A DNA stretch of 64,000 nt, taken from NCBI RefSeq assembly GCF_910592395.1, contig NC_088318.1, positions 7,278,756 through 7,342,755 on the forward strand, written 5' to 3'. The DNA is from Lineus longissimus. Lineage: Eukaryota > Nemertea > Pilidiophora > Heteronemertea > Lineidae. The position numbers and the translations under genes are program-made. The notes beneath the pieces were generated by a model. That model saw nothing but the letters and a program-made list of their open reading frames with translations, did no database searches and was not told the DNA's origin. Positions 1-64,000 of the stretch are shown piece after piece (position 1 is the stretch's first letter; the number at the start of each line of letters is the position of its first letter).

Positions 1-302
1 TTTTCCAATTTCTTATGACAAGAATTGCAACGTTCGGCGTCCAACTCGAAGTAATTTTCTTGCGGGTATGGCCGGTGACAGCGTTTGCATTCGCGAAACG
101 ATCTCTGCTGACATTTATAACAAAACGGTTTGCCCTCCATTAGAAAGGAGTAAGAAGAACACCAATTACACCTCTTTTTTACGTGTTCATAATCGGTGTC
201 GGAATTGAAATGTTCCTCATCAGTCTCCGTGTGTTTTACTTTCGCTTTACGCTTCCCAACCTTTGGCGTTGCTTTTGCGCTGCTCGGCAGTTCTTTGGCC
301 AT
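1..302 (-). CDS. Cys-rich zinc-binding protein of the virus-like cluster (partial)
   Basis: This open frame starts at an ATG at 302 and runs off the window after about 100 codons with no stop. The first 45 residues are basic and acidic with many Lys. After that come four CxxC pairs at residues 45/48, 61/64, 72/75 and 92/95, a spacing that suits two four-Cys zinc sites. A short CHRPYP stretch follows the third pair. Zinc binding is inferred from the Cys pattern; the biological role is unknown. It lies 90 bases downstream of the deoxynucleoside kinase on the same strand, so it looks like the next gene of the cluster. No break is visible in the part present. Confidence 0.6.
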   Translation of the reverse strand, partial: MAKELPSSAKATPKVGKRKAKVKHTETDEEHFNSDTDYEHVKKRCNWCSSYSFLMEGKPFCYKCQQRSFRECKRCHRPYPQENYFELDAERCNSCHKKLE

Positions 303-391
303 CTTGTCTTGTAATAGTATTTAAAACTAAGGTGGTCCTAAGGGAGGTTATATCCTGCACAGTTATAGACATCATTTTCTCTTCTCACATG

Positions 392-1150
392 CTACTTTTC
401 ACTGTTTTTAATAGTGTCCTGTATGAGATCTAGCAGCTCTTTCGGGCTTGGCTTGGCACTCTCCTTTAGGGCAATGTTGCACTCGCCCCATGCTCCTGTG
501 CAAATTTCGTGGTTTTTCCATTTGGCCAGGTGCCTTTGGTAAGTGGCTTTCAGGGCTTCTTGATACGAATAGGTTACCGGATTTGGTCCGCTGCACTCGA
601 AATCTCGACCACGTCTTGCGAGACGTGCCATACAGATGTCTGTTGGCGTGTTCACCAAGTAGATACCGTGCATCTGAAGTGCTAGCATTTGCATTGTCTT
701 CTCCGCCTCTGTCATCGCAAAATCGATGAGGAAATCTCTTGAGAAACAGCTTATTCTCCCAAGCTCGAATAAGGTTTCGACGAAGGGGAGGGGCGAAAAA
801 AGGCTCCGATCCGTGACGATTATTGTAGTGTTCTTTTCCCTCTTCTCCATCGCTAACTTGTTCAAAAGATGAGGAACTGTCTCTCGGACGACTCTGGTGA
901 GCGACTGGACAAAATGGATGTGGGCTAGGGGATCCTCCATCAAGGGATTCTCGCAACACATTCTGAACGGGTTGTGTCCCTGAAACGAGGTGAACTCGTC
1001 CAGGCATTCCCTTATGCTAACAATATTGAAGGGTAGATCGTCGCCGTGGAAGGTAGCCATTTCTTGTATTTGATCTATGATGGTTGTTTTGCCGGCTGCG
1101 ATTATACCCTCGAACATGAACATAAAGACATTTTCGGCATGACGACTCAT
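392..1150 (-). CDS. Deoxynucleoside kinase (thymidine kinase-like, dNK family)
   Basis: This intact 252-residue ORF has the hallmarks of the dNK/TK2 family, which phosphorylates deoxynucleosides to monophosphates with ATP. The P-loop is at residues 15-22 (GxxxxGKT), a DRS motif is at 114-116, and an Arg-rich lid (RLARRGRDFE) is at 176-185. The length is normal for the family. The ATG at 1150 lies 13 residues before the P-loop strand, which suits an enzyme with no targeting peptide. There are no introns and the neighbours are compact minus-strand virus-like genes, so I read it as a viral-type salvage enzyme working with the dUTPase at 19800, rather than a host gene. It is one of the few undamaged genes in the cluster. 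A retrogene of a host dNK is the alternative. Confidence 0.85.
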   Translation of the reverse strand: MSRHAENVFMFMFEGIIAAGKTTIIDQIQEMATFHGDDLPFNIVSIRECLDEFTSFQGHNPFRMCCENPLMEDPLAHIHFVQSLTRVVRETVPHLLNKLAMEKREKNTTIIVTDRSLFSPLPFVETLFELGRISCFSRDFLIDFAMTEAEKTMQMLALQMHGIYLVNTPTDICMARLARRGRDFECSGPNPVTYSYQEALKATYQRHLAKWKNHEICTGAWGECNIALKESAKPSPKELLDLIQDTIKNSEK

Positions 1151-1276
1151 CCTTATATGAATAATATGCTTAATATATGGTTTTATGAACTATATGTTAC
1201 AATGCGTGTGCTGGACTATAGAGACAGTCTTTGCTGTACAATGTAAAGTTTTTCTAGTAAATTCTCTTGTCACATG

Positions 1277-1955
1277 CTACTTATCACAATCTTCAATAGG
1301 CTCACAAGGGGATGGTGTAGCTTCAAACTCCTTTACAAAATCCTGTGGCTCCGTAGATACACTGTCTACCCCGTCGAAAAAGTCTTGCTCGTGTTTTCCT
1401 TCCACATGAGCGCAACAAATAAGAGTGCAGTGAACGTCTTCCATGTCACTTTTCACAGACGGGCTAATCGTTTGCGTTGTGTCGCGGCGACTAGTACCAA
1501 CTCGAAACGAGAGTCCCCTCGCTGTGGGGAGATTCCTGCTCTTCGCTCTGTTCGCTTTCACTGCTTTCCTCGTATTTTCTTTTTCTTCCTCTCGTTTGGG
1601 GAGCTTTTTTAGCATCGCCGGCCTGAAAAAACTCATCCTCCACATTTTGTTCTTCGTTTTGTCTACTACGAAGCTCTGCTCTCTGCTGTTGCCCCTTTCC
1701 TCTTCCATCGCCTTCTCCGTTTTGCTGTTCTGCTTTGAAATCCTTGTAACTAGCCTTCTTCAATTTCTCCACGTTCATCAAAAAATCTGCGATGTCTTCC
1801 CCAAGTAAACTGATGCCCTTTTGACGATTATTCTTCAAATAGAGGTGAAACCAGGTGTCACCTTTAAATCTCGTCACATCAACGTTGCACCGTTTGCCGA
1901 CTGCTATAGTGCAGCGTATGTTTTTTGTACTTCTAGTATTCTTTGTCGAACTCAT
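1277..1955 (-). pseudogene. PC4/Sub1-like ssDNA-binding protein with acidic C-terminus, frameshifted
   Basis: An ATG at 1955 opens a 154-residue frame that stops at 1491. Residues about 15-70 resemble the PC4 (transcription coactivator p15) fold: a beta-rich stretch with KGDTWFHLYL, then KGISLLGEDIADFL where PC4 proteins have a conserved KGISL-type motif before the helix. A Lys, Gln and Glu-rich tail follows. A second frame (1708-1277) overlaps the end and carries an acidic, protein-like tail ending at 1277. The simplest reading is one gene with a frameshift near 1495-1500. PC4-like proteins bind single-stranded DNA and act in transcription or replication. A second PC4-like ORF is at 8448-8708. 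The family call is moderate because PC4 domains are short. Confidence 0.5.
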
Positions 1956-3885
1956 GTTGCGGCGAGATGCGTCTAATACACTTATGGATATTTGTCCTTG
2001 TCACAATGTGATTCCCTGACTTCTTTACTCGTTTTTGATGCGGTAGTGTCCAAAGGCGAATGTGTGAATGTTATCTTCGCACAGCTAGCGTTTCGTGTCC
2101 AATGGTGACAAAGCTTTTTTCTCTTGCGTTAATGTATAAAGCTTTAGTTTTTTCGACCTAATCGATTTAAAATTACACGCACTGGGTGCCGCTTGTGAAG
2201 ATGTGTTCATGTATAGCGCATCTTCGTACTGCTCAAAGCCAATGCTTTGCATAACGCATCTTGGCAAACCCTTGGCCTTGCTGGTGACTGCCTCCGACCG
2301 ATGTCTTGTGCTTTACATTTTGGCACGCAAACCAACAAAGTCCACAATGGGATTGCAGGCATCCTCTCGCTTGAAAGTACCTCGAACTTTTTTGTTCGTT
2401 TCGCAGAAGTAGGGCGAGTCTTTCGGATAATTAAACAGATCGAAATAGCGTCGGTTCGCGAAGAAGTCCTCGTCCACGTTCCCCTCATATTCTTCTAAGA
2501 AATACAGCAGGCTATCCGTGTCCGTCATCAACAGGTGGCACCGGTCCCCATACAATGGCTTAATGAAGTCATAGTGAATTTTGTACAATTTCATTTTGCT
2601 TGTTTCGAGACAGACCATTCCCGCTGTGATTAGACGATCCAGAAGTATGCCGCGGGGTTTCATTTGTATGCCTACCAGTTTCCTATTGTAAATGGTTACT
2701 GACTTGAAATTTGGTTTGCTCGTTTTTATTAGGAATTTTCTCTTGTCCGACACTAGACTCATATTGATGTGCTTTGTTTTGTCTTGGAGGAATTTCCCGT
2801 AGCAAGAATTAATTGTTTGTGAGGGATCCATTAGTTTTCCCGCCAAAACATGCATTAGCGGACTCCACTGCGAAGGGCATATGCACAGTTTCTCTGGCGC
2901 TAAAGGAAAGTCATTGTGCGAATCGTGTAGACAAGTAGGATATTCGAGGTCCACCTCCAGTATGTATTCTGTAGTGCTATCGTCTGACAAAGACAAAACA
3001 TCAAATTCGTTCGGGTCGTCAACCTCGATCCAGCGATAATTTCCTTGCGGTAAATCTTGACTGAGGGAGTAGCAGTAGAGGTTCGTCGCGTCGAGGGCAA
3101 ATATCTGCGCGCCACTCTTCTTGTCTGCTTCTCCTGAAAATACCCCCTTCTCTTCAACAGCATCATCATCGTCAACAGATATGTGGGCCCGTCGTTGGAA
3201 AATGGAAGCGACACCTCCACGAATGCCTTTTTTGACGAACAGATATTGCTCCAGGTCTTCTATCAAGTCTATATGAACTCTTGTCATTTTGAGCATGGCA
3301 TCGAATGTCATGTGAGGGGCCGATATATATTTTACTGGATCTAATTGAAAAAATTGTTCATGGACATGGCACGAAATTTCTCAAAACAATCGGTTAGTAG
3401 TAAAACGTCTGTTTGGAGATAGACTACAAGATAATCACCAAGGGTCTTGCAGTTCATTGTTCGCCATACCTTTGTTGCATGCTCGTAATCCTCCGATGAA
3501 ATGGGTTGTTTTTTTAGCGAATCGAAAAATGCCTCGACCGGCGGAAGCTGCCTCTCTTGAAGTTTTGATGGCCTGTCCAGATATTCGTAGCAAAAGACAC
3601 CCTTGCGCAACAAAAGATCGTACATTTCACTCGATCCTTTCACGTATTCGGAGAGGAGAGGAAATGCGCTCTGGCTCTGCTTCATCCCACTTTCCGGGTC
3701 TACAATAGTGCTAGTCTTGTTTTTCATCAATTCCACTAGATTTGCTAAAGACGAGGGCAAGAATTGAAAACTATCCAGGAAGACTAACGTTTGACAATAC
3801 AATGTATATGGCCAAGTAGTGCTCTGTGTTTTTAGGCAATATCCGAAACTTTTTCGATTCTCCATCTTGTTTTGCCAATTCCTCT

Positions 3886-4780
3886 ATAAAAATATATATT
3901 ATGAGGGAGACATCCATCATAATAGGTTTTATGCTAAGATGCTCCAGTTTGGCAAGTAGGCCTATCGATCATTTGGGGTCACGTCTGTCATGACTCATAC
4001 TATCCTACTTAGGGGACATCGCCGCGCGTGTCTACCTCATTCGAGAGAAGTAGTTCAAGATTCATGATCACGTTGTCTACAAAATTTCATCTTTAACTTT
4101 TGGGGAATCTTGGACGTTCTTTCGATTTCGAGGAAGGTTCTTTACGACAGTTAAGTAATCGTATTTATTCGAACCATCACGTTGTCTACAAAATTTCATC
4201 TTTAACTTTTGGGGAATCTTGGACGTTCTTTCGATTTCGAGGAAGGTTCTTTACGACAGTTAAGTAATCGTATTTATTCGAACCCTTTTCTCCGTATTGG
4301 TTTGCGCTGAGCGCAATGATCACGTTGTCTACAAAATTTCATCTGTAACTTTTGGCCATCCGCCTCCCCATCCACCTTCCTTGTATCAAACGATAACGTA
4401 TTAATTGCACCTTCCGGTGCGGATGTTCTTTTATAAATTCAATTGGTGGCGGTACCCTCTCAACCGTTTCTGCAAATTGTCTATTTTAATATGCTTTTGG
4501 TCACATGACCCACAAGTCCAATCTCTATTGTCAACCATGGTCATGTGACGCATTTAGTTTCATACCCTTGCTGGGGTATCTTATTTCATGTTTTGCAGAC
4601 AATGCTCTCTCTTGTAATTTGTAAAATAAATATATTCCTCATATCTTAGCCTAATCGGCCCATAATCAATCTATATAACGTGTTGTGTTAGTCATTCTGA
4701 GTATCTGGTGCATAAAGGTGATAGTCATATTTCGTGGCATTATGCGCCAAACAACTGATCTGTAATTCCCTTTCCGAAGC
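3886..4780. other. Inserted non-coding segment inside the polymerase gene
   Basis: Polymerase similarity stops at the TAA at 4781 and resumes just left of 3886. The DNA between has no polymerase-like reading in any frame and holds a 109-bp tandem repeat. I see no clean terminal inverted repeats or target duplication, so it may be an unrecognised mobile element or a deletion filled by other DNA. Confidence 0.5.
4067..4357. repeat. 109-bp tandem repeat, two full units and a partial third
   Basis: Unit 1 starts at 4067 and unit 2 at 4176, both beginning ATCACGTTGTCTACAAAATT and nearly identical over 109 bases. A third partial unit covers 4319-4357. The array lies wholly inside the segment that interrupts the polymerase gene. 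Confidence 0.85.
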
Positions 4781-6778
4781 TTAAGTCAAGTTGCAACGAT
4801 TACAGAGGACGTATCGCATCCGATCCGCTTGCAAGTGACAATGGTCGATGCACTTTTTCACGCCTATAGTGAATTCAATGCCACACATCTCGCAATGCTG
4901 CTGCGAGACAAACTTCTTCCAATCACGCGAAGACATATGTTCAAGACTGTCTTTTGAACAATGCAAATCGATAATGTGCGCTTCCTCGATCTGTTCATTC
5001 AGCCATTCGAGAAATTTCTTTACACAATAGGTGAAGAGGGAAGAATTGTAATCGGGATTGACGCAGAGACGTTTTCCCGCTACCGCGATGGGGATATGGC
5101 GGCTTGAACCATCACTAAGAGTTGATTCGCATGGCGTAAGACAAGTTTCAAAATCATATATTATCAGGTGCCGTCTCGTGCACATGGCTTTGAAATTGTC
5201 GAATTTTCATTTGGCCTTTCCTCGGAAAGGTGTACACTTGGCCCGTATCTAGACAACATCTTTCATGAGCACGTTTTTTACTCTTTGAGGAATAGCAGGT
5301 CAAACACGATCTGCAAACGAATTTTTTCCCGTGGCGACCACTAGCTCCGTTGGCGATTAACCTACTCTGATTTGTGATCAGAAAAAAGTGATCTTGCCAG
5401 TACAACAAGTCAATAAGCTTCTCTTCCGGAATTGAGCTCCTGTTTGCTGAAAGATGCAGTACTTGAAACGGTACAGCATGACGTCCTGCTGTGCCAGCAA
5501 CTTCATGACTCTCGTTCGAAAGCCAACGAAAAACGTTAATGGAGAGGTAGTTCCGTCGTTCGAAAGTGGAAATCTGACCGATGCTAGTTGGATGGGAAAT
5601 ATTACTCAAATCGAGCTTCGGACGTCTTTCCCATGAATTCATGTCAAACTGCCTGTCCGATCTAATGCGACCTCCTGCCAGGCGTTCTGAGTGGGCCGCG
5701 ATACAGAACAAAAAATATTTCTCGTCATTTCCGTAATCAATGTTCGTCTGAATACAAGCGCGTTTATTTATCACCGCCGAGGGTGAGAAAGGATGTGGAT
5801 ACGAAGTGCCACCCCTCAGGGGCTCAAACTGTGCCACCGTTAATCTCAACGCGTTCACATGTTCAAAAACCCAGCCCGAACCTTCGTGTAGATAGGACTC
5901 GCATTTCGAAATGATTTCTTGAAAATCTGTCTGTAACAAGTCTTTTAATTGGCTCTTATAGAAAACTTGTTTTGTATTGGTGCAAAACCAGGGTTCCGAT
6001 GTGCGTTTCTCATATTGTCCCTCGATAATGGATCCATCATCTGCCACGACATCGACTTCTTTGCTGAATAGAACTTGAACCTCAAAGTGATACTTAAGAG
6101 CGTTCTTCGCGTCAGTTAGACTATCAAATTCCTGAGAAATGTGTTTATGAATAAGTCCGTTTGCCTCCCTGTGCAAAAACTTCAACAAATCATTTGCAAC
6201 GTGTATATTTGTGTGTTCCCATTGCGTTCCCAGATTGCCTCGGAATGATTTTTTTAAACGAAATTCTGCTTCGAGCGCCATTATCAGAGAGAGAAAGAGG
6301 TCCTAAAATAGACCTCGAAAATCACTAATTTTCAAGCCGTCCTGCCGCAAACGGGTATCGTCTCCGTCAACCTCTATCACTTTAATTCCTTTTTGTGTTT
6401 GCAGATGGCCTGGTGATCACTTCGGGCAACTACTCTAGTCTCGGCTTTTTATGGTGGGTTTGCAATATGCAGGCCATTCCCCTTCACAAACTACGGAGAG
6501 CATGGTTACTCACCGCTTTTGTGATGAAATGGCCAATCAGATGGCGGAGCAATGCCGAAGTGTGCTATGGTCGATTTCGCGGTTATGCTAAACACTCGGG
6601 CAGTTTGTTGAATCGCTCCTATGAGATAGATCTGACCTATGAGCAGTTCCGAAGTTCCAGTGTCAATGGTATTTCCAAAATTGGGTCCGGGGTGGTTTTT
6701 TTAGTTGTTTGTTATGAAAACGAGTGACTTTTAATAAATCAGTTGGTAATTGGTTTATTGTAATCACACAAAATTTAG

Positions 6779-6939
6779 GGATGGTTCAACATTTTCAACA
6801 TTAACACACGAGTACAAAGATTACACTAGGAAAATGTTGAGTTAGAAATCCACATTTTTCAGAGTACCCGTTTCTTCAGGAGGGAGGGGGTCAGAGAAAA
6901 GATTAATCTCTGTACGCTTGTGAAAATGTTGAACCATCC
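6779..6939. mobile_element. Small MITE-like inverted-repeat element nested in the pogo element
   Basis: Nineteen-base arms, GGATGGTTCAACATTTTCA at 6779-6797 and its exact complement at 6921-6939, bound a 161-bp segment with no coding content. The size and arms suit a MITE; no target duplication could be assigned with confidence. Confidence 0.55.
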
Positions 6940-7102
6940 GTTACCGTTTTCATACTTGCAACACCGTGTATTGTGAGGCTATGTCTGATTGAACTTCCCA
7001 AGGCATCATGCCTACGCCGAGGCCCTATGTTGTATAATCGGGGACGTTATAAACTGGGCCAAGTGTCCGTACTGTCCGTGCTGCCATTCGTGCGAAATCG
7101 CA

Positions 7103-7195
7103 ATGGATGAACCCATGCCAAAAAGAAGACGAAGCTACTCCGTTTCGGAAAAGATCAGGTACCTGCGACAACTTGAAACGACTGTTTTCAATTTG
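7103..7195 (+). pseudogene. N-terminal fragment of the pogo-like transposase
   Basis: About 30 codons from the ATG at 7103 read MDEPMPKRRRSYSVSEKIRY, nearly the same as the start of the transposase at 62742 (minus). Similarity then stops, so this is only the basic start of the helix-turn-helix region. It cannot make a transposase and marks the element as a deletion derivative. Confidence 0.8.
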
Positions 7196-7950
7196 CCCGC
7201 TAATTTGTCAAACGGAACTTCACATTTTTCACACTCGTCCCATGGCCTATTTGGGCCGTTATACAACATTTCGCCGCTGCATGTGCTTACTGTGTACATT
7301 ACCGAGTGACGTACTGCACATCTTAGCAATCTATGGGTAATAAGGTTCACGTTGGTGCATAAAAGTAGCGGTTGGCTTTTGTCCTTAGCGACGTTTGACG
7401 TGTTTAGAAAAAGATGGCCTGTGTTGAAACGTGTAAACAGGTTCCCCAATCATCCCCCTGGATCTATCTATCTATCTATCTCATTTCTTGTTTACCTCGA
7501 TGTGAAAAGTTCAATTCTGAATTGAGACTGTAGTCATTTCTTATGTTTAGAGAAAAATGCACCAAACGTTGTAATTTTAAAGAAAATTTAGACACCCAGG
7601 CAATTTATGGTTCATACTCAGAATGTAAAATTCGCGCATTTCTTTTGCGACACCCTGCATTATAGCATTAATTTTATTTATCGTAATAGCAGTGTGAAGG
7701 AAAACTTTCAATATTACAAACTGTATCAATTTCGGTCATACATTGAACATTAAAAGATTGGATGTAATGAACCATAACTTTCCCTGTGGCTCAATCAATT
7801 TCACAAGGACCGCGTCCCATGCTAGCAGTCACACGATCCAAATGTGAATGACAGACGTTCAGCCATTCATATGGTGGAGGCGGTCTCACATCACATTACT
7901 GGCTGGTGTAGGCGGTAGATAATGAACCCACCATAAAAAGCCGAGACTAG

Positions 7951-8475
7951 AGTATTTCTGACTTAGTATGTATGCAACAGACCTGCAAATAGGGCATTCG
8001 TTTTCGTGCAATGCTTTCAATAGATCTCCGTGGCAGCGCTCTGGTTTGCACCAACAGTCCAGAACTGCATGCGACAATTTGTGAATGTAACGGAGAAGAT
8101 TTCTCCGCCGTATGTAAGCTTACTCGTTATAAAACCTCAAAGAGCGTTCTCGGCTGGTATTTTCGTCAATTATGTACGGATTCTGCCATCCCTGATGGCT
8201 TGAAATAAGCGTTTCTGACATTTGCGTTGTTCTTCTGCAGTCATATTCGTATTATTCGTGCCACAGCGCAATATCTCCGAATCTCCAAGATAATGCGTCA
8301 AATTTCGTCCGATGTACACGTGTCGACGAGATGCTAACAGCCACTCTTCGAGATTTCGAAAGCCCATATTACTTAAATTGAGCGAAGAGATATTAATAAC
8401 ACGCCGCATGATATTTGAATATAAAGCTTTGATGAAATCCGACGGATTTAGGCGTCTGGTGTGCAAAAAGGACAT
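7951..8475 (-). pseudogene. DUF4326-type protein, decayed
   Basis: The frame from the ATG at 8475 gives the start of a DUF4326 domain, with GFRNLEEWLLASRRHVYIGR. The frame ending near 7960 gives its other hallmark, LDCWCKPERCHGDLL. Between them a third frame carries a WQNPY block. At least one frameshift (near 8280) and one in-frame TAA (near 8115) therefore break the gene. DUF4326 proteins occur in phages, large DNA viruses and bacteria; their function is not established. The original stop codon appears to coincide with the TA target of the pogo-like element. The start overlaps the end of the PC4-like ORF by 28 bases, as in compact viral genomes. Confidence 0.7.
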
Positions 8476-8708
8476 TCGATTGCTTCTTGTTGGTTCAAAT
8501 GATCACCTACGAAATGCAATTTTCTCTGAACTTCACCGTAGGCTCTTAAAAAGTTTCGAAATTCACGCAATTTGAGTGAAATTCGGCGGCACTTGTCCAA
8601 GCTTTGTATTTCTAGCCTATTCCTTCTGGTGAAATTAACAAGCAGTCCTAACTGCACGGAGCGAATAGTAATATTCTTCGTCTGAATGGTGTTGGCGCGA
8701 AAAAGCAT
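8448..8708 (-). CDS. Small PC4-like protein (second copy in the cluster)
   Basis: This intact 86-residue ORF starts at an ATG at 8708. Its core (residues about 15-55) is a beta-rich stretch, then CRRISLKLREFRNFL, which resembles the PC4 pattern of strands followed by an ISL-type motif and a helix. The tail has a CPFC pair. It overlaps the 3' end of the split ORF upstream and the start of the DUF4326 relic downstream. If the PC4 call holds, it would be a single-stranded DNA-binding factor. The domain is short and the call is by eye, so an unrelated small protein is possible. Confidence 0.4.
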   Translation of the reverse strand: MLFRANTIQTKNITIRSVQLGLLVNFTRRNRLEIQSLDKCRRISLKLREFRNFLRAYGEVQRKLHFVGDHLNQQEAIECPFCTPDA

Positions 8709-8840
8709 CTGTTAACTGTTCACTCATGCACAGCATCTCTTGGGCTTGTTCTGAAGTCAGATCGATGCGGTTTTCCGCGTCGAAGTTAATAAGCGATATT
8801 TTTTGCAACCGTGCGTTGATGGGTGCTGATATGCGGAGGG
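8635..8840 (-). pseudogene. 3' part of a small ORF split by the BEL/Pao element
   Basis: This frame runs from the left LTR border at 8840 to a stop at 8635. It is the continuation of the frame that begins at the ATG at 18018 on the other side of the retrotransposon. Removing one copy of the 5-bp target duplication leaves a frame of 279 bases (92 codons plus stop), which is open across the junction. The segment holds an INFDAENRIDLTSEQ-like stretch and a Tyr-rich region near its end. I do not recognise the family. Its only visible damage is the retrotransposon. Confidence 0.65.
8836..8840. repeat. Target site duplication GAGGG (left copy)
   Basis: GAGGG directly precedes the left LTR and is repeated at 17941-17945 directly after the right LTR. 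A 5-bp duplication is typical of BEL/Pao integration. Confidence 0.9.
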
Positions 8841-9707
8841 TGTAGTTGCGCTTCAATAATTTGAAAGTGCGCCCTGGTGCGAAAACTTCCGGATACGGAA
8901 CCTAGGTGATTGCGCGCATGCGCTCTGGGCATTAGCCATTGTTTGCGTTTTTTGTCCCAGCGTCCCAGCGGGACTCCTTTTAAATACACGAATTTGAGAC
9001 AATCCAAGAGGTATGTTGGCATTGTGCTAGGCCTACGTGAAAGATTAATATGTACAGATCTCCCGTATCTTGTCCGCAGAATATGACTTTTGGTGCAGCT
9101 CGAGTATTTGAGAACTTTGTGAAGCGAACCTGTCTTCGACAGGCCCACATTTTTTCCCGCCACTGACGCGTGAGAGTTTTCAGTAAAACCCCTGGTTTAT
9201 CGCCCTTTTGAGGCGGGTTTCATGTATTTTGTCACGGTCTATGCATGCCTGACGTTGCTTACTGAGAACCCCAGTATGTTTTTTAGTGCCTGTTTTTGTC
9301 AGAAACGAGTATTTAGCCGAAGCCATGCTCTATTTCTTGAGGTCACGTGACCGCGCACTTCTGGCCATTTGCTTTGGATAGTTCGCCACTAGGGTTGTAG
9401 ATGGCACCACTGAGCCTTAGAGAATTTCTAAGAGAAACTTTGGTTTTTCTTGCTAACCTTGCTGTAGTTTTGGAGACTACCCTCTTATAGAAAATCTTGT
9501 AGCCTTTGATGAACCTTTTGCCTTATTGTATTGTATTTGTTTGGTTACAGATTTCACGACTCCTTTTGTACCGACTCTTTGGAGCGGATTGATGTTAACT
9601 CATGATATCACCAGCATTTGAGCAAATAAAGACCAGTCTTTATAGTAACCATACGAGTCCGTCGAGTCCTTGGAACCAGATAGTCCCTGCTGGGTGCTGC
9701 GGCCACA
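8841..9707 (+). repeat. 5' LTR of the first BEL/Pao element
   Basis: 867 bases, TG...CA bounded, matching 17074-17940 along its whole length by eye. It should hold the promoter; no TATA box was assigned. Confidence 0.93.
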
Positions 9708-10222
9708 GTGAAATCTCTTATGTCCTTCGATACGTTTGGAAGATACAGAGAATGAGATCTCCACGTCGTGCGTTGGAAGATACCAATGAAATCCCCGGAT
9801 GGAAGCAGTCACGATCGATGCTGAACGAAGGATCGTCATAGTGTGATGTTGTCCTGGGAGTGTCTGCTTATCATTAAGGCTGATTGTTTGTGCATGTGCA
9901 CATAATATTATCGCATACCTGTCGTTTCATTGCGAATAGACTTGACTACCGTAAACTCTTGGTCAGTCTACTCAGTCAATTGTCTTATATGGACTGAACA
10001 TCCCACTTGCGATTGTGAACAGTCTCAACTACCACAACTTGAGTCAGACTACCTGGTATACAGAGACGTCTAACTGAAGTAGTGTGAACTGAACAGCGCG
10101 ATGAACACTAATAACTTGCATGGTGACAACAAGCATTGCTGATTGCGAACTTTGAAGAGACGTTTAATCCTCATTTTCTCAGACCTTCAAACTGACATTC
10201 TTCTTGAACACCTGATGTCCTG
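9708..10222 (+). other. 5' leader of the first BEL/Pao element
   Basis: This 515-base untranslated leader lies between the 5' LTR and the first ATG of the polyprotein. I could not recognise a tRNA-complementary primer binding site by eye. Confidence 0.6.
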
Positions 10223-13200
10223 ATGAGATGGTTTATGAACTTTGGACTCTCCTTGTGTACCCTTTTTCTAACATTTTCCTTATTTTTCAGCGTGGTCGGT
10301 GAGGCTCATCCCCTCGTGACGAGATCTGGCAGTGGTGACCATGGCCCTTTGCGTGATGCTACCTCTACATGCGGTTTGGTGAACTTTGGGATTGGTAATC
10401 TTAGAGTAGTTAGGGTAGTTACTAGGCCTACATGCACATTGCCATTTGTTGTTGACCCTTCATTCGACCTTGCGATGAATCGGTTACGGGAGTTGTGGTC
10501 GGGTACAACCCCCGAGAAGAAATCCTTTCAGGCTAAAGAGAGGGAGCTAAGGAGTGCTGTGTCGCAGTGGAGACGATGTGCAGCTTACGTTGATGCTTTG
10601 ACTGAAAATCATGGTGCGGCAGTTTTGAAAGCAGAGGGAGAGACTCTCACAGGTTATATGCGGCTGGTGGAGCAGGCTCACAAAGACTTGGAGTGTTGCA
10701 TCCAGGATCCAAGGGAGATCAACCAGAAGTTCGAGGAGTTGGAGGGCCACCACCACAATCTGATGTGTAGACTACACGCGATGGTGCGAGAGCTCGAGGG
10801 ATCGGCGACAGATAGGAAATCGGTCAAGAGTCGTAGCTCAATCAGCAGTGTATCCCGGAAGTTGGATATTGCAGCTCAGGCAGCCCAACTGAAGGCAAGG
10901 ATCAAGAATGTTGACAAACTTGCAGCGATCAAGGCGGAATTGGAGAAGACCGAGCTGGAAGCAGCACTTGATGTAGCAGAGGCGGAGATGATGGCTATCA
11001 ACTCGGTGGAGAAGCCTGGTGCCAGTGACCACGGTAATGGATCTTTACCTGAAATTGAGACACCCGCGGAGCGAAAGGCTAGAGTTGAAGAGTATGTTAA
11101 AAACCAGGACCCGCAGAGAGGAGTGTTTGTGGATCATTCCAGCAGCCAGGTTGCACCCCCTGTGGCCACTCCCCCTCAGGATAGGACTTTGAATGTGGAA
11201 GCACCCCCCTTTACCCCGGTGTCACCAAGGGGAAACGACCGAGAAATGGGATTGGAAGCAGTCATTTCCAAGTTTACAGAGCAAATAAATCTTTCACGTC
11301 TACCCACTCCGGAGCCAGCAATATTTTCTGGGAACCCCTTGGAATATCCAGCCTGGAACGCGGCTTTTGAGACCCTAATTGAAAGCAGAGGCATACCCCC
11401 GGCGGAACGGATGCACTACCTTAAAAAATACCTAGGCGGACCAGCGAAGGAGGCGGTTGAGGGATATTTCTTCCTGTCAGAGGTGGATTCTTTCAGCGAG
11501 GCAAGGAAAATCCTAAAGAAACGTTTTGGTGATCCGTTTGTTATAGGAAATGCTTTTAGGGAGAAATTAAAAGCCTGGAAGGTTGTTGAATCGGGCGATG
11601 GACCAGGATTGCGGAAATTGGCGGACTTTCTACGTCAATGCGCGGCCGCCATGAGAGTGGCCAAATACACACTCGGAATTCTAAATGATAAAAGAGAAAG
11701 TATGGAGATTTTGAAGAAGCTCCCCAATTGGCTTGCAAGCCGTTGGAATCGTAGTGTTTATAGATGGGTCAAGAGTCGGAGGGAGCGGGCTACGAGAGAA
11801 GGGACCCCTTTGGAAGAGGTGCCAGACTACCCCCCCTTTGAATTTTTCTTGGAATTTATGGAGGAAGAAGCAGAACTGCAATGTGATCCGGTGACGTCAA
11901 TTGGTGCATTGAGGAAACCAGGAACAGAAAACAAGAGGCTGTCCAACACCAAGGTGTTCACGAAAGGGACAGAGGCTAGAGCCTTAGCTACTGGCACTAC
12001 AGGAGCTATTGGGGGAAATGCAGGACACACTGGGAGCTCAGTTGTCAAAAGCTGCCTTTTCTGTAAACAGAGTCACGACTTGGATTCTTGTGGGAAGCTT
12101 CAGAAAGAACCAATGAAGAAACGAAAAGACTTCATTTTCAAGAATGGTGTTTGTTATGGATGTTTAAAGAAGGGTGCCCATCGTGCGAAGGATTGTAAAA
12201 ACCGGATCAAGTGCCGTCAGTGTCAGAAGCTTCATCCTACCATCCTACATGGGGACCAGAAGACTGATCCTAAGGAGACACAGAAACCGGAACCCGGACG
12301 AGACCCCCCGACAGAAGAGGCGACGACCCAGAAAAACGTGGTGCATGGCCAGGGGAAGAGTAAATCATCAATGATCTTGCCAGTGTGGTTATCGCATGAG
12401 GACAAACCAGGTGAGTATATGACCTACTGTATGTTAGACAGCCAATCAGACACTACCTTTATCTTGGAGCAGACTTTGAGTAAACTGGACATGAAAGGAA
12501 CCCCTACTAAACTGAACTTGTCCACCATGTCTAAGGAGAGACAGACAGTGGAGACTAGCAGGGTGAAAGGACTTCTTGTGAGAGGACTAAACAGTGAGCT
12601 CAAGATCAAACTTCCTGCTACTTACACACGCGAGATCATGCCGTCGAATCGCGACCATATTCCAACACCAAGCATCGCACGTGAATGGCCACATCTATGT
12701 GACATAGCAGAAAAGTTTCATCCCCAGCAATCTTGTGAAGTTGGTTTGTTGATAGGCTACAACTGTGCCAGAGCTTTGACACCGAGAGAGGTTGTTTGCG
12801 GAGCTGGTGATGAACCCTTTGCCCAAAAGACGGACCTAGGATGGGGAATCGTGGGCAATGTAGGACCAAGCAAGAATCCGGAGGATGTTTTCGGAACTAG
12901 CCATTGTCTCAAGACCTTCGATACTCAGTCGGATAAGTTGGTTTTGGCTGTCCAGACAATGAAGATTGATGAGGACCCTACCCCGAAACAGTTGTTCGAA
13001 GTGTTGACAAGGGACATAAAGTATGGAGATGAGGGTGAGGACAAGATGTCACAGGAGGACAGGAAGTTTCTTAATATATTGGAGGAAGGCATACATCGGA
13101 CCAAGGATGGACGTTATGAAATGCCACTCCCTTTGAAGACACCTGCCCCTGTTTTGCCCAACAACAAATCCCAGGCAGAGAAGCGTCTCAGACAATTGAG

Positions 13201-14758
13201 AGCCAGGTTGAGCAAGGATGAGACATATCGGACCAAATACACAGACTTCATGAATGATATGCTGGATAGCGGACATGCTTCAAAAGTTCCTCAGGATGAA
13301 GTAGACTCAGATAATCCAACGTGGTATATCCCGCATTTTGGAGTTGTCAACCCTGAAAAGAATGACAAAGTGCGCATCGTCTTCGATTGTAGTGCACGGT
13401 ACAAAGACACATCACTGAATGATAATCTGCTCCAAGGACCAGATCTTACAAACAGCCTCCTAGGAGTACTTATGCGGTTCCGGCAGGAGCCAGTGGCACT
13501 TCAGTGTGACATCAAGAAGATGTTTCTGAATTTTAGAGTGAACCCTGAACACAGAGATATGTTGAGATTCCTGTGGTGGCCAGACGGAGACTTGGAAAAG
13601 GAACCCACCATCTACCGTATGAATGTACACCTATTTGGAGCGACTTCGTCCCCAGGATGTGCCAATTTTGCCCTGAGACGTATGGCAGAAGACTACGAAG
13701 ATGAGTTTGGCTCCGTCATTTCAGATTTTGTGAAAAGGAACTATTATATGGATGATGGAATAGGTTCGACCAAAACCGATGAGGAGGCAAGAGGATTGTT
13801 CACTAAGAATAAAGCCATGTGTGGAAAAATAGGCCTGGAACTCCACAAAGTATTGTCTAATTCACCAGGAGTGATGCAGAGCATCGCAAAGGAAGATTTG
13901 GCACAGGGAGTAAAGGATCTGGATCTGTCAGTAGATACCCTACCTATAGAAAGGACACTAGGAGTATTTTGGTGCATTGAAAAGGACATCTTTCAATTTC
14001 GGATCACTTTAAAAGACAGGCCCTTTACTAGGAGAGGAGTATTGGCGACCATTGGATCAGTCTATGACCCTCTAGGGATGGCAGCGCCTGTTGTTCTTGT
14101 GGGAAAGAGGATCTTACAGGAGCTGTGTGCGGATGGGGCTGATTGGGACGACCCTCTCCCAGAGAATTTGCGAGCAAAATGGGAGACCTGGAGGTCTGAC
14201 CTATTGGATTTGGAACATGTGAGCATGTCCAGATGTTACAAGCCTCAGGATTTTGGAGAGCCGAATCTAATTCAACTGCATCACTTCTCAGATGCAAGCC
14301 AGCAAGGGCTAGGACAGTGTTCTTTCCTTAGGATGGTAAACTCTCAAGGCCAGGTGCACTGCAGCTACGTGGTGGGAAAAGCCAGGGTGACACCTATCAA
14401 GACAGTGACCATGCCCCGTCTGGAGTTAACAGCAGCGGTGATGTCAGCCAAGGCATCAGTCACACTTGGCAAAGAACTGGACTATAAAGTAGCAGATGAA
14501 CTTTTCTGGACGGATAGTCAAATCGTGTTAGGATATATCGCCAATGAGGCTAGGAGATTTGGTGTGTTTGTAGCAAACCGAGTTCAGCAAATAAAGGATC
14601 AGACAGAAACTGAGCAGTGGAAACATGTGAGAGGAGAGGAGAATCCTGCTGACGAAGGGTCGAGAGGTCTAACAGTGGAGGAAATGAAGGAATCCAAATG
14701 GCTAAAGGGACCCGGATTTCTCTGGGAGCAGGAGCTCCCCAAAAACACCATGACATGA
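10223..14758 (+). CDS. BEL/Pao polyprotein: gag, protease, reverse transcriptase, RNase H
   Basis: This 1511-codon ORF makes the capsid and replication enzymes of the retrotransposon. In order: a hydrophobic N-terminus (residues about 8-30) that looks like a signal or membrane segment; a charged helical gag (to about 580); zinc knuckles with C-x2-C and CYGCLKKGAHRAKDC near 610-680; an A17-type protease with LDSQSDTTF near 737; RT with CDIKKMF near 1097 and YMDD near 1174; and RNase H with FSDAS near 1355, LELTAA, WTDSQ and NPADEGSRG. The protease triad reads DSQ rather than the usual DSG or DTG. A TGA at 14756 ends the ORF in frame with the integrase that follows, so it is most likely a nonsense mutation in a single long polyprotein. 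A later Met could be the true gag start. Confidence 0.93.
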   Translation: MRWFMNFGLSLCTLFLTFSLFFSVVGEAHPLVTRSGSGDHGPLRDATSTCGLVNFGIGNLRVVRVVTRPTCTLPFVVDPSFDLAMNRLRELWSGTTPEKKSFQAKERELRSAVSQWRRCAAYVDALTENHGAAVLKAEGETLTGYMRLVEQAHKDLECCIQDPREINQKFEELEGHHHNLMCRLHAMVRELEGSATDRKSVKSRSSISSVSRKLDIAAQAAQLKARIKNVDKLAAIKAELEKTELEAALDVAEAEMMAINSVEKPGASDHGNGSLPEIETPAERKARVEEYVKNQDPQRGVFVDHSSSQVAPPVATPPQDRTLNVEAPPFTPVSPRGNDREMGLEAVISKFTEQINLSRLPTPEPAIFSGNPLEYPAWNAAFETLIESRGIPPAERMHYLKKYLGGPAKEAVEGYFFLSEVDSFSEARKILKKRFGDPFVIGNAFREKLKAWKVVESGDGPGLRKLADFLRQCAAAMRVAKYTLGILNDKRESMEILKKLPNWLASRWNRSVYRWVKSRRERATREGTPLEEVPDYPPFEFFLEFMEEEAELQCDPVTSIGALRKPGTENKRLSNTKVFTKGTEARALATGTTGAIGGNAGHTGSSVVKSCLFCKQSHDLDSCGKLQKEPMKKRKDFIFKNGVCYGCLKKGAHRAKDCKNRIKCRQCQKLHPTILHGDQKTDPKETQKPEPGRDPPTEEATTQKNVVHGQGKSKSSMILPVWLSHEDKPGEYMTYCMLDSQSDTTFILEQTLSKLDMKGTPTKLNLSTMSKERQTVETSRVKGLLVRGLNSELKIKLPATYTREIMPSNRDHIPTPSIAREWPHLCDIAEKFHPQQSCEVGLLIGYNCARALTPREVVCGAGDEPFAQKTDLGWGIVGNVGPSKNPEDVFGTSHCLKTFDTQSDKLVLAVQTMKIDEDPTPKQLFEVLTRDIKYGDEGEDKMSQEDRKFLNILEEGIHRTKDGRYEMPLPLKTPAPVLPNNKSQAEKRLRQLRARLSKDETYRTKYTDFMNDMLDSGHASKVPQDEVDSDNPTWYIPHFGVVNPEKNDKVRIVFDCSARYKDTSLNDNLLQGPDLTNSLLGVLMRFRQEPVALQCDIKKMFLNFRVNPEHRDMLRFLWWPDGDLEKEPTIYRMNVHLFGATSSPGCANFALRRMAEDYEDEFGSVISDFVKRNYYMDDGIGSTKTDEEARGLFTKNKAMCGKIGLELHKVLSNSPGVMQSIAKEDLAQGVKDLDLSVDTLPIERTLGVFWCIEKDIFQFRITLKDRPFTRRGVLATIGSVYDPLGMAAPVVLVGKRILQELCADGADWDDPLPENLRAKWETWRSDLLDLEHVSMSRCYKPQDFGEPNLIQLHHFSDASQQGLGQCSFLRMVNSQGQVHCSYVVGKARVTPIKTVTMPRLELTAAVMSAKASVTLGKELDYKVADELFWTDSQIVLGYIANEARRFGVFVANRVQQIKDQTETEQWKHVRGEENPADEGSRGLTVEEMKESKWLKGPGFLWEQELPKNTMT

Positions 14759-16399
14759 GATGTCACGCTCAGTCCTGACGACCCAGAAGTTAGGAAAGCC
14801 TGTGTTCATGCTGTGAGTGCAGAGGAGACAGGACCCAGCCCCCTAGATGACAAATGGCTCAGGAGATTTTCAAGTTTAGGAAAGGCCAAGAGGATTCTAG
14901 CGCTGTGCTTGAGTTTCATTCAAAGATGCCGAAATAAAGCCAAGGGGACAGATGGACATGGACCGGTAGTAAATGTAGCAGCCTTGGAGGAGAGCGAGAG
15001 AGTTCTTGTCAGGATTGTGCAAAACGAAGCGTTTGAAGAAGAAATACAAGCTCTCAAGAAGGATGAGCCCAATGGAATCAGAAGGACCTCTCCCCTCTAT
15101 CATTTGGATCCATACTTGGACAAAGAGGGAATTGTCAGGCTGGGTGGCAGATTGAGGAGAGCAAAAATCAGCCACAAGCACCCCATCATACTACCCAAGA
15201 AAAGTCAGTTGGGAAAACTGGTTGCATATCATCACCATGAAAAATGCGCTCACGGTGGCCGTGGGATGACCATAAATGAGATCCGGGCAAATGGTTACTG
15301 GATCCTAGGCATCAGAACTGCAGTGTCTCCATTAATCCATAGATGTGTAAGATGTAGGAAGGCAAGACGCAATGTTGAAACTCCCAAGATGGCTGACCTA
15401 CCCGTGGATAGGATAGAGGCAGGGGAAGGACCTTTTGAGTGTTGTGCCCTTGATATTTTCGGACCATGGACTATCCGGGAAAAGAGGAGTGATCTGAAAA
15501 GATATGGTCTGATGATAACTTGTTTGGCTGTCAGGGCAGTACACATAGAAACATTGAACTCCATGACAACGGATAGTTTTATCAATGCCTTGAGACGATT
15601 CTGTGCTATCAGGGGTCCGTGCCGTTTGATTCGGTCAGATCGGGGCAGCAACATAGCAGGGGCAGATACGGAGTTGAGAAAAGCTTGGGAGGGTATGGAC
15701 CACGAGAAAATACGGGACCATCTACTTACAGAAGGGGTTGATTATCATTATATGATGCCTAAGTTTGAGATGAGCTTCCCTAAGTCCAGTCATATGAATG
15801 GCGCTGTCGAGAGACAAATCCGAACAGTACGAGCAATCCTGAACCAGCTGTTGCAAAATAGAGCCCAACAACTGGATGATGAGGCGATAAGGACCCTCAT
15901 GGCTGAGGCAATGGCAATCGTCAATTGCAGGCCATTGACAGTGGAAAATTTGGAGGATCCGGGATCATTGCGCCCATTGACCCCAAATCACATACTTACG
16001 ATGAAGTCAAGACCAGTACTCCCCCCACCTGGTAACTTTGAGAAGGCAGACTTGTACTTGGCGAAGAGATGGAGGCGTGTGCAGGTTCTAGCTGAGGAAT
16101 TCTGGGACCGATGGAGGAGAGAGTTCATTTTAAATCTTCAGCAGCGTCGGAAATGGTGTGAATCCCGTGAAAATCTTCGAAAGGGAGATATTGTAATCGA
16201 GAAGGACGAAGATGTACCTAGAAACTGCTGGAAATTGGCGCGAATTACAGAAACCCACCCCAGTGAAGACGGCATAGTGCGCAAAGTTACGATTGTCACC
16301 GGAGACCGGAATCTGGCCCATGATGGGAGACGAGTCAAACCATTGGTAAGTTATGACAGGCCAGTGACCAAGCTGGTCCTTCTGTTGTCGGAAGAGTAA
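14759..16399 (+). CDS. BEL/Pao integrase region (after an in-frame TGA)
   Basis: The same frame continues after the TGA; the first ATG is at 14813 (528 residues). An HHCC zinc domain is visible (H-x-H...C-x2-C, with CVRCRKAR). A DDE core follows, with Asp in ALDIFGPW, Asp in IRSDRGSN and Glu in NGAVERQIRTVRA. The C-terminal end has the basic RRxWxxxRENLRKGDIVI type domain seen in BEL/Pao integrases. It inserts the cDNA copy into the genome. No internal damage was seen. On its own it lacks the normal N-terminal context, so function would need read-through or complementation by another copy. Confidence 0.92.
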   Translation, partial: DVTLSPDDPEVRKACVHAVSAEETGPSPLDDKWLRRFSSLGKAKRILALCLSFIQRCRNKAKGTDGHGPVVNVAALEESERVLVRIVQNEAFEEEIQALKKDEPNGIRRTSPLYHLDPYLDKEGIVRLGGRLRRAKISHKHPIILPKKSQLGKLVAYHHHEKCAHGGRGMTINEIRANGYWILGIRTAVSPLIHRCVRCRKARRNVETPKMADLPVDRIEAGEGPFECCALDIFGPWTIREKRSDLKRYGLMITCLAVRAVHIETLNSMTTDSFINALRRFCAIRGPCRLIRSDRGSNIAGADTELRKAWEGMDHEKIRDHLLTEGVDYHYMMPKFEMSFPKSSHMNGAVERQIRTVRAILNQLLQNRAQQLDDEAIRTLMAEAMAIVNCRPLTVENLEDPGSLRPLTPNHILTMKSRPVLPPPGNFEKADLYLAKRWRRVQVLAEEFWDRWRREFILNLQQRRKWCESRENLRKGDIVIEKDEDVPRNCWKLARITETHPSEDGIVRKVTIVTGDRNLAHDGRRVKPLVSYDRPVTKLVLLLSEE

Positions 16400-17064
16400 G
16401 TAGGTCCAATGCTTGCCTAATCATGGCTCCTGTGAGCGATTCATTGCTTGGCTGTCTGATAGGGTTGGCACTTTGGTAGTTGCATGTAGGTCAGTCTTCC
16501 CGGCTGCTTTCTTTGGGGTAGTAATAAGTGAGTTGCTAGTAAGAGAGGACATGAATTATGTCATTGTTTAGTTACCCTGAGTCTACAGTGAAATTTGAGT
16601 TGCAGGATGAGCTCCTGTAATCCGTCACCTCTGCCAGGTCCGTCAGAAAGGGGTGAGTATCTTTTTCTGGTTAGTCATTTATGATGTATAGCATGAATCA
16701 CTTTGGGGAGCCGAGTTCTCCTTTTCAACAGTGTTTAGGTTGCTGAACTGGTAGTGATTTTGCTGTAAAGATCACCTCCAGGTCACAGCCTGCCAAAGTT
16801 GGCATCACTTGTTGTCTTGTGATAGATATCAAACTTACAGCATAGTTGTGATGTTACGAAACTGTCATAGCGATTGCAATTTGCCAAAGATAATCAGATT
16901 TTAGGTTCAGTACAACTTAAAGCTGAACCGGGTTTTGTTTTTCTAGTCTTTCTATTTTGTTCAGCGAAAGTTTAAAGCTGAACTGGTTGTAAATATGTTT
17001 TGGTCTAAGGTTACGATACTTTTGTTACCCTTTCTGTGGATTAAAAAAAATCATAGATGATTTT
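16400..17064 (+). other. 3' untranslated part of the first BEL/Pao element
   Basis: 665 bases between the integrase stop and the polypurine-like stretch. No ORF of note was seen. Confidence 0.6.
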
Positions 17065-17073
17065 GGAGGGGTG
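17065..17073 (+). other. Polypurine tract-like sequence GGAGGGGTG
   Basis: A purine-rich run directly before the 3' LTR, where the plus-strand primer of LTR retrotransposons lies. Confidence 0.55.
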
Positions 17074-17940
17074 TGTAGTTGCGCTTCAATAATTTGAAAG
17101 TGCGCCCTGGTGCGAAAACTTCCGGATACGGAACCTAGGTGATTGCGCGCATGCGCTCTGGGCATTAGCCATTGTTTGCGTTTTTTGTCCCAGCGTCCCA
17201 GCGGGACTCCTTTTAAATACACGAATTTGAGACAATCCAAGAGGTATGTTGGCATTGTGCTAGGCCTACGTGAAAGATTAATATGTACAGATCTCCCGTA
17301 TCTTGTCCGCAGAATATGACTTTTGGTGCAGCTCGAGTATTTGAGAACTTTGTGAAGCGAACCTGTCTTCGACAGGCCCACATTTTTTCCCGCCACTGAC
17401 GCGTGAGAGTTTTCAGTAAAACCCCTGGTTTATCGCCCTTTTGAGGCGGGTTTCATGTATTTTGTCACGGTCTATGCATGCCTGACGTTGCTTACTGAGA
17501 ACCCCAGTATGTTTTTTAGTGCCTGTTTTTGTCAGAAACGAGTATTTAGCCGAAGCCATGCTCTATTTCTTGAGGTCACGTGACCGCGCACTTCTGGCCA
17601 TTTGCTTTGGATAGTTCGCCACTAGGGTTGTAGATGGCACCACTGAGCCTTAGAGAATTTCTAAGAGAAACTTTGGTTTTTCTTGCTAACCTTGCTGTAG
17701 TTTTGGAGACTACCCTCTTATAGAAAATCTTGTAGCCTTTGATGAACCTTTTGCCTTATTGTATTGTATTTGTTTGGTTACAGATTTCACGACTCCTTTT
17801 GTACCGACTCTTTGGAGCGGATTGATGTTAACTCATGATATCACCAGCATTTGAGCAAATAAAGACCAGTCTTTATAGTAACCATACGAGTCCGTCGAGT
17901 CCTTGGAACCAGATAGTCCCTGCTGGGTGCTGCGGCCACA
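17074..17940 (+). repeat. 3' LTR of the first BEL/Pao element
   Basis: 867 bases, the same length as the 5' LTR and matching it by eye. It is followed by the GAGGG duplication at 17941-17945. Confidence 0.93.
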
Positions 17941-18018
17941 GAGGGTGACGCGAACACTCAACCGATACGTGTAAACGTTAATTTCTTCTCCCTCTGTGAT
18001 AGAGCCCTGACGTTCCAT
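17941..18018 (-). pseudogene. 5' part of the small ORF split by the BEL/Pao element
   Basis: An ATG at 18018 opens 26 codons that reach the right border of the retrotransposon at 17941. The frame matches that of 8840-8635 once one target duplication is removed. The ATG lies 92 bases downstream of the structural-like gene on the same strand, the usual spacing in this cluster. No known domain was recognised. Confidence 0.65.
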
Positions 18019-18109
18019 CTGTCGCTTAAAAATGATTCTGTCCTGGGTTTTTTATGATTTGTGCTATTTACAAGGCCAACGGGTAATCTAGCTCTCGTCT
18101 GCCTTTCAT

Positions 18110-18481
18110 CTAGTGGCGCCGCTGGCGTCGAATGTGTAATGTCACAATGACTTTACCGAATTTAAAATCGATTAGATTTCCCGTATCGTCGCAAATGTTA
18201 ATTTCTATGAATTGAAAAAACTTTGCACTCAGGGGTCTGTAGCGTATTCTTTCAAACGATTTGGAGAGATATTTGCCGTGTTCTTCCGGGCGTGTGGGTA
18301 TCGTTCGTAGCAAGGGGACAAAAACGTTTCCCACTTCTGTTGGCTTTACTAAATTCGAGTAAAAGAATAGTGCATACTTCGAGGACATCAAATCACATTT
18401 TCGTTCCGCTACAACGCGATAAAAACGCCTCGACAGAGGGGGTAAATTCACGGCTGCCTGATCTCCTTGTAAACTAGACGT

Positions 18482-18513
<32 letters not shown>

Positions 18514-19192
18514 TACTTTCGTCTGACCTGCCAAAATCATCGCTTGTAAAAGTGCGATCGGTGTTCCCTCCTTCGGAACTTTTTTTGCCCACAAGAGGGC
18601 CCGCCGTCACTGGGTTTCCTTGGCCGAATGTTCCCCCAATACTGTCTTTGCCAACAGTGTGTACTGGTGTCGTTTTCTTAGCCTTAGAATTACTCTTGGG
18701 TATAATAATTTTTCCATCGACGTGAAAATATTTCGCCTTCGCAAAACCGAGCACTTCTGCTAAGTAAGTGTCCATCAAAATGGCTTCGCCGTGTCTCAGT
18801 TTTATGGCTACGTGTTGGCCCCGCGTGAGAAGAAAATCACCGCTCCACTGAACTGGTTTCTGTCTATTTAGCGCCGTTATCAAATCTTCAATTGACGAGA
18901 CTCATTTTTCGCTCTGCGCGCAGGCATCAAGCAATACGGGCGCTTTGTCGGGTTCGTTTAAATCTGCCAGCGCTATCTGGTAAGTACACCTCTTAACGTT
19001 GATCTCGCTCGACCAAGAATGTGCGTAGTAGACCTCCGCGATGCCACATTCGTATGCAAAAGGCGACATCGTGAAATCGAGCGGCTTCGCCAAAGGAATC
19101 CTAAAATTCGAACTAGTGTTGGGCCGACTTCCCCTTTGTACGGGCGTATTTGAGGGGCACACGATATACGTATCTTGTTCCTGCTCCTCCAT
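18110..19192 (-). pseudogene. Conserved structural-like protein of the virus-like cluster, one nonsense codon
   Basis: The ATG at 19192 opens a frame that meets a TGA at 18902-18904 and stays open in the same frame to 18110 (about 360 codons in all). The N-terminal part has PNTSSNFRIPLAKPLDF and later AEVYYAHSW. The C-terminal part has FFYSNLVKPTEVGNVFVPLL and IEINICDDTGNLIDFKFGKV. From memory, this pattern is shared by uncharacterised proteins found beside DNA_pol_B_2 genes in many invertebrate genomes; I infer a virion or structural role but cannot show it. A run of nine GAT codons (18482-18508) gives an acidic Asp tract in the middle. The TGA may be a point mutation; two separate proteins are the less likely alternative. 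Confidence 0.6.
18482..18510. repeat. ATC/GAT trinucleotide run encoding an Asp tract
   Basis: An uninterrupted run of ATC/ATG-type triplets on the plus strand reads as poly-Asp in the minus-strand structural-like gene. It is part of the coding frame and also a likely slippage-prone microsatellite. Confidence 0.85.
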
Positions 19193-19263
19193 TTGGTCAC
19201 GATTAAAGTAAGCTATCCTTGAAATATTCTTAGTAAATGGTAGGCGTCTAGCTATTGTCTCAG

Positions 19264-19722
19264 TTAGATTTTGACGTAGTAAGACCCTTCCTCTGGTACG
19301 AAACAGAATATATCTTGCATGGCGCGATAGGCGACAAGATCTATTTGTAAACCCGAACGAAGGATAGAGTAACTCTTCTCTTGTGTTTTCTTTCTTTCAT
19401 CAGGAGATGTGTTCTTTCTTATCAATTGTTTGCTTACTAATGATTGCAACGAAAACAATAAAAGATCAGGTAGTGCAAAAGCTCTTTGCATCGTCTTCCA
19501 ACAGGGACAGTCGACTCTACATAGGGGGCAGAGATTCCCAAAATGACAGACACGTTCTAATACATCTTTGATCGAAGTCAAGGCAAAATCTGGACATCGG
19601 CAACTCTTATTTAGCCTACTAGTATAATGCATGTCTGATGCCGCAGTAGACTTTAGTGAACGGCTCCACCCCAAATCATGGGGCTTCTTTTTCAAAACAT
19701 CAGAGGAGAATTGTGCTCTCAT
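19264..19722 (-). CDS. Unrecognised Cys-rich ORF of the virus-like cluster
   Basis: This intact 152-residue ORF starts at an ATG at 19722 and lies between the dUTPase (78 bases upstream) and the structural-like gene (72 bases downstream), all on the minus strand. Residues about 41-75 hold CRCPDF and later CHFGNLCPLCRVDCPCW. This cluster of Cys with C-x2-C and C-x-C spacing could bind zinc. The rest is basic and helical. I do not recognise a family. Its placement and intact length suggest a real gene rather than a chance frame. Confidence 0.5.
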   Translation of the reverse strand: MRAQFSSDVLKKKPHDLGWSRSLKSTAASDMHYTSRLNKSCRCPDFALTSIKDVLERVCHFGNLCPLCRVDCPCWKTMQRAFALPDLLLFSLQSLVSKQLIRKNTSPDERKKTQEKSYSILRSGLQIDLVAYRAMQDIFCFVPEEGSYYVKI

Positions 19723-19799
19723 AGTGACAACAACACAACTGTACTTTGAGCGTTACATTTGGATGGTCCGTTTTTATCACAAGCTCATTTCACGGCTTC

Positions 19800-20312
19800 T
19801 TAATTTCTCGTAGAATAGCCGCCAGTTGATCCAAAACCGCCTTGGCCGCGCGGGGTTGAGGGCAATTCATCTTTGGATTCTCGAATACGTGGTATAAGGG
19901 CTCTTTCGCAAATAAGTTGGGCCACACGATCGCCGTGTCGAATACGAAATTCGTTTTGCGGATGATGATTGAATAGCAAAATACCCAAATTGCCTCTAAA
20001 ATCGGAATCGATTACACCTGCGCCTACGGCTATCATATAGTTTAAGGCTAGACCTGAGCGAGGCGCGATTCGACCATAACACGCTCTCGGAAGAACGAGT
20101 TGTAAATCTGTGCGGACAAGTTGCGAGCAACCGGCCAAAATCGTGTAGTCATGGGCGCTAGCCAGGTCAAAACCCACTGAATGTGCCGTCGCCCTTTCCG
20201 GAGCAGAAGCTAAGTCACTCAATTTGTGAAAAATGAGTGTTTCAACTTCATCATCATCATTTTTTTCATCCACAATCTTTGGTCTATAGAATAAAAGTTG
20301 TTCGTCTGACAT
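19800..20312 (-). CDS. dut: dUTPase (trimeric dUTP nucleotidohydrolase)
   Basis: This 170-residue ORF hydrolyses dUTP to dUMP and pyrophosphate, keeping uracil out of DNA. All five motifs of the trimeric family are present: AHSVGFDLASAHD (43-55), PRSGLAL (84-90), GVIDSDFRG (99-107), GDRVAQLIC (127-135) and the C-terminal glycine-rich RGQGGFGSTG (155-164). In motif 3 the usual Tyr before RG is Phe. I chose the ATG at 20312; the frame is open further upstream to 20372 but without an ATG. An acidic insert (EKNDDDEVE) lies near the start. It heads the minus-strand cluster and pairs with the kinase at 392-1150 in nucleotide supply. No lesion seen. Confidence 0.92.
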   Translation of the reverse strand: MSDEQLLFYRPKIVDEKNDDDEVETLIFHKLSDLASAPERATAHSVGFDLASAHDYTILAGCSQLVRTDLQLVLPRACYGRIAPRSGLALNYMIAVGAGVIDSDFRGNLGILLFNHHPQNEFRIRHGDRVAQLICERALIPRIRESKDELPSTPRGQGGFGSTGGYSTRN

Positions 20313-21340
20313 GATGACGAAATGCGCACTAACAAAATCAGTCGTATTGAAAGCAACAATCGGCGATGCCAACGCGTTGGTTAAATTCTATCGTGTCACA
20401 TCATGGTTAAGAGAAAAACCACGACAGCAAACATCATTTTGCTCCTAATAGCCTTGTGACGAGAATATGCTGGGCCTACTCAAATGATTTTCTCCACGAA
20501 GTAGAACAAGTTTGCTATTGAAAAACAAATTACTCTTCGTGCCAAGTTGACACAATATCTTCCCATTGTTATTTCGTGGACGAGATGTAAGACCAACTCA
20601 TTATCTGATTGCAGAACTAAATGTTCTATAAACTACTTTGCACAGTTTACTTAGTTGATGAGTTCAAGATCACTTTGATAAAACACAGCGCGCTAGTTAG
20701 TATGTCAATGAGCCAAATCAAGCTCTTGTTTAAATGATTTTTTGGCGTCATTTCAAAAAGGTAGAATGTACTAGTGAGAGGCTGATTAACCGGCATGTTA
20801 AATAAGGCCTTTTTCCAGCCGTCCTTGGAGCGATAACAATTGTTTTTGTTCTAGCAACAAAGAAAAACTCTTATGAACTCATTCTCTTGGCATCATTTCT
20901 AATACGCACAATCTAATGAGAGCTATTGGGTGACCGAAAGGTGAAGTTAAAGTGCCTAATTGTTTTATAATGAATCCTGAACAGGAAAAAAGTCATTTTC
21001 GCACTTACTGGCTGTTATTTCGGCCGAGTTTTATCAAATCTGAGCTTGGATCTGTGATGAAATATTAAGCGCCCTATATAATCAGTGGGAGATTGTTCTT
21101 GAGAATAATTTCAAAAGTGTCTGGAGGTGCCTTGATCAGTTCGAAGGGCTTTAGGTCAAGGATTTCGTTTGTAAATCAATACGAAAATATTCTATTATGA
21201 TCTCGTGACTCCTTGCGTGGCAAACTACACTTCTAGCCCCCAGGATTGGTCAAAAATGGAATATTCCAACCTTTATTAAGAGCTGTGAGGGCAAAACTTC
21301 CCCCATTTCGCATGTGCGGGCAACTTACGCACACACATTT
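20313..21340. other. Non-coding stretch upstream of the dUTPase
   Basis: No convincing ORF or repeat was found. It could hold the dUTPase promoter or the edge of the viral insertion, but I see no terminal inverted repeat that would mark an end. Confidence 0.4.
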
Positions 21341-22100
21341 TGCTGAGAAGCAATCGGGATAAAAGGTAGGCCTTATAACTGTTAATTTTCCGTTTAGTTA
21401 GCAGCTCGACTAAAAGTCTTCAGAAACAGACTTAGTAACATCCGTCCATTATTTTCTCTTTCAGAGGGATGGTTTATACACAAGCGCCCCAAAGCCGAGA
21501 AACATTATGTTATCGTGAATCAAGGTAGGACCTTCATTTTTATAGTTCTGTCGGCTCAGTATGATTTTGATTCAACAATAATAATCATCTCTCCTTTGGG
21601 AAATGAAATAACATGCGATCCCATATTTCTCTTCCAGCGCCATGCAGATATAAACAGCCCTTGCTGCCCGCCCGATTAACAGGTAGGCCTATTTGGTTAC
21701 TCACAAGGACACACAAAAATACTGTCTCTACTAAACGAAGGGCTTTTATTTGTTTTTCAACTCATCATATCCTTTCTATTTAATTTTCCAGAATAACATC
21801 TCAACAAAATAGACAAGCGCTAAGGCTGATTATTTATACAATGCGACAAGGACACGCTGTACTTAGTCTGTCTCATTACATCAATTCCTGATGATGTGGT
21901 GTAAAAATCAAAGAGCACGTCGTTGGAACAAAAGCGTGTGATACATGATCGTAAGCGATATTCTCTGACAGCAAACTAACGTCAACCCTCGTTTTCTCTT
22001 TCCAGACAGCTCGACCTGATGTTTTCACAAAATCATTCAACGGATGAAGCATGAGTGTACAGGAATATTCAAAAAGGAAATTACATGTAGGAGTATTTGT
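21340..22100 (+). other. Series of candidate small exons
   Basis: Pyrimidine-rich acceptor-like sites ending in CAG (near 21475, 21638, 21792, 22014 and 22379) alternate with donor-like GTAGG or GTAAGT sites (near 21366, 21527, 21683, 22097 and 22533). The enclosed segments are short and have no shared long reading frame. They could be untranslated exons of a plus-strand transcript that leads into the ORF at 22643. The pattern is seen directly; transcription is inference. Confidence 0.3.
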
Positions 22101-22850
22101 AAGTACCTATATATTCATTCATAAAAAGTATAACAACAGCAACTGTATGCAGGTGAACGCGGTACAATACTTAGTTCCATAAAACAGGTTATATTTCACT
22201 TCGGCCTTATAGAGCCTACATTTTTGAAAAATATTTCCAGACAGTAAAAGCGCTTATGTTACACGAGGTTTTACTGACATTTCCTACTGGGTTAGTAAAA
22301 AAATACACATTACTTTACATGCTCGTAGGCGATATTCTCTGACAGCAAACTAACGTCAACCCTCGTTTTTCTCTTTCCAGACAGTTCGACCTGATGTTTT
22401 CTCATACACATACAGTATAGCCTCAATATATCATTCAACGTTTGGAGCGTGACTGTGTACTACAACTGTTTCATTCACTAGTGTTTATGACTTCAGGAAT
22501 TCTAAAGGGAATTACATGTAAGACTGAGTATTTGTAAGTACAATATATAATCATTCATAAAAAGTATATACAACAACAACTGTATGCCCGTGCACGCGCT
22601 GGAAAAAAACTTAAGTTTCTTCCATAACCCCCATAAAGCTGAATGAATGATACAATAGTTAGTTCCATCAAACAGGTTATATTTCACTTTGACCTTATAG
22701 AGTCTTCATTTTTTGAAAAATACAAGTTTGAAATCTATCACTTTTCCAAAAAATATTTCCAAACAGTTAAAGACGGTTATGTTACGCGACGTTTTACTGA
22801 CATTTCCTACCGGGTTAGTAAGAAATTACACATTACTTTGCATCTGCGAA
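21950..22850 (+). repeat. Imperfect tandem duplication covering an exon-like segment and the start of the 22643 ORF
   Basis: The block from about 21952 to 22320 is repeated from about 22325 to 22850. Shared landmarks are GCGATATTCTCTGACAGCAA, the CTCTTTCCAGACAG acceptor-like site, GTATTTGTAAGTAC, and a stretch that in the second copy is the beginning of the 22643 ORF. The first copy lacks about 30 bases of coding sequence and has no usable frame. The copies have diverged, so the event is not recent. Confidence 0.8.
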
Positions 22851-23347
22851 AAAATATAGGCGCTTGGCTTGAAAGCGAAAATTTCAAGAAACTTTATGAA
22901 CACATTTTGAAAGAAATACATTCTTGTTTGACACCACAGCCGCCAAGACGAAAGCTTAAATTCAAAGGGAGAATTGTTAATATTCAAGGTAATTTTCCAA
23001 GCAGTGCGTTAACTTCTTGTTTTAGACAACGCGACGTACAGTCGCTACTATATTTTATCGAATCGTTTTTTGCACCCGAGGCAGACAGGGGTGAAAGACC
23101 GCTTGTTAAATTAGATTCCGAGGCAACGGAAAAGCCGTCCATGCGTGGTCTGAAATTCAGAGACGCAGGAGCTCATTTTCAGTTTTATACCACTCGATGT
23201 ACTTTTGTTTTTACTAAAATTGAGCTTTTTGCGGAGAAAACAAGAATTGTCTTCGAATTCTTGGAAGAAAATCTGGTTGATCATGAATTGAAATTGCCAA
23301 CAGACGAGGTCTCTCGGATGATCACAGACAAATTCATTTGCTTTTGA
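22643..23347 (+). CDS. Unrecognised 234-residue protein (gene A)
   Basis: This AT-rich ORF has an ATG at 22643, and its first 70 codons lie in the tandem duplication. The protein is Lys, Phe and Glu-rich with predicted helix and strand alternation and no clear signal peptide or membrane segment. The middle has a basic PRRKLKFKGR patch. I do not recognise a family. It is followed after 16 bases by gene B, and B overlaps C, so the three look like one compact intron-less unit of viral style. Its real start could be further upstream if the small exon-like segments are spliced to it. No internal damage seen. Confidence 0.5.
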   Translation: MNDTIVSSIKQVIFHFDLIESSFFEKYKFEIYHFSKKYFQTVKDGYVTRRFTDISYRVSKKLHITLHLRKNIGAWLESENFKKLYEHILKEIHSCLTPQPPRRKLKFKGRIVNIQGNFPSSALTSCFRQRDVQSLLYFIESFFAPEADRGERPLVKLDSEATEKPSMRGLKFRDAGAHFQFYTTRCTFVFTKIELFAEKTRIVFEFLEENLVDHELKLPTDEVSRMITDKFICF

Positions 23348-23363
23348 TGATAACAGAAACATC

Positions 23364-24574
23364 ATGACAGAATTGATTGAGGATATCATTGCAAAAATAG
23401 TCGCGGCTATCGAGCCATCAGAAGAAAAGTTCATAAGATTTACAAAATGCATTCGAAAAACGCTCAAACACTTTGACTCGTCAGAACGTCCCTCATGGAT
23501 GAAGCTGATTAAAATCATCATCGATACTCTGGGCGATTTTACCATTCAAATATCAGGTTATCATTTTGGAGGTTCGATTAGGGGAGGGGCTAGTCCTTTG
23601 AAAGCAGAGGCCAGTTTAAGTATTTCTATTGCCCCAAATGATGTTGTAAAAGTCATGAAAACTAGTTTAGAATGCAGTAATGATGAGTATGATAGCGAGG
23701 AAGAGAGTGCGATTAAAGCAATTGATGATGGCTTCAATAGAACTTCGAATCAGATTTAAAACATACTTTCTGAGAACAAAAAACGAAAGGCAAATAGTTG
23801 TTTTATTGATGATACAGGCAATGCCGTTGCGCACAAAAAAATGTGTTCTATTGAAAATGAGAACGAAGAACGCGGCGCTGTTAGCTTGGAAGCCGATTTG
23901 AACTTGTCCAGTGACGACGTGGAAACTGCGTCCGAAACCGAATCGGATGGAGTAGCAAGCCGGGGGGCCGCGGGTGCACATGCAGTCGAAAAATTATCCC
24001 TGTCGAGTGGGTCTCTTTTTCCGAAAGCGTATAATGTAGAACAGGATGTTATCACTTGACGTAACCAGCTAAACGAACAACTTGCCTTCAATGATATAAT
24101 CCCCCAACAAGCTGGAGCTTCCGCTCATGAATGCTGTTCAGGCGATGAAAAAGCCTTCGTAAAAAAATATCTTCGTCCAATATTTGAGTCGAAAAAGAAT
24201 AGATTAAAATATCCTCACATTATTGAAGATTTTGTAAACATTTGTTCTGTCCACGAAAAACAAAAGCTCGCTTTGAAAAAGATAAAACCTTGGGCTGAAA
24301 AATGCGAAAAATACCACAAGGATTTTGTTTCACGAAAGGCCTCTGTAGACAAACTCATGGCGCGGGAAGAAAAAGCTGTCGAGAGTTTTATTACGGGCAT
24401 AAAAAAAATGAAGAAGCCATGACAAAATTTCACTGTTTCTTCGACCAAAAAACCACAGCTTTGCAAAGTTGTAATGCCTGTCTAATGCATTGTTTGCCTG
24501 TTTTGACAGAAGCTATCAAACCGTTTAGCGGGAAGCCATGTGGAAAAGGACGTGGGGGCAAGAAAAAACAATGA
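23364..24574 (+). pseudogene. Unrecognised protein of about 400 codons (gene B), interrupted
   Basis: The frame starting at the ATG at 23364 stays protein-like to about 24410 but is broken by TAA at 23757-23759 and TGA at 24057-24059. Near 24400 a run of eight A marks a shift into the frame that ends at 24574. The middle is acidic and Ser-rich (SSDDVETASETESDG). The following part is a Lys and Glu-rich helical, probably coiled-coil region. The C-terminus is Cys-containing and ends in a basic GKGRGGKKKQ tail. No family recognised. An acidic linker, coiled coil and basic tail suggest a nucleic-acid-associated protein, but that is only inference. The alternative is several small separate proteins. 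Confidence 0.45.
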
Positions 24575-24840
24575 CTTTTAACGAAAACAGGGAGGAGAAG
24601 GGCTCTTTTAAAAACATCTTGCAAGAAGAGCTCCATTCAATACATATCATCTACGATCCGCGTGAATACTGTATTCCTTTGAGCGCGAAAAAACCCCCAC
24701 ATCACATACCAGAAAGAATGACACTAGCACAGTATGAATTTTACCTTTACAAAAAACATTTGGCAAAGAAATACGCAAATAAAACAAACGCGCGCAGCTT
24801 AAAACAAACTAACTCTTCGATAAGAAAACAACATTTCTAA
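24571..24840 (+). CDS. Unrecognised 89-residue protein (gene C)
   Basis: The ATG at 24571 overlaps the stop of gene B as ATGA, a typical arrangement of compact viral or prokaryote-like gene sets. The protein has an acidic start, then HIIYDPREYCIPL and ERMTLAQYEFYLYKKHLAKK, and a basic end rich in Lys, Asn and Arg. The middle reads as a helix with a regular Tyr and Leu pattern. I do not recognise the family. No damage is seen. A longer frame is open from 24538, but the ATG at 24571 fits the overlap better. Confidence 0.45.
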   Translation: MTFNENREEKGSFKNILQEELHSIHIIYDPREYCIPLSAKKPPHHIPERMTLAQYEFYLYKKHLAKKYANKTNARSLKQTNSSIRKQHF

Positions 24841-25199
24841 CGAAACAGACTGTATCGCCCACTTAATTATCCTTCCGTGCGGTAACATGCATTTGACAGA
24901 TATTCCTGCTCCCAATGATAGGCGGTGCCGTAAATTTTAAAGGATCACTGCCGGGATCACTGTTGCTGTTGTTGTATATATTTTTTTGTAAATGAATTAT
25001 ATAGCCTGTACTTTGAACATATGAATACTGGTATATGAGTGAAAAGCAATCGCTCCTGTTGTCTGTCTATTAGAAAGGTACATTCTCTTGTTTGTATCAT
25101 GTAGCAGAGAAAGGCAAGAGGTCAGTTACCCAATGTCTTCGCTCATTAGATATTTTTTTGTGAGCTGTCGAATCGTTTGTACGACCAACCGTTCTATCA
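24841..25199. other. Non-coding stretch after gene C
   Basis: AT-rich with no ORF, no clear repeat and no element end recognised. Confidence 0.4.
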
Positions 25200-25434
25200 T
25201 TATTTATCAATATCGTGTCTACAAAACAATATGAAATTTTACGAAATTTATCGGCCACGTATCTGCAAAAAGTAAAAGAGCAGAGGCGTTAGTGTATGTG
25301 TATTACTATGTACATAAGTATCATCGTGTCTTTCTATTGTATTATCCCGCTGTATGTGTCTATATTTTCATGCTGCAAAAAAAAAAGTGGCCTAAAAATC
25401 AGTTGAAATAAATTGAATTGAATTGTATTGATAG
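25200..25434 (+). mobile_element. Probable LINE 3' end with an AATTG tail
   Basis: The stretch ends in AAATAAATTGAATTGAATTG, a short tandem repeat of the kind that closes many invertebrate non-LTR retrotransposons. A poly-A run lies just before it. No coding part is attached, so it would be a 5'-truncated copy. The left border is a guess. Confidence 0.4.
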
Positions 25435-26150
25435 ACAAACCACAAGGGTGCCGCTAAGTGAAGACACGTTTTGAAATTAAGAAAATGTTCGCTGCTAAAA
25501 TTCCCTTTTTCTCAGTTGTTTATAAGATCATGTTAGAGATTGCCACTAAGAGTTCCCACTCCAGAGAAGGAGCAACGAAATAAAAAGTGAAAACGAACAT
25601 GCATGATGCTCTTCAATGTGTCATGTTCAATATTGCTCTGTCCCTATTTCTCTTCTGGATTTGAAAATGTGTACTTGGAAATTAGAAATAAAAATGTTTC
25701 TTCCATATCACAAATACGTCGTATATGAGTTGTTCTTTCTTCATGTGCATGTCAAAATATCCACCCTTCCATCAGGAAAAGGGTGGCGCAAGAGAGTTGT
25801 CCTGTCCTGCTCTTCCCGCGCTATACGAACCCGGCCACCATGCGAAACGAAAAGGACATGTACAGACCTCGTTGCTTTGGAGCTAAACGGACATTGAGGA
25901 GACGGGACCCCTAAAATGTGGCGACGAGTCGAGGCAATTCGCGTCATAATTTTAGCTAGGATGAGCAGTCTCTATGCATAGTCAATGACAAGGATTGCCT
26001 AGACACTGATAACATCCCAGTTATAGCAACAGAATGCTTCAGTAGGCTATTTGCCCCGAACAGATTTCCCCGATGGTGGAGACCCTAATTGATCCACATT
26101 CTTCGCTCCGCTCGGTATCACGGGAGGGCATTTGTCGCGGGCGTCAATGA
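25435..26150. other. Non-coding stretch
   Basis: Short ORFs here have no recognisable content. I see no repeat or element border. Confidence 0.4.
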
Positions 26151-26154
26151 TGCA

Positions 26155-26211
26155 CCTTTCAACGCCCCGGGACCCTCGGACTTTGGGCCTCGTATTTCGG
26201 GCGTTGAAAGG
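26155..26211. repeat. Perfect 13-bp inverted repeat at the left edge of the second polymerase copy
   Basis: CCTTTCAACGCCC at 26155-26167 is the exact complement of 26199-26211, with 31 bases between. Polymerase similarity starts 13 bases further on. It may mark an insertion border or be a chance hairpin. Confidence 0.6.
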
Positions 26212-26223
26212 GACATTATACCT

Positions 26224-27409
26224 ACTACTAACTTCAGCATTGAAACTCACGTACACGAATCATCATCAACAGGATACATTTTAAGCGTTGAATTGGAATA
26301 TCCTAGAGAATTACACGACGAACATGACATGTTACCATTTTGCCCAGAAAAAGTCAACACAGCGCCTGCAGAATGGTCAAATTTCACTTTGATGAGAGGA
26401 GCTGAATTAAACGAGTATAAAACAACAGACAAATTAATTCCACACTTGAAAGATAGAAAAGATTATGTGATTCATGGAGAACATTTAAAGTACTGTCTAA
26501 AACACGGACTCAGGCTGGTAAAGATAAGAAAAATCTTAGCCTTTGAGCAAAAACGTTGGTTGGCTCCATTTGTCAATTTTGTGACGGAAAAAAGAAAGCA
26601 AGCGAGTAGTGAATTCGAAAGTTCAGTGTGGAAAAAAATGGTCAACGCTTCGTACGGTCGCCCCATATCAACCTAAAACTCGTCAACAGAGAAAACGATT
26701 TCTATAGAGAAACGGGTAAGCCAACCCTTCAAACGGTTACATTCTACAATGAGAAATTAGTCGGGGTACAACTGAAACCAGACACAGTTGTGCTCGACAA
26801 ACCAATAGCCGTAGGTTTCACCTGCCTTGAACTCAGCAAGTTACACATTTACAAACTTCATTATGGTTTCATTCGACCAATGGTGACCGACACCGATTCG
26901 CTAACATACGTCATTAAAAAAATCACAGTGTACATGAGGACATCTGGGCCAATCGAAAATACTTTGACCTTTCCAACCACCCAAAAGCAAGCCCTATGCA
27001 TTGGATCAAAAATAAAAAGTTACGGGGTACGTTTAAAAGGGAGTATCCCGACAAGCCAATTGTTGCCGACAAGCCAATTGTTGCATTTGCTGGACTCCGA
27101 GCAAAAATGTATGCTTTCAAACACTTGCCAAATCAAGATGAGACAACGGTAGATAGTAGAAATGAAACAAGAAAAGCTAAAGGCATTTCGCGAAGTGTCC
27201 TAAGCAATATGCGCTATGACGATTACAAAGCAGCTCTTTTCGAACACCAGAACCTGAAAAAAGATTCTTTAGCATACCATGGCCAAAACTAGACCTTTAT
27301 ACCATAGCCCAAGAAAAACGAGGTCTGTCAAATTTTGACACGAAAAGATTTATCTGCGACGATGGCATTCAAACATTAGCCTACGGAAACTACAAATGCG
27401 ACCAAAATT
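26224..27409 (+). pseudogene. Second type-B DNA polymerase copy, 5'-truncated and decayed
   Basis: Similarity to the palm and C-terminal end of the polymerase at 2085-6281 is spread over three or four frames. The pieces are GYILSVELEYPRELHD (26260 on), an intact fingers and motif B region ending NASYGRP (near 26660), motif C as VTDTDS (near 26890), a GLRAKM block (near 27100) and GLSNFDTKR (near 27330). Motif A and everything before it are absent. Lesions include a frameshift near 26670, a gap of about nine residues just before motif C, an 18-bp tandem duplication at 27049-27084, and further frameshifts near 26950 and 27290. Residues differ widely from copy 1, so the two copies are different lineages or old. 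It cannot encode an enzyme. Confidence 0.8.
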
Positions 27410-29569
27410 AAAGAATGCTCTTTGCGGTAGTAGGTTGAGGAGCAGAAGACGCTAAACACAAAGGCAGCGACAAATACATCATTCAATGTACTGATGGATG
27501 ATATGCCCGGACCGGGTTGATATGGACATGGAACGTGTGTCTATTTCTGCATAGAGCTAAAGGGACGAAGACAGATATGGCTTGAACGCGCCTGAGTTGT
27601 TATAATCGATGAACTGACGACCAAAGTTTTCAGATGTTTTATTGTTTCGTAGTGACGTACGTATCAGATGAATGTATTTTGGCGGGTATGAGGCAGGCGT
27701 TAGGGCCGTTTTGGTTGCGGAATCAAGCGATGGTTTGAGGCAGCGTTAGTGCCGTTCTTGGTTTTTGATTCCGTTTTGGGTTTTGGATTTTAGGGCCGTT
27801 TTGGTGGATTTTATGGTTGATTCCCAAAACAAAAATCGCCGTTTTGGTTTGGGAATCAACCATATACTACTACTCCCCTTGCATCTGTTCTACAAATCAT
27901 TAGCTGAGCTTGGGATGACGTCCCTCCTGGATCCACAGCACGGTGATGCCTTGTGATTCCACTCTTCCTATGGTCAGAAATCTTAATGTACCTTAAAAGT
28001 AATGAGAATTGATTTAGAAAAGAACATTCTCAAAAACCGAATGTACTGATTTTTTCATGATAGGAAATAAAGTGTAATTTCGGATAGGTCAGCTTTAGTT
28101 TTGGTTGTGGTGGTGTGTGCTTTGATAACCCCTCTTGTACCCATTACGCATACTATAATAAGGTTTGGCTTGATTTGCGAAAAGACCGATAAAATTCGAA
28201 CTTACTGTATAGCTAACAGGAAGTACGACAACACGTACACGTATACGTAAAAGTAAAGTGCTCTTCCTTGCGTCCGCCACTAGCTGTATCACATGTGCAC
28301 GAGTCTATGTAGGTCTGTGCCAATACATAGGTCGAAATATCCCTCGAGACACACAGCCCGACACTTAGTTAGAAAAGCGATCTTTCCATTAGGCTTGGAA
28401 ATAATTAATCACACAACGTCGAATCTTGGGAGTAAATTGTCCAAGAAGGAGAAACAAGAGAAAAAGGTTCTCCTGGTCTCCACACCACTGAGCTCTGTAC
28501 ACGAAGGAGTACCATCAAAGGAGTTCCCCTTCCTCGCCCTGGGTTAAACGTGTTATTAGGACTTATGGACTGTACCATCATGAAGGTTTTGGGGTTTCAC
28601 TCCATCGCCTCGGGGTAAGCAGCTCGGAAGGACGTATTGAGAGGCCAATGGGGGGGGGATTGGGCTTTCCCCCACTGCACTAGCTACAACATGTCAGAAG
28701 GACGGGGGTTGGGGAGGGGAGGGCTCCCTCATGTTAACTGTGCGTGAGTTCACTAGAGCTTGCACTTTACATATGAAATTAAGAATCTGCCAAAAGTGCA
28801 AGACTACGATAGTCCGGACACCTTTCCAGGGCCAGTGTGGGGGAACATTTTCCATTTCTACACCGACTATTCTGATGATGCAGTTGAGTCACAGTGAGTT
28901 GACATGTATGTGCACTGCTCTGATAATATTAACATGTAAAATCCAAGAAGGACATCCTCTTGTCGCCGACGGGGTTGGGTACTTGCGATATTTACGCACC
29001 TTGTCGCAATAGAGGTCGATATGACGTAACATACCATTTTGTGACGTCATACGATGTAAAAGAACAGTACGTCTTTTTGGCGGGAATGGCCCGCCAAATG
29101 TAAATGGGCCCATAGAAGTCATATACGGTCCGATATCCGCTCAGAAGTTTCTGGGTTGCTTTAAATGCTCGCAGTGAGCAGTGTGACTCTCACCTACTTA
29201 CTCTTTAATACAACGACAATTTTCTCAGTGTCATTTCCCACAAAATTCAATTGCTGGAAAATAAGTTTTTTAGTTATAACTGTAAACGTAATCACACATA
29301 ACACGTTATGTAGTCGGTTGCAATTATGAGGACGCGAAGTATAATTATAATCGGAGTAACACTATCCCCTAGTTGTCTACGTGCACTCATTGAGAATATC
29401 ATTTTACATTCATTATAGTATAAGGTTGCTGAAACTCATTGTATGTCTTCGATCCAGTCCGATCAATGTGATCAGGGATAAAGAAAGCTTCTCGCAAATG
29501 CTGTTTTAGTTGGTGATCATATATGAAGGATTAAATGAGATAGTAAACGGTTTGAAGCATTAATCGACA
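27410..29569. other. Non-coding stretch upstream of the receptor exon
   Basis: The part at 27690-27870 has repeated GTTTTGG and GGGCCGTTTTGG words, some inverted. A G-rich part lies at 28640-28730. No ORF here has recognisable content. The 3' part may contain the promoter of the receptor gene, but no element was identified. Confidence 0.4.
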
Positions 29570-29878
29570 ATGGCTGTAACTATAGACCTCCATACGACGT
29601 CACCTGATATTTTTACAGACCTACAGCTGGCGTACGACATTATTACCCGCTTCGGAACTTTGATGGTCATTGCTGTCGGCTTGCCCGGGAATCTTTTGGC
29701 TTTTCTCGTTGCCACTAAGAAGAGTAACAACCATCTTTCAACGTGTGTGTACATGGCAGGGCTCGCTGTAGCGGACAGTGCAGTCCTAGTGACTCTATTG
29801 TGCGTAAATATTTTTATTTTTTGGAATGTTGATCTGGATCGTAAGGATGTCGTTCGGGATGGTAATTCTGTTCCAAGG
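29570..29878 (+). CDS. Rhodopsin-type (class A) GPCR, first coding exon with TM1-TM2
   Basis: The ATG at 29570 opens a coding exon of 103 codons. After a short extracellular N-terminus, TM1 contains the class A GxxGN pattern (GLPGN, Asn at residue 41) and TM2 contains LAVADS (Asp at residue 69). The exon ends at a good donor (AAG|GTGAGA, 29879) in phase 2. This matches the acceptor before 37424, where TM3 begins. The product would be a seven-helix plasma-membrane receptor, probably for a peptide or amine; the ligand cannot be named. The remaining exons (TM5-TM7) were not found in the window. The gene is host-like: spliced, with normal membrane topology. Confidence 0.8.
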
Positions 29879-30648
29879 TGAGATGCGTCCATTTAGAGAT
29901 CAGTGTCAAAGATTGCCTGATTTGATATTGTTTATTTTCTTTGGACAGAATAGCTGAATCTGTTGAGTGCACTTGGAGCGACTTCGTTTTTATTTGAACC
30001 AGGGCCACTCTAATTCGATTTTGAAATGTCCTGGGTCTATCGTGTATAAAACCGAGACAAAAGTAATTTGCATGAATCATAAAATTATCCCTTTCGGACA
30101 TACAATTTCTTGTATTTTTTCCAGTAAAAACGGCAATAACAGCAGACTCCTGACACAGTATGAATTCAGACGATACCTTGGTAGATCATAGTCATAAAAT
30201 CCAGGTTTTGTGACTTCAAGGATCGCCTGCGATCATACAGTGACATGATTGCGCTTAAAGAACTTTTCCATTTCTACCTTAAAGACAGGAAGAAGAACTT
30301 GGAGGTTAAATGATGACTTGATAATTTTTAATTTGATATCATGTTAAAAATAAACGATACATTAAAGATAATTTACTGCGAAACCGCGGAATTCGTAATT
30401 CATGCAAGGCGTGCGCCTGGCGTGACGTCGACACCCTGAAAAAATGCCAACATACCAAGTATGCCGAAGTGATAGTTGTCATTATTAACCAGATCGCTCT
30501 TGTCGAAAAAAGGTTCAAATCATTCGTTAAGGAAAAACTCCTCGTAATACAAATATATTTATCAGGAAAATACTGCAAATATCAGATGCCAATTATCATG
30601 CGGGTGACTTATCTGTGAAGAAGTTTGCTTTTCTCTCATGTTTACCAG

Positions 30649-30832
30649 GCGCGACATTCGGCTCGGTACAATAAGAACACCGCACGAGTGGCTGATCATG
30701 AGTCACCAGATCACCCGAGAAGATATTTTCTCCGGCCGGAATGCTCAAGACCGCAGGTCGAATGCTTTCAGGCTGGAGAAAATCATAGAGTACGATCTTG
30801 ATGACGATGGCAAAAAATCATCGATGACGTGA
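30649..30832 (+). CDS. Candidate spliced terminal exon, product unknown
   Basis: A strong pyrimidine tract and acceptor (TTTACCAG at 30641-30648) precede an open frame that ends with TGA at 30832. It codes for about 60 charged residues ending in an acidic stretch and is not membrane-like. The frame is phase-compatible with the receptor exon at 29570-29878, so it could be an alternative end giving a truncated receptor. A one-in-three phase match is weak support. It could also be an exon of another gene or chance. Confidence 0.3.
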
Positions 30833-31489
30833 AGACGTCAAGTTAAGCAGGGTGTAAGCAGTGATATTTTTGCAACATTTTCACAACAATTGTGCAAAAA
30901 TATTTACAAAATGCATACATGCAATATTCTAACAACATGCTGTTAAAACATAGTACCTTTTTTTTCTTAGAGGCCAAAGGGGCTTGGGATGGAAAATGGA
31001 TGATTTCAAGAAGAGAAGCTTTGTTTTGAGTGCCCCTGCAGCAATTTAAGCTGTCATTGTTGAAAGGCGGATAAAACCTAGTTACCCGAAAAGGGAGGCC
31101 ACCAGGCCTATCAGGGGGCATCATGACGCATATCACTGGGCATTTGACGTTGTGTCCCACAAGGGCAGTTCTCCTTTGATTATATAAGCGTTTCGGTCCT
31201 ATTTTGTGTCCAATTGTAGTGCCCTATATCAACATACCCCATGGGGGATGTTATTTTTTCCAGGTCACACGACGTCAGGTAGATCATCTGAAGCAAATCC
31301 TATTTCTGCTTAGCTGAAGAATTTACAACATTTTTGCAACACGAAACAAAGTATTACTTTGAGTTTAATTTGCAGTTTTGAACAGCATGTTGTAAGAATG
31401 TTGTAAGAATGTTGTAAAATGCATTTTCCTCTGAATACTCTATGCAACATTTGGTCAACATGATATGATGTTGCAACAAGGATTGTTCA

Positions 31490-32240
31490 AGATGGTCAGC
31501 TGAACATCACGAAACTTACCATTGATATAGAAACATAAGATGCATACACCCGAAAGGTTGAGGAAAAGCTCCAAACTGAAGGAAACACCATCCAACAAGA
31601 ACATTGGGATTCCATTGTGAACGCATGTTTAGAAGCCGGGAAAAAAAGTAGGCACCAAAAAAAGAAACAAACAGAGATAGACACAAAGATGACCCCACCA
31701 AAAAATTCAAGTCATACGATCACCAAAATAGATCGAACCTCCGAAGAAAATACTTGTACATGGAGATAACGGTCCAGACAAAAACGAAAAAGAATACGCC
31801 CAAATTATCACCACGTTCTTCAACTAAACTTCCTGTGTAGATAACAAAATATATTACAAAAAAAAAAACTTCCTGTGTAGAAGGAGAATTAGAAATACCA
31901 ACCACGCCCCACAGGAAATGACGAAACCTATAGCGACAGAAGAAGTAAATAACGCCATAAGAAGCCTAAAGGATGGAAAAGGATTAGACAACATCAAATC
32001 AGTAAAGTATGGACCAAAGAACTAAGTACAAGTATAAAGCCAAGCTACTAAACGACATAGCAAAAACAGGACATACATCCCAAGCGAAAAATGCATCCCC
32101 TTCCGAAACCAGGAACCCTCAAGGACGATCAGCAAACATATATTTTTTATCTCAATGATCAGAAAAATACTTGCCAACTGTACTCATGCTACAGTCGTGC
32201 CCAAAGGATCACATACACTTGAAATTTGGAATGCAGTCTA
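31490..32240 (+). pseudogene. Degraded non-LTR retrotransposon, reverse transcriptase N-terminal part
   Basis: Several frames give LINE-like stretches: a linker with EAGKK, then TEEVNNAIRSLKDGKGLDNI (near 31940), then PLPKPGTLKDD (near 32100) and IRKILANC (near 32160). This is the order of the linker and first RT motifs of LINE polymerases. Stops and frameshifts are frequent. It lies in the long intron of the receptor gene. Confidence 0.6.
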
Positions 32241-33089
32241 CATTTCTTACCAAAACTACTTCATTTTAGAAACGTTGCATGCCATATCTATCCTTTCTTA
32301 TGATTTTATGCAAAAAATTGGCGTTGCTTACAAAAAATATGGAAATATCAAAATATCACTATCTTATCTTTTCAAATCCTGCGGTTATAAATCTTGAAAA
32401 ATAACAGAATCGTACTCTGGTCCATTCTCTGACTTTCTGTGAAGTATGAGATTTTCAATTTTCAAAAACTTTCATGGGATTTGTGTTTCTTTTTATGCAC
32501 TTTAGAATGGAAAAATCATTTTTGACCATTTTTAGAACGTTTGACGTAGTGTTCTGACGATTACCGAGTTGCCAAAGAATTGGTTTGAGATTTGTGATAG
32601 CATCATAATAGCAGGAGTCGAAAAATAGACCAGAGTATGAGACACGCCATTCATTGAATGTAGTAGTTTAGGTAAGAATTGCAGATTTATTCAAAAATAA
32701 ATTAGAAGGTTTTCAAGAAATCCGACCTTTTTGACCAAGTCGGAGAAAAGTCGGACAATGTCGGTGAAATGTCGGAATAATCAGGAAAATGTTAGAGAAA
32801 CCGCTAATAAGTCGGAAAAAGCCTCCTACAAGTGATTACCAATGATCGTGCAACGGGTGTCAATGTATTTGTGAAAAGTACGCATAACAACCCGTTTGTA
32901 TAGCTAATTTACTATCTTTATTGGCTCTCTTCTCTCCGTACACTATGCTCTGTCAAATCGGTAACACCCACTGCTCATGCGCACAGGCACATCTACGGTG
33001 GCTCATGCTCTGGGAGGGACAGGGAAATACTGCCCCGTCACATTTGTGGAGATGGCTAGTTGTGTCTCGTTGAATCAGAAAGGAACTTC
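32241..33089. other. Non-coding intron sequence
   Basis: AT-rich; a short run of GTCGGA-type words occurs near 32740-32820. No feature recognised. Confidence 0.4.
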
Positions 33090-33310
33090 ATTGTCCACAA
33101 ATACATGTATGTGTTTTCGCACTTTTGGAAATCGAACCTAAAAGCAGGGTGCAGCTGTGTAAAATGCTCATGTACATGCCACATGCAAAGAGATAATATA
33201 ATGACCACCTGTGACGAGCATGAGATTTTTGTGGTAAGTTATGCATGTGGATGTATCCGCGCAGAAGGTGTCTATTGAGACTGAGGGAACCAACAGTAAA
33301 CATGTCTATA
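33090..33310 (+). repeat. Dispersed repeat, copy 1
   Basis: This segment matches 37980-38225 in direct orientation. Landmarks are TGTGTTTTCGCACTTTTGG, GCAGGGTGCAGCTGTGTA and GCGCAGAAGGTGTCTATTG. It has no convincing coding content. The two copies lie either side of the second receptor exon. Confidence 0.75.
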
Positions 33311-33689
33311 AATAGCTTATTTCCTTAATGCGCAACCCTAAAAATCCATCACTGCTTGATACTGAGCATGGCTAATCGACAATGTTTTATAGATTTCCCA
33401 ATACCACACAAAAAAACATTGGCCTTGATCATTTCTCGCCCACAGAAAGCAAGCGAGTAAATACCAGTGTTGTCAGGTTCACCAATTGGAGCAACATTGA
33501 ACTATCCACCCAAATCAATCAATGTCGCCAAATGTCTTGTATAAGGTAAATTGGTGTCATTGTAGCCCATTTTTCATCTTTAATTTCGGTTACGGAAAAG
33601 ATTTCCCGGCAGGTTCACTAAAACTGGCCTGGGTCTCGTAGGGTACTTTAAACAATGCCTCTGAGAGACAATACAAGACTTGTGTGGTC

Positions 33690-33732
33690 GGGGGCTACAG
33701 TTACCCGATGGCTATGGGGTAACTGTAGCTCC
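33690..33732. repeat. Hairpin with GGGGCTACAGTTACCC-type arms
   Basis: Arms at 33690-33706 and 33716-33732 are near-perfect complements separated by nine bases. Related words (GGGGCTACAAATACTCC, GGGGCTACAATTACCCC) recur at about 34390-34440 and 34777-34816. This suggests fragments of one inverted-repeat element of about 1.1 kb. Confidence 0.5.
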
Positions 33733-35304
33733 TGACTCAAATTTTAAAAGTGCTCCTTTTTTGTGTATCAGAATACTTTTTAAACAGGTTTATTGTCTTT
33801 TTTGGTTATAAAACTTCCCATAATATTTTAATCAGGTTTAACAAGGGTTTGCTTGTATCAGTACGCACACAAATTATATTCATAGAACTCATAGAGAAGT
33901 TCGATACATACACTCATCAACAAATTTATTGAAAGAAACAAAGTCCTATTTAATTACCCCTTTGCTATACATTGCACCTTTGTGTCAGATAACAGCTTGA
34001 GATATTCTGAATTGACCAACGGCTTTGTCTTGCGCCATTAAACTGTAGTTCCAGGTAGGAGCCATGAACCATCCTCAACTAAAGCTGACATTACTTAATG
34101 GTAATGCAATGTACCATGAGAAATGCTGCTATCTAATCTACTGTCTGGTCAACGACGTGGCTTTAACTAGAGACGACAGATAATTCAAAAATGCTTTCTT
34201 TTGAAATAATGTTAAAGGAACCAGTAACCAAAATGTCAGTTTAAATAATGTAATATCATTGTTGGTACACAAAGGGTTAATATTGCATCTATATAAGATA
34301 AATTAATGATCAAAAATATAGTTCAGGCAAAAGGATGAAGAAACGTTACATCTTTATGACTCAAGACAGGTTATATTGTACCATTTATAGGGGCTACAAA
34401 TACTCCGAGCCACGGGCTACAAATTCCCCGAGGGTACCACGATCAGAAAATTGTCTCTGAATAATTTGTTGTAAATAACGACATCAAATGCCGCCAACAT
34501 CATTCTCTACACTAAGTACTAATCACTTGAAGCAAGTTTCAAATACGTCAATGCTCTATAAGTGCGGAAAATTATGCTTGCATGAAATTCGATCGCAACC
34601 TTAATTGTGCATATGTCAGACTTGTTTACTTCTTACAGCCAAAGCTCTTACATAACAGGTCGCATAATCAATAACTATTAATGTCATGGTACTCAAGAGT
34701 TACCTCTTTTATACCCATGCTCGCGTTGGCCGAAAAATTCCATGGTTACCGGGATATCAATCAAAAACATGGTTAGTGGCTACAATTAGACCGGGGCTAC
34801 AATTACCCCATTTTACCTTACATGTAGAATCTATTTTCTATTTCATTTATTACTCAACAAGATAGGTAATCTCGCGCGGGCCGTACTCGGTCAAGTCTCA
34901 TCAATCACGACGAGCGGGGCAGGCCAACCCGAGAGGCAGACGAAAGCGCGAGGCCCGTGCTCGTGCGAGACGGGTCGCCTGCGAAGGTGAACTCGCAGAG
35001 CACTAAGAACATGAATGTTTACAGCAGTACTCACAATGAACATTCAGGCACGGCCCCGCGGCGACCCGCGCAAGAGCTGCATCCCAGATATCCAATTTTT
35101 CAAATAAACAGTCAAATTACTAATAGGCCTAACTACTCACATTAGTTTTTTTTAGATAAACAGCCAAGTTACCAAGGACATTCATCGGGCAATTAAAAGG
35201 TTCGGAATACTAATACAAATTAGGATTCACAAGAAACGTGCTGGAGTAAACCTATCCCTCAGATTGATATTATCTCTGCATATATAAAGTGGAATTCGTT
35301 ACCA
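33733..35304. other. Intron sequence with a short GC-rich island
   Basis: Mostly AT-rich with no genes seen. About 34865-35075 is GC- and CpG-rich against an AT-rich background, with no ORF of note and no tRNA-like structure that I could find. Confidence 0.4.
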
Positions 35305-35309
35305 ATGGA

Positions 35310-35570
35310 ACCATCATTACACTTAGTACATACATGTATAGCCGCCGCTCTCGTGAAACATTTGCAAAACTTCGGTCTCAATTGGCAGTTTATGGTTACC
35401 ACATCTAAATTTACACAAACTGATACGCTGATGAGTAGGGAGTGCTGTCAAATATTTTTCAAAACTCCAAGAGCGCTTTGTTTCACTGTACACTTTCGTC
35501 TTCGTACCATTCTTGTATGTACAGACGTCAAATATTGATTATTTGTGAAATGATGGGTTAACCAAACGCC
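35310..35570 (-). pseudogene. LINE C-terminal coding remnant (continuation of 36564-37177)
   Basis: The minus strand reads YLTALPTHQRISLCKFRCGN and on to HKLPIE, a pattern typical of the C-terminal end of LINE ORF2 proteins. It is separated from the preceding LINE part by the foldback element. The reading resumes at the target site once that element and one AACGCC copy are removed. Confidence 0.6.
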
Positions 35571-36557
35571 TATGGCAAGCCGTTCGTCCAATAATTAAGA
35601 AAACCTAGTTTTTTTGAAAAAAACATGGTTTTCTTCTTAAAAAACATAGTTTTCTTCAAGAAAACCTAGCTTTTTTTCAATGAAACTAAGTTTTTTAACA
35701 AGAAAACATGGTTTTCTTGAAGAAAACTATGTTTTATTGAAGAAAACCAGGTTTTCTTCCATGAAACTAGGTTTTTTAAAAAATAACTTATTCTTTTTGC
35801 ATAAAGTGTAGGTTCCATGATTTCTCTTCAAAACCAAGTTTCGAAAAAAGAAAAAACTATGTTTTTATCCAGCCATTTGACTAATAATTAAAACAACCAT
35901 GTTTTTATCATAAAAACCTGGTTTTCTTCCAAAAGAACCTAGTTTCGTTGAAGAAAACAAAGAAAACCATGTTTTTTAACAAGAAAACGTAGTTTCGAAA
36001 GAAGAAAACCTGGTTTCGAAACAACCCAGTCTTTTACCCCGTCCCCTCAGCACGCGCGTGACCTTTGGGGCGAGATTGGCGATCCACCGTAGTTTACCCG
36101 GGTTGTGCGGCCTTTGGTACGTAAATGCGTAGCCCGGTTTGCTAACCCGGGTAAGCAAAATCCAACCTCTCCCCTGCCATGCTCAGGCCAAACAGGGACG
36201 AGGTAAAAAGACTAGGTTATGAAAAATAACGTGGTCTTTTTCATTAAAAACTTGGTTTTGAAAAAGAATTGCATATAACGTAGTTTTCTTCAAGAAAACC
36301 ATGTTTTCTTCCATGAAACTAGGTTTTCTTCGAAGAAGCATAGGTTGATTTAAAAAACCAAGTTATCTTGTTAAAAAACCAGGTTTTTTAAAAGAAAACT
36401 AGGTTTTTTTAAATCAACCTATGCTTCTTCGAAGAAAACCTAGTTTCGTGAAAGAAAACATGGTTTTCTTGAAGAAAACTATGTTTTTTAAGAAGAAAAC
36501 CAGGTTTTCTTCAATAAAACTAGGTTTTCTTAATTATTGGACGAACGGCTTGCCATA
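35571..36557. mobile_element. Foldback transposon built of short palindromes (987 bp)
   Basis: Perfect 42-bp inverted ends start TATGGCAAGCCGTTCGTCCA at 35571 and finish with the complement at 36557. AACGCC is duplicated outside (35565-35570 and 36558-36563). The interior is a series of palindromic units of roughly 18-24 bases, variants of AAGAAAACCATGGTTTTCTT and AAGAAAACCTAGGTTTTCTT, so each arm can fold on itself as well as on the other arm. It has no coding capacity. It sits inside a minus-strand LINE remnant, whose reading is continuous across the target site. A 186-bp GC-rich element is nested in the middle. Confidence 0.85.
36028..36213. mobile_element. GC-rich MITE nested in the foldback element
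   Basis: Ends AGTCTTTTACCCCGTCCC at 36028 and an imperfect complement finishing AAAAAGACT at 36213. The interior is CpG-rich with an internal ACCCGGG inverted pair, unlike the AT-rich host element. No target duplication was resolved. Confidence 0.5.
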
Positions 36558-36563
36558 AACGCC

Positions 36564-37177
36564 GGCCAAGCCACAGCTGTCTAGAGTTTCCTTAATACAA
36601 TTTAACCATTTGGATGGTGTACCATTCACATGTCTGCTGTATACAGATAGGTACATTACATTGGTAAGGCCATCCTCGGATGCTAATTTACACCAAAAGT
36701 TAATCATCTTCACCCTAATGTACAGTCCTTCCAGAAAGAAAATGTCAACCGTTTTTTTAAATACCATAGAGATAAGATAAGATATTTGAATGCGGTTTTC
36801 AGCAGAGAATGGTATATCTAGTTGCTCATATATCTGTTATATTTGGATGCTCCTAATTCTTTTCCTTCATTACGTAACATACATTTCAAAAAAGGTCCAA
36901 ATCACTTTTTTTTAATTTCATGTGCCTTTTCAAAAATTCACACCACCCCATGAACTGTGCTTTATGACCATCATTTTTTGGCACTTGCAATTCGAAAGAA
37001 TGTGTTCGATAACAGTTTAGCCCAAAGTACCTTTCTCCATATCGTGTAAAATGCTTTCTGATGATCTATAAATGCACAATACAACTTCCGCTTCTCTTTT
37101 ATGAAAATAACCACCAACATCTTCAAAGTGAATATGTGATCTTGAATACATTGACCTTTCCTAAGAGGCCGCGGCAT
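36564..37177 (-). pseudogene. LINE reverse transcriptase remnant, minus strand
   Basis: Frame 37177-36971 carries the RT stretch KEKRKLYCAFIDHQKAFYTI, a LINE motif around the first catalytic Asp region. Frame 36767 to about 36564 carries INFWCKLASEDG and WLNCIKETLDSCGLAGV, typical of the region after RT. Sequence between is missing or decayed. The ORF continues at 35570-35310 beyond the foldback element. It is an old, inactive copy in the receptor intron. Confidence 0.7.
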
Positions 37178-37423
37178 ACATCATGTAGGTTGACAACATA
37201 TCTCTTAAGTAAGGCATGTTTAGAGAGTCTTGTTAAGTCTTTTGGCAAGGTTGTCACAAAATTCTTCTCGGTCAAAATCGCTAACACACTAATATATAAT
37301 ATTTATTTCATCCTTCAAAATATGGAAACAATGGCGTCTTGCCATGCGATTATTATTGTTAGTGATCATTTCCTGAAATTGATATCATATAACAAAAACG
37401 TTTTTGATTTTTTACCATGATAG

Positions 37424-37650
37424 GGTAATATGCCTCTGGTACATGACCAATTCAGCAGGAATATCATCAGGGCTTTTCCTCATGGAGATGTCAGTGGACA
37501 GGCTGATCGCGGTGTGGGCTCCGATTAAGGCACCAACCATATGTACGACATCCAAGGCGAAGAAAGTAATTCTTGCGACAGCAATCGTCACATTTGGCTT
37601 AAATGTGAATATATTTTGGACATTCGAAGCCTATGTTGATCCGGTTTCAG
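37424..37650 (+). CDS. Class A GPCR, second coding exon with TM3-TM4
   Basis: The acceptor ATAG ends at 37423 and the donor GTAAGTG begins at 37651. The exon completes the split Arg codon of exon 1 (phase 2) and codes for about 75 residues. TM3 contains CLWYMTNSAGISS and the DRL form of the DRY motif in MSVDRLIAV. An intracellular loop follows, then TM4 (ILATAIVTFGLN), and the exon stops in extracellular loop 2 in phase 1. Together with 29570-29878 this gives the first half of a seven-helix receptor, separated by a 7.5-kb intron full of transposons. No following exon was identified up to the window end. Confidence 0.8.
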
Positions 37651-37979
37651 GTAAGTGTTATAATGGTTATGTAAAAATCTTATGTTTTATCTGACTGTAT
37701 ACCGACAACAATTTCTTAGGATCTCAGCAATAGCCTAGTCACCTAATTAACGCGTTCAAACGCGTTTCTGAGTTACCATATCCCTTACAATCCATCAATG
37801 ATGGTCGATAGATTGTGGTACCATGTATGCAGCAAAGATAGAACAGGTCACATTTCATTATCAACGTTTGATTATTTATTCACTTGGTAGTGATCATTTA
37901 AATCTGCCAACGATGTTTATATGTTGTCGAGCCGATTCCTCGGCGATGGCAATGACCAATGTTCGTGCAAGAGTGAATG

Positions 37980-38225
37980 AACATAAATGTCCACAATTAT
38001 GTGTTTTCGCACTTTTGGAAATCGAACCTGGAAGCAGGGTGCAGCTGTGTACAATGCTTATGTACATGTCTTATACAAAGAGATAATAATGTGGCCACCT
38101 GTGGCGAGCATGGAATTTCGTTAAGCGGATTCACTTAATGCGGCAAGTTATGCATGTGGATGTATACGCGCAGAAGGTGTCTATTGGGACTGAGGGAACA
38201 AACAGTAGCATGTCTATAGATGGAT
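37980..38225 (+). repeat. Dispersed repeat, copy 2
   Basis: Direct copy of 33090-33310. Its right end meets a MITE at about 38208. Divergence is visible, so the duplication is not recent. Confidence 0.75.
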
Positions 38226-38579
38226 ATCTTTGTTTACATTCGCACGCATACTCGTATATCAATAGAGGGGATGGCGTGACGTAACAATATCAACGTCCAC
38301 GATCGTACGTTGTTGGTTTCACTTGGATACGAGGAGTTTTTCTCGCCTATCTCGTGACTTGCATAACATTTTAGAATAAAACTTGGATACGATTTTGTCA
38401 CAGTAACAGCTGTACATCATCGGTTAAGTATCATGTTATCGAGAGAAATCTCAACAGGACGACGGTTTGTCGCAATCTTTCTTCATGAAAACCATGTTGA
38501 AGATATACGAGAGTGCGCGCGCATGATGTTTACAAATTAGCCATGACGTCAGCAGATATCCATCTATAGACATCTTGAC
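38208..38579. mobile_element. MITE with long imperfect terminal inverted repeats
   Basis: ATGTCTATAGATGGATATCT near 38211 is matched by its complement ending near 38575. Similarity extends about 60-70 bases inward on each side, with matching TTTACAT and CTCGTATAT words. No coding content. The copy 1 repeat lacks this element at the equivalent place. Confidence 0.65.
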
Positions 38580-40200
38580 CCACAAGCCTTGGATCTACTC
38601 CGTCGACCCGGACTCCGTTACACCAACCCTTGACGCAATAAGCAGATATGCCTGTATAAGTTGTTTCTGTTATTCCTCACTAAATTGCACGCTAACGCCG
38701 ATATTAACCAATCAGAAGGCCTGTAACAAGAGCGCACTTTGATCCAACTGATTTTTCCTTTGCACATGTCAATGCATGTCGGTCAGTTGGCCGCGGCGTG
38801 ACAGTGACAGAATAACAAACATCTATAATCAATAATAGGGGAAAAACAGTCATGATATTATTTGTTGTGCAGGGTAGTTCAATCACTTTGGCACATTTTC
38901 ATATCAGCTATAGGCCTACACCAGCAGCATTAAAAATTGCACTTATTTAACCTAAGACTAAGTAACAAAGCCGTCAAAGCCGAGGACACAACCATTGGCA
39001 TTGCCATTGCACTGTTATTGTTGGTCCTGTCTTAAAGGGTATCCCACAGTCTGCTGGTTGATGTCATAGATTGCTTTAAAAGGGTGTCTCAATCCGTGTG
39101 ACAATCTGTACTACATCGCCACACGAGCCACTCAAGCTGGTTCATGATCTAAACAACCTCGCATCTAGTTTTCTACGTTCAAAAGCGCTGTGTCGAAAGT
39201 GTGTATTGGCAGCAAGCCAAGACTGGAGGCGAGAATAAAAATAACTCATTCATGAAAAATCACAATTTTGAAAGCAGCGTTCTGATTGGTTCACCACAAC
39301 TCGAGGCGCATGATATACAGAATTATTGCATACTTTTCTTCAGAGTAACGGACCGTTCAGAATGTCTATAGTTAGCAGAGAGTAACTATCCATTGTGATC
39401 GTTGCATTGTTCATAGTCATTGGTCCAATGTGCATGTTGTGGATTAGAATTTACGCATCATAGTCAGGCGGTGGTGGTCTCTGAGGTCACTTACCTTTCT
39501 TATCAACAGCATCAGTTGGCCTTGTTGTTTTTTGAGGAGGGATTGATGGCGTCAGGCCTTTGTCAGCGTCAGTGATCGGATTTATACCGTATCCAGAGTT
39601 GTGTGACGACTAATGCATGTTCCATGCCAGGGTTAAGAGATGGGGAAAAGAGTAAGTTTCCCTTTTTGTCTCAGTACCAACTGCAGACATCGTTTGAACT
39701 ATAAGTTTTCCCATACTCCCAAACCCAAAACTTATGAAAAAACCAAAAGGGAAACTCACTCACTCCTTCACACACGCTAATGGAATAAACGCCGCTTAAT
39801 TCTTAGCCAAAAGATAAACACATTAAAGTACTTGCACTAACAACCGCCAGAAAAAAACACGTTGAACCAAAACAATCGCCCCCCCCCCCCATAATTCTGT
39901 GAGTACAATACGTATAATACATGTATAAAATACACGCATAATTATTATATCAATCCATCTAGGCAATTATCTTGTAACTTGGCTGATCTTGTTTTTTTTA
40001 TACATTGTGACATGTTATATTGTTGAAACGAGCCAGTCACTAAGACAAGGAAGAAGGATCACAAACAATCCCCAAGACACGAAAACTTGTTCGTAACCAT
40101 TGAGGCTTTTTGCTAACCTGACGACATGGAGCAGAACAAAAACTTACAACTACATTGACATGATTGCCTTCAGAGGAGTTTAAAATCGTGACAGCGGCGT
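38580..40200. other. Host-like non-coding stretch
   Basis: No gene or clear repeat seen. A run of C bases lies near 39878-39891. Confidence 0.4.
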
Positions 40201-43200
40201 CCTTACTCATTGCAGCTGTATAATCATAGCCTCTCACTTAATTCTCCCATCTTTATAGAGTATTTTTGAAGTTCCTTTCAGTTTCACCTCATTTGTATTA
40301 CCCTCTTTCATCCTATAATCATCCAGCCTATTTTCTTTTCATTTGTACCTTTTATTCCGTTAAAGCGGTATTGTCGAAAGTTTGTCTCAACAAACTTCTA
40401 TGTCGATCTACACAAGTGGTGTTATTTTATACTTTCTTTCTGATATAATTATCATATGACAGACTTCCTTTCTTCGGATCAGCATAACATAATCTCAACT
40501 TGGCCCGACTAACGACCTTAAATTACTATAGAATACCATACGCCTTCGTCGAGAGACTTTCGTAGACCTGCCCCTGTGCCTTTGACTACTCGTATCCAAA
40601 ATGAACGTAAAATTAATAAATCTTCCGAGACATTATCCGAATGTATAGTTGCTTTTTCCAATGGCATACAGAGGTTGTCGCGCCCCAAAAGCCGCGGATC
40701 CTGCAAGAGATTAAACTTACAATGAAAAGCAATGATCGAGAGTTTAACACATTTCCGTTACAAGCGTTTAGCATCTCTTTTGTAGCATTATCAATACAAG
40801 AAGCTTTTTCATTCTTAAAACTTTCTCAAATATGTCAAATATATTCACTGATTGGATGTCATCCACTTACTATTCAGGCAGTCCATCTTCTTAAAAACGT
40901 ATCTTTAACATTACCTAATGAGACACCCGAGTTTGCGCCTGAACCTTTTTCTTCCCAAGTAACCTTATTCAACCAACACTAAACTCTATTCGGATTGGAA
41001 CCTTGGACCTTCTTAACCTCCCTCATTAAGTTCTTCTTGTCAGCTCTTTTTGTTTTAGCCATTGCTCTTTTGTAGCCCTTAGTAGCTTTGTTTCATTCTA
41101 GCTAGTTTTTGTCCGTTCTATTTCTACGTTGCCTTGATCTATCGTTTTCCAAGTTGTTTCTTTCCGACACGCACACATTTTTAATCAAACCACTTGATTT
41201 TTCTTTGACCCGTTTTAACCTTCTTATGACTACCACTCTTTTTACCCTACCCACATCTGCCGGCTGTCTCAACAAATAGTTTAATGACCATACATACAAT
41301 TTGACCTAATATATGTTGGTTTGTACAAAAACAGCATCCTGCTGGTCTGCAACTTCTCCAAACAGAATTAATAAAACTCTTTGAACTGCGATATACACCG
41401 ACCTAGACTAGGGTGTAACTTTATGCCTACATTTCTCGAGCCATGCCAAAAACTGCCTTAAAACACTTATGAAAATCCTTATCAAAGAACGGCATCAGTG
41501 TAATACAACAAGTGGCGGCGCACGACGTCAAGTTGGCACATTATCCTCTTGTCCAGGTAAATTCCACACCCCAGATGTCCCTTTAACTGACCTGGTCTTT
41601 GATGCTTGCTCATCATTTTCACCTAGATCTTGATGCATTTTTAGACGATTCTCACCAACTCTGGTATACTCTACATTACTAGCGACTTGGTTGACAAATT
41701 CATTTTTCTTTTCTTTTACACATTTAATTTTGATATTACATTAACAGCCTCGTATTTCTCAGTTGGGTGTTGTCACCGTGTACTCCCGTCATGCTCACCT
41801 TCCATTTCCTCTGTATCATAACCTTCCCCACCTAATTCAAACGCCGAGTGGCCCTCGGAAAATAAGGATTAAATTTCAGGACAGTAAGTGAGGACTTATG
41901 GTGATACAGGTCAATACCTGTTCAAAATAATCCATTGTACTGGTACCTGCTTCTTCAACCTCCAAGTCACCATCTGCTCTTCATTCAAAACAATCCAATT
42001 CAACGGCCTTACACAGACTCCTGACCTTCCAGCGATATTGCCTCCGAAGCCTGCTAGAAGCTTAGCAATGTCAATAATTGAGTGTCAAATTGGGTTGTTA
42101 GTCTTGTCCTTCCTTCTTTTTTCCTGAGAAAACCCGTATAATCGTCAGAATCGTGAACGTCATGAACAAATTAGTGGTCTTTTCTAACAAAATCATTAAG
42201 GTCAGCAGACCGCGGAGTGAAAATCATCGCCAAGGCCGACGACTGCTTTATTATTTATTTTCTGTTCTAGAATTTCAAGTTCTATGCCTTCATAGGCAGT
42301 CTGCTCAGAAAAATATGATCTTCCAGGTGGGACCTATACACAACCAAGTAAATATACCTTGTTTACCCAGGATAAATCTTTTTTCAACCATATTGTACCA
42401 CAGAACATGCTTATTATCAGAATAACTGCCTTTCCCATAATTACTTAAGATTTCCTTCAAGATAACACACATTCCACCTTGACTATACGAGGACACGACA
42501 CTCGGATTTTTCAACACTTCTGTGTTAAGTAGCCTTTAGGTAATAGGTTTGTTTAACAATGTCAGAGTCAATGTCACCAAGCTTTTTCACTGACCCACGC
42601 AAAATAGCAATCACGCCTGACAGCGTGGAATTCAGGATTCTTAAGCTGGCTTCGATACAAGCCCATACACATTATTGTCTGCAATTCTGAGAGTCTTTTT
42701 GACTATCTTCCTTTTTCCAGTGTCGCTTGGCGGTACAGTCACATGCAAAGTACTAGGATTATGACCAATAATCTGCAAAAAATTTACGCAGTTACCTCGA
42801 ATTCGGTTCAAGCAAATTTAACATCGTTAACTCTCAGAATTAGTACTCCCTCATGGATAACTACAAGTATAATACCTTGGTCAAAACACTCCTCTGCCTG
42901 TCCTACTTGTATATGTATTAGATTTTAGTTCCAAAACTATGGAGCCCACAGATCATCTCGAGTTTCCCTCTTCAAGTTCATTCTTTTATTGGGGTCACTT
43001 CCGTCGTTGATACATGCCACGATTTTACAATTGTCGGTATAAGTATGATGCACACAACTTTGCCTTTTCTCGTTTAAATCTAGCTGCTGGGAGGGCGGTC
43101 TGCCCTTATGATCGATATAACGATGGATCCTCGTTTCGGATAGACACGCCATTGGATTAAATCCGCCATCCAGCTCCCAACTAGGTACCTCCTGTACCTG

Positions 43201-43430
43201 CGTCTGCAACAGACAAAGCCCATCGTCGGTATCGAAATACATGCGACTATAAAGGCAGACCCTCGCCCTCCCTGCTTGCACCAAGGTGGAGAAAACCACA
43301 GGGCATCAGTGTCCCCGAGAAGCAGAAAAACAAAGGTCTGGATTAAGAACTGTACCCAAGTACGTGTACATGTACTCTGTCTTCGAGGCGATTTTTAAAC
43401 CTAACACTCTTACTACACTACTAGTAAAGT
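40200..43430 (-). other. Region with decayed protein-like stretches, perhaps an old LINE
   Basis: Several minus-strand stretches read like former protein: KRADKKNLMREVKKVQGSNP near 41000, which resembles a LINE linker; HVTVPPSDTGKRKIVKKTLR near 42700; and an ORF of 120 codons at 43299-42937. Stops and frameshifts interrupt all of them. I cannot join them into a known family with confidence. Confidence 0.3.
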
Positions 43431-44019
43431 TACCCGTGGTATGGCTTAAGCCACAACCACATTAACAATTTTTCTTCAGCAAGATATGATAACACCAGAT
43501 GTCGGGTGGAGCTACTTGGAGAACTAAACTTGCTGTGTCGTCCAGACTAAACATGAATTCTCCACAACACTTCCTAAAGATTCAGTGGGAAAGAGAGTCC
43601 AGATCAAAATTACTCGTTTACTGGCCTCTCTTTAGCAAGGAGGGCGCTAAAGGCTGGGTTACAGCATGTGCCTGTTTTATACACCAAACCTAAAATGCAA
43701 ACGCCATAAAAATTTCCAACTTGTACAAAAATACGCCCCAAATTATTTTACAATATAGACCTAGGTCAAGTTTTTACATTACAACCCACCCAGAATGTAA
43801 AAATGCTTGTTTTCCCCTCAATGATGTTGAAAACACTGGTCAGAAAGTGGATGGTGCTGCACCTGGAGTGACAACATGTTGCTTGAAAATAGAACAGGCA
43901 GCTCAGACAACAACACTGGTGGAAAGTATCAAATTACTTGAATAAGAAAAGTTGTTGAGTTGACCAAAAACAGGTGTAAAACTCGCCGGACAACATGGAC
44001 AACTCGCCATTGACACTTT

Positions 44020-44181
44020 GCAAATTGACTGTTCTTCACTGGTCTGTCACTTTGTTCGCTGATGACGTCATCAACACATTTTGGTTCCCGAAGTCTCCAA
44101 CAGATGGCAGGGCGAAAGTTGCAAATTGACTGCTCTTCACTGGTCTGTCACTTTGTTCGCTACTGATGACGTCATCAACAC
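44020..44181. repeat. Short direct repeat of about 58-61 bases
   Basis: GCAAATTGACTGTTCTTCAC at 44020 recurs at 44121 with near identity over the next 58 bases, including a TGATGACGTCATCA palindrome. The second copy has a 3-base insertion. Confidence 0.8.
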
Positions 44182-45605
44182 GAAACGGTCAACTTCGGCA
44201 ATGTCCGGCAATTTCCGTGAGTTTTAGATCAGACAAAATTCCTGAATAAAATCGCTAAAAAGTCCACATTCCCGGCAAATGTTTAGACTGAGAATCGATC
44301 ATTTTGTGAACGGAAAGGTAGTGAAAGGTTAGGTGAAGTTTCAAAGAGACAGTGCGCACGGTTGCCGTGATTTCCTTGGAAGTCTATAGATTTAGTAGTG
44401 GAGAAACTCGGTGATAAATCAATCCCAATTTTCGCATTTTTGGTCACTTAGCATTTGACTGCATTGTTTGGGCAATTCTTCCCCAAATGGTCATGTGCGC
44501 GACCTATTAAAACCAGGGTCCCTGGCCCCGTAGCCCCTTTCGACCCTAACAGCTCCCCATTCCAACCTGTCCTCTGTGGGTGGAGTTCCAGGGTGAAGCT
44601 AAAGGTCTGTCACTCTCCACATTTGTCGTCGTTTTTGCCTTTTTCCCCTGATCGGATTCGAAAGCTTTTCGGCCTTTCGTGGACCTTTGCCCCAAGACTA
44701 TATTGTCACAAGCGTTTTTATATTCCAGTTTCCTCCCGAATCAGTTTAGTCATTAGGCCATGATTTTTCAACTCAAGAATTTTTGCTTCTTGTCCATTAC
44801 CAAAAGCTCATACTTTTAACTGTTGATAGCTCCTTCGCCATTGTCGCCTACTGGATTAGTTTCCTCTAGGCTGAACATGAGCCCAGCTACATGTTTGAAA
44901 CACAAACCTGACCTCCTTTGTCATAAATCATGAACCTTTACCTTTCCTCCAAACCTTAAAGCTGAACTGCATGAACAAAAACAGAAGCGTCCATGTTTAA
45001 AAAAAGACCACCGCCCCCAGCGCAATGGTCGAGAGAAATGCAAACGCCCGAAACACGCTTGAGAAGTCTGCCAGAAACATGATAGTCTACGGCGAAACAG
45101 TGGCGCGCCGTCAGTCTGACAGCAGGACACAGGAAGTGCTGGATCATGAGTGTGGGTACACATACAATTACACGTAGGCCATGTCCAACCATGTTGACGG
45201 AATGCAATGTACATCCATGTTCGTGTGTGTGCACTGATGAGAACCTGAAAGAAAAAAATGCAAGTTAGAATTATGGAAAATAAATGAAAAAATCCCTCCC
45301 CCATCAACAAATAAACCTACCCCGCTATTTGCGAGGAGGACGTACTAGATTAAATGCTATACGCTGGCTCCCACACCCCGTACGTGAAAAAAAATCGATA
45401 CTAAACCTAATACAATACAAGCACGTGGACAATCTAATGACGCTCACAGACACGTTTTTCGGATAGTCTATCCGCAAGCAGCTCATTATGCGTTTGTAAA
45501 AAATAAATTAAAAAAAGGGTATTTTTCAGTCTTGCATGTAACCAGTGAGTCCTCGTTCACACAGCGTTTTCGCTTAGGTTTTCTTCATTCATACAATAGG
45601 GCCAT
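44182..45605. other. Non-coding stretch
   Basis: No recognisable gene. Short frames at 44455-44763 and 44921-45310 show no family features. Confidence 0.4.
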
Positions 45606-45974
45606 TAGGTCTGTCTCATGATAGAACGTTAGGAACAGACGGGATCCTAAGAAGTACCTAATTCAACGTACCATGCTTGTTAACTTTGATGCTATTGGTT
45701 ACACGAGCATTACCACCAGGGCTACGCTGCTGTGATGAATACATATGTAAGGTCCTTCTTCTGATTGGTGGTCACCAAAGCACATTAGGAACGCCTCCGA
45801 ATGCAATTATCCAGTGCAAAGATCATTGTTACATGGCCGGCCTCCATTCAGAACTTGGAACGCAAACGTACTCCACATGACATGTGAAGGCCTATTAGAT
45901 TAATCCTACTACGCGTCCATGGACGTTGATTTTGGTTCCCGTCCGTCCCTAACGTTCTGTTATGAGACAGGCTA
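45606..45974. mobile_element. Internally deleted MITE of the 47611 element family (369 bp)
   Basis: The left part matches 47611-47800 and the right part matches 49308-49488, joined near 45800. This is the left and right ends of the longer element without its middle. Ends are TAGGTCTGTCTCAT and ATGAGACAGGCTA. It is followed by a short GGCTA tandem run (45970-45993). Confidence 0.8.
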
Positions 45975-46177
45975 GGCTAGGCTAGGCTAGGCCATGTAAC
46001 AATGATCTTTGCACTGGATAATTGCATTCAATGGCAATAGACCGTCCATATGGGAAGGTTCATGTAATTTTCCCTTATTATGCGTCTAGCCTAGCTTATC
46101 CCTGTGGTGACATGATTAGACACGCATTGAAAATAGTCAATAAAATATCATTCCTTTGTCCGAAATTGAATTGATTA

Positions 46178-46918
46178 TTGATAACATTTAATTGCCATGG
46201 TTTGTGTTGGCCAGCAGTCGCTTGGCCTCACGCTACTTTCATCATGGAGAGAATTAGGATGTTTTTGTTCGCTGCTCCGCCGCCCATACCACCGCCACCA
46301 GTTTTGCTTACACCAGCATTTCATAATTTAGAAGTGCGTCCGCCTCCGTTGCCTCCAAGACTTGATGAAGTTCTCACCAATCAACCAAATGGTCTATACG
46401 GTGGTAACGACGTCTTTACCAGGATTAGAAACCACCAGATGGACTTCTGGTATCTATCAGGTGAGACAATGGCCTCTTTCCAGCACTTCGTAGAGGACAT
46501 TACGCCCCTTCTGGAAAACAGGCCAGGACGGTACCGAGATCATTTGCTGTCGGTGGAGAACCGTTTACTACTTTTTTTCTATTGGATCAAGAAATATCCG
46601 GACATTGTTGCGATGAGTGCAATGTTTGATATCAGCAAGCAATCTGTTTGCAGGGAACTTTATTTTATGACAGATGTTTTGTGGACTTATTTTCAAGACG
46701 GTATAACATGGCCGACCGATGAAGAGTGGGAACAACTGCGGGGCAACTGGGATACTATTCCAGATGCTGTTGGGGCGATAGATGGAACGGTACACGCAAT
46801 CGAGATCCCAGAGACTGAGGATCCCCACCTGTTCTACAGTGGCCATGTCCACAAATATTGTATCAGCACTCAGGTCATTATCGACAATTGTGGAATGAGT
46901 TGTGCTCCCCTTGAATAA
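46178..46918 (+). CDS. DDE_4-type transposase, C-terminally truncated
   Basis: This 246-residue ORF has a Pro-rich start (residues 33-58) and then a helical domain with LLSVENRLLLFFYWIKKYPD, as in Harbinger-like and related transposases. The catalytic core begins with IPDAVGAIDGT (first Asp) and FYSGHVHKYCISTQVIIDN. The protein stops soon after, before the expected second Asp and the Glu, so it cannot be catalytically complete. The inverted copy at 48415-49167 ends at the same residue, so the truncation came before the duplication. A divergent small ORF lies next to it at 46952-47278. The exact superfamily (PIF/Harbinger or a relative) is uncertain. Confidence 0.7.
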   Translation: MITFNCHGLCWPAVAWPHATFIMERIRMFLFAAPPPIPPPPVLLTPAFHNLEVRPPPLPPRLDEVLTNQPNGLYGGNDVFTRIRNHQMDFWYLSGETMASFQHFVEDITPLLENRPGRYRDHLLSVENRLLLFFYWIKKYPDIVAMSAMFDISKQSVCRELYFMTDVLWTYFQDGITWPTDEEWEQLRGNWDTIPDAVGAIDGTVHAIEIPETEDPHLFYSGHVHKYCISTQVIIDNCGMSCAPLE

Positions 46919-46951
46919 TCGGTATATGGAAGTGGCCCCTTTGTTACTGTG

Positions 46952-47278
46952 CTACTGTTGTGTGGGGTGCGGGTGCGTTTGTGGAGGGGGGGTATACGAT
47001 ACATGTATTAACTCAGCAATTTCTCTTGCAATAACTTCTCTTATCCTTCGTCGGAGTTGTTTTGCGGTTCGCCTAGCGTATAATGCCCTTGTGCGTTCCG
47101 GCAAACGGTTGACATTTTGCCGGATGTGGCCTAGAATGCGAACATAATTATTTCTATGTCGCTGGTACCCTTCCCGGAGAAGGGCCATCTCCTCCATGCC
47201 AACAAGCACTCTATCACACATGACTGTTCGTTCACTTCGACAACACTGTACTAAAAACCGCGCTAAAACTAGACCCAT
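46952..47278 (-). CDS. Small Arg-rich ORF of the DDE_4 element
   Basis: The 108-residue frame is basic and helical, with LPERTRALYARRTAKQLRRR, and ends in a His and Pro-rich stretch read from a G-rich run. The same ORF is found in the inverted copy at 48045-48302. Position and basic nature resemble the accessory DNA-binding protein of two-gene DNA transposons, but I see no clear Myb or SANT domain. Confidence 0.45.
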   Translation of the reverse strand: MGLVLARFLVQCCRSERTVMCDRVLVGMEEMALLREGYQRHRNNYVRILGHIRQNVNRLPERTRALYARRTAKQLRRRIREVIAREIAELIHVSYTPPPQTHPHPTQQ

Positions 47279-48044
47279 ATCATAGTCATAACTTGTTACT
47301 GTTACTCAGCCACAGTCCAACAATCGACCGGTTTCTTTTGCATAGTAACTGCTTAGATAATAAAAAGACACTCAATTTGGTTAATACGAGCCAACCAGGC
47401 TTTTATCAATAATTGACCGCTTGTCTATAACAAGGCCTATTCGGTAACATCGGTAACATCGATTTCCCTTCATTGACAGTTAACCAACGCACGGTGTCAA
47501 AAAGCTATTGTATGTATAGGTGGGCGTTCCTAATGTGCTTTGGTGACCACCAATCAGAAGAAGGACCTTATATATGTATTCATCACAGCAGCGTAGCCCT
47601 GGCGTAGCCCTAGGTCTGTCTCATGATAGAACGTTAGGGACAGACGGGAACCTAAGAAGTACCTAATTCAACGTACCATGCTTGTTAACTTTGATGCTAT
47701 TGGTTACACGAGCATTACCACCAGGGCTGCGCTGCTGTGATGAATACATATGTAAGGTCCTTCTTCTGATTGGTGGTCACCAAAGCACACTAGGAACGCC
47801 CACCTATACATACAATAGCTTTTTGACAACCAGCGTTGGTTAACTGTCAATGAAGGGAAATCGATGTTACCGATGTTACCGAATAGGCCTTGTTATAGAC
47901 AAGCGATAAATTATTGATAAAAGCCTGGTTGGCTCGTATTAACCAAATTGAGTGCCTTTTTATTATCTAAGCAGTTACTATGCAAAAGAAACCGGTCCAT
48001 TGTTGGACAGTGGCTGAGTAACAGTAACAAGTTATGACTATGAT

Positions 48045-48302
48045 ATGGGTCTAGTTTTAGCGCGATTTTTAGTACAGTGTTGTCGAAGTGAACGAACAGT
48101 CATGTGTGATAGAGTGCTTGTTCGCATGGAGGAGATGGCCCTTCTCCGGGAAGGGTACCAGCGACATAGAAATAATTATGTTCGCATTCTAGGCCACATC
48201 CGGCAAAATGTCAACCGTTTGCCGGAACGCACAAGGGCATTATACGCTAGGCGAACCGCAAAACAACTCCGACGAAGGATAAGAGAAGTTATTGCAAGAT
48301 AA
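48045..48302 (+). CDS. Small Arg-rich ORF, second copy
   Basis: Nearly identical to the minus-strand ORF at 46952-47278, with a Gly to Arg change and an earlier stop (85 residues). A C-rich run follows directly. Function unknown. Confidence 0.45.
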   Translation: MGLVLARFLVQCCRSERTVMCDRVLVRMEEMALLREGYQRHRNNYVRILGHIRQNVNRLPERTRALYARRTAKQLRRRIREVIAR

Positions 48303-48414
48303 ATTGCTGAGTTAGTACATGTATCGTATACCCCCCCCCCCCCCCCCTCCACAAATGCACCCGCACCCCACACAACAGTAGCACAGTAACAAAGGGGCCA
48401 CTTCCATATACCGA

Positions 48415-49167
48415 TTATTCAAGGGGAGCACAACTCATTCCACAATTGTCGATAATGACCTGAGTGCTGATACAATATTTGTGGACATGGCCACTGTAGA
48501 ACAGGTGGGGATCCTCAGTCTCTGGGATCTCGATTGCGTGTACCGTTCCATCTATCGCCCCAACAGCATCTGGAAGAGTATCCCAGTTGCCCCGCAGTTG
48601 TTCCCACTCTTCATCGGTCGGCCATGTTATACCGTCTTGAAAATAAGTCCACAAAACATCTGTCATAAAATAAAGTTCCCTGCAAACAGATTGCTTGCTG
48701 GTATCAAACATTGCACTCATCGCAGCAATGTCCGGATATTTCTTGATCCAATAGAAAAAAAGTAGTGAACGGTTCTCCACCGACAGCAAATGATCTCGGT
48801 ACCGTCCTGGCCTGTTTTCCAGAAGGGGAGTAATGTCCTCTACGAGGTGCTGGAAAGAGGCCACTGTCTCACCTGATAGACACCAAAAGTCCATCTGGTG
48901 GTTTATAAATCTGGTAAAGACGTCGTTACCACCGTATGGACCATTTGGTTATTTGGTGAGAACTTCATCAAGTCTTTGAGGCAACGGAGGCGGACGCACT
49001 TCTAAATTATGAAATGCTGGTGTAAGCAAAACTGGTGGCGGTGGTATGGGCGGTGGTATGGGCGGCGGAGCAGCGAACAAAATCATCCTAATTCTCTCCA
49101 TGATGAAAGTAGCGTGAGGCCAAGCGACTGCTGGCCAACACAAACCATGGCAATTAAATGTTATCAA
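48415..49167 (-). pseudogene. DDE_4-type transposase, second copy with an in-frame TAA
   Basis: This is the inverted counterpart of 46178-46918. The frame from the ATG at 49167 meets TAA at 48949-48951 and continues in the same frame to 48415. The other copy has Asn-Gln at that point. The Pro-rich start has one extra PPIP-type unit. It ends at the same residue as the other copy, so it also lacks the later catalytic residues. Confidence 0.75.
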
Positions 49168-49745
49168 TAATCAATTCAATTTCGGACAAAGGAATGATAT
49201 TTTATTGACCATTTTCAATGCGTGTCTAATCATGTCACCACAGGGATAAAGCTAGATGCATGATAAAGGAAAATTACATGAACCTTCCCATATGGGCGGT
49301 CTATTGCCATTGAATGCAATTATCCAGTGCAAAGATCATTGTTACATGGCCGGCCTCCATTCAGAACTTGGAACGCAAACGTGCTCCACGTGACATGTGA
49401 AGGCCTATTAGATTAATCCTACTACGCGTCCATGGACGTTGATTTTGGTTCCCGTCCGTCCCTAACGTTCTATAATGAGACAGACCTAGTAAGACGGCCG
49501 GCGAAAAAACCACGTTCGGATCGGATCCGGATGCGATCCGATCGAATCACATTCAGGGCCCGGTTGTTCAAAAGAAGTTAAATTTCATTGATGTTAAGTT
49601 AAACGTTAAATTCCTAACCTTGGCGTTAGCTAACTTGGCGTTAAATTTGGGTTGTTCAAAACAACGTTAGGGTAAACTAACGCTAATGTTAGCAGATATT
49701 GCATCTTGGTTCACTGATGTTAGTTGCCATGGTAGGTATAGGTAA

Positions 49746-49968
49746 TTACCCACAATTCATTGGGATCACTGCAAATCCAAGATCATCATCATCATCACTA
49801 TCATCACTGTCATCTGGTGGATCCCTCTCTCTCTCCTAAAAATTGCAATATTATGCAAGACTGTGCATGCTGATATTATTTTGATCACCCGTTCTGGTCG
49901 CATTCGGACTTCGCCATGTAAAACGTGAAATCTTCTTTTGAAAATTCCAAATGCATGTTCAATGCGCA
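49746..49968 (-). pseudogene. Harbinger transposase, 3' end of exon 2
   Basis: Reads [16 protein letters not shown], which carries the catalytic Glu, then a HARBI1-type [11 protein letters not shown] frameshift in a GAGA run near 49830 is needed to reach an acidic Asp-rich tail and the stop at 49746. The other half of the exon lies at 57773-57988. Confidence 0.8.
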
Positions 49969-49973
49969 CTCGT

Positions 49974-50827
49974 TATTGGGGCAGCTCAAAAAACAACACA
50001 AACGTAGAAATTCCCTTGATTATAAAGATTTACTGAAAATACAAATAAAGACAAGTAAATACAAGTACAGCATCAACATGTGAAATAATAGTCAACAAGT
50101 ACAGAAAATAAACACTAGAAAGACCAAAGACCGGCGAAAAGAAAAAGACCTAACGTCTCCTATACGTTTTTACAATAAATTCCCCCACCACATCCAAAGT
50201 ACATTATTGTTTGTAAACAAACCAGGTGGCAAAAAGCCAGAGCTGGGAATTCCCAAAAATTTGCATGATAATGAGGGAAATCCCAAGGAAAACCCCCATG
50301 TAAATTAACATATAAAGGGACCACATGCTCTGCAGGGCTGCCTGAGAACATGGGCACTGGAAAGGGGGTTTAGGGCTGCACAGAGAGGCACAAGAATCCT
50401 TCCTGCAGACCGTTTATACATAAATCATATTAAAAGAAGGGTTCTATACATATTATTTAAGCTTACCAAACGATTTGTGTGCTAATAAGGGGAGCTACCC
50501 CAAGGAAAATCATAACATGAAACTGGTAAAACTAGAAATGAATGAGTTAGAAGAAAGCAAAATGGTGGAGATCTAAAAAGGAGGCTAAAAATAAAGTCCG
50601 TACAAAATAGCATAAATGACAACAACTCTCTGGATAACAACCTAGGAACTAGAACACTGGCATTAAAGAACCTTGCAAGTGTTATAGAAGTTAAACAAAT
50701 TGAAGTACAAAACAAACTTTCTAAGTGACACTTCACTATTAACGGCAAATTACACCGGTTCCTCAAAGTCCACACAATGTCAACACACGTGTCATAATCC
50801 AAGAGTTTTGAGAAATGTTTTACAACA
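49974..50827 (-). repeat. 3' LTR of the second BEL/Pao element
   Basis: About 854 bases if the TGTTGT start at 50827 is correct. The part from 49974 to about 50591 matches 57041-57657. The part from 50592 to 50827 has no match in the other LTR. Confidence 0.6.
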
Positions 50828-50885
50828 CTAAGGGTCCTTGACAATCTAACTGCCATCACGAAGAGTGCCTATCACATAGCACAAC

Positions 50886-51158
50886 TTAGTCCATTTCCAA
50901 GAGTATGATAAGCTTCGAGATCGAACGAATCAAGACGTTAGTCTGAGTCTTGACCTTAACACTGCGCACATATCCTTGTCTATCCGGCATTGTCTCCATC
51001 ACCCGGCCAAGTGGCCATGAATTACGTGGGAGTCTATCATCCACTAACAAAACAATGTCCCTAACTTTTAGGTTGCGGCGCGCAGATGTCCACTTTTGCC
51101 TTTCCTGCAGCAGGGTCAGATACTCTCTTGACCACCTTCTCCAGAACAGGTCCGACAT
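50886..51158 (-). pseudogene. BEL/Pao integrase C-terminal part
   Basis: 90 codons with MSDLFWRRWSREYLTLLQER and NLKVRDIVLLVDD, the C-terminal DNA-binding part of BEL/Pao integrases. It is shifted by one frame from the integrase core at 51116-51925; the break is near 51150. It ends at TAA at 50886, just before the 3' LTR. Confidence 0.85.
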
Positions 51159-51925
51159 GTACTGTACCTGTCTCCACCTACGTCGACCGTAGTTATCATC
51201 GCACTAAACAGTCCTGGAGGAAGCCTCGGTTTAACCTTCATGGTTAACAGCATATTAGGCGTCATTGCCTCAAGATCATTGCATTGGTCCGAAATCCTAG
51301 TGATAGGCCTATCATTGACGATAGCCTCAACTTCACACATCAGATTCCTCAGACTTTCCTCATTCACCACGCGCTGTTCATTAAGAACACTGTTCAAACA
51401 CTTCCTAACAGTACGAATCTGTCTCTCAAATACTCCACCGTGATGAGATCCCAGTGGAGGGTTAAAGACCCACACAATATTCTGTTGGAGCAAAAACTCA
51501 TGAATTTGGGCTTTGTTCCAAGCTTTGATTGCACCTCTCAGTTCACGTTCACCACTCGTCAAATTTGTCCCATTGTCAGAACGCATCCGCTTCACCTGAC
51601 CTCTACGAGCGATAAACCTGCGCATTGCATTGATATACGAGTCGGTATCCAAAGAATCCGCCCTGATGGTCATGCAAGTAAAAAGCACACCATATCGCTT
51701 CACAATGGCACGACCCCTTTTAACTTCGAAGGGTCCGAACAAATCACATCCAACTGATGTGAACGGCGGTTCATCAACGGTAAGTCTTTCTTGTGGCAAG
51801 TCGCTCATTTGATGCTCTCCAACTTTCGCTTCACGTTTCCTGCATTCAACACACTTGGCGAGGATCTTACGAATTGCAGACTGGGCATGGATCAACCAGT
51901 ACTTTTCATTGAGTTTAGAGAGCAT
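51116..51925 (-). pseudogene. BEL/Pao integrase core
   Basis: After an in-frame TGA at 51932, the frame carries the Cys pair of the HHCC domain (CVECRKRE). The DDE core follows, with Asp in GCDLFGPF, Asp in MRSDNGTN and Glu in GGVFERQIRTVRK. The His residues of HHCC lie before the TGA. Same frame as the upstream pol fragments. Inactive because of the stop before it and the frameshift after it. Confidence 0.88.
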
Positions 51926-51931
51926 GTGGTA

Positions 51932-53317
51932 TCATTTCTCATGCATAGCCTCTGCGTGAATCTGGCGCAAAATGAGCCAACTGACATGACTGTTCTTTGG
52001 AAGAATAACAGGGCGTTTTCTCTCCACAGGCAAAGCAGACCTACTCAAGCGACCTCCAACGTGTAGTAATCCGTTATCCAAAACCGGGTCTAGTTTTCGT
52101 GACGAACTAGACTGCTTAACACAAGCTCTCCCACTCGCAAGTGACTTCATTTCCTCAGCGAATGCTGCCTGCTGAGAAAACCTGAGTATAGCACACTCAG
52201 AGTCCTTTAGATCCTGAACAGTGAGGGGTCTCAAGTAGTTGATTGGTTTACACCGATGACCATCATTCCTGCTCCTGACTCTGTGCGCCAGCATCTCCTT
52301 GACTCTGAGGATCCAAGCTACGGCTCGTTTCAATGTGTACCATGAGGAGTGGAAGCTGATTAACTTGTCAACACTGTCGCTCGGTGGGGTTGCTGACTGA
52401 ACATTACTGGCAGCAACAACACTCCTCTTCACCTCGTGGTCCTCCTTACTCAAGGTGGACGACAACCGGGGTGCAAGAGGCCATGACTCCGGCGACTCCC
52501 AGAGAAAGTCAGGACCGTTTAACCAGCGCCTGTTCTGTAGGAAAGCATCGGCACCTTGACCTCTCGAAGCCTCATGTGCAGGATTCAGAGCTGAACTGAT
52601 GTATCTCCACTGCTTCACATCTGATCCCTCATGAATGACTTGGAGCCTGTTTGCGACGAAGGTATGGAATCCTGACGTTTCATTTCTGATGTACTTGATA
52701 ACCGACATGCTATCAGTCCAGAAGTGAGATTTCTGGAGCGGAATCTCAAACTCTTTCCTAAGCATGGTGTCAATCTTGACGGCAACTGTGGCAGCAGTGA
52801 GCTCTAATCTCACTATTGTAACTTGCTTGAGTGGTGTGACACGGGACTTTGCTTGTACGAGACCACAGTGAACATGTCCCTCGGTGTTGATCAGACGAAG
52901 ATACGTAGCGACACCATAACCTGACTCCGAAGCATCGCTGAAGTGATGGCATTCAGCCGATGCAAGTTCACCAAAACCTTCAGGTTTTACACAGCGCCTG
53001 ATGCTGAAGTCGGCCAGCTTGGTAACGTCCTCCAACCAAGCACTCCACTGGCCGAGGTGCGGCTCCGGAATGTCTCCATCCCAACTGAGCTTTAGTCGAC
53101 ATAGTTCCTGCAGCAGGCACTTGGCTTTCAAAATGACTGGAGAAAGGAACCCCAGGGGATCGTAAATCGAGTAGACGGTGGAAAGGATCCCACGACGAGT
53201 AGGCGGTCTATTCCTCGGCTCAATTTTGAAATTGAAAGTGTCACTTTGAACGCACCATTGCACTCCTAGTGCACGCTCCATCGGTAGGCTGCTCTTCTGC
53301 AGGTCTAAGTCCTTCAC
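51932..53317 (-). pseudogene. BEL/Pao RT thumb and RNase H region
   Basis: Reads the region after the RT active site, then RNase H with HHFSDASESG, RLELTAA, FWTDSMSV and NPAHEASRG. The last motif has His where NPAD is usual, which would remove a catalytic Asp. The fragment is bounded by in-frame TGA codons at 53327 and 51932 and is in the same frame as its neighbours, so these are nonsense mutations in one long ORF. Confidence 0.88.
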
Positions 53318-53326
53318 CTCCTTGGC

Positions 53327-55084
53327 TCAGTACTCCACAGGAATTGAAGCCATGACCTCCCGATTATTTGAAATGTATGCAGTCAGGTTGAAACCTCCTT
53401 TCCAGCAGAGCTTGTGCAAATCCTCTGCTAATGTTATGGCCTCAGCTGTAGGAACCTTGCTCTTCAAGCAATCGTCGACATAGAAGTTTCGCTCTACGAC
53501 TTTGGCAGCCTCAGGAAATTCGCCTCTATTGTCCTCAGCAGTTCTTCTCAATGCGTAGTTTGCACAGCTTGGCGAGGAAGCTGCGCCAAATATATGAACC
53601 ATCATCTGATGTTCAACCATTGATTTTCTCGGATCACCATATTCCCACCATAAAAACCGTAAGTAGTTGGCATCCTCATCAGGTACTCGTACTCTATAAA
53701 ACATCGATTCTATGTCGGCCATCATAGCAATCTCCTCCTCTCGAAATCTGAGTAAAGTCTCTGGCAGTGAGTTGGTGAGATTAGGACCTTGCAACAGGTG
53801 ATCGTTCAAGGATGTGCCACCGTATCGCGCTGAACAGTTAAATACTACTCTTAGTTTCTGCTTCTTGGGGTGAAAAACTCCATGGTGTGGCAGGTACCAC
53901 ACTTTGCCAGTTGGGGGTTGATAGGGTGCAACCCTGGCGTAATCATTGCTCAAAATCTTGTCCATGAATGTCTTATACTTGTCATGGAAGTCACTGTCCT
54001 TTCTGAACTTTCGTTTCAAAGATTCCATACGCTGTACGGCCTGAGGACGATTATTGGGCAACCTGGTGTTCATGTCCTTGAATGGGAGACCGATGATATA
54101 GTGACTATCAACGAATGTGATAGATTGAGACACACGTTCTAGAAACAGCTTATCATTCTGAGACGGCTCAATCTCGTCATCTATGACGCGTTCACTGAAG
54201 TCACGGTCGACATGATCACGGATTTGATCCTCCAAATTTGCGATGGTTCTCACTTCGGTTCTGTTAACAACAGCTGACCCACATGCTTCTTCTCTGTCAT
54301 CAGATGCTGCCAGAGGGCCATTGATTACCCAACCAAAAGCTGTCCTCACAGCGAGTGGACCGTTATCCTGACTAGGAACAACCTCCAGGGGCTGCAGCAT
54401 CATGGGAACGTTAACACCAATCAAGAGTTCTACATCACTGTCTATGGTATGCAATGGAATGTCTTTCAAATAAGACCATTTCTGAATGTCCTCTGAGGTG
54501 ACAACAGCATCGCTGTCAACTGGTAGCTTCAACTGCGTAAAGACCGGCGGCAGCACCGTCACAATGTTTTCATTGAAGCTAACGACCTCCAAATCTGAGA
54601 TTACGTAACTGTTCTGAAGCATTTCATGCCCCATCGTTTGAATATTTATCTTCGTCTTCCTCCCCTTGACACCCAAGGATTTCATGAGTTCCACTGTACA
54701 GAAGCTTGCAGTGCTTCCTGAGTCCAGAAGCGCACATGTCTCTACACACTTGTTACCACCCCTCATCCTAACTTTGACTGGAACAATAGCCATGGCTGAA
54801 CGACGGCTGTCTCCGGCCCCCATATCTCGACTTGATGCTGTGGCTAACGTGACACTAGAGCTACTGACAGGATTAGATCGAGGCTCCAAGTGTAACACAG
54901 ATGGGTGGGGTCTGTTGCAATGCAAGCAAGTAAGTTTCTGGTTACAACTGTCTCTCTGATGTCCCAGCTCAAGACATCCATAGCAAAGCCCTTTCGATCT
55001 TAGGAAAGCATAGCGATCCTTCAAGCTAAGTTTTACCATCTCACAACATCCATCCATGGCATGCTTAGTACCATTGCAAAACAT
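53327..55084 (-). pseudogene. BEL/Pao gag zinc knuckles, protease and reverse transcriptase
   Basis: 585 codons after an in-frame TGA at 55091. The zinc region CYGCLELGHQRDSC is at about 34-47. An A17-type protease with ALLDSGSTASF follows near 117. RT has RVVFNCSARYGGTSLNDHLL and YVDD in the active site near 550. The frame ends at TGA 53327-53329, where related elements have a sense codon. Confidence 0.9.
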
Positions 55085-55090
55085 ACACGG

Positions 55091-55627
55091 TCAGGAAAAG
55101 GCTGGTCTTGCATTGGTCACAGTTGAACTATCCCCACTCCTCTGACTTGAACCACTCCCTCTGGAACCAGGTTGTGACGTATGACAAGCAGGCTTCTTGT
55201 TCTCGACTGCATTTGTAGCAAAAGCTCTACTAGCGTGCTCCTGCTTCCCCGATGATGCTCTTCCAGCAGGTTTACCTTGGCTAACCTGCGAAGTACCAAA
55301 AGATGACAACACATCCCTACCGTAAGTGGGATCAATGGCTTTCCTAGCCTCTCTCCTAACGAAAGCTACAAGATGACTGAACCTCACAACTTGGCCCTTT
55401 CCCTTGACATCAAACACAATGTTGTGCCACCTGTCACGGAGATGGACAGGTAGCTTCTTCACTAACAGTTTCAAGTTCTCAGAGTAATCTAACACCTGAG
55501 TGCCACTGACGTTTTCAACGGCATACAGACATTCTCTCAAAAATATTGAATATTCATCTAGCCCCTTCGCATTGTCTGATCCGATACTAGGCCATGACAA
55601 TGCCTTCTTAACGTAGGCCGCAGACAC
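55091..55627 (-). pseudogene. BEL/Pao gag, C-terminal part
   Basis: 178 codons of gag-like sequence with LRDRWHNIVFDVKGKGQVVRF and a Ser and Gly-rich tail. It lies in the same frame as the fragments on both sides but is separated by stops. About 40 residues that related elements have between this part and the N-terminal gag appear to be missing near 55630-55700. Confidence 0.75.
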
Positions 55628-55699
55628 AACATCACTTGATATCCAAGCTTAGCCTCCAGGTTCGAATATCCTGACACGATCTTGTGTGCCTTGTGTGCC

Positions 55700-56995
55700 T
55701 CACCCATGATAGTTCATCTTCTCTTCGTAGGAGTCTGTATAAGCGTTTATCCTAGCATTGAATGACCTTATGAACCGTGCATACTCCATCGGATTGCCAC
55801 TAAACTTATGCAACTCCGCAGCTGGCTTCTTAAGCTCCCTCATAATTGTCATCACTCCACTGCAATCGACTTGTGGAAGTTCTGGAGTGCACAAACTCGG
55901 CATCTTGTTAATCCTGGCCACAGGACTAGGGGGATTAACCGAAACACTTGTGTGCGGATCTAACACCGTAGAAATACCGTTGGTAAGAGTTAGACTGATC
56001 GGACTGGTTTCCTGAACATTTTCATGGTCAGACATGGAACTAGCAGCCATCATAGGCGTGGTGTCAGTGCTTGATACTGACATTAGCACTGGCACCGGCG
56101 GTACTGGACGAGAAACCGTAGACTGAGCTGAGGGCAGAGGCATGTTTATAGCTGCAGGCGTAACGTTCGGCGCAGACGCATGATGGGAGAAGGGCACAGC
56201 CAAAACAGGCGTAACAGTTGACTCCGTCACATGTTGAGACACAGAAACGGTCGCGGCTGAAGACAAAACTGGTTCCGGGATGCCATCAGCAACACTAACG
56301 AGAACACCCTCAGGCTGAGCAAGAGAAGATGGAGGACTCCCAAAGACTACTCGACGTGTTGCCTCCGCGAAAAGACTCTTTTGTTCGAACTCCTCCAAAA
56401 CCTGAGTTTTGGCGTCACAAACTGCCATTTCAGTCTTGATGATAAGTTCCTCCTCCTCGATTTGTAAATCGATCCGCTTTCGTTCCAAGGTGCGTTTCTT
56501 TTCCAGGGAAGAAACCTTGGCTAACAGTTCAGCCTTCTTAGTCGCCTCCTGCATCTTAGAATAACTTATGTTCGTTCTCCTCGAACCACTAGAGGAATGA
56601 CTCCTGACGCTCCCTGACCTATGTGTTGAGGGTGGCTTATCGTGTTCCAACAGCCATGCCTCCACAGCCATTTTACAATCCCTGAAAACACTATTATGCT
56701 TCAAGAAGAGAGCCTCGTTGTCCTTAGCACGTTCCTCATCTGAAGACAGCAAACTCTGATCTTCCCTGTGGGAACCAAGAAACTCCTCGTAACTCGTTAA
56801 CCATACCGAGTACTCCTTATGAATTACACCGACCGTCACATCCTCCGACGTTAGATGATGAATCAGCTTGTCAGACATTAGCCTCAGAAACCTGCAAGAC
56901 TCCTTGCGCTGTCTGCGCTTCACGTCCAGATTGTAATCCAATCCCTTCGGAGTCGGCTGACGACGTCTCGCTCCTAAACCTTTGTCTTCACTCAT
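55700..56995 (-). pseudogene. BEL/Pao gag, N-terminal part
   Basis: The ATG at 56995 opens 431 codons. A basic start is followed by a helical region, then a charged coiled-coil-like segment (residues about 150-215, rich in Lys, Glu and Leu). A Ser, Pro and Val-rich stretch and the start of the gag core (FSGNPMEYARFIRSFNARI) complete it. It ends at an in-frame TGA near 55700. It forms the capsid-like part of the retrotransposon. Confidence 0.8.
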
Positions 56996-57040
56996 GGTGA
57001 TGATCCCAAAATAAGCTTGTTCGAAAATCGTTTGTAAATG

Positions 57041-57767
57041 TATTGGGGCAGCTCAAAAAACAACACAAACGTAGAAATTCCCTTGATTATAGAGATTTAC
57101 TGAAAATACAAATAAAGACAATTAAATACAAGTACAGCATCAACATGTGAAATAATAGCCAACAAGTACAGAAAAAAAAACAAGAAAGACCAAAGACCAG
57201 CGAAAAGAAAAAGACCTAACGTCTCCTATACGTTTTTACAATAAATTCCCCCACCACATCTAAGGTACATTATTGTTTGTAAACAAACCAGGTGGCAAAA
57301 AGCCAGATCTGGGAATTCCCCAAAATTTGCATGATAATGAGGGAAATCCCAAGGAAAACCCCCATGTAAATTAACATATAAAGGGACCACATGCTCTGCA
57401 GGGCTGCCTGAGAACATGGGCACTGGAAAGGGGGTTTAGGGCTGCACAGAGAGGCACAAGAATCCTTCCTGCAGACCGTTTATACATAAATCATATTAAA
57501 AGAAGGGTTCTATACATATTATTTAAGCTTACCAAACGATTTGTGTGCTGATAAGGGGAGCTACCCCAAGGAAAATCATAACTTGAAACTGGTAAAACTA
57601 GAAATGAATGAGTTAGAAGAAAGCAAAATGGTGGAGATCTAAAAAGGAGGCTAAAAAGGGTCCACCAGAGCAAAGGAGTTCACACAAGTAACAAACAGGG
57701 CTCATTAAAAGGGGTTTACAAGGCGGTCAATTTAAACTCCAGAGAAACAAGGAAAATGGCCACAACA
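57041..57767 (-). repeat. 5' LTR of the second BEL/Pao element
   Basis: 727 bases from TGTTGT (minus strand, at 57767) to CCCCAATA (at 57041). 57041-57657 matches the 3' LTR; the first 110 bases (57658-57767) do not, apart from the terminal TGTTGT. Confidence 0.65.
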
Positions 57768-57772
57768 CTCGT

Positions 57773-57988
57773 GTTTCACAAAGTGCACTATTGAATTTTT
57801 CTTGACTAGCTGTAGTAGGATTTTGATACGGTACCATTAAGTAAGGGAGACAGGGATACCCACTGTCGCCAAGGATGACACCCTCTTCACCAGGGGCATT
57901 CTCTCTGTCGAGGTGCTCCTTCAGATCCGCCAGATGTATGCATCATGTGTTGCCCCTGGCCACTTGGCCACAATGTTGAGGAACTTGC
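57773..57988 (-). pseudogene. Harbinger transposase, 5' part of exon 2
   Basis: Starts after an acceptor AG at 57990-57989 and reads KFLNIVAKWPGATHDAYIW, then after a one-base frameshift VILGDSGYPCLPYLMVPY with a catalytic Asp. It continues to the BEL insertion point at 57773. Exon 1 and exon 2 join in frame across the intron at 58760-57989. Confidence 0.85.
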
Positions 57989-58760
57989 CTTAAAAATAAA
58001 GAAAAAGGTCTACAGAATATACTTGCTGCATGTAATTTCTTAGTAGCTTCAATCATAGCATGACAAAGTACAAGTGTAGGCCGTGTCAAGGGGTAGGTAG
58101 GCCCAGGAATTTTTTAAGCTGGCAAGAAAGACACCCTCATTAATAAAACAAAGCAGGTGCTTTAAATAATAGACAAACCCTTGTGATTAGTTAGATTTGT
58201 AATGAGACGCTTACTTCTGTTGTGTGGGACACCCTGTCATTTTTAATTTGTGAATTATTTCCACACCTGACATACCATATAAACATGACCATGACCGGGA
58301 AGGTGTAAAGTGCTGATGAATTTGCTGATGAAAATGCTGATGGCTACTCTAATCGCCTTCAGCCGCCATCTTGGATCAGCAAAATCTAACGATTTGGGCC
58401 TGAGAGCGGTCCAATTATTTTGGCCTGAAACTCGATGATATTGTCATTGTCATTCCAATAAAAAGTTATTTTGTAGAAGAATATGACTTTGACTTGTTAG
58501 AAATATCAAATTTGGAACAAGTATGTTGATAATCTGCGAGTATTGGGACCTAAAAGAAGAACCTAAAAGCCGATCGGCGCACCTCGTAAACTTCAAAAAA
58601 ATGCCGTCCACTCTTTGATCAAAAACACCCTTTCAACTGTCATGAATTGTCATCTCCAATTCAAGACTTATTGCAGAGAAAATATTGTTTTTCTTTGATT
58701 AAAATGCACATCATAATGGAGATCTAGGATGCCAAACACAGAGTAAGTTCTAGTAGTTAC
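57989..58760 (-). other. Intron of the Harbinger transposase gene
   Basis: Donor GAAG|GTAACT (minus strand, at 58760) and a pyrimidine-rich acceptor TTTTTAAG at 57989. Joining them restores a Gly codon and the family motif around AKWPG. No coding content inside. Confidence 0.7.
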
Positions 58761-59453
58761 CTTCAAAGTCACAAACAGCTTGTACATTCAATGAATGGTA
58801 ACCTTTCCTGTTCACGAAAGAAGCCTCATAGTTCAGTACTGGTTCAGCTGCATGTCCTGCCCTGCCTGCTTCTTCCTCTACCGGTTCTGCATCATTTTAT
58901 GTGGCATTCATCTCCGCAAGCTGTTCTCCTCTTGGTGGTGGCAGGGGGAGTAGCTGGAGATCCGAATTCTCTGGGGCACTTGGCATTATTATTCGCACAT
59001 GGGTGCCATCAATGCATCCAAGGACTTTTGGAAAATGGGTAATCTCAAAAAAAACCTCTTTATACGCTTCATTTCCTCATAGTCAGGCCACCTGATGAAG
59101 TCCGCAGACATGTTGTGGAGAAGATCAGCCACATGGTGAACCACCCTTGAAACTGTTGCCTTGTCAACACCAAATGTATCTCCTATAACCTCTAGGAAGG
59201 CACCCGAAGCAAAGAAGCGCAGTGCTATTAAAACTTGAATGTCTACACTCAGGCTGTGAGACCGCTTGGTCGATCTCTCCAGCCCCTCTCTCATTAAATC
59301 GCAAATCAAAATCAATGTTTCTCTTGTGTATCTGTATCTTTTAAATAACTTCTTGTCGCTGAAAGTCTCTAAATGATTCGTGTGCGGCAAATAAATACGT
59401 TTTTTTCGAAAAACTCCCTCAACAGGAATAAGTGCCAAGTTGGCAGACGCCAT
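58761..59453 (-). pseudogene. Harbinger transposase, exon 1
   Basis: The ATG at 59453 opens a HARBI1-like N-terminus with RYTRETLILICDLMREGLER and the helical LRFFASGAFLEVIGDTFGVD. A frameshift near 59010 moves the reading to the frame with CIDGTHVRI, the first catalytic Asp. A further break (TAA near 58895) precedes NRKGYHSLNVQAVCDFEG and the donor. The enzyme would cut and join the element ends; here it is inactive. Confidence 0.85.
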
Positions 59454-59669
59454 CTTGAATTGGCTGCTAACGCCAAGTTAAATATAACGTTGGATTTAAC
59501 TTAGGGTTTTAGGTAAGTTAAATCTAACGTTAAAGATAACGCCAATGTTAGGCTAATATTGTTTGAACAACTCAAAATAAAACTTGACGTTATCTTAACG
59601 CCAAGTTAGGAATTTTAACGTTAAGTTATCTTGTTAAAATGTATTTCTTCTTTGAACAACCGGGCCCAG

Positions 59670-60738
59670 GTCTAAAAAATTGCTCGCATTTAGACGCCAT
59701 ATCCGGTCTCATCTGGACGCATTTCTGTAGATGTGGAACTCTCCAATACCTGTTGCTTGGGGAGGTATAAAAAATACGTTAGTGCCCATGAGCTCAGGTA
59801 AAATTAAACCAGATTCGGTATCCATTTGGGTTTAGACGACGCTTTTGATCCGGATGCATTAAAACTACTTCGATCAATTTTTTTTTAATCGGGATGAGAC
59901 CACAATTGATCCGGATCATTTTGCATTTAGATGAGAAAAATTCAAACCACATTCGGATTCAGTCGGATCGCATGTGGCTTTTTCCTGTCGCCTTAACGGC
60001 CCTATTGAGACATATTTCATTTTTTGCATTTGTGCAGAATTGGCTTGATTCAACGCGTGACCCGAGAGAGCTCTATCCAGTCCCAGCGCGCGCCTTTTTG
60101 AACGGGCGGTGGCTTTGATGTTGAAACCATACGTTCCCTGGTTGCCTAATTCTTTATTTGAAAGACTCTGGTTTGTTGAAACTCGAAAGAGTTAGACTCC
60201 CTTGGCAGCCCGTCGCGTCATCCTAATTTGGAATGCCACAAATAGCGGGAATTCGTGGGGCTGGACGATTAGCAAATGGGCATTGTTGTAATGAAACCGT
60301 AAGGGCATTATCTGTCACCGAATCAGAATGCTCGACGTGTACCGCTTTGGCATACAGAATAGCGTAGCCGATGTTTATACACTTAATTCCTACTGCATTT
60401 CTCCTGTGGTTCCAATGGAATATGTACGCACTGCGTTGTATCGTTAGTTGACATACATATGAATAAACAACAAACACAACGATTTAATGCAAACATCTTT
60501 GTACTATGAATTCTGAGTTTACATAAGCCAGACTCTTTCAAATATAGAGTCAGGTCACGCCAAGATTTTTCTGATCCCACAGTTCTCTCGGGCAATTGAT
60601 TGGAAGCCACGATGAAGCCCTTTTTTAATTCAGCTACAATCTGAGCTGAGGTGCAAAACAATGATGGAACGATCAAAATCCAACGAAAAATGTTTACTCG
60701 CACATGATGTACACATATGATTTATCGGGTTACAAATA
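59670..60738. other. Flanking DNA, partly a possible MITE
   Basis: 59820-59990 has repeated GATCCGGAT-type words. Its end (to about 59996) resembles the complement of 49498-49540 on the other side of the Harbinger element, which hints at an outer TIR element. No gene seen in the rest. Confidence 0.35.
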
Positions 60739-63238
60739 CTCTAGTTTCGCCTTTTTATGGTGGGTTCATTAACTTCAGGGACTACCTACATGGATTACGA
60801 CGAACGGCCCAAACTAAATTTAAGTCCGCCCTCTTCACATGATTGGATGAATTGTCGGTCTGCCATGAACCCATTGCTTGGGGTTTCGGGTATTGTGAAA
60901 TAGATTCGACTTTTTAAGGAGAGGTGAATTGAACCCAGTCATGCCCGTGCATGGCTGAAGGCAATTTATTCTGACTTTCTACAGGGTGTTTCCAAAAAAG
61001 TGAAGAGTGCAATTTAAGCGGGATCCACTGTCGCGATTTTGACTTGCGTCGGCGTTGCGCTTGCTTGCGATGGAACAAAATGATCGAAATGAACGGCTCA
61101 ACGCTGCTGACGCCAGCTTATTTTAACAACCGCAAGCGCGTCACAACGCCGTCGCAAGCGAAATGACCGTGGATTCCCCGCTACACTCTCGGTCTGCCAG
61201 AGACCACTCAAAAAGTGAAAATGGCGTTCAGTTAGAGGATGCAGGTCTGTTTGAAATTCAATACGTATTTTAACTCACACTTTAGAACAAGTGAAAAGGA
61301 CACCAACTTTGGACTGAGCGAAACCTTTCATTCTTTTGCGAGTTGTCACTGGCAAATTTAATCCAATTTTTAGTAACTTCTATCCTGTAGGCCCACATCT
61401 TCATAGTCAAGCAAATCGATGAATGCCATGCCATCTTCCTCTTCTTCGTCCAGTTGAGGAAGTGGTCCTCCTTCAATTTCGCCCATGCGGAGGGATGCTT
61501 CAAACCCGCTTTCGATCACTTGGGGGGGGGGTTACAGCGTCCCAGGCGTTACTGACAATGGTGACAACATCATTTAGTTCAATACGGTTGCATTGTCCTG
61601 CTGCGTTGGTATGCTGCGTTTTCCACGACTTCCACTCCTTACGTGCGTTGGACTTAAACGATTTCATAACTGCAACGTCTAGGGGCTGGACCAATGATGT
61701 ACACCCTGCTGGTACAAAGTGCATGATTCCACCTAGCTCCGTTACTCGCATGCCGAAGTCTTCAGACCGATGGACACTATAACGATCCAGTATCAAGATA
61801 ACCTGCTCTGCTGGCTGCCTCTCTAGGTACGGTTGATAGACTTCCTCGATCCAGTGTTCGGCTGTCTCTTGTTTTACCCATCCTGTGGCAGATGATGTAA
61901 CAACCACATTAGCTGGCAAATCTTGTGCTTGAAGGGCTGCTAGCTGTCGTACAAACCCACGACGCGGAAACGTTATGTGGGCTAGCATCTTATCACCACT
62001 GGCCGCAACGCGGAGTGTCACAGTGCACCCTAGTTTAACATTCGATCGTGACGTACGTACGTCAATGGAAGCAGCACCTTTTCGGTTAAATACACGAGTG
62101 CATGGGTCTAAAGTCAAAAAGAATGAAAGTTTCGTCCATGTTAAAAATAAATCGCATTGCGATGTTGAATTGATCAATAGTCCCAGTGACTTCATTGCGA
62201 AATACCTCAATTCGTATTGCAGCATCGGCTGGCAGGGTTGTAGTGTTTTTGTTCACTTTACGCAGGGTAATCTGTTTTCTCTTCATAAAAAGTTCAACCC
62301 ATCCAGCCGAGGCTTGAAAATCATGTAAGATTGGTCTTGTTTCAACGATTTCATTTCGCCGGGCATCTGTCAGACCACCCCACCAGGCATGGAAGAATTC
62401 CAAAGCCTTTTCTTGCAAGTCCTGTACGGCGACGGGTAGGCGTATTTCACGTTGCTGGAGAAACCATTCATGAAGCTCATTTTCAACTTGAGGCCAGCAA
62501 CCGATATCTTTCGGTTTCACACTTCTACTTCTTCCTTCATTCCCTTGTTGTCCTCGTTCCAAGCTTGGTAAGTCCCATTTACTGAACGTGTGGATCGATA
62601 TTTTGTAGTGGTTCGCGTATTCCGTCATGCTGGCCACCGTCCCATTCAAAAGGGCTGTCTGAAAGTCCTCTCGGTACCGAATTTTCTCCGTGACGGAATA
62701 ACTCCTTCTTCGCTTCGGAAGAGGTTCATCTGCGTTGTCCATGATGTCGGTATATGGCAGAAAAAGAGGCCCAGATTGGTTTGTAAACTCACCGGGTTAT
62801 GAAACATAGGCCTACTTAATTCAAAAGATGAAATCGATGTATCTGACACTTCTATTCCATGCATAATTTTATGTTGCCTTTTTGGAGTCAGACAAGTACA
62901 AACAAGGTTATAAATTCATTAGATTGATTGAATTGCCCTCTGAAAATAAAACCTCATTCACACTTTCAAAATTTCCTTTCATTCATTTTTTTCAGAAACA
63001 CCCGTTGAAATCCAGTAATTGGCGTCAGTTTTCCCAGAAATCATTTGAAGCAAGTTTACATCCTAGTCGGAAATCTACAAGTAGTCATGTAATGCCCATG
63101 TCCGCACGGCGCTCCGGACCTCTGACTGGCCATACATGCTATATGCACACAATAGCTATAAATTACCATGATCTAGTTAGTACAGGAAGGGGTATGGCCT
63201 GAATATATGGAACCCACCATAAAAAGGCGAAACTAGAG
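60739..63238 (-). mobile_element. pogo/Tigger-like DNA transposon (2500 bp)
   Basis: TIRs CTCTAGTTTCGCCTTTTTAT at 60739 and the complement ending at 63238, flanked by TA on both sides (60737-60738 and 63239-63240). One transposase gene lies on the minus strand. It is the long relative of the 1520-bp element at 6433-7952, which shares the ends and the transposase start. Confidence 0.92.
61370..62742 (-). pseudogene. pogo/Tigger-like transposase with two frameshifts
   Basis: The ATG at 62742 opens a protein with a basic start (KRRRSYSVTEKIRY), a helix-turn-helix region (to about residue 60) and a CENP-B-like second HTH (about 75-130). The DDE core has IFNMDET (first Asp), LILDRYSVHRS (second Asp) and QPLDVAVMKSFK (third Asp), the DDD set of the pogo group. 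A frameshift just after NMDET (near 62115-62125) and one in the G/C run at 61524-61533 break the gene. An acidic tail follows to the stop at 61370. With only these two breaks it is a fairly young copy. Confidence 0.88.
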
Positions 63239-64000
63239 TATATACAATTATGCACAGATTATATTGATGTGAACGATCTAAGGATTTAGGCAGGTGTGTT
63301 GATTAGCTGCTAATTGCCAAACATAACAATAATCAAACCACAATAAAGCGACATGTACTCTCATCTGTTTGCAATTTGTTATAAAAAATCCATAATCAGG
63401 TTGTAATCAACATATACTATAAATTGTTTCTTATGAGGTGACGCAAAAATTGATGTACACATCATAATTGTTTGTAAGGTTTAAGCTAAATTGCGTGTTC
63501 AACAATATTGGAACGGTATACCTCACACCAATTTGAGCTGATATGTGGGCCAAAACAAACTCATCGATGGGAAAATGAACCGTTTTCTAATCAAAATAAA
63601 CTAGAAACTGGGCTTCAAAATCACTAAACTATCAAATATCCCATTAAATAACAGTTACATTAAATTTACAGTTACATTTTAATAGACTCAAAATGAGATT
63701 CTAAACATGTGAACATCTAACCACAAAAAACGAGACGTTTTGCATTTTTTATGTTTTTTTAGTTTCTTACCGCGAACGCAAAATTAAACCTGCTATAAAA
63801 CTAGTTGTAGTCGGTCAAAATTAATAAGATATGAATATCCCATTAGACGACAACAAATGGAACCATGTGATACCCTTAGATGGTCCATTAAGCATCGACA
63901 ACATACTAAACTGCTAACCACAAAAATATGTGATGATGTGGGGTAGAAAAACGCATTTTGAAAATTATTCTCAAACCAGTGCCATCACTTCTCCTCAAAA
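63239..64000. other. Non-coding stretch to the window end
   Basis: AT-rich, with no gene, repeat or element border recognised. Confidence 0.4.

Follow-up and report, generated by a model that had tools for sequence, protein, structure and literature searches.

Polintons (Mavericks), which form a link to giant viruses, carry terminal inverted repeats that begin 5'-AG and are flanked by a 6-bp target-site duplication. The adintoviruses, according to a passage in PMC11071296, were defined by Buck et al. through a PolB with an OTU-like domain, a Hexon, and an rve integrase with a chromodomain. Passages of PMC8363768 describe three Drosophila-associated adintoviruses of 13.3-14.6 kb, two of them near-complete, and present the bidna-like viruses (the Drosophila Vesanto virus group) as multi-segmented single-stranded DNA viruses.

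A gene cluster at the left edge of a 64,000-nucleotide stretch of the Lineus longissimus genome (the window; Table 1) is almost certainly part of a degraded chromosomal Polinton/Maverick copy, an adintovirus-like preplasmiviricot. Its likeness to Polintons and Mavericks (animal adintoviruses, Orthopolintovirales) takes in PolB, an rve integrase with a C-terminal chromodomain, a penton-base protein, weaker matches to the A32 ATPase, adenain, and protein X, inverted repeats and, in a sister copy, a 6-bp duplication. The overall kind of element is already known; unlike Polintons and Mavericks, this one carries a deoxynucleoside kinase (dNK), a dUTPase, a DUF4326 protein, and a possibly PC4-like ORF, and its extra dNTP-supply genes are the unusual part. 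The window copy continues past the dUTPase to ~26229 and spans ~36 kb, a 9.1-kb LTR retrotransposon included, which judging by its motifs is probably BEL/Pao-like. Two sister copies measure 23.9 and 24.4 kb from terminus to terminus, against the range given for the Drosophila-associated adintoviruses in PMC8363768. At least 22 places in the genome belong to this lineage, in addition to other Polinton families.

Table 1. Features of the element and of its later insertion, in window coordinates
Feature	Positions	Strand	Evidence
Cys-rich (zinc-like) ORF by dNK, 100 aa, open at window edge	3..302	-	ORF list
Deoxynucleoside kinase, 252 aa, uninterrupted	392..1150	-	PF01712 9.4e-10, passes Pfam cut-off
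Small ORF, possibly PC4-like ssDNA-binding protein	1491..1955	-	PF02229 E 0.098, 12.6 bits, cut-off 25
Putative PolB palm piece, internal stretch missing relative to sister copies	2313..3380	-	sisters match as two pieces ~200 nt apart
Putative PolB piece, other frame	3341..3883	-	DNA_pol_B_2 0.002, below cut-off
Putative PolB piece with Endonuclease VII-like part	4781..5206	-	PHROG endonuclease VII 3.6e-05; relative PF02945 2.1e-06
Putative PolB N-terminal piece	5154..6281	-	aligns at 36% over 336 residues with PolB region of two elements from another family
DUF4326 C-terminal half	7886..8119	-	PF14216 6.5e-07, passes Pfam cut-off; part at 91% in L013
Small ORF, possibly DUF4326 N-terminal half (by eye)	8170..8475	-	91% in L013; no Pfam match of note
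Small ORF	8448..8708	-	89% in L013
Small ORF interrupted by LTR retrotransposon	8635..8838	-	97% in L013
Later insertion, outside element proper: 9.1-kb LTR retrotransposon	8841..17940	+	identical 867-nt LTRs, target duplication GAGGG
Penton-base-like protein, C-terminal piece	18110..18901	-	homologues P0001-P0016; predicted fold of a relative
Penton N-terminal piece, ended by in-frame stop at 18902-18904	18902..19192	-	sister comparison
Cys-rich ORF, 152 aa	19264..19722	-	7/7 sister upstream pieces
dUTPase, uninterrupted	19800..20312	-	PF00692 2e-36, passes Pfam cut-off
Plus-strand ORFs inside element, two in-frame stops	22643..24422	+	ORF list
Right terminal inverted repeat, ending AGTAGTAGG read inward	25684..26229	-	inverted match to L009:1125-240, pieces 86-96%

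Three of the assignments made in a first-pass annotation of the cluster (dUTPase, deoxynucleoside kinase, and DUF4326) pass their Pfam cut-offs. The kinase was recovered in six of seven sister downstream pieces, 58-100% covered, and a PDB sequence search with it at E 0.01 returned nothing useful. Relatives (29-32%) follow PolB at the equivalent position in three elements from two other families, the two scanned with Pfam giving 7.8e-18 and 3.3e-07, and this shared placement suggests that the kinase is old in the lineage. The neighbouring zinc-like ORF, which has no confident Pfam match, is present at full length (94-96%) in four of seven sister downstream pieces and, at 38-39%, in two elements belonging to another family of Polintons; it accompanies the kinase in two of the three related elements, while the third stretch stops short of its place. 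Two ORFs had been called PC4-like. For the one near the kinase, found in all seven sister downstream pieces, that identity is only suggestive: two of three relatives scanned matched PF02229 (0.033 and 0.034), and the third matched nothing. PDB sequence searching with PC4-like sequence gave nothing useful. For the ORF at 8635-8838 the label was dropped, with support from neither PDB nor Pfam. The dUTPase, found in six of seven sister upstream pieces, is of the eukaryotic type by PDB ranking: its better matches include a fly gene and one from shrimp, and the best is presumably human. It was not found in the related Polintons L039, L041, and L043 when 3-4 kb on the upstream side of the penton were covered. 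The Cys-rich ORF beside it weakly matches sequences of two other Polintons (E 6e-04 and 1.7e-04).

We tentatively propose that these genes may define an old animal Polinton branch with a nucleotide-supply module of its own, in which the kinase, a PC4-like ssDNA-binding ORF, and the zinc protein lie between polymerase and integrase and the dUTPase was added in one family; such a module would uncouple DNA copying from S phase in the host and would mark the element as a virus, infectious and recently active, and not simply as a transposon. The placement of kinase relatives after PolB in other families speaks against regarding dUTPase and kinase as passenger host genes, recently caught and useless to the element, as does the count of in-frame stops in the projected rows, from which frameshifts are excluded (none of seven for the dUTPase, one of seven for the kinase). 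We consider the passenger explanation doubtful, although the eukaryotic type of the dUTPase, its not being found upstream of the penton in three related Polintons, and dN/dS values only mildly below 1 (0.61 for the dUTPase, 0.68 for the kinase) are in its favour. In two of six sister copies for the dUTPase and three of six for the kinase, the tblastn match is split into two pieces, a sign of frameshifts.

The type-B polymerase named in the first-pass annotation is probably present as broken pieces, an identity supported by Pfam matches of individual pieces that stay below threshold (Table 1; 4.5e-05 in a second PolB relic) and by a related element elsewhere in this genome, in which Endonuclease_7 (2.1e-06) lies above and DNA_pol_B_2 (3.7e-04) below the cut-off. 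No relevant Pfam match was obtained with the N-terminal piece, PDB sequence searches with the PolB pieces gave nothing useful, and a protein search with the N-terminal piece retained 0 of 1181 candidates, a null expected for a fragment query under the length rule. What had been listed separately as a structural-like protein and a small split ORF (18110-18901 and 18902-19396) is one gene with a single in-frame stop, which is missing in all six sister copies checked, other copies having stops elsewhere. Its product is a predicted penton base, assigned from homologues and the modelled fold of a relative, and a capsid protein therefore lies inside the window. Integrase, packaging ATPase, and major capsid had been reported missing. 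Indeed, 92 ORFs, out of 154 in the window that reach 75 aa, were scanned and none matched any of the three, because the window edge cuts the element.

Extension to the left of position 1 (stretch L009) recovered an rve integrase core (1.8e-11, L009:9430-8891) and, C-terminal to it, a chromodomain (PF00385 1.4e-05; PF11717 1.6e-09), the two occupying different frames in the window copy. An ATPase-type ORF (Pox_A32 5.7e-04, 19.9 bits against a cut-off of 22.8), protein X, and a protease-type ORF (Peptidase_C5, adenain, 0.0091, 16.1 bits against 21.3) all match below Pfam cut-offs, and their identities lean on synteny too. The major capsid candidate (L009:4068-2858) was picked by place and size, its larger piece having no Pfam and no PDB sequence match. 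The element ends in inverted repeats: AGTAGTAGG was found at both ends of the C11 copy, and the terminal 20-mer in seven of nine end stretches, one C7 end being slightly different and the fetched C6 end lacking it. The terminal repeats of the C7 copy are 99.0% identical over 630 nt; their presence at both of its ends led us to reject the view of 25684-26229 and L009:240-1125 as mere interspersed repeats. Among the three copies examined at both ends, C7 has a 6-bp target duplication (CCCACC/CCCACC), C19 matches at five of six positions, and the hexamers flanking the window copy differ (CGTCAG/AACTTC). Another PolB relic borders the window copy on the right only; this, together with the unmatched hexamers, suggests that its ends may derive from different copies.

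The integrase-chromodomain gene, the inverted repeats, and the duplication in a sister copy overturn the earlier view that the cluster does not simply match a classical Maverick. They also bear on whether a segmented bidna-like virus or linear plasmid-like element, with pPolB, kinase, and dUTPase but no Polinton morphogenetic module, was integrated by chance. A passage of PMC11071296 does report thymidine-kinase-like and dUTPase-like genes on bidna-like segments, so that PolB alongside such genes is a shared trait, and the 92 window ORFs scanned gave no match to integrase, ATPase, or major capsid; the penton fold, the inverted repeats, the 6-bp target duplication and, on the same strand, the integrase together with less secure matches to ATPase and protease nevertheless make this origin very improbable. 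In contrast to the multi-segmented bidna-like viruses, the locus is a single integrated element with penton and packaging-type genes. Of the earlier suggestion of a little-described DNA virus or linear plasmid-like element, the endogenous, DNA-virus-like part stands and the plasmid part falls. Mavirus-like virophages and adenoviruses differ in that the element here is integrated and multicopy in an animal genome, has an integrase with chromodomain, and carries an Endonuclease VII-like part in its putative PolB.

The Polinton/Maverick copy is organized on one strand, as first described: across 1-6300 plus 17946-20400, ORFs of at least 90 aa cover 7785 nt of the minus strand and 699 nt of the plus strand, and 0 of 500 shuffles reach the observed same-strand content (mean 284, maximum 2277). 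Gaps of about 70-130 bases hold at three junctions (77, 71, and 89 nt) but not at two more (340 and 357 nt). The predicted recurrence of gene order was borne out within this genome, the order being consistent in the stretches seen around all seven sister copies and the penton lying upstream of PolB at 19 of 22 places; downstream exceptions are L027, with extra protease and capsid pieces, and L026, where the only match is an integrase at 32%. That unrelated host genes came together by chance, favoured only by the eukaryotic type of the dUTPase, is scarcely credible in view of the shuffles, the same one-strand order at seven other places, and the termini. Beyond the dUTPase, the window copy shares 99.2-99.3% identity with copies on C6 and C7. 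These data demonstrate the gene content, order, termini, multiplicity, and recent spread of the element. The window copy itself looks dead, because its penton and polymerase are broken and its integrase and capsid candidate are in pieces in different frames.

No relative was confirmed in IMG/VR (queries: the kinase, two PolB pieces, a PolB pair alignment, and penton alignments) or in GTDB genomes (one penton alignment). Literature searches combining polintons, dUTPase, and integrase found no such element in the passages covered, and earlier reports of such cargo are possible; polinton with deoxynucleoside kinase turned up only algal viruses, and adintoviruses with thymidine kinase only PMC11071296, whose passage concerns bidna-like segments.

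By analogy with the families involved, replication would proceed from the terminal repeats by a protein-primed type-B polymerase, and the integrase would insert the element with a 6-bp duplication, its chromodomain helping in site choice. The ATPase would package the DNA; the capsid around it would be built from major capsid and penton proteins and undergo maturation by the protease. Kinase and dUTPase could keep dTTP high and dUTP low, making copying less dependent on host S phase, and displaced single strands may be the target of the PC4-like ORF. A branch of Polintons in which the kinase is conserved, with a dUTPase in one family, would connect the nucleotide metabolism of larger DNA viruses with small viruses that integrate. 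It raises the question of whether animal cells that are not dividing support replication of such elements, which the many places of this lineage and the other Polinton families in the genome open to comparative study.

In window 1-6300 together with 17946-20400, 7785 nt fall within minus-strand ORFs 90 aa or longer; shuffled controls average 284 nt and peak at 2277 nt (0/500 reached 7785 nt). The one-strand ORFs of window 1-20387, described in the first-pass annotation, exceed chance by far, and its calls of a dUTPase (Pfam 2e-36), a deoxynucleoside kinase (dNK; 9.4e-10) and DUF4326 (6.5e-07) were confirmed. The type-B polymerase (PolB) that it named has family matches, weak and in pieces, in a gene broken into four. 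One of its two PC4-like ORFs (1955-1491) retains a weak match (E 0.098, below the Pfam cut-off), three relatives scanned giving 0.033, 0.034 and no match; the PC4 identity of 8838-8635, unsupported in sequence searches, was dropped. The cluster is split at 8840 by a 9.1-kb LTR retrotransposon, presumably BEL/Pao-like, that on its sequence is a very recent insertion.

The absence of integrase and packaging ATPase noted in that annotation reflects the window edge: in the 10 kb directly to the left (L009), the gene series goes on along the same strand. Extension in this direction, proposed as a search for capsid, ATPase and terminal repeats, yielded an integrase core, a chromodomain and a terminal inverted repeat, together with a sub-threshold ATPase match and a capsid candidate whose larger piece (3733-2858) had no match in Pfam or PDB sequence searches. 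The ATPase, protein X, protease and capsid assignments are based on gene order and conservation in sister copies. By eye, a plus-strand ORF adjoining the capsid candidate resembles a piece of a retroelement.

Features in the window and in L009, the stretch directly to its left
Feature	Position	Strand	Match or remark
Polymerase pieces	6281-5154, 5206-4781, 3883-3341, 3380-2313	minus	weak family support
LTR retrotransposon	8841-17940	plus	identical 867-nt LTRs; target duplication GAGGG
ORFs within the Polinton	22643-24422	plus	no confident Pfam match; N-terminal part duplicated at 22161-22329
Second PolB relic	26251-27292	plus	frameshifted; 44-59% aa identity to 2313-2990
Lys-rich ORF	L009:9894-9442	minus
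Integrase core	L009:9430-8891	minus	rve 1.8e-11
Chromodomain piece	L009:8745-8272	minus	Chromo 1.4e-05, Tudor-knot 1.6e-09; frame other than integrase core
ATPase match	L009:8105-7350	minus	Pox_A32 5.7e-04, below Pfam cut-off
Protein X match	L009:7078-6776	minus	Adeno_PX 0.0086, below Pfam cut-off
Three further ORFs	L009:6795-6262, 6261-5572, 5391-4948	minus
Capsid candidate, two pieces	L009:4068-3718, 3733-2858	minus
Protease match	L009:2781-2371	minus	Peptidase_C5 0.0091, below Pfam cut-off
BEL/Pao-like element, by eye	49974-57657	minus	terminal repeats ~618 nt, 97.9% identity
Inverted pair	45990-49351		3.4 kb, 94% identity; Harbinger-like ORFs by eye
Pogo/Tigger-like fragments, by eye	6386-7449, 61500-62796		one between PolB and DUF4326
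Probable rhodopsin-type GPCR exon, placed by eye	~29560-29890		7tm_1 1.3e-05 among window ORFs

For the Pogo/Tigger-like fragments, DDE_1 and HTH_Tnp_Tc5 matches occur among the window ORFs.

The limits of the element lie at window 26229 (right) and L009:240 (left), both marked by an inverted repeat starting AGTAGTAGG. The terminal 20-mer is exact in seven of the nine end stretches examined, the right end of the C7 copy differing slightly and the C6 stretch lacking it. Past the dUTPase, the window copy and those on C7 and C6 are alike for at least 3.5 kb (99.2-99.3%); the others show lower identity or interruptions, with similarity to the C15 copy ending after 1.1 kb. The window copy spans 35,990 bp, of which the LTR element accounts for 9,100, compared with 24,379 bp on C7 and 23,923 bp on C19. 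On C7, inverted repeats (99.0% identity over 630 nt) are flanked by a perfect 6-bp duplication, CCCACC; the C19 flanks read TAAAGT/TACAGT. The chromodomain-bearing integrase, the inverted repeats and the duplication of the sister copy identify the element, by its features, as a Polinton/Maverick, overturning the earlier view that it does not simply match a classical Maverick. As far as its features were examined, it also fits the adintoviruses in the sense of Buck et al. (PMC11071296). The window copy itself has flanks CGTCAG/AACTTC, with no 6-bp duplication, and its right inverted repeat adjoins the second PolB relic while its left flank does not run into one; its two ends may therefore come from different insertions or a rearrangement. 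The element seems to lie in, or to be joined to, the polymerase gene of another Polinton.

A search of the genome (391 Mb, 30 contigs) with PolB piece 2313-3380 gave 201 matches; the window itself occupies C11:7278756-7342755. Among those listed, places of at least 78% identity, merged by hand, put the lineage at no fewer than 22 places including the window, and 19 of the 22 (a lower bound) have a same-lineage penton no more than 25 kb upstream in the same orientation. Stretches around seven sister copies, unequal in reach, were checked by tblastn: upstream they hold the dUTPase (6/7), the Cys-rich ORF beside the penton (7/7) and the penton N piece (6/7), and downstream the PC4-like ORF (7/7), dNK (6/7) and the zinc ORF beside it (4/7). 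Wherever both neighbours are visible the order is constant, and it thus recurs within this genome. One stretch (L015) begins too near the Cys-rich ORF for the penton to show; others pass straight from the PC4-like to the Lys-rich ORF (L022), have a partial dNK followed by integrase (L018), or have their genes spread out (L021). Two downstream stretches carry additional protease and capsid pieces (L027) or integrase alone, at 32% (L026); integrase, ATPase, capsid and protease are seen in only some copies because the stretches differ in reach. Pairwise nucleotide identity, gene by gene over ten gene pieces, is 95.0-100%, and the spread is recent. Distant pentons (~34-37%, frames of 271-272 aa), numerous across the genome, probably represent another abundant Polinton family.

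Polintons of other families, picked from the PolB list, were examined in short stretches. C9 and C1 both repeat the order PolB, PC4-like, dNK, zinc, integrase; their dNK matches are full-length, at 29-30% identity (E 3e-34 and 3e-31). On C8, PolB is followed by a PC4-like ORF and a dNK (32%, truncated by the stretch end); on C4 the stretch stops at the PC4-like ORF. The two pairs, C9/C1 and C8/C4, were counted as two families by their differing PolB-to-penton layout. Two dNK relatives exceed the Pfam cut-off (7.8e-18, 3.3e-07). No PC4-like, dNK or zinc cargo was found in a C15 downstream stretch or in two stretches on C14 from a family at 35% identity, and no dUTPase upstream of the penton in stretches of three related Polintons (L039, L041, L043). 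Judged by these sequences, the cargo is old in part. The dUTPase is of eukaryotic type (top PDB match 1.4e-44), making its capture from an animal plausible. An ORF upstream of the penton of a related Polinton (L039:2320-3249; SOCS box 2e-04, ankyrin 0.0054, both sub-cut-off) is possibly captured cargo.

Pooled dN/dS values give weak evidence of constraint: dUTPase 0.61, dNK 0.68, penton C piece 0.34, zinc ORF 0.30, and penton N piece and Lys-rich ORF 1.04-1.14. The tblastn match is split in two for dUTPase in two of six sister copies and for dNK in three of six, indicating that several are frameshifted.

In preplasmiviricot pPolBs, terminal-protein and vOTU domains are reported along with inserts of homing endonucleases (PMC11071308); the Endonuclease VII-like match in PolB may be the counterpart of those inserts. 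In the literature searched, no Polinton with a deoxynucleoside kinase was described, nor, among the papers examined for it, one with a dUTPase.

With penton and polymerase broken and integrase and capsid candidate frame-split, the window copy is probably incapable of copying assisted by nucleotide supply. Going by the protein families, replication would be protein-primed from the repeat ends, the rve integrase would insert the element at sites targeted by the chromodomain, and virions would form. The most likely effect of the kinase and dUTPase would be increased dTTP and removal of dUTP while the element is copied.
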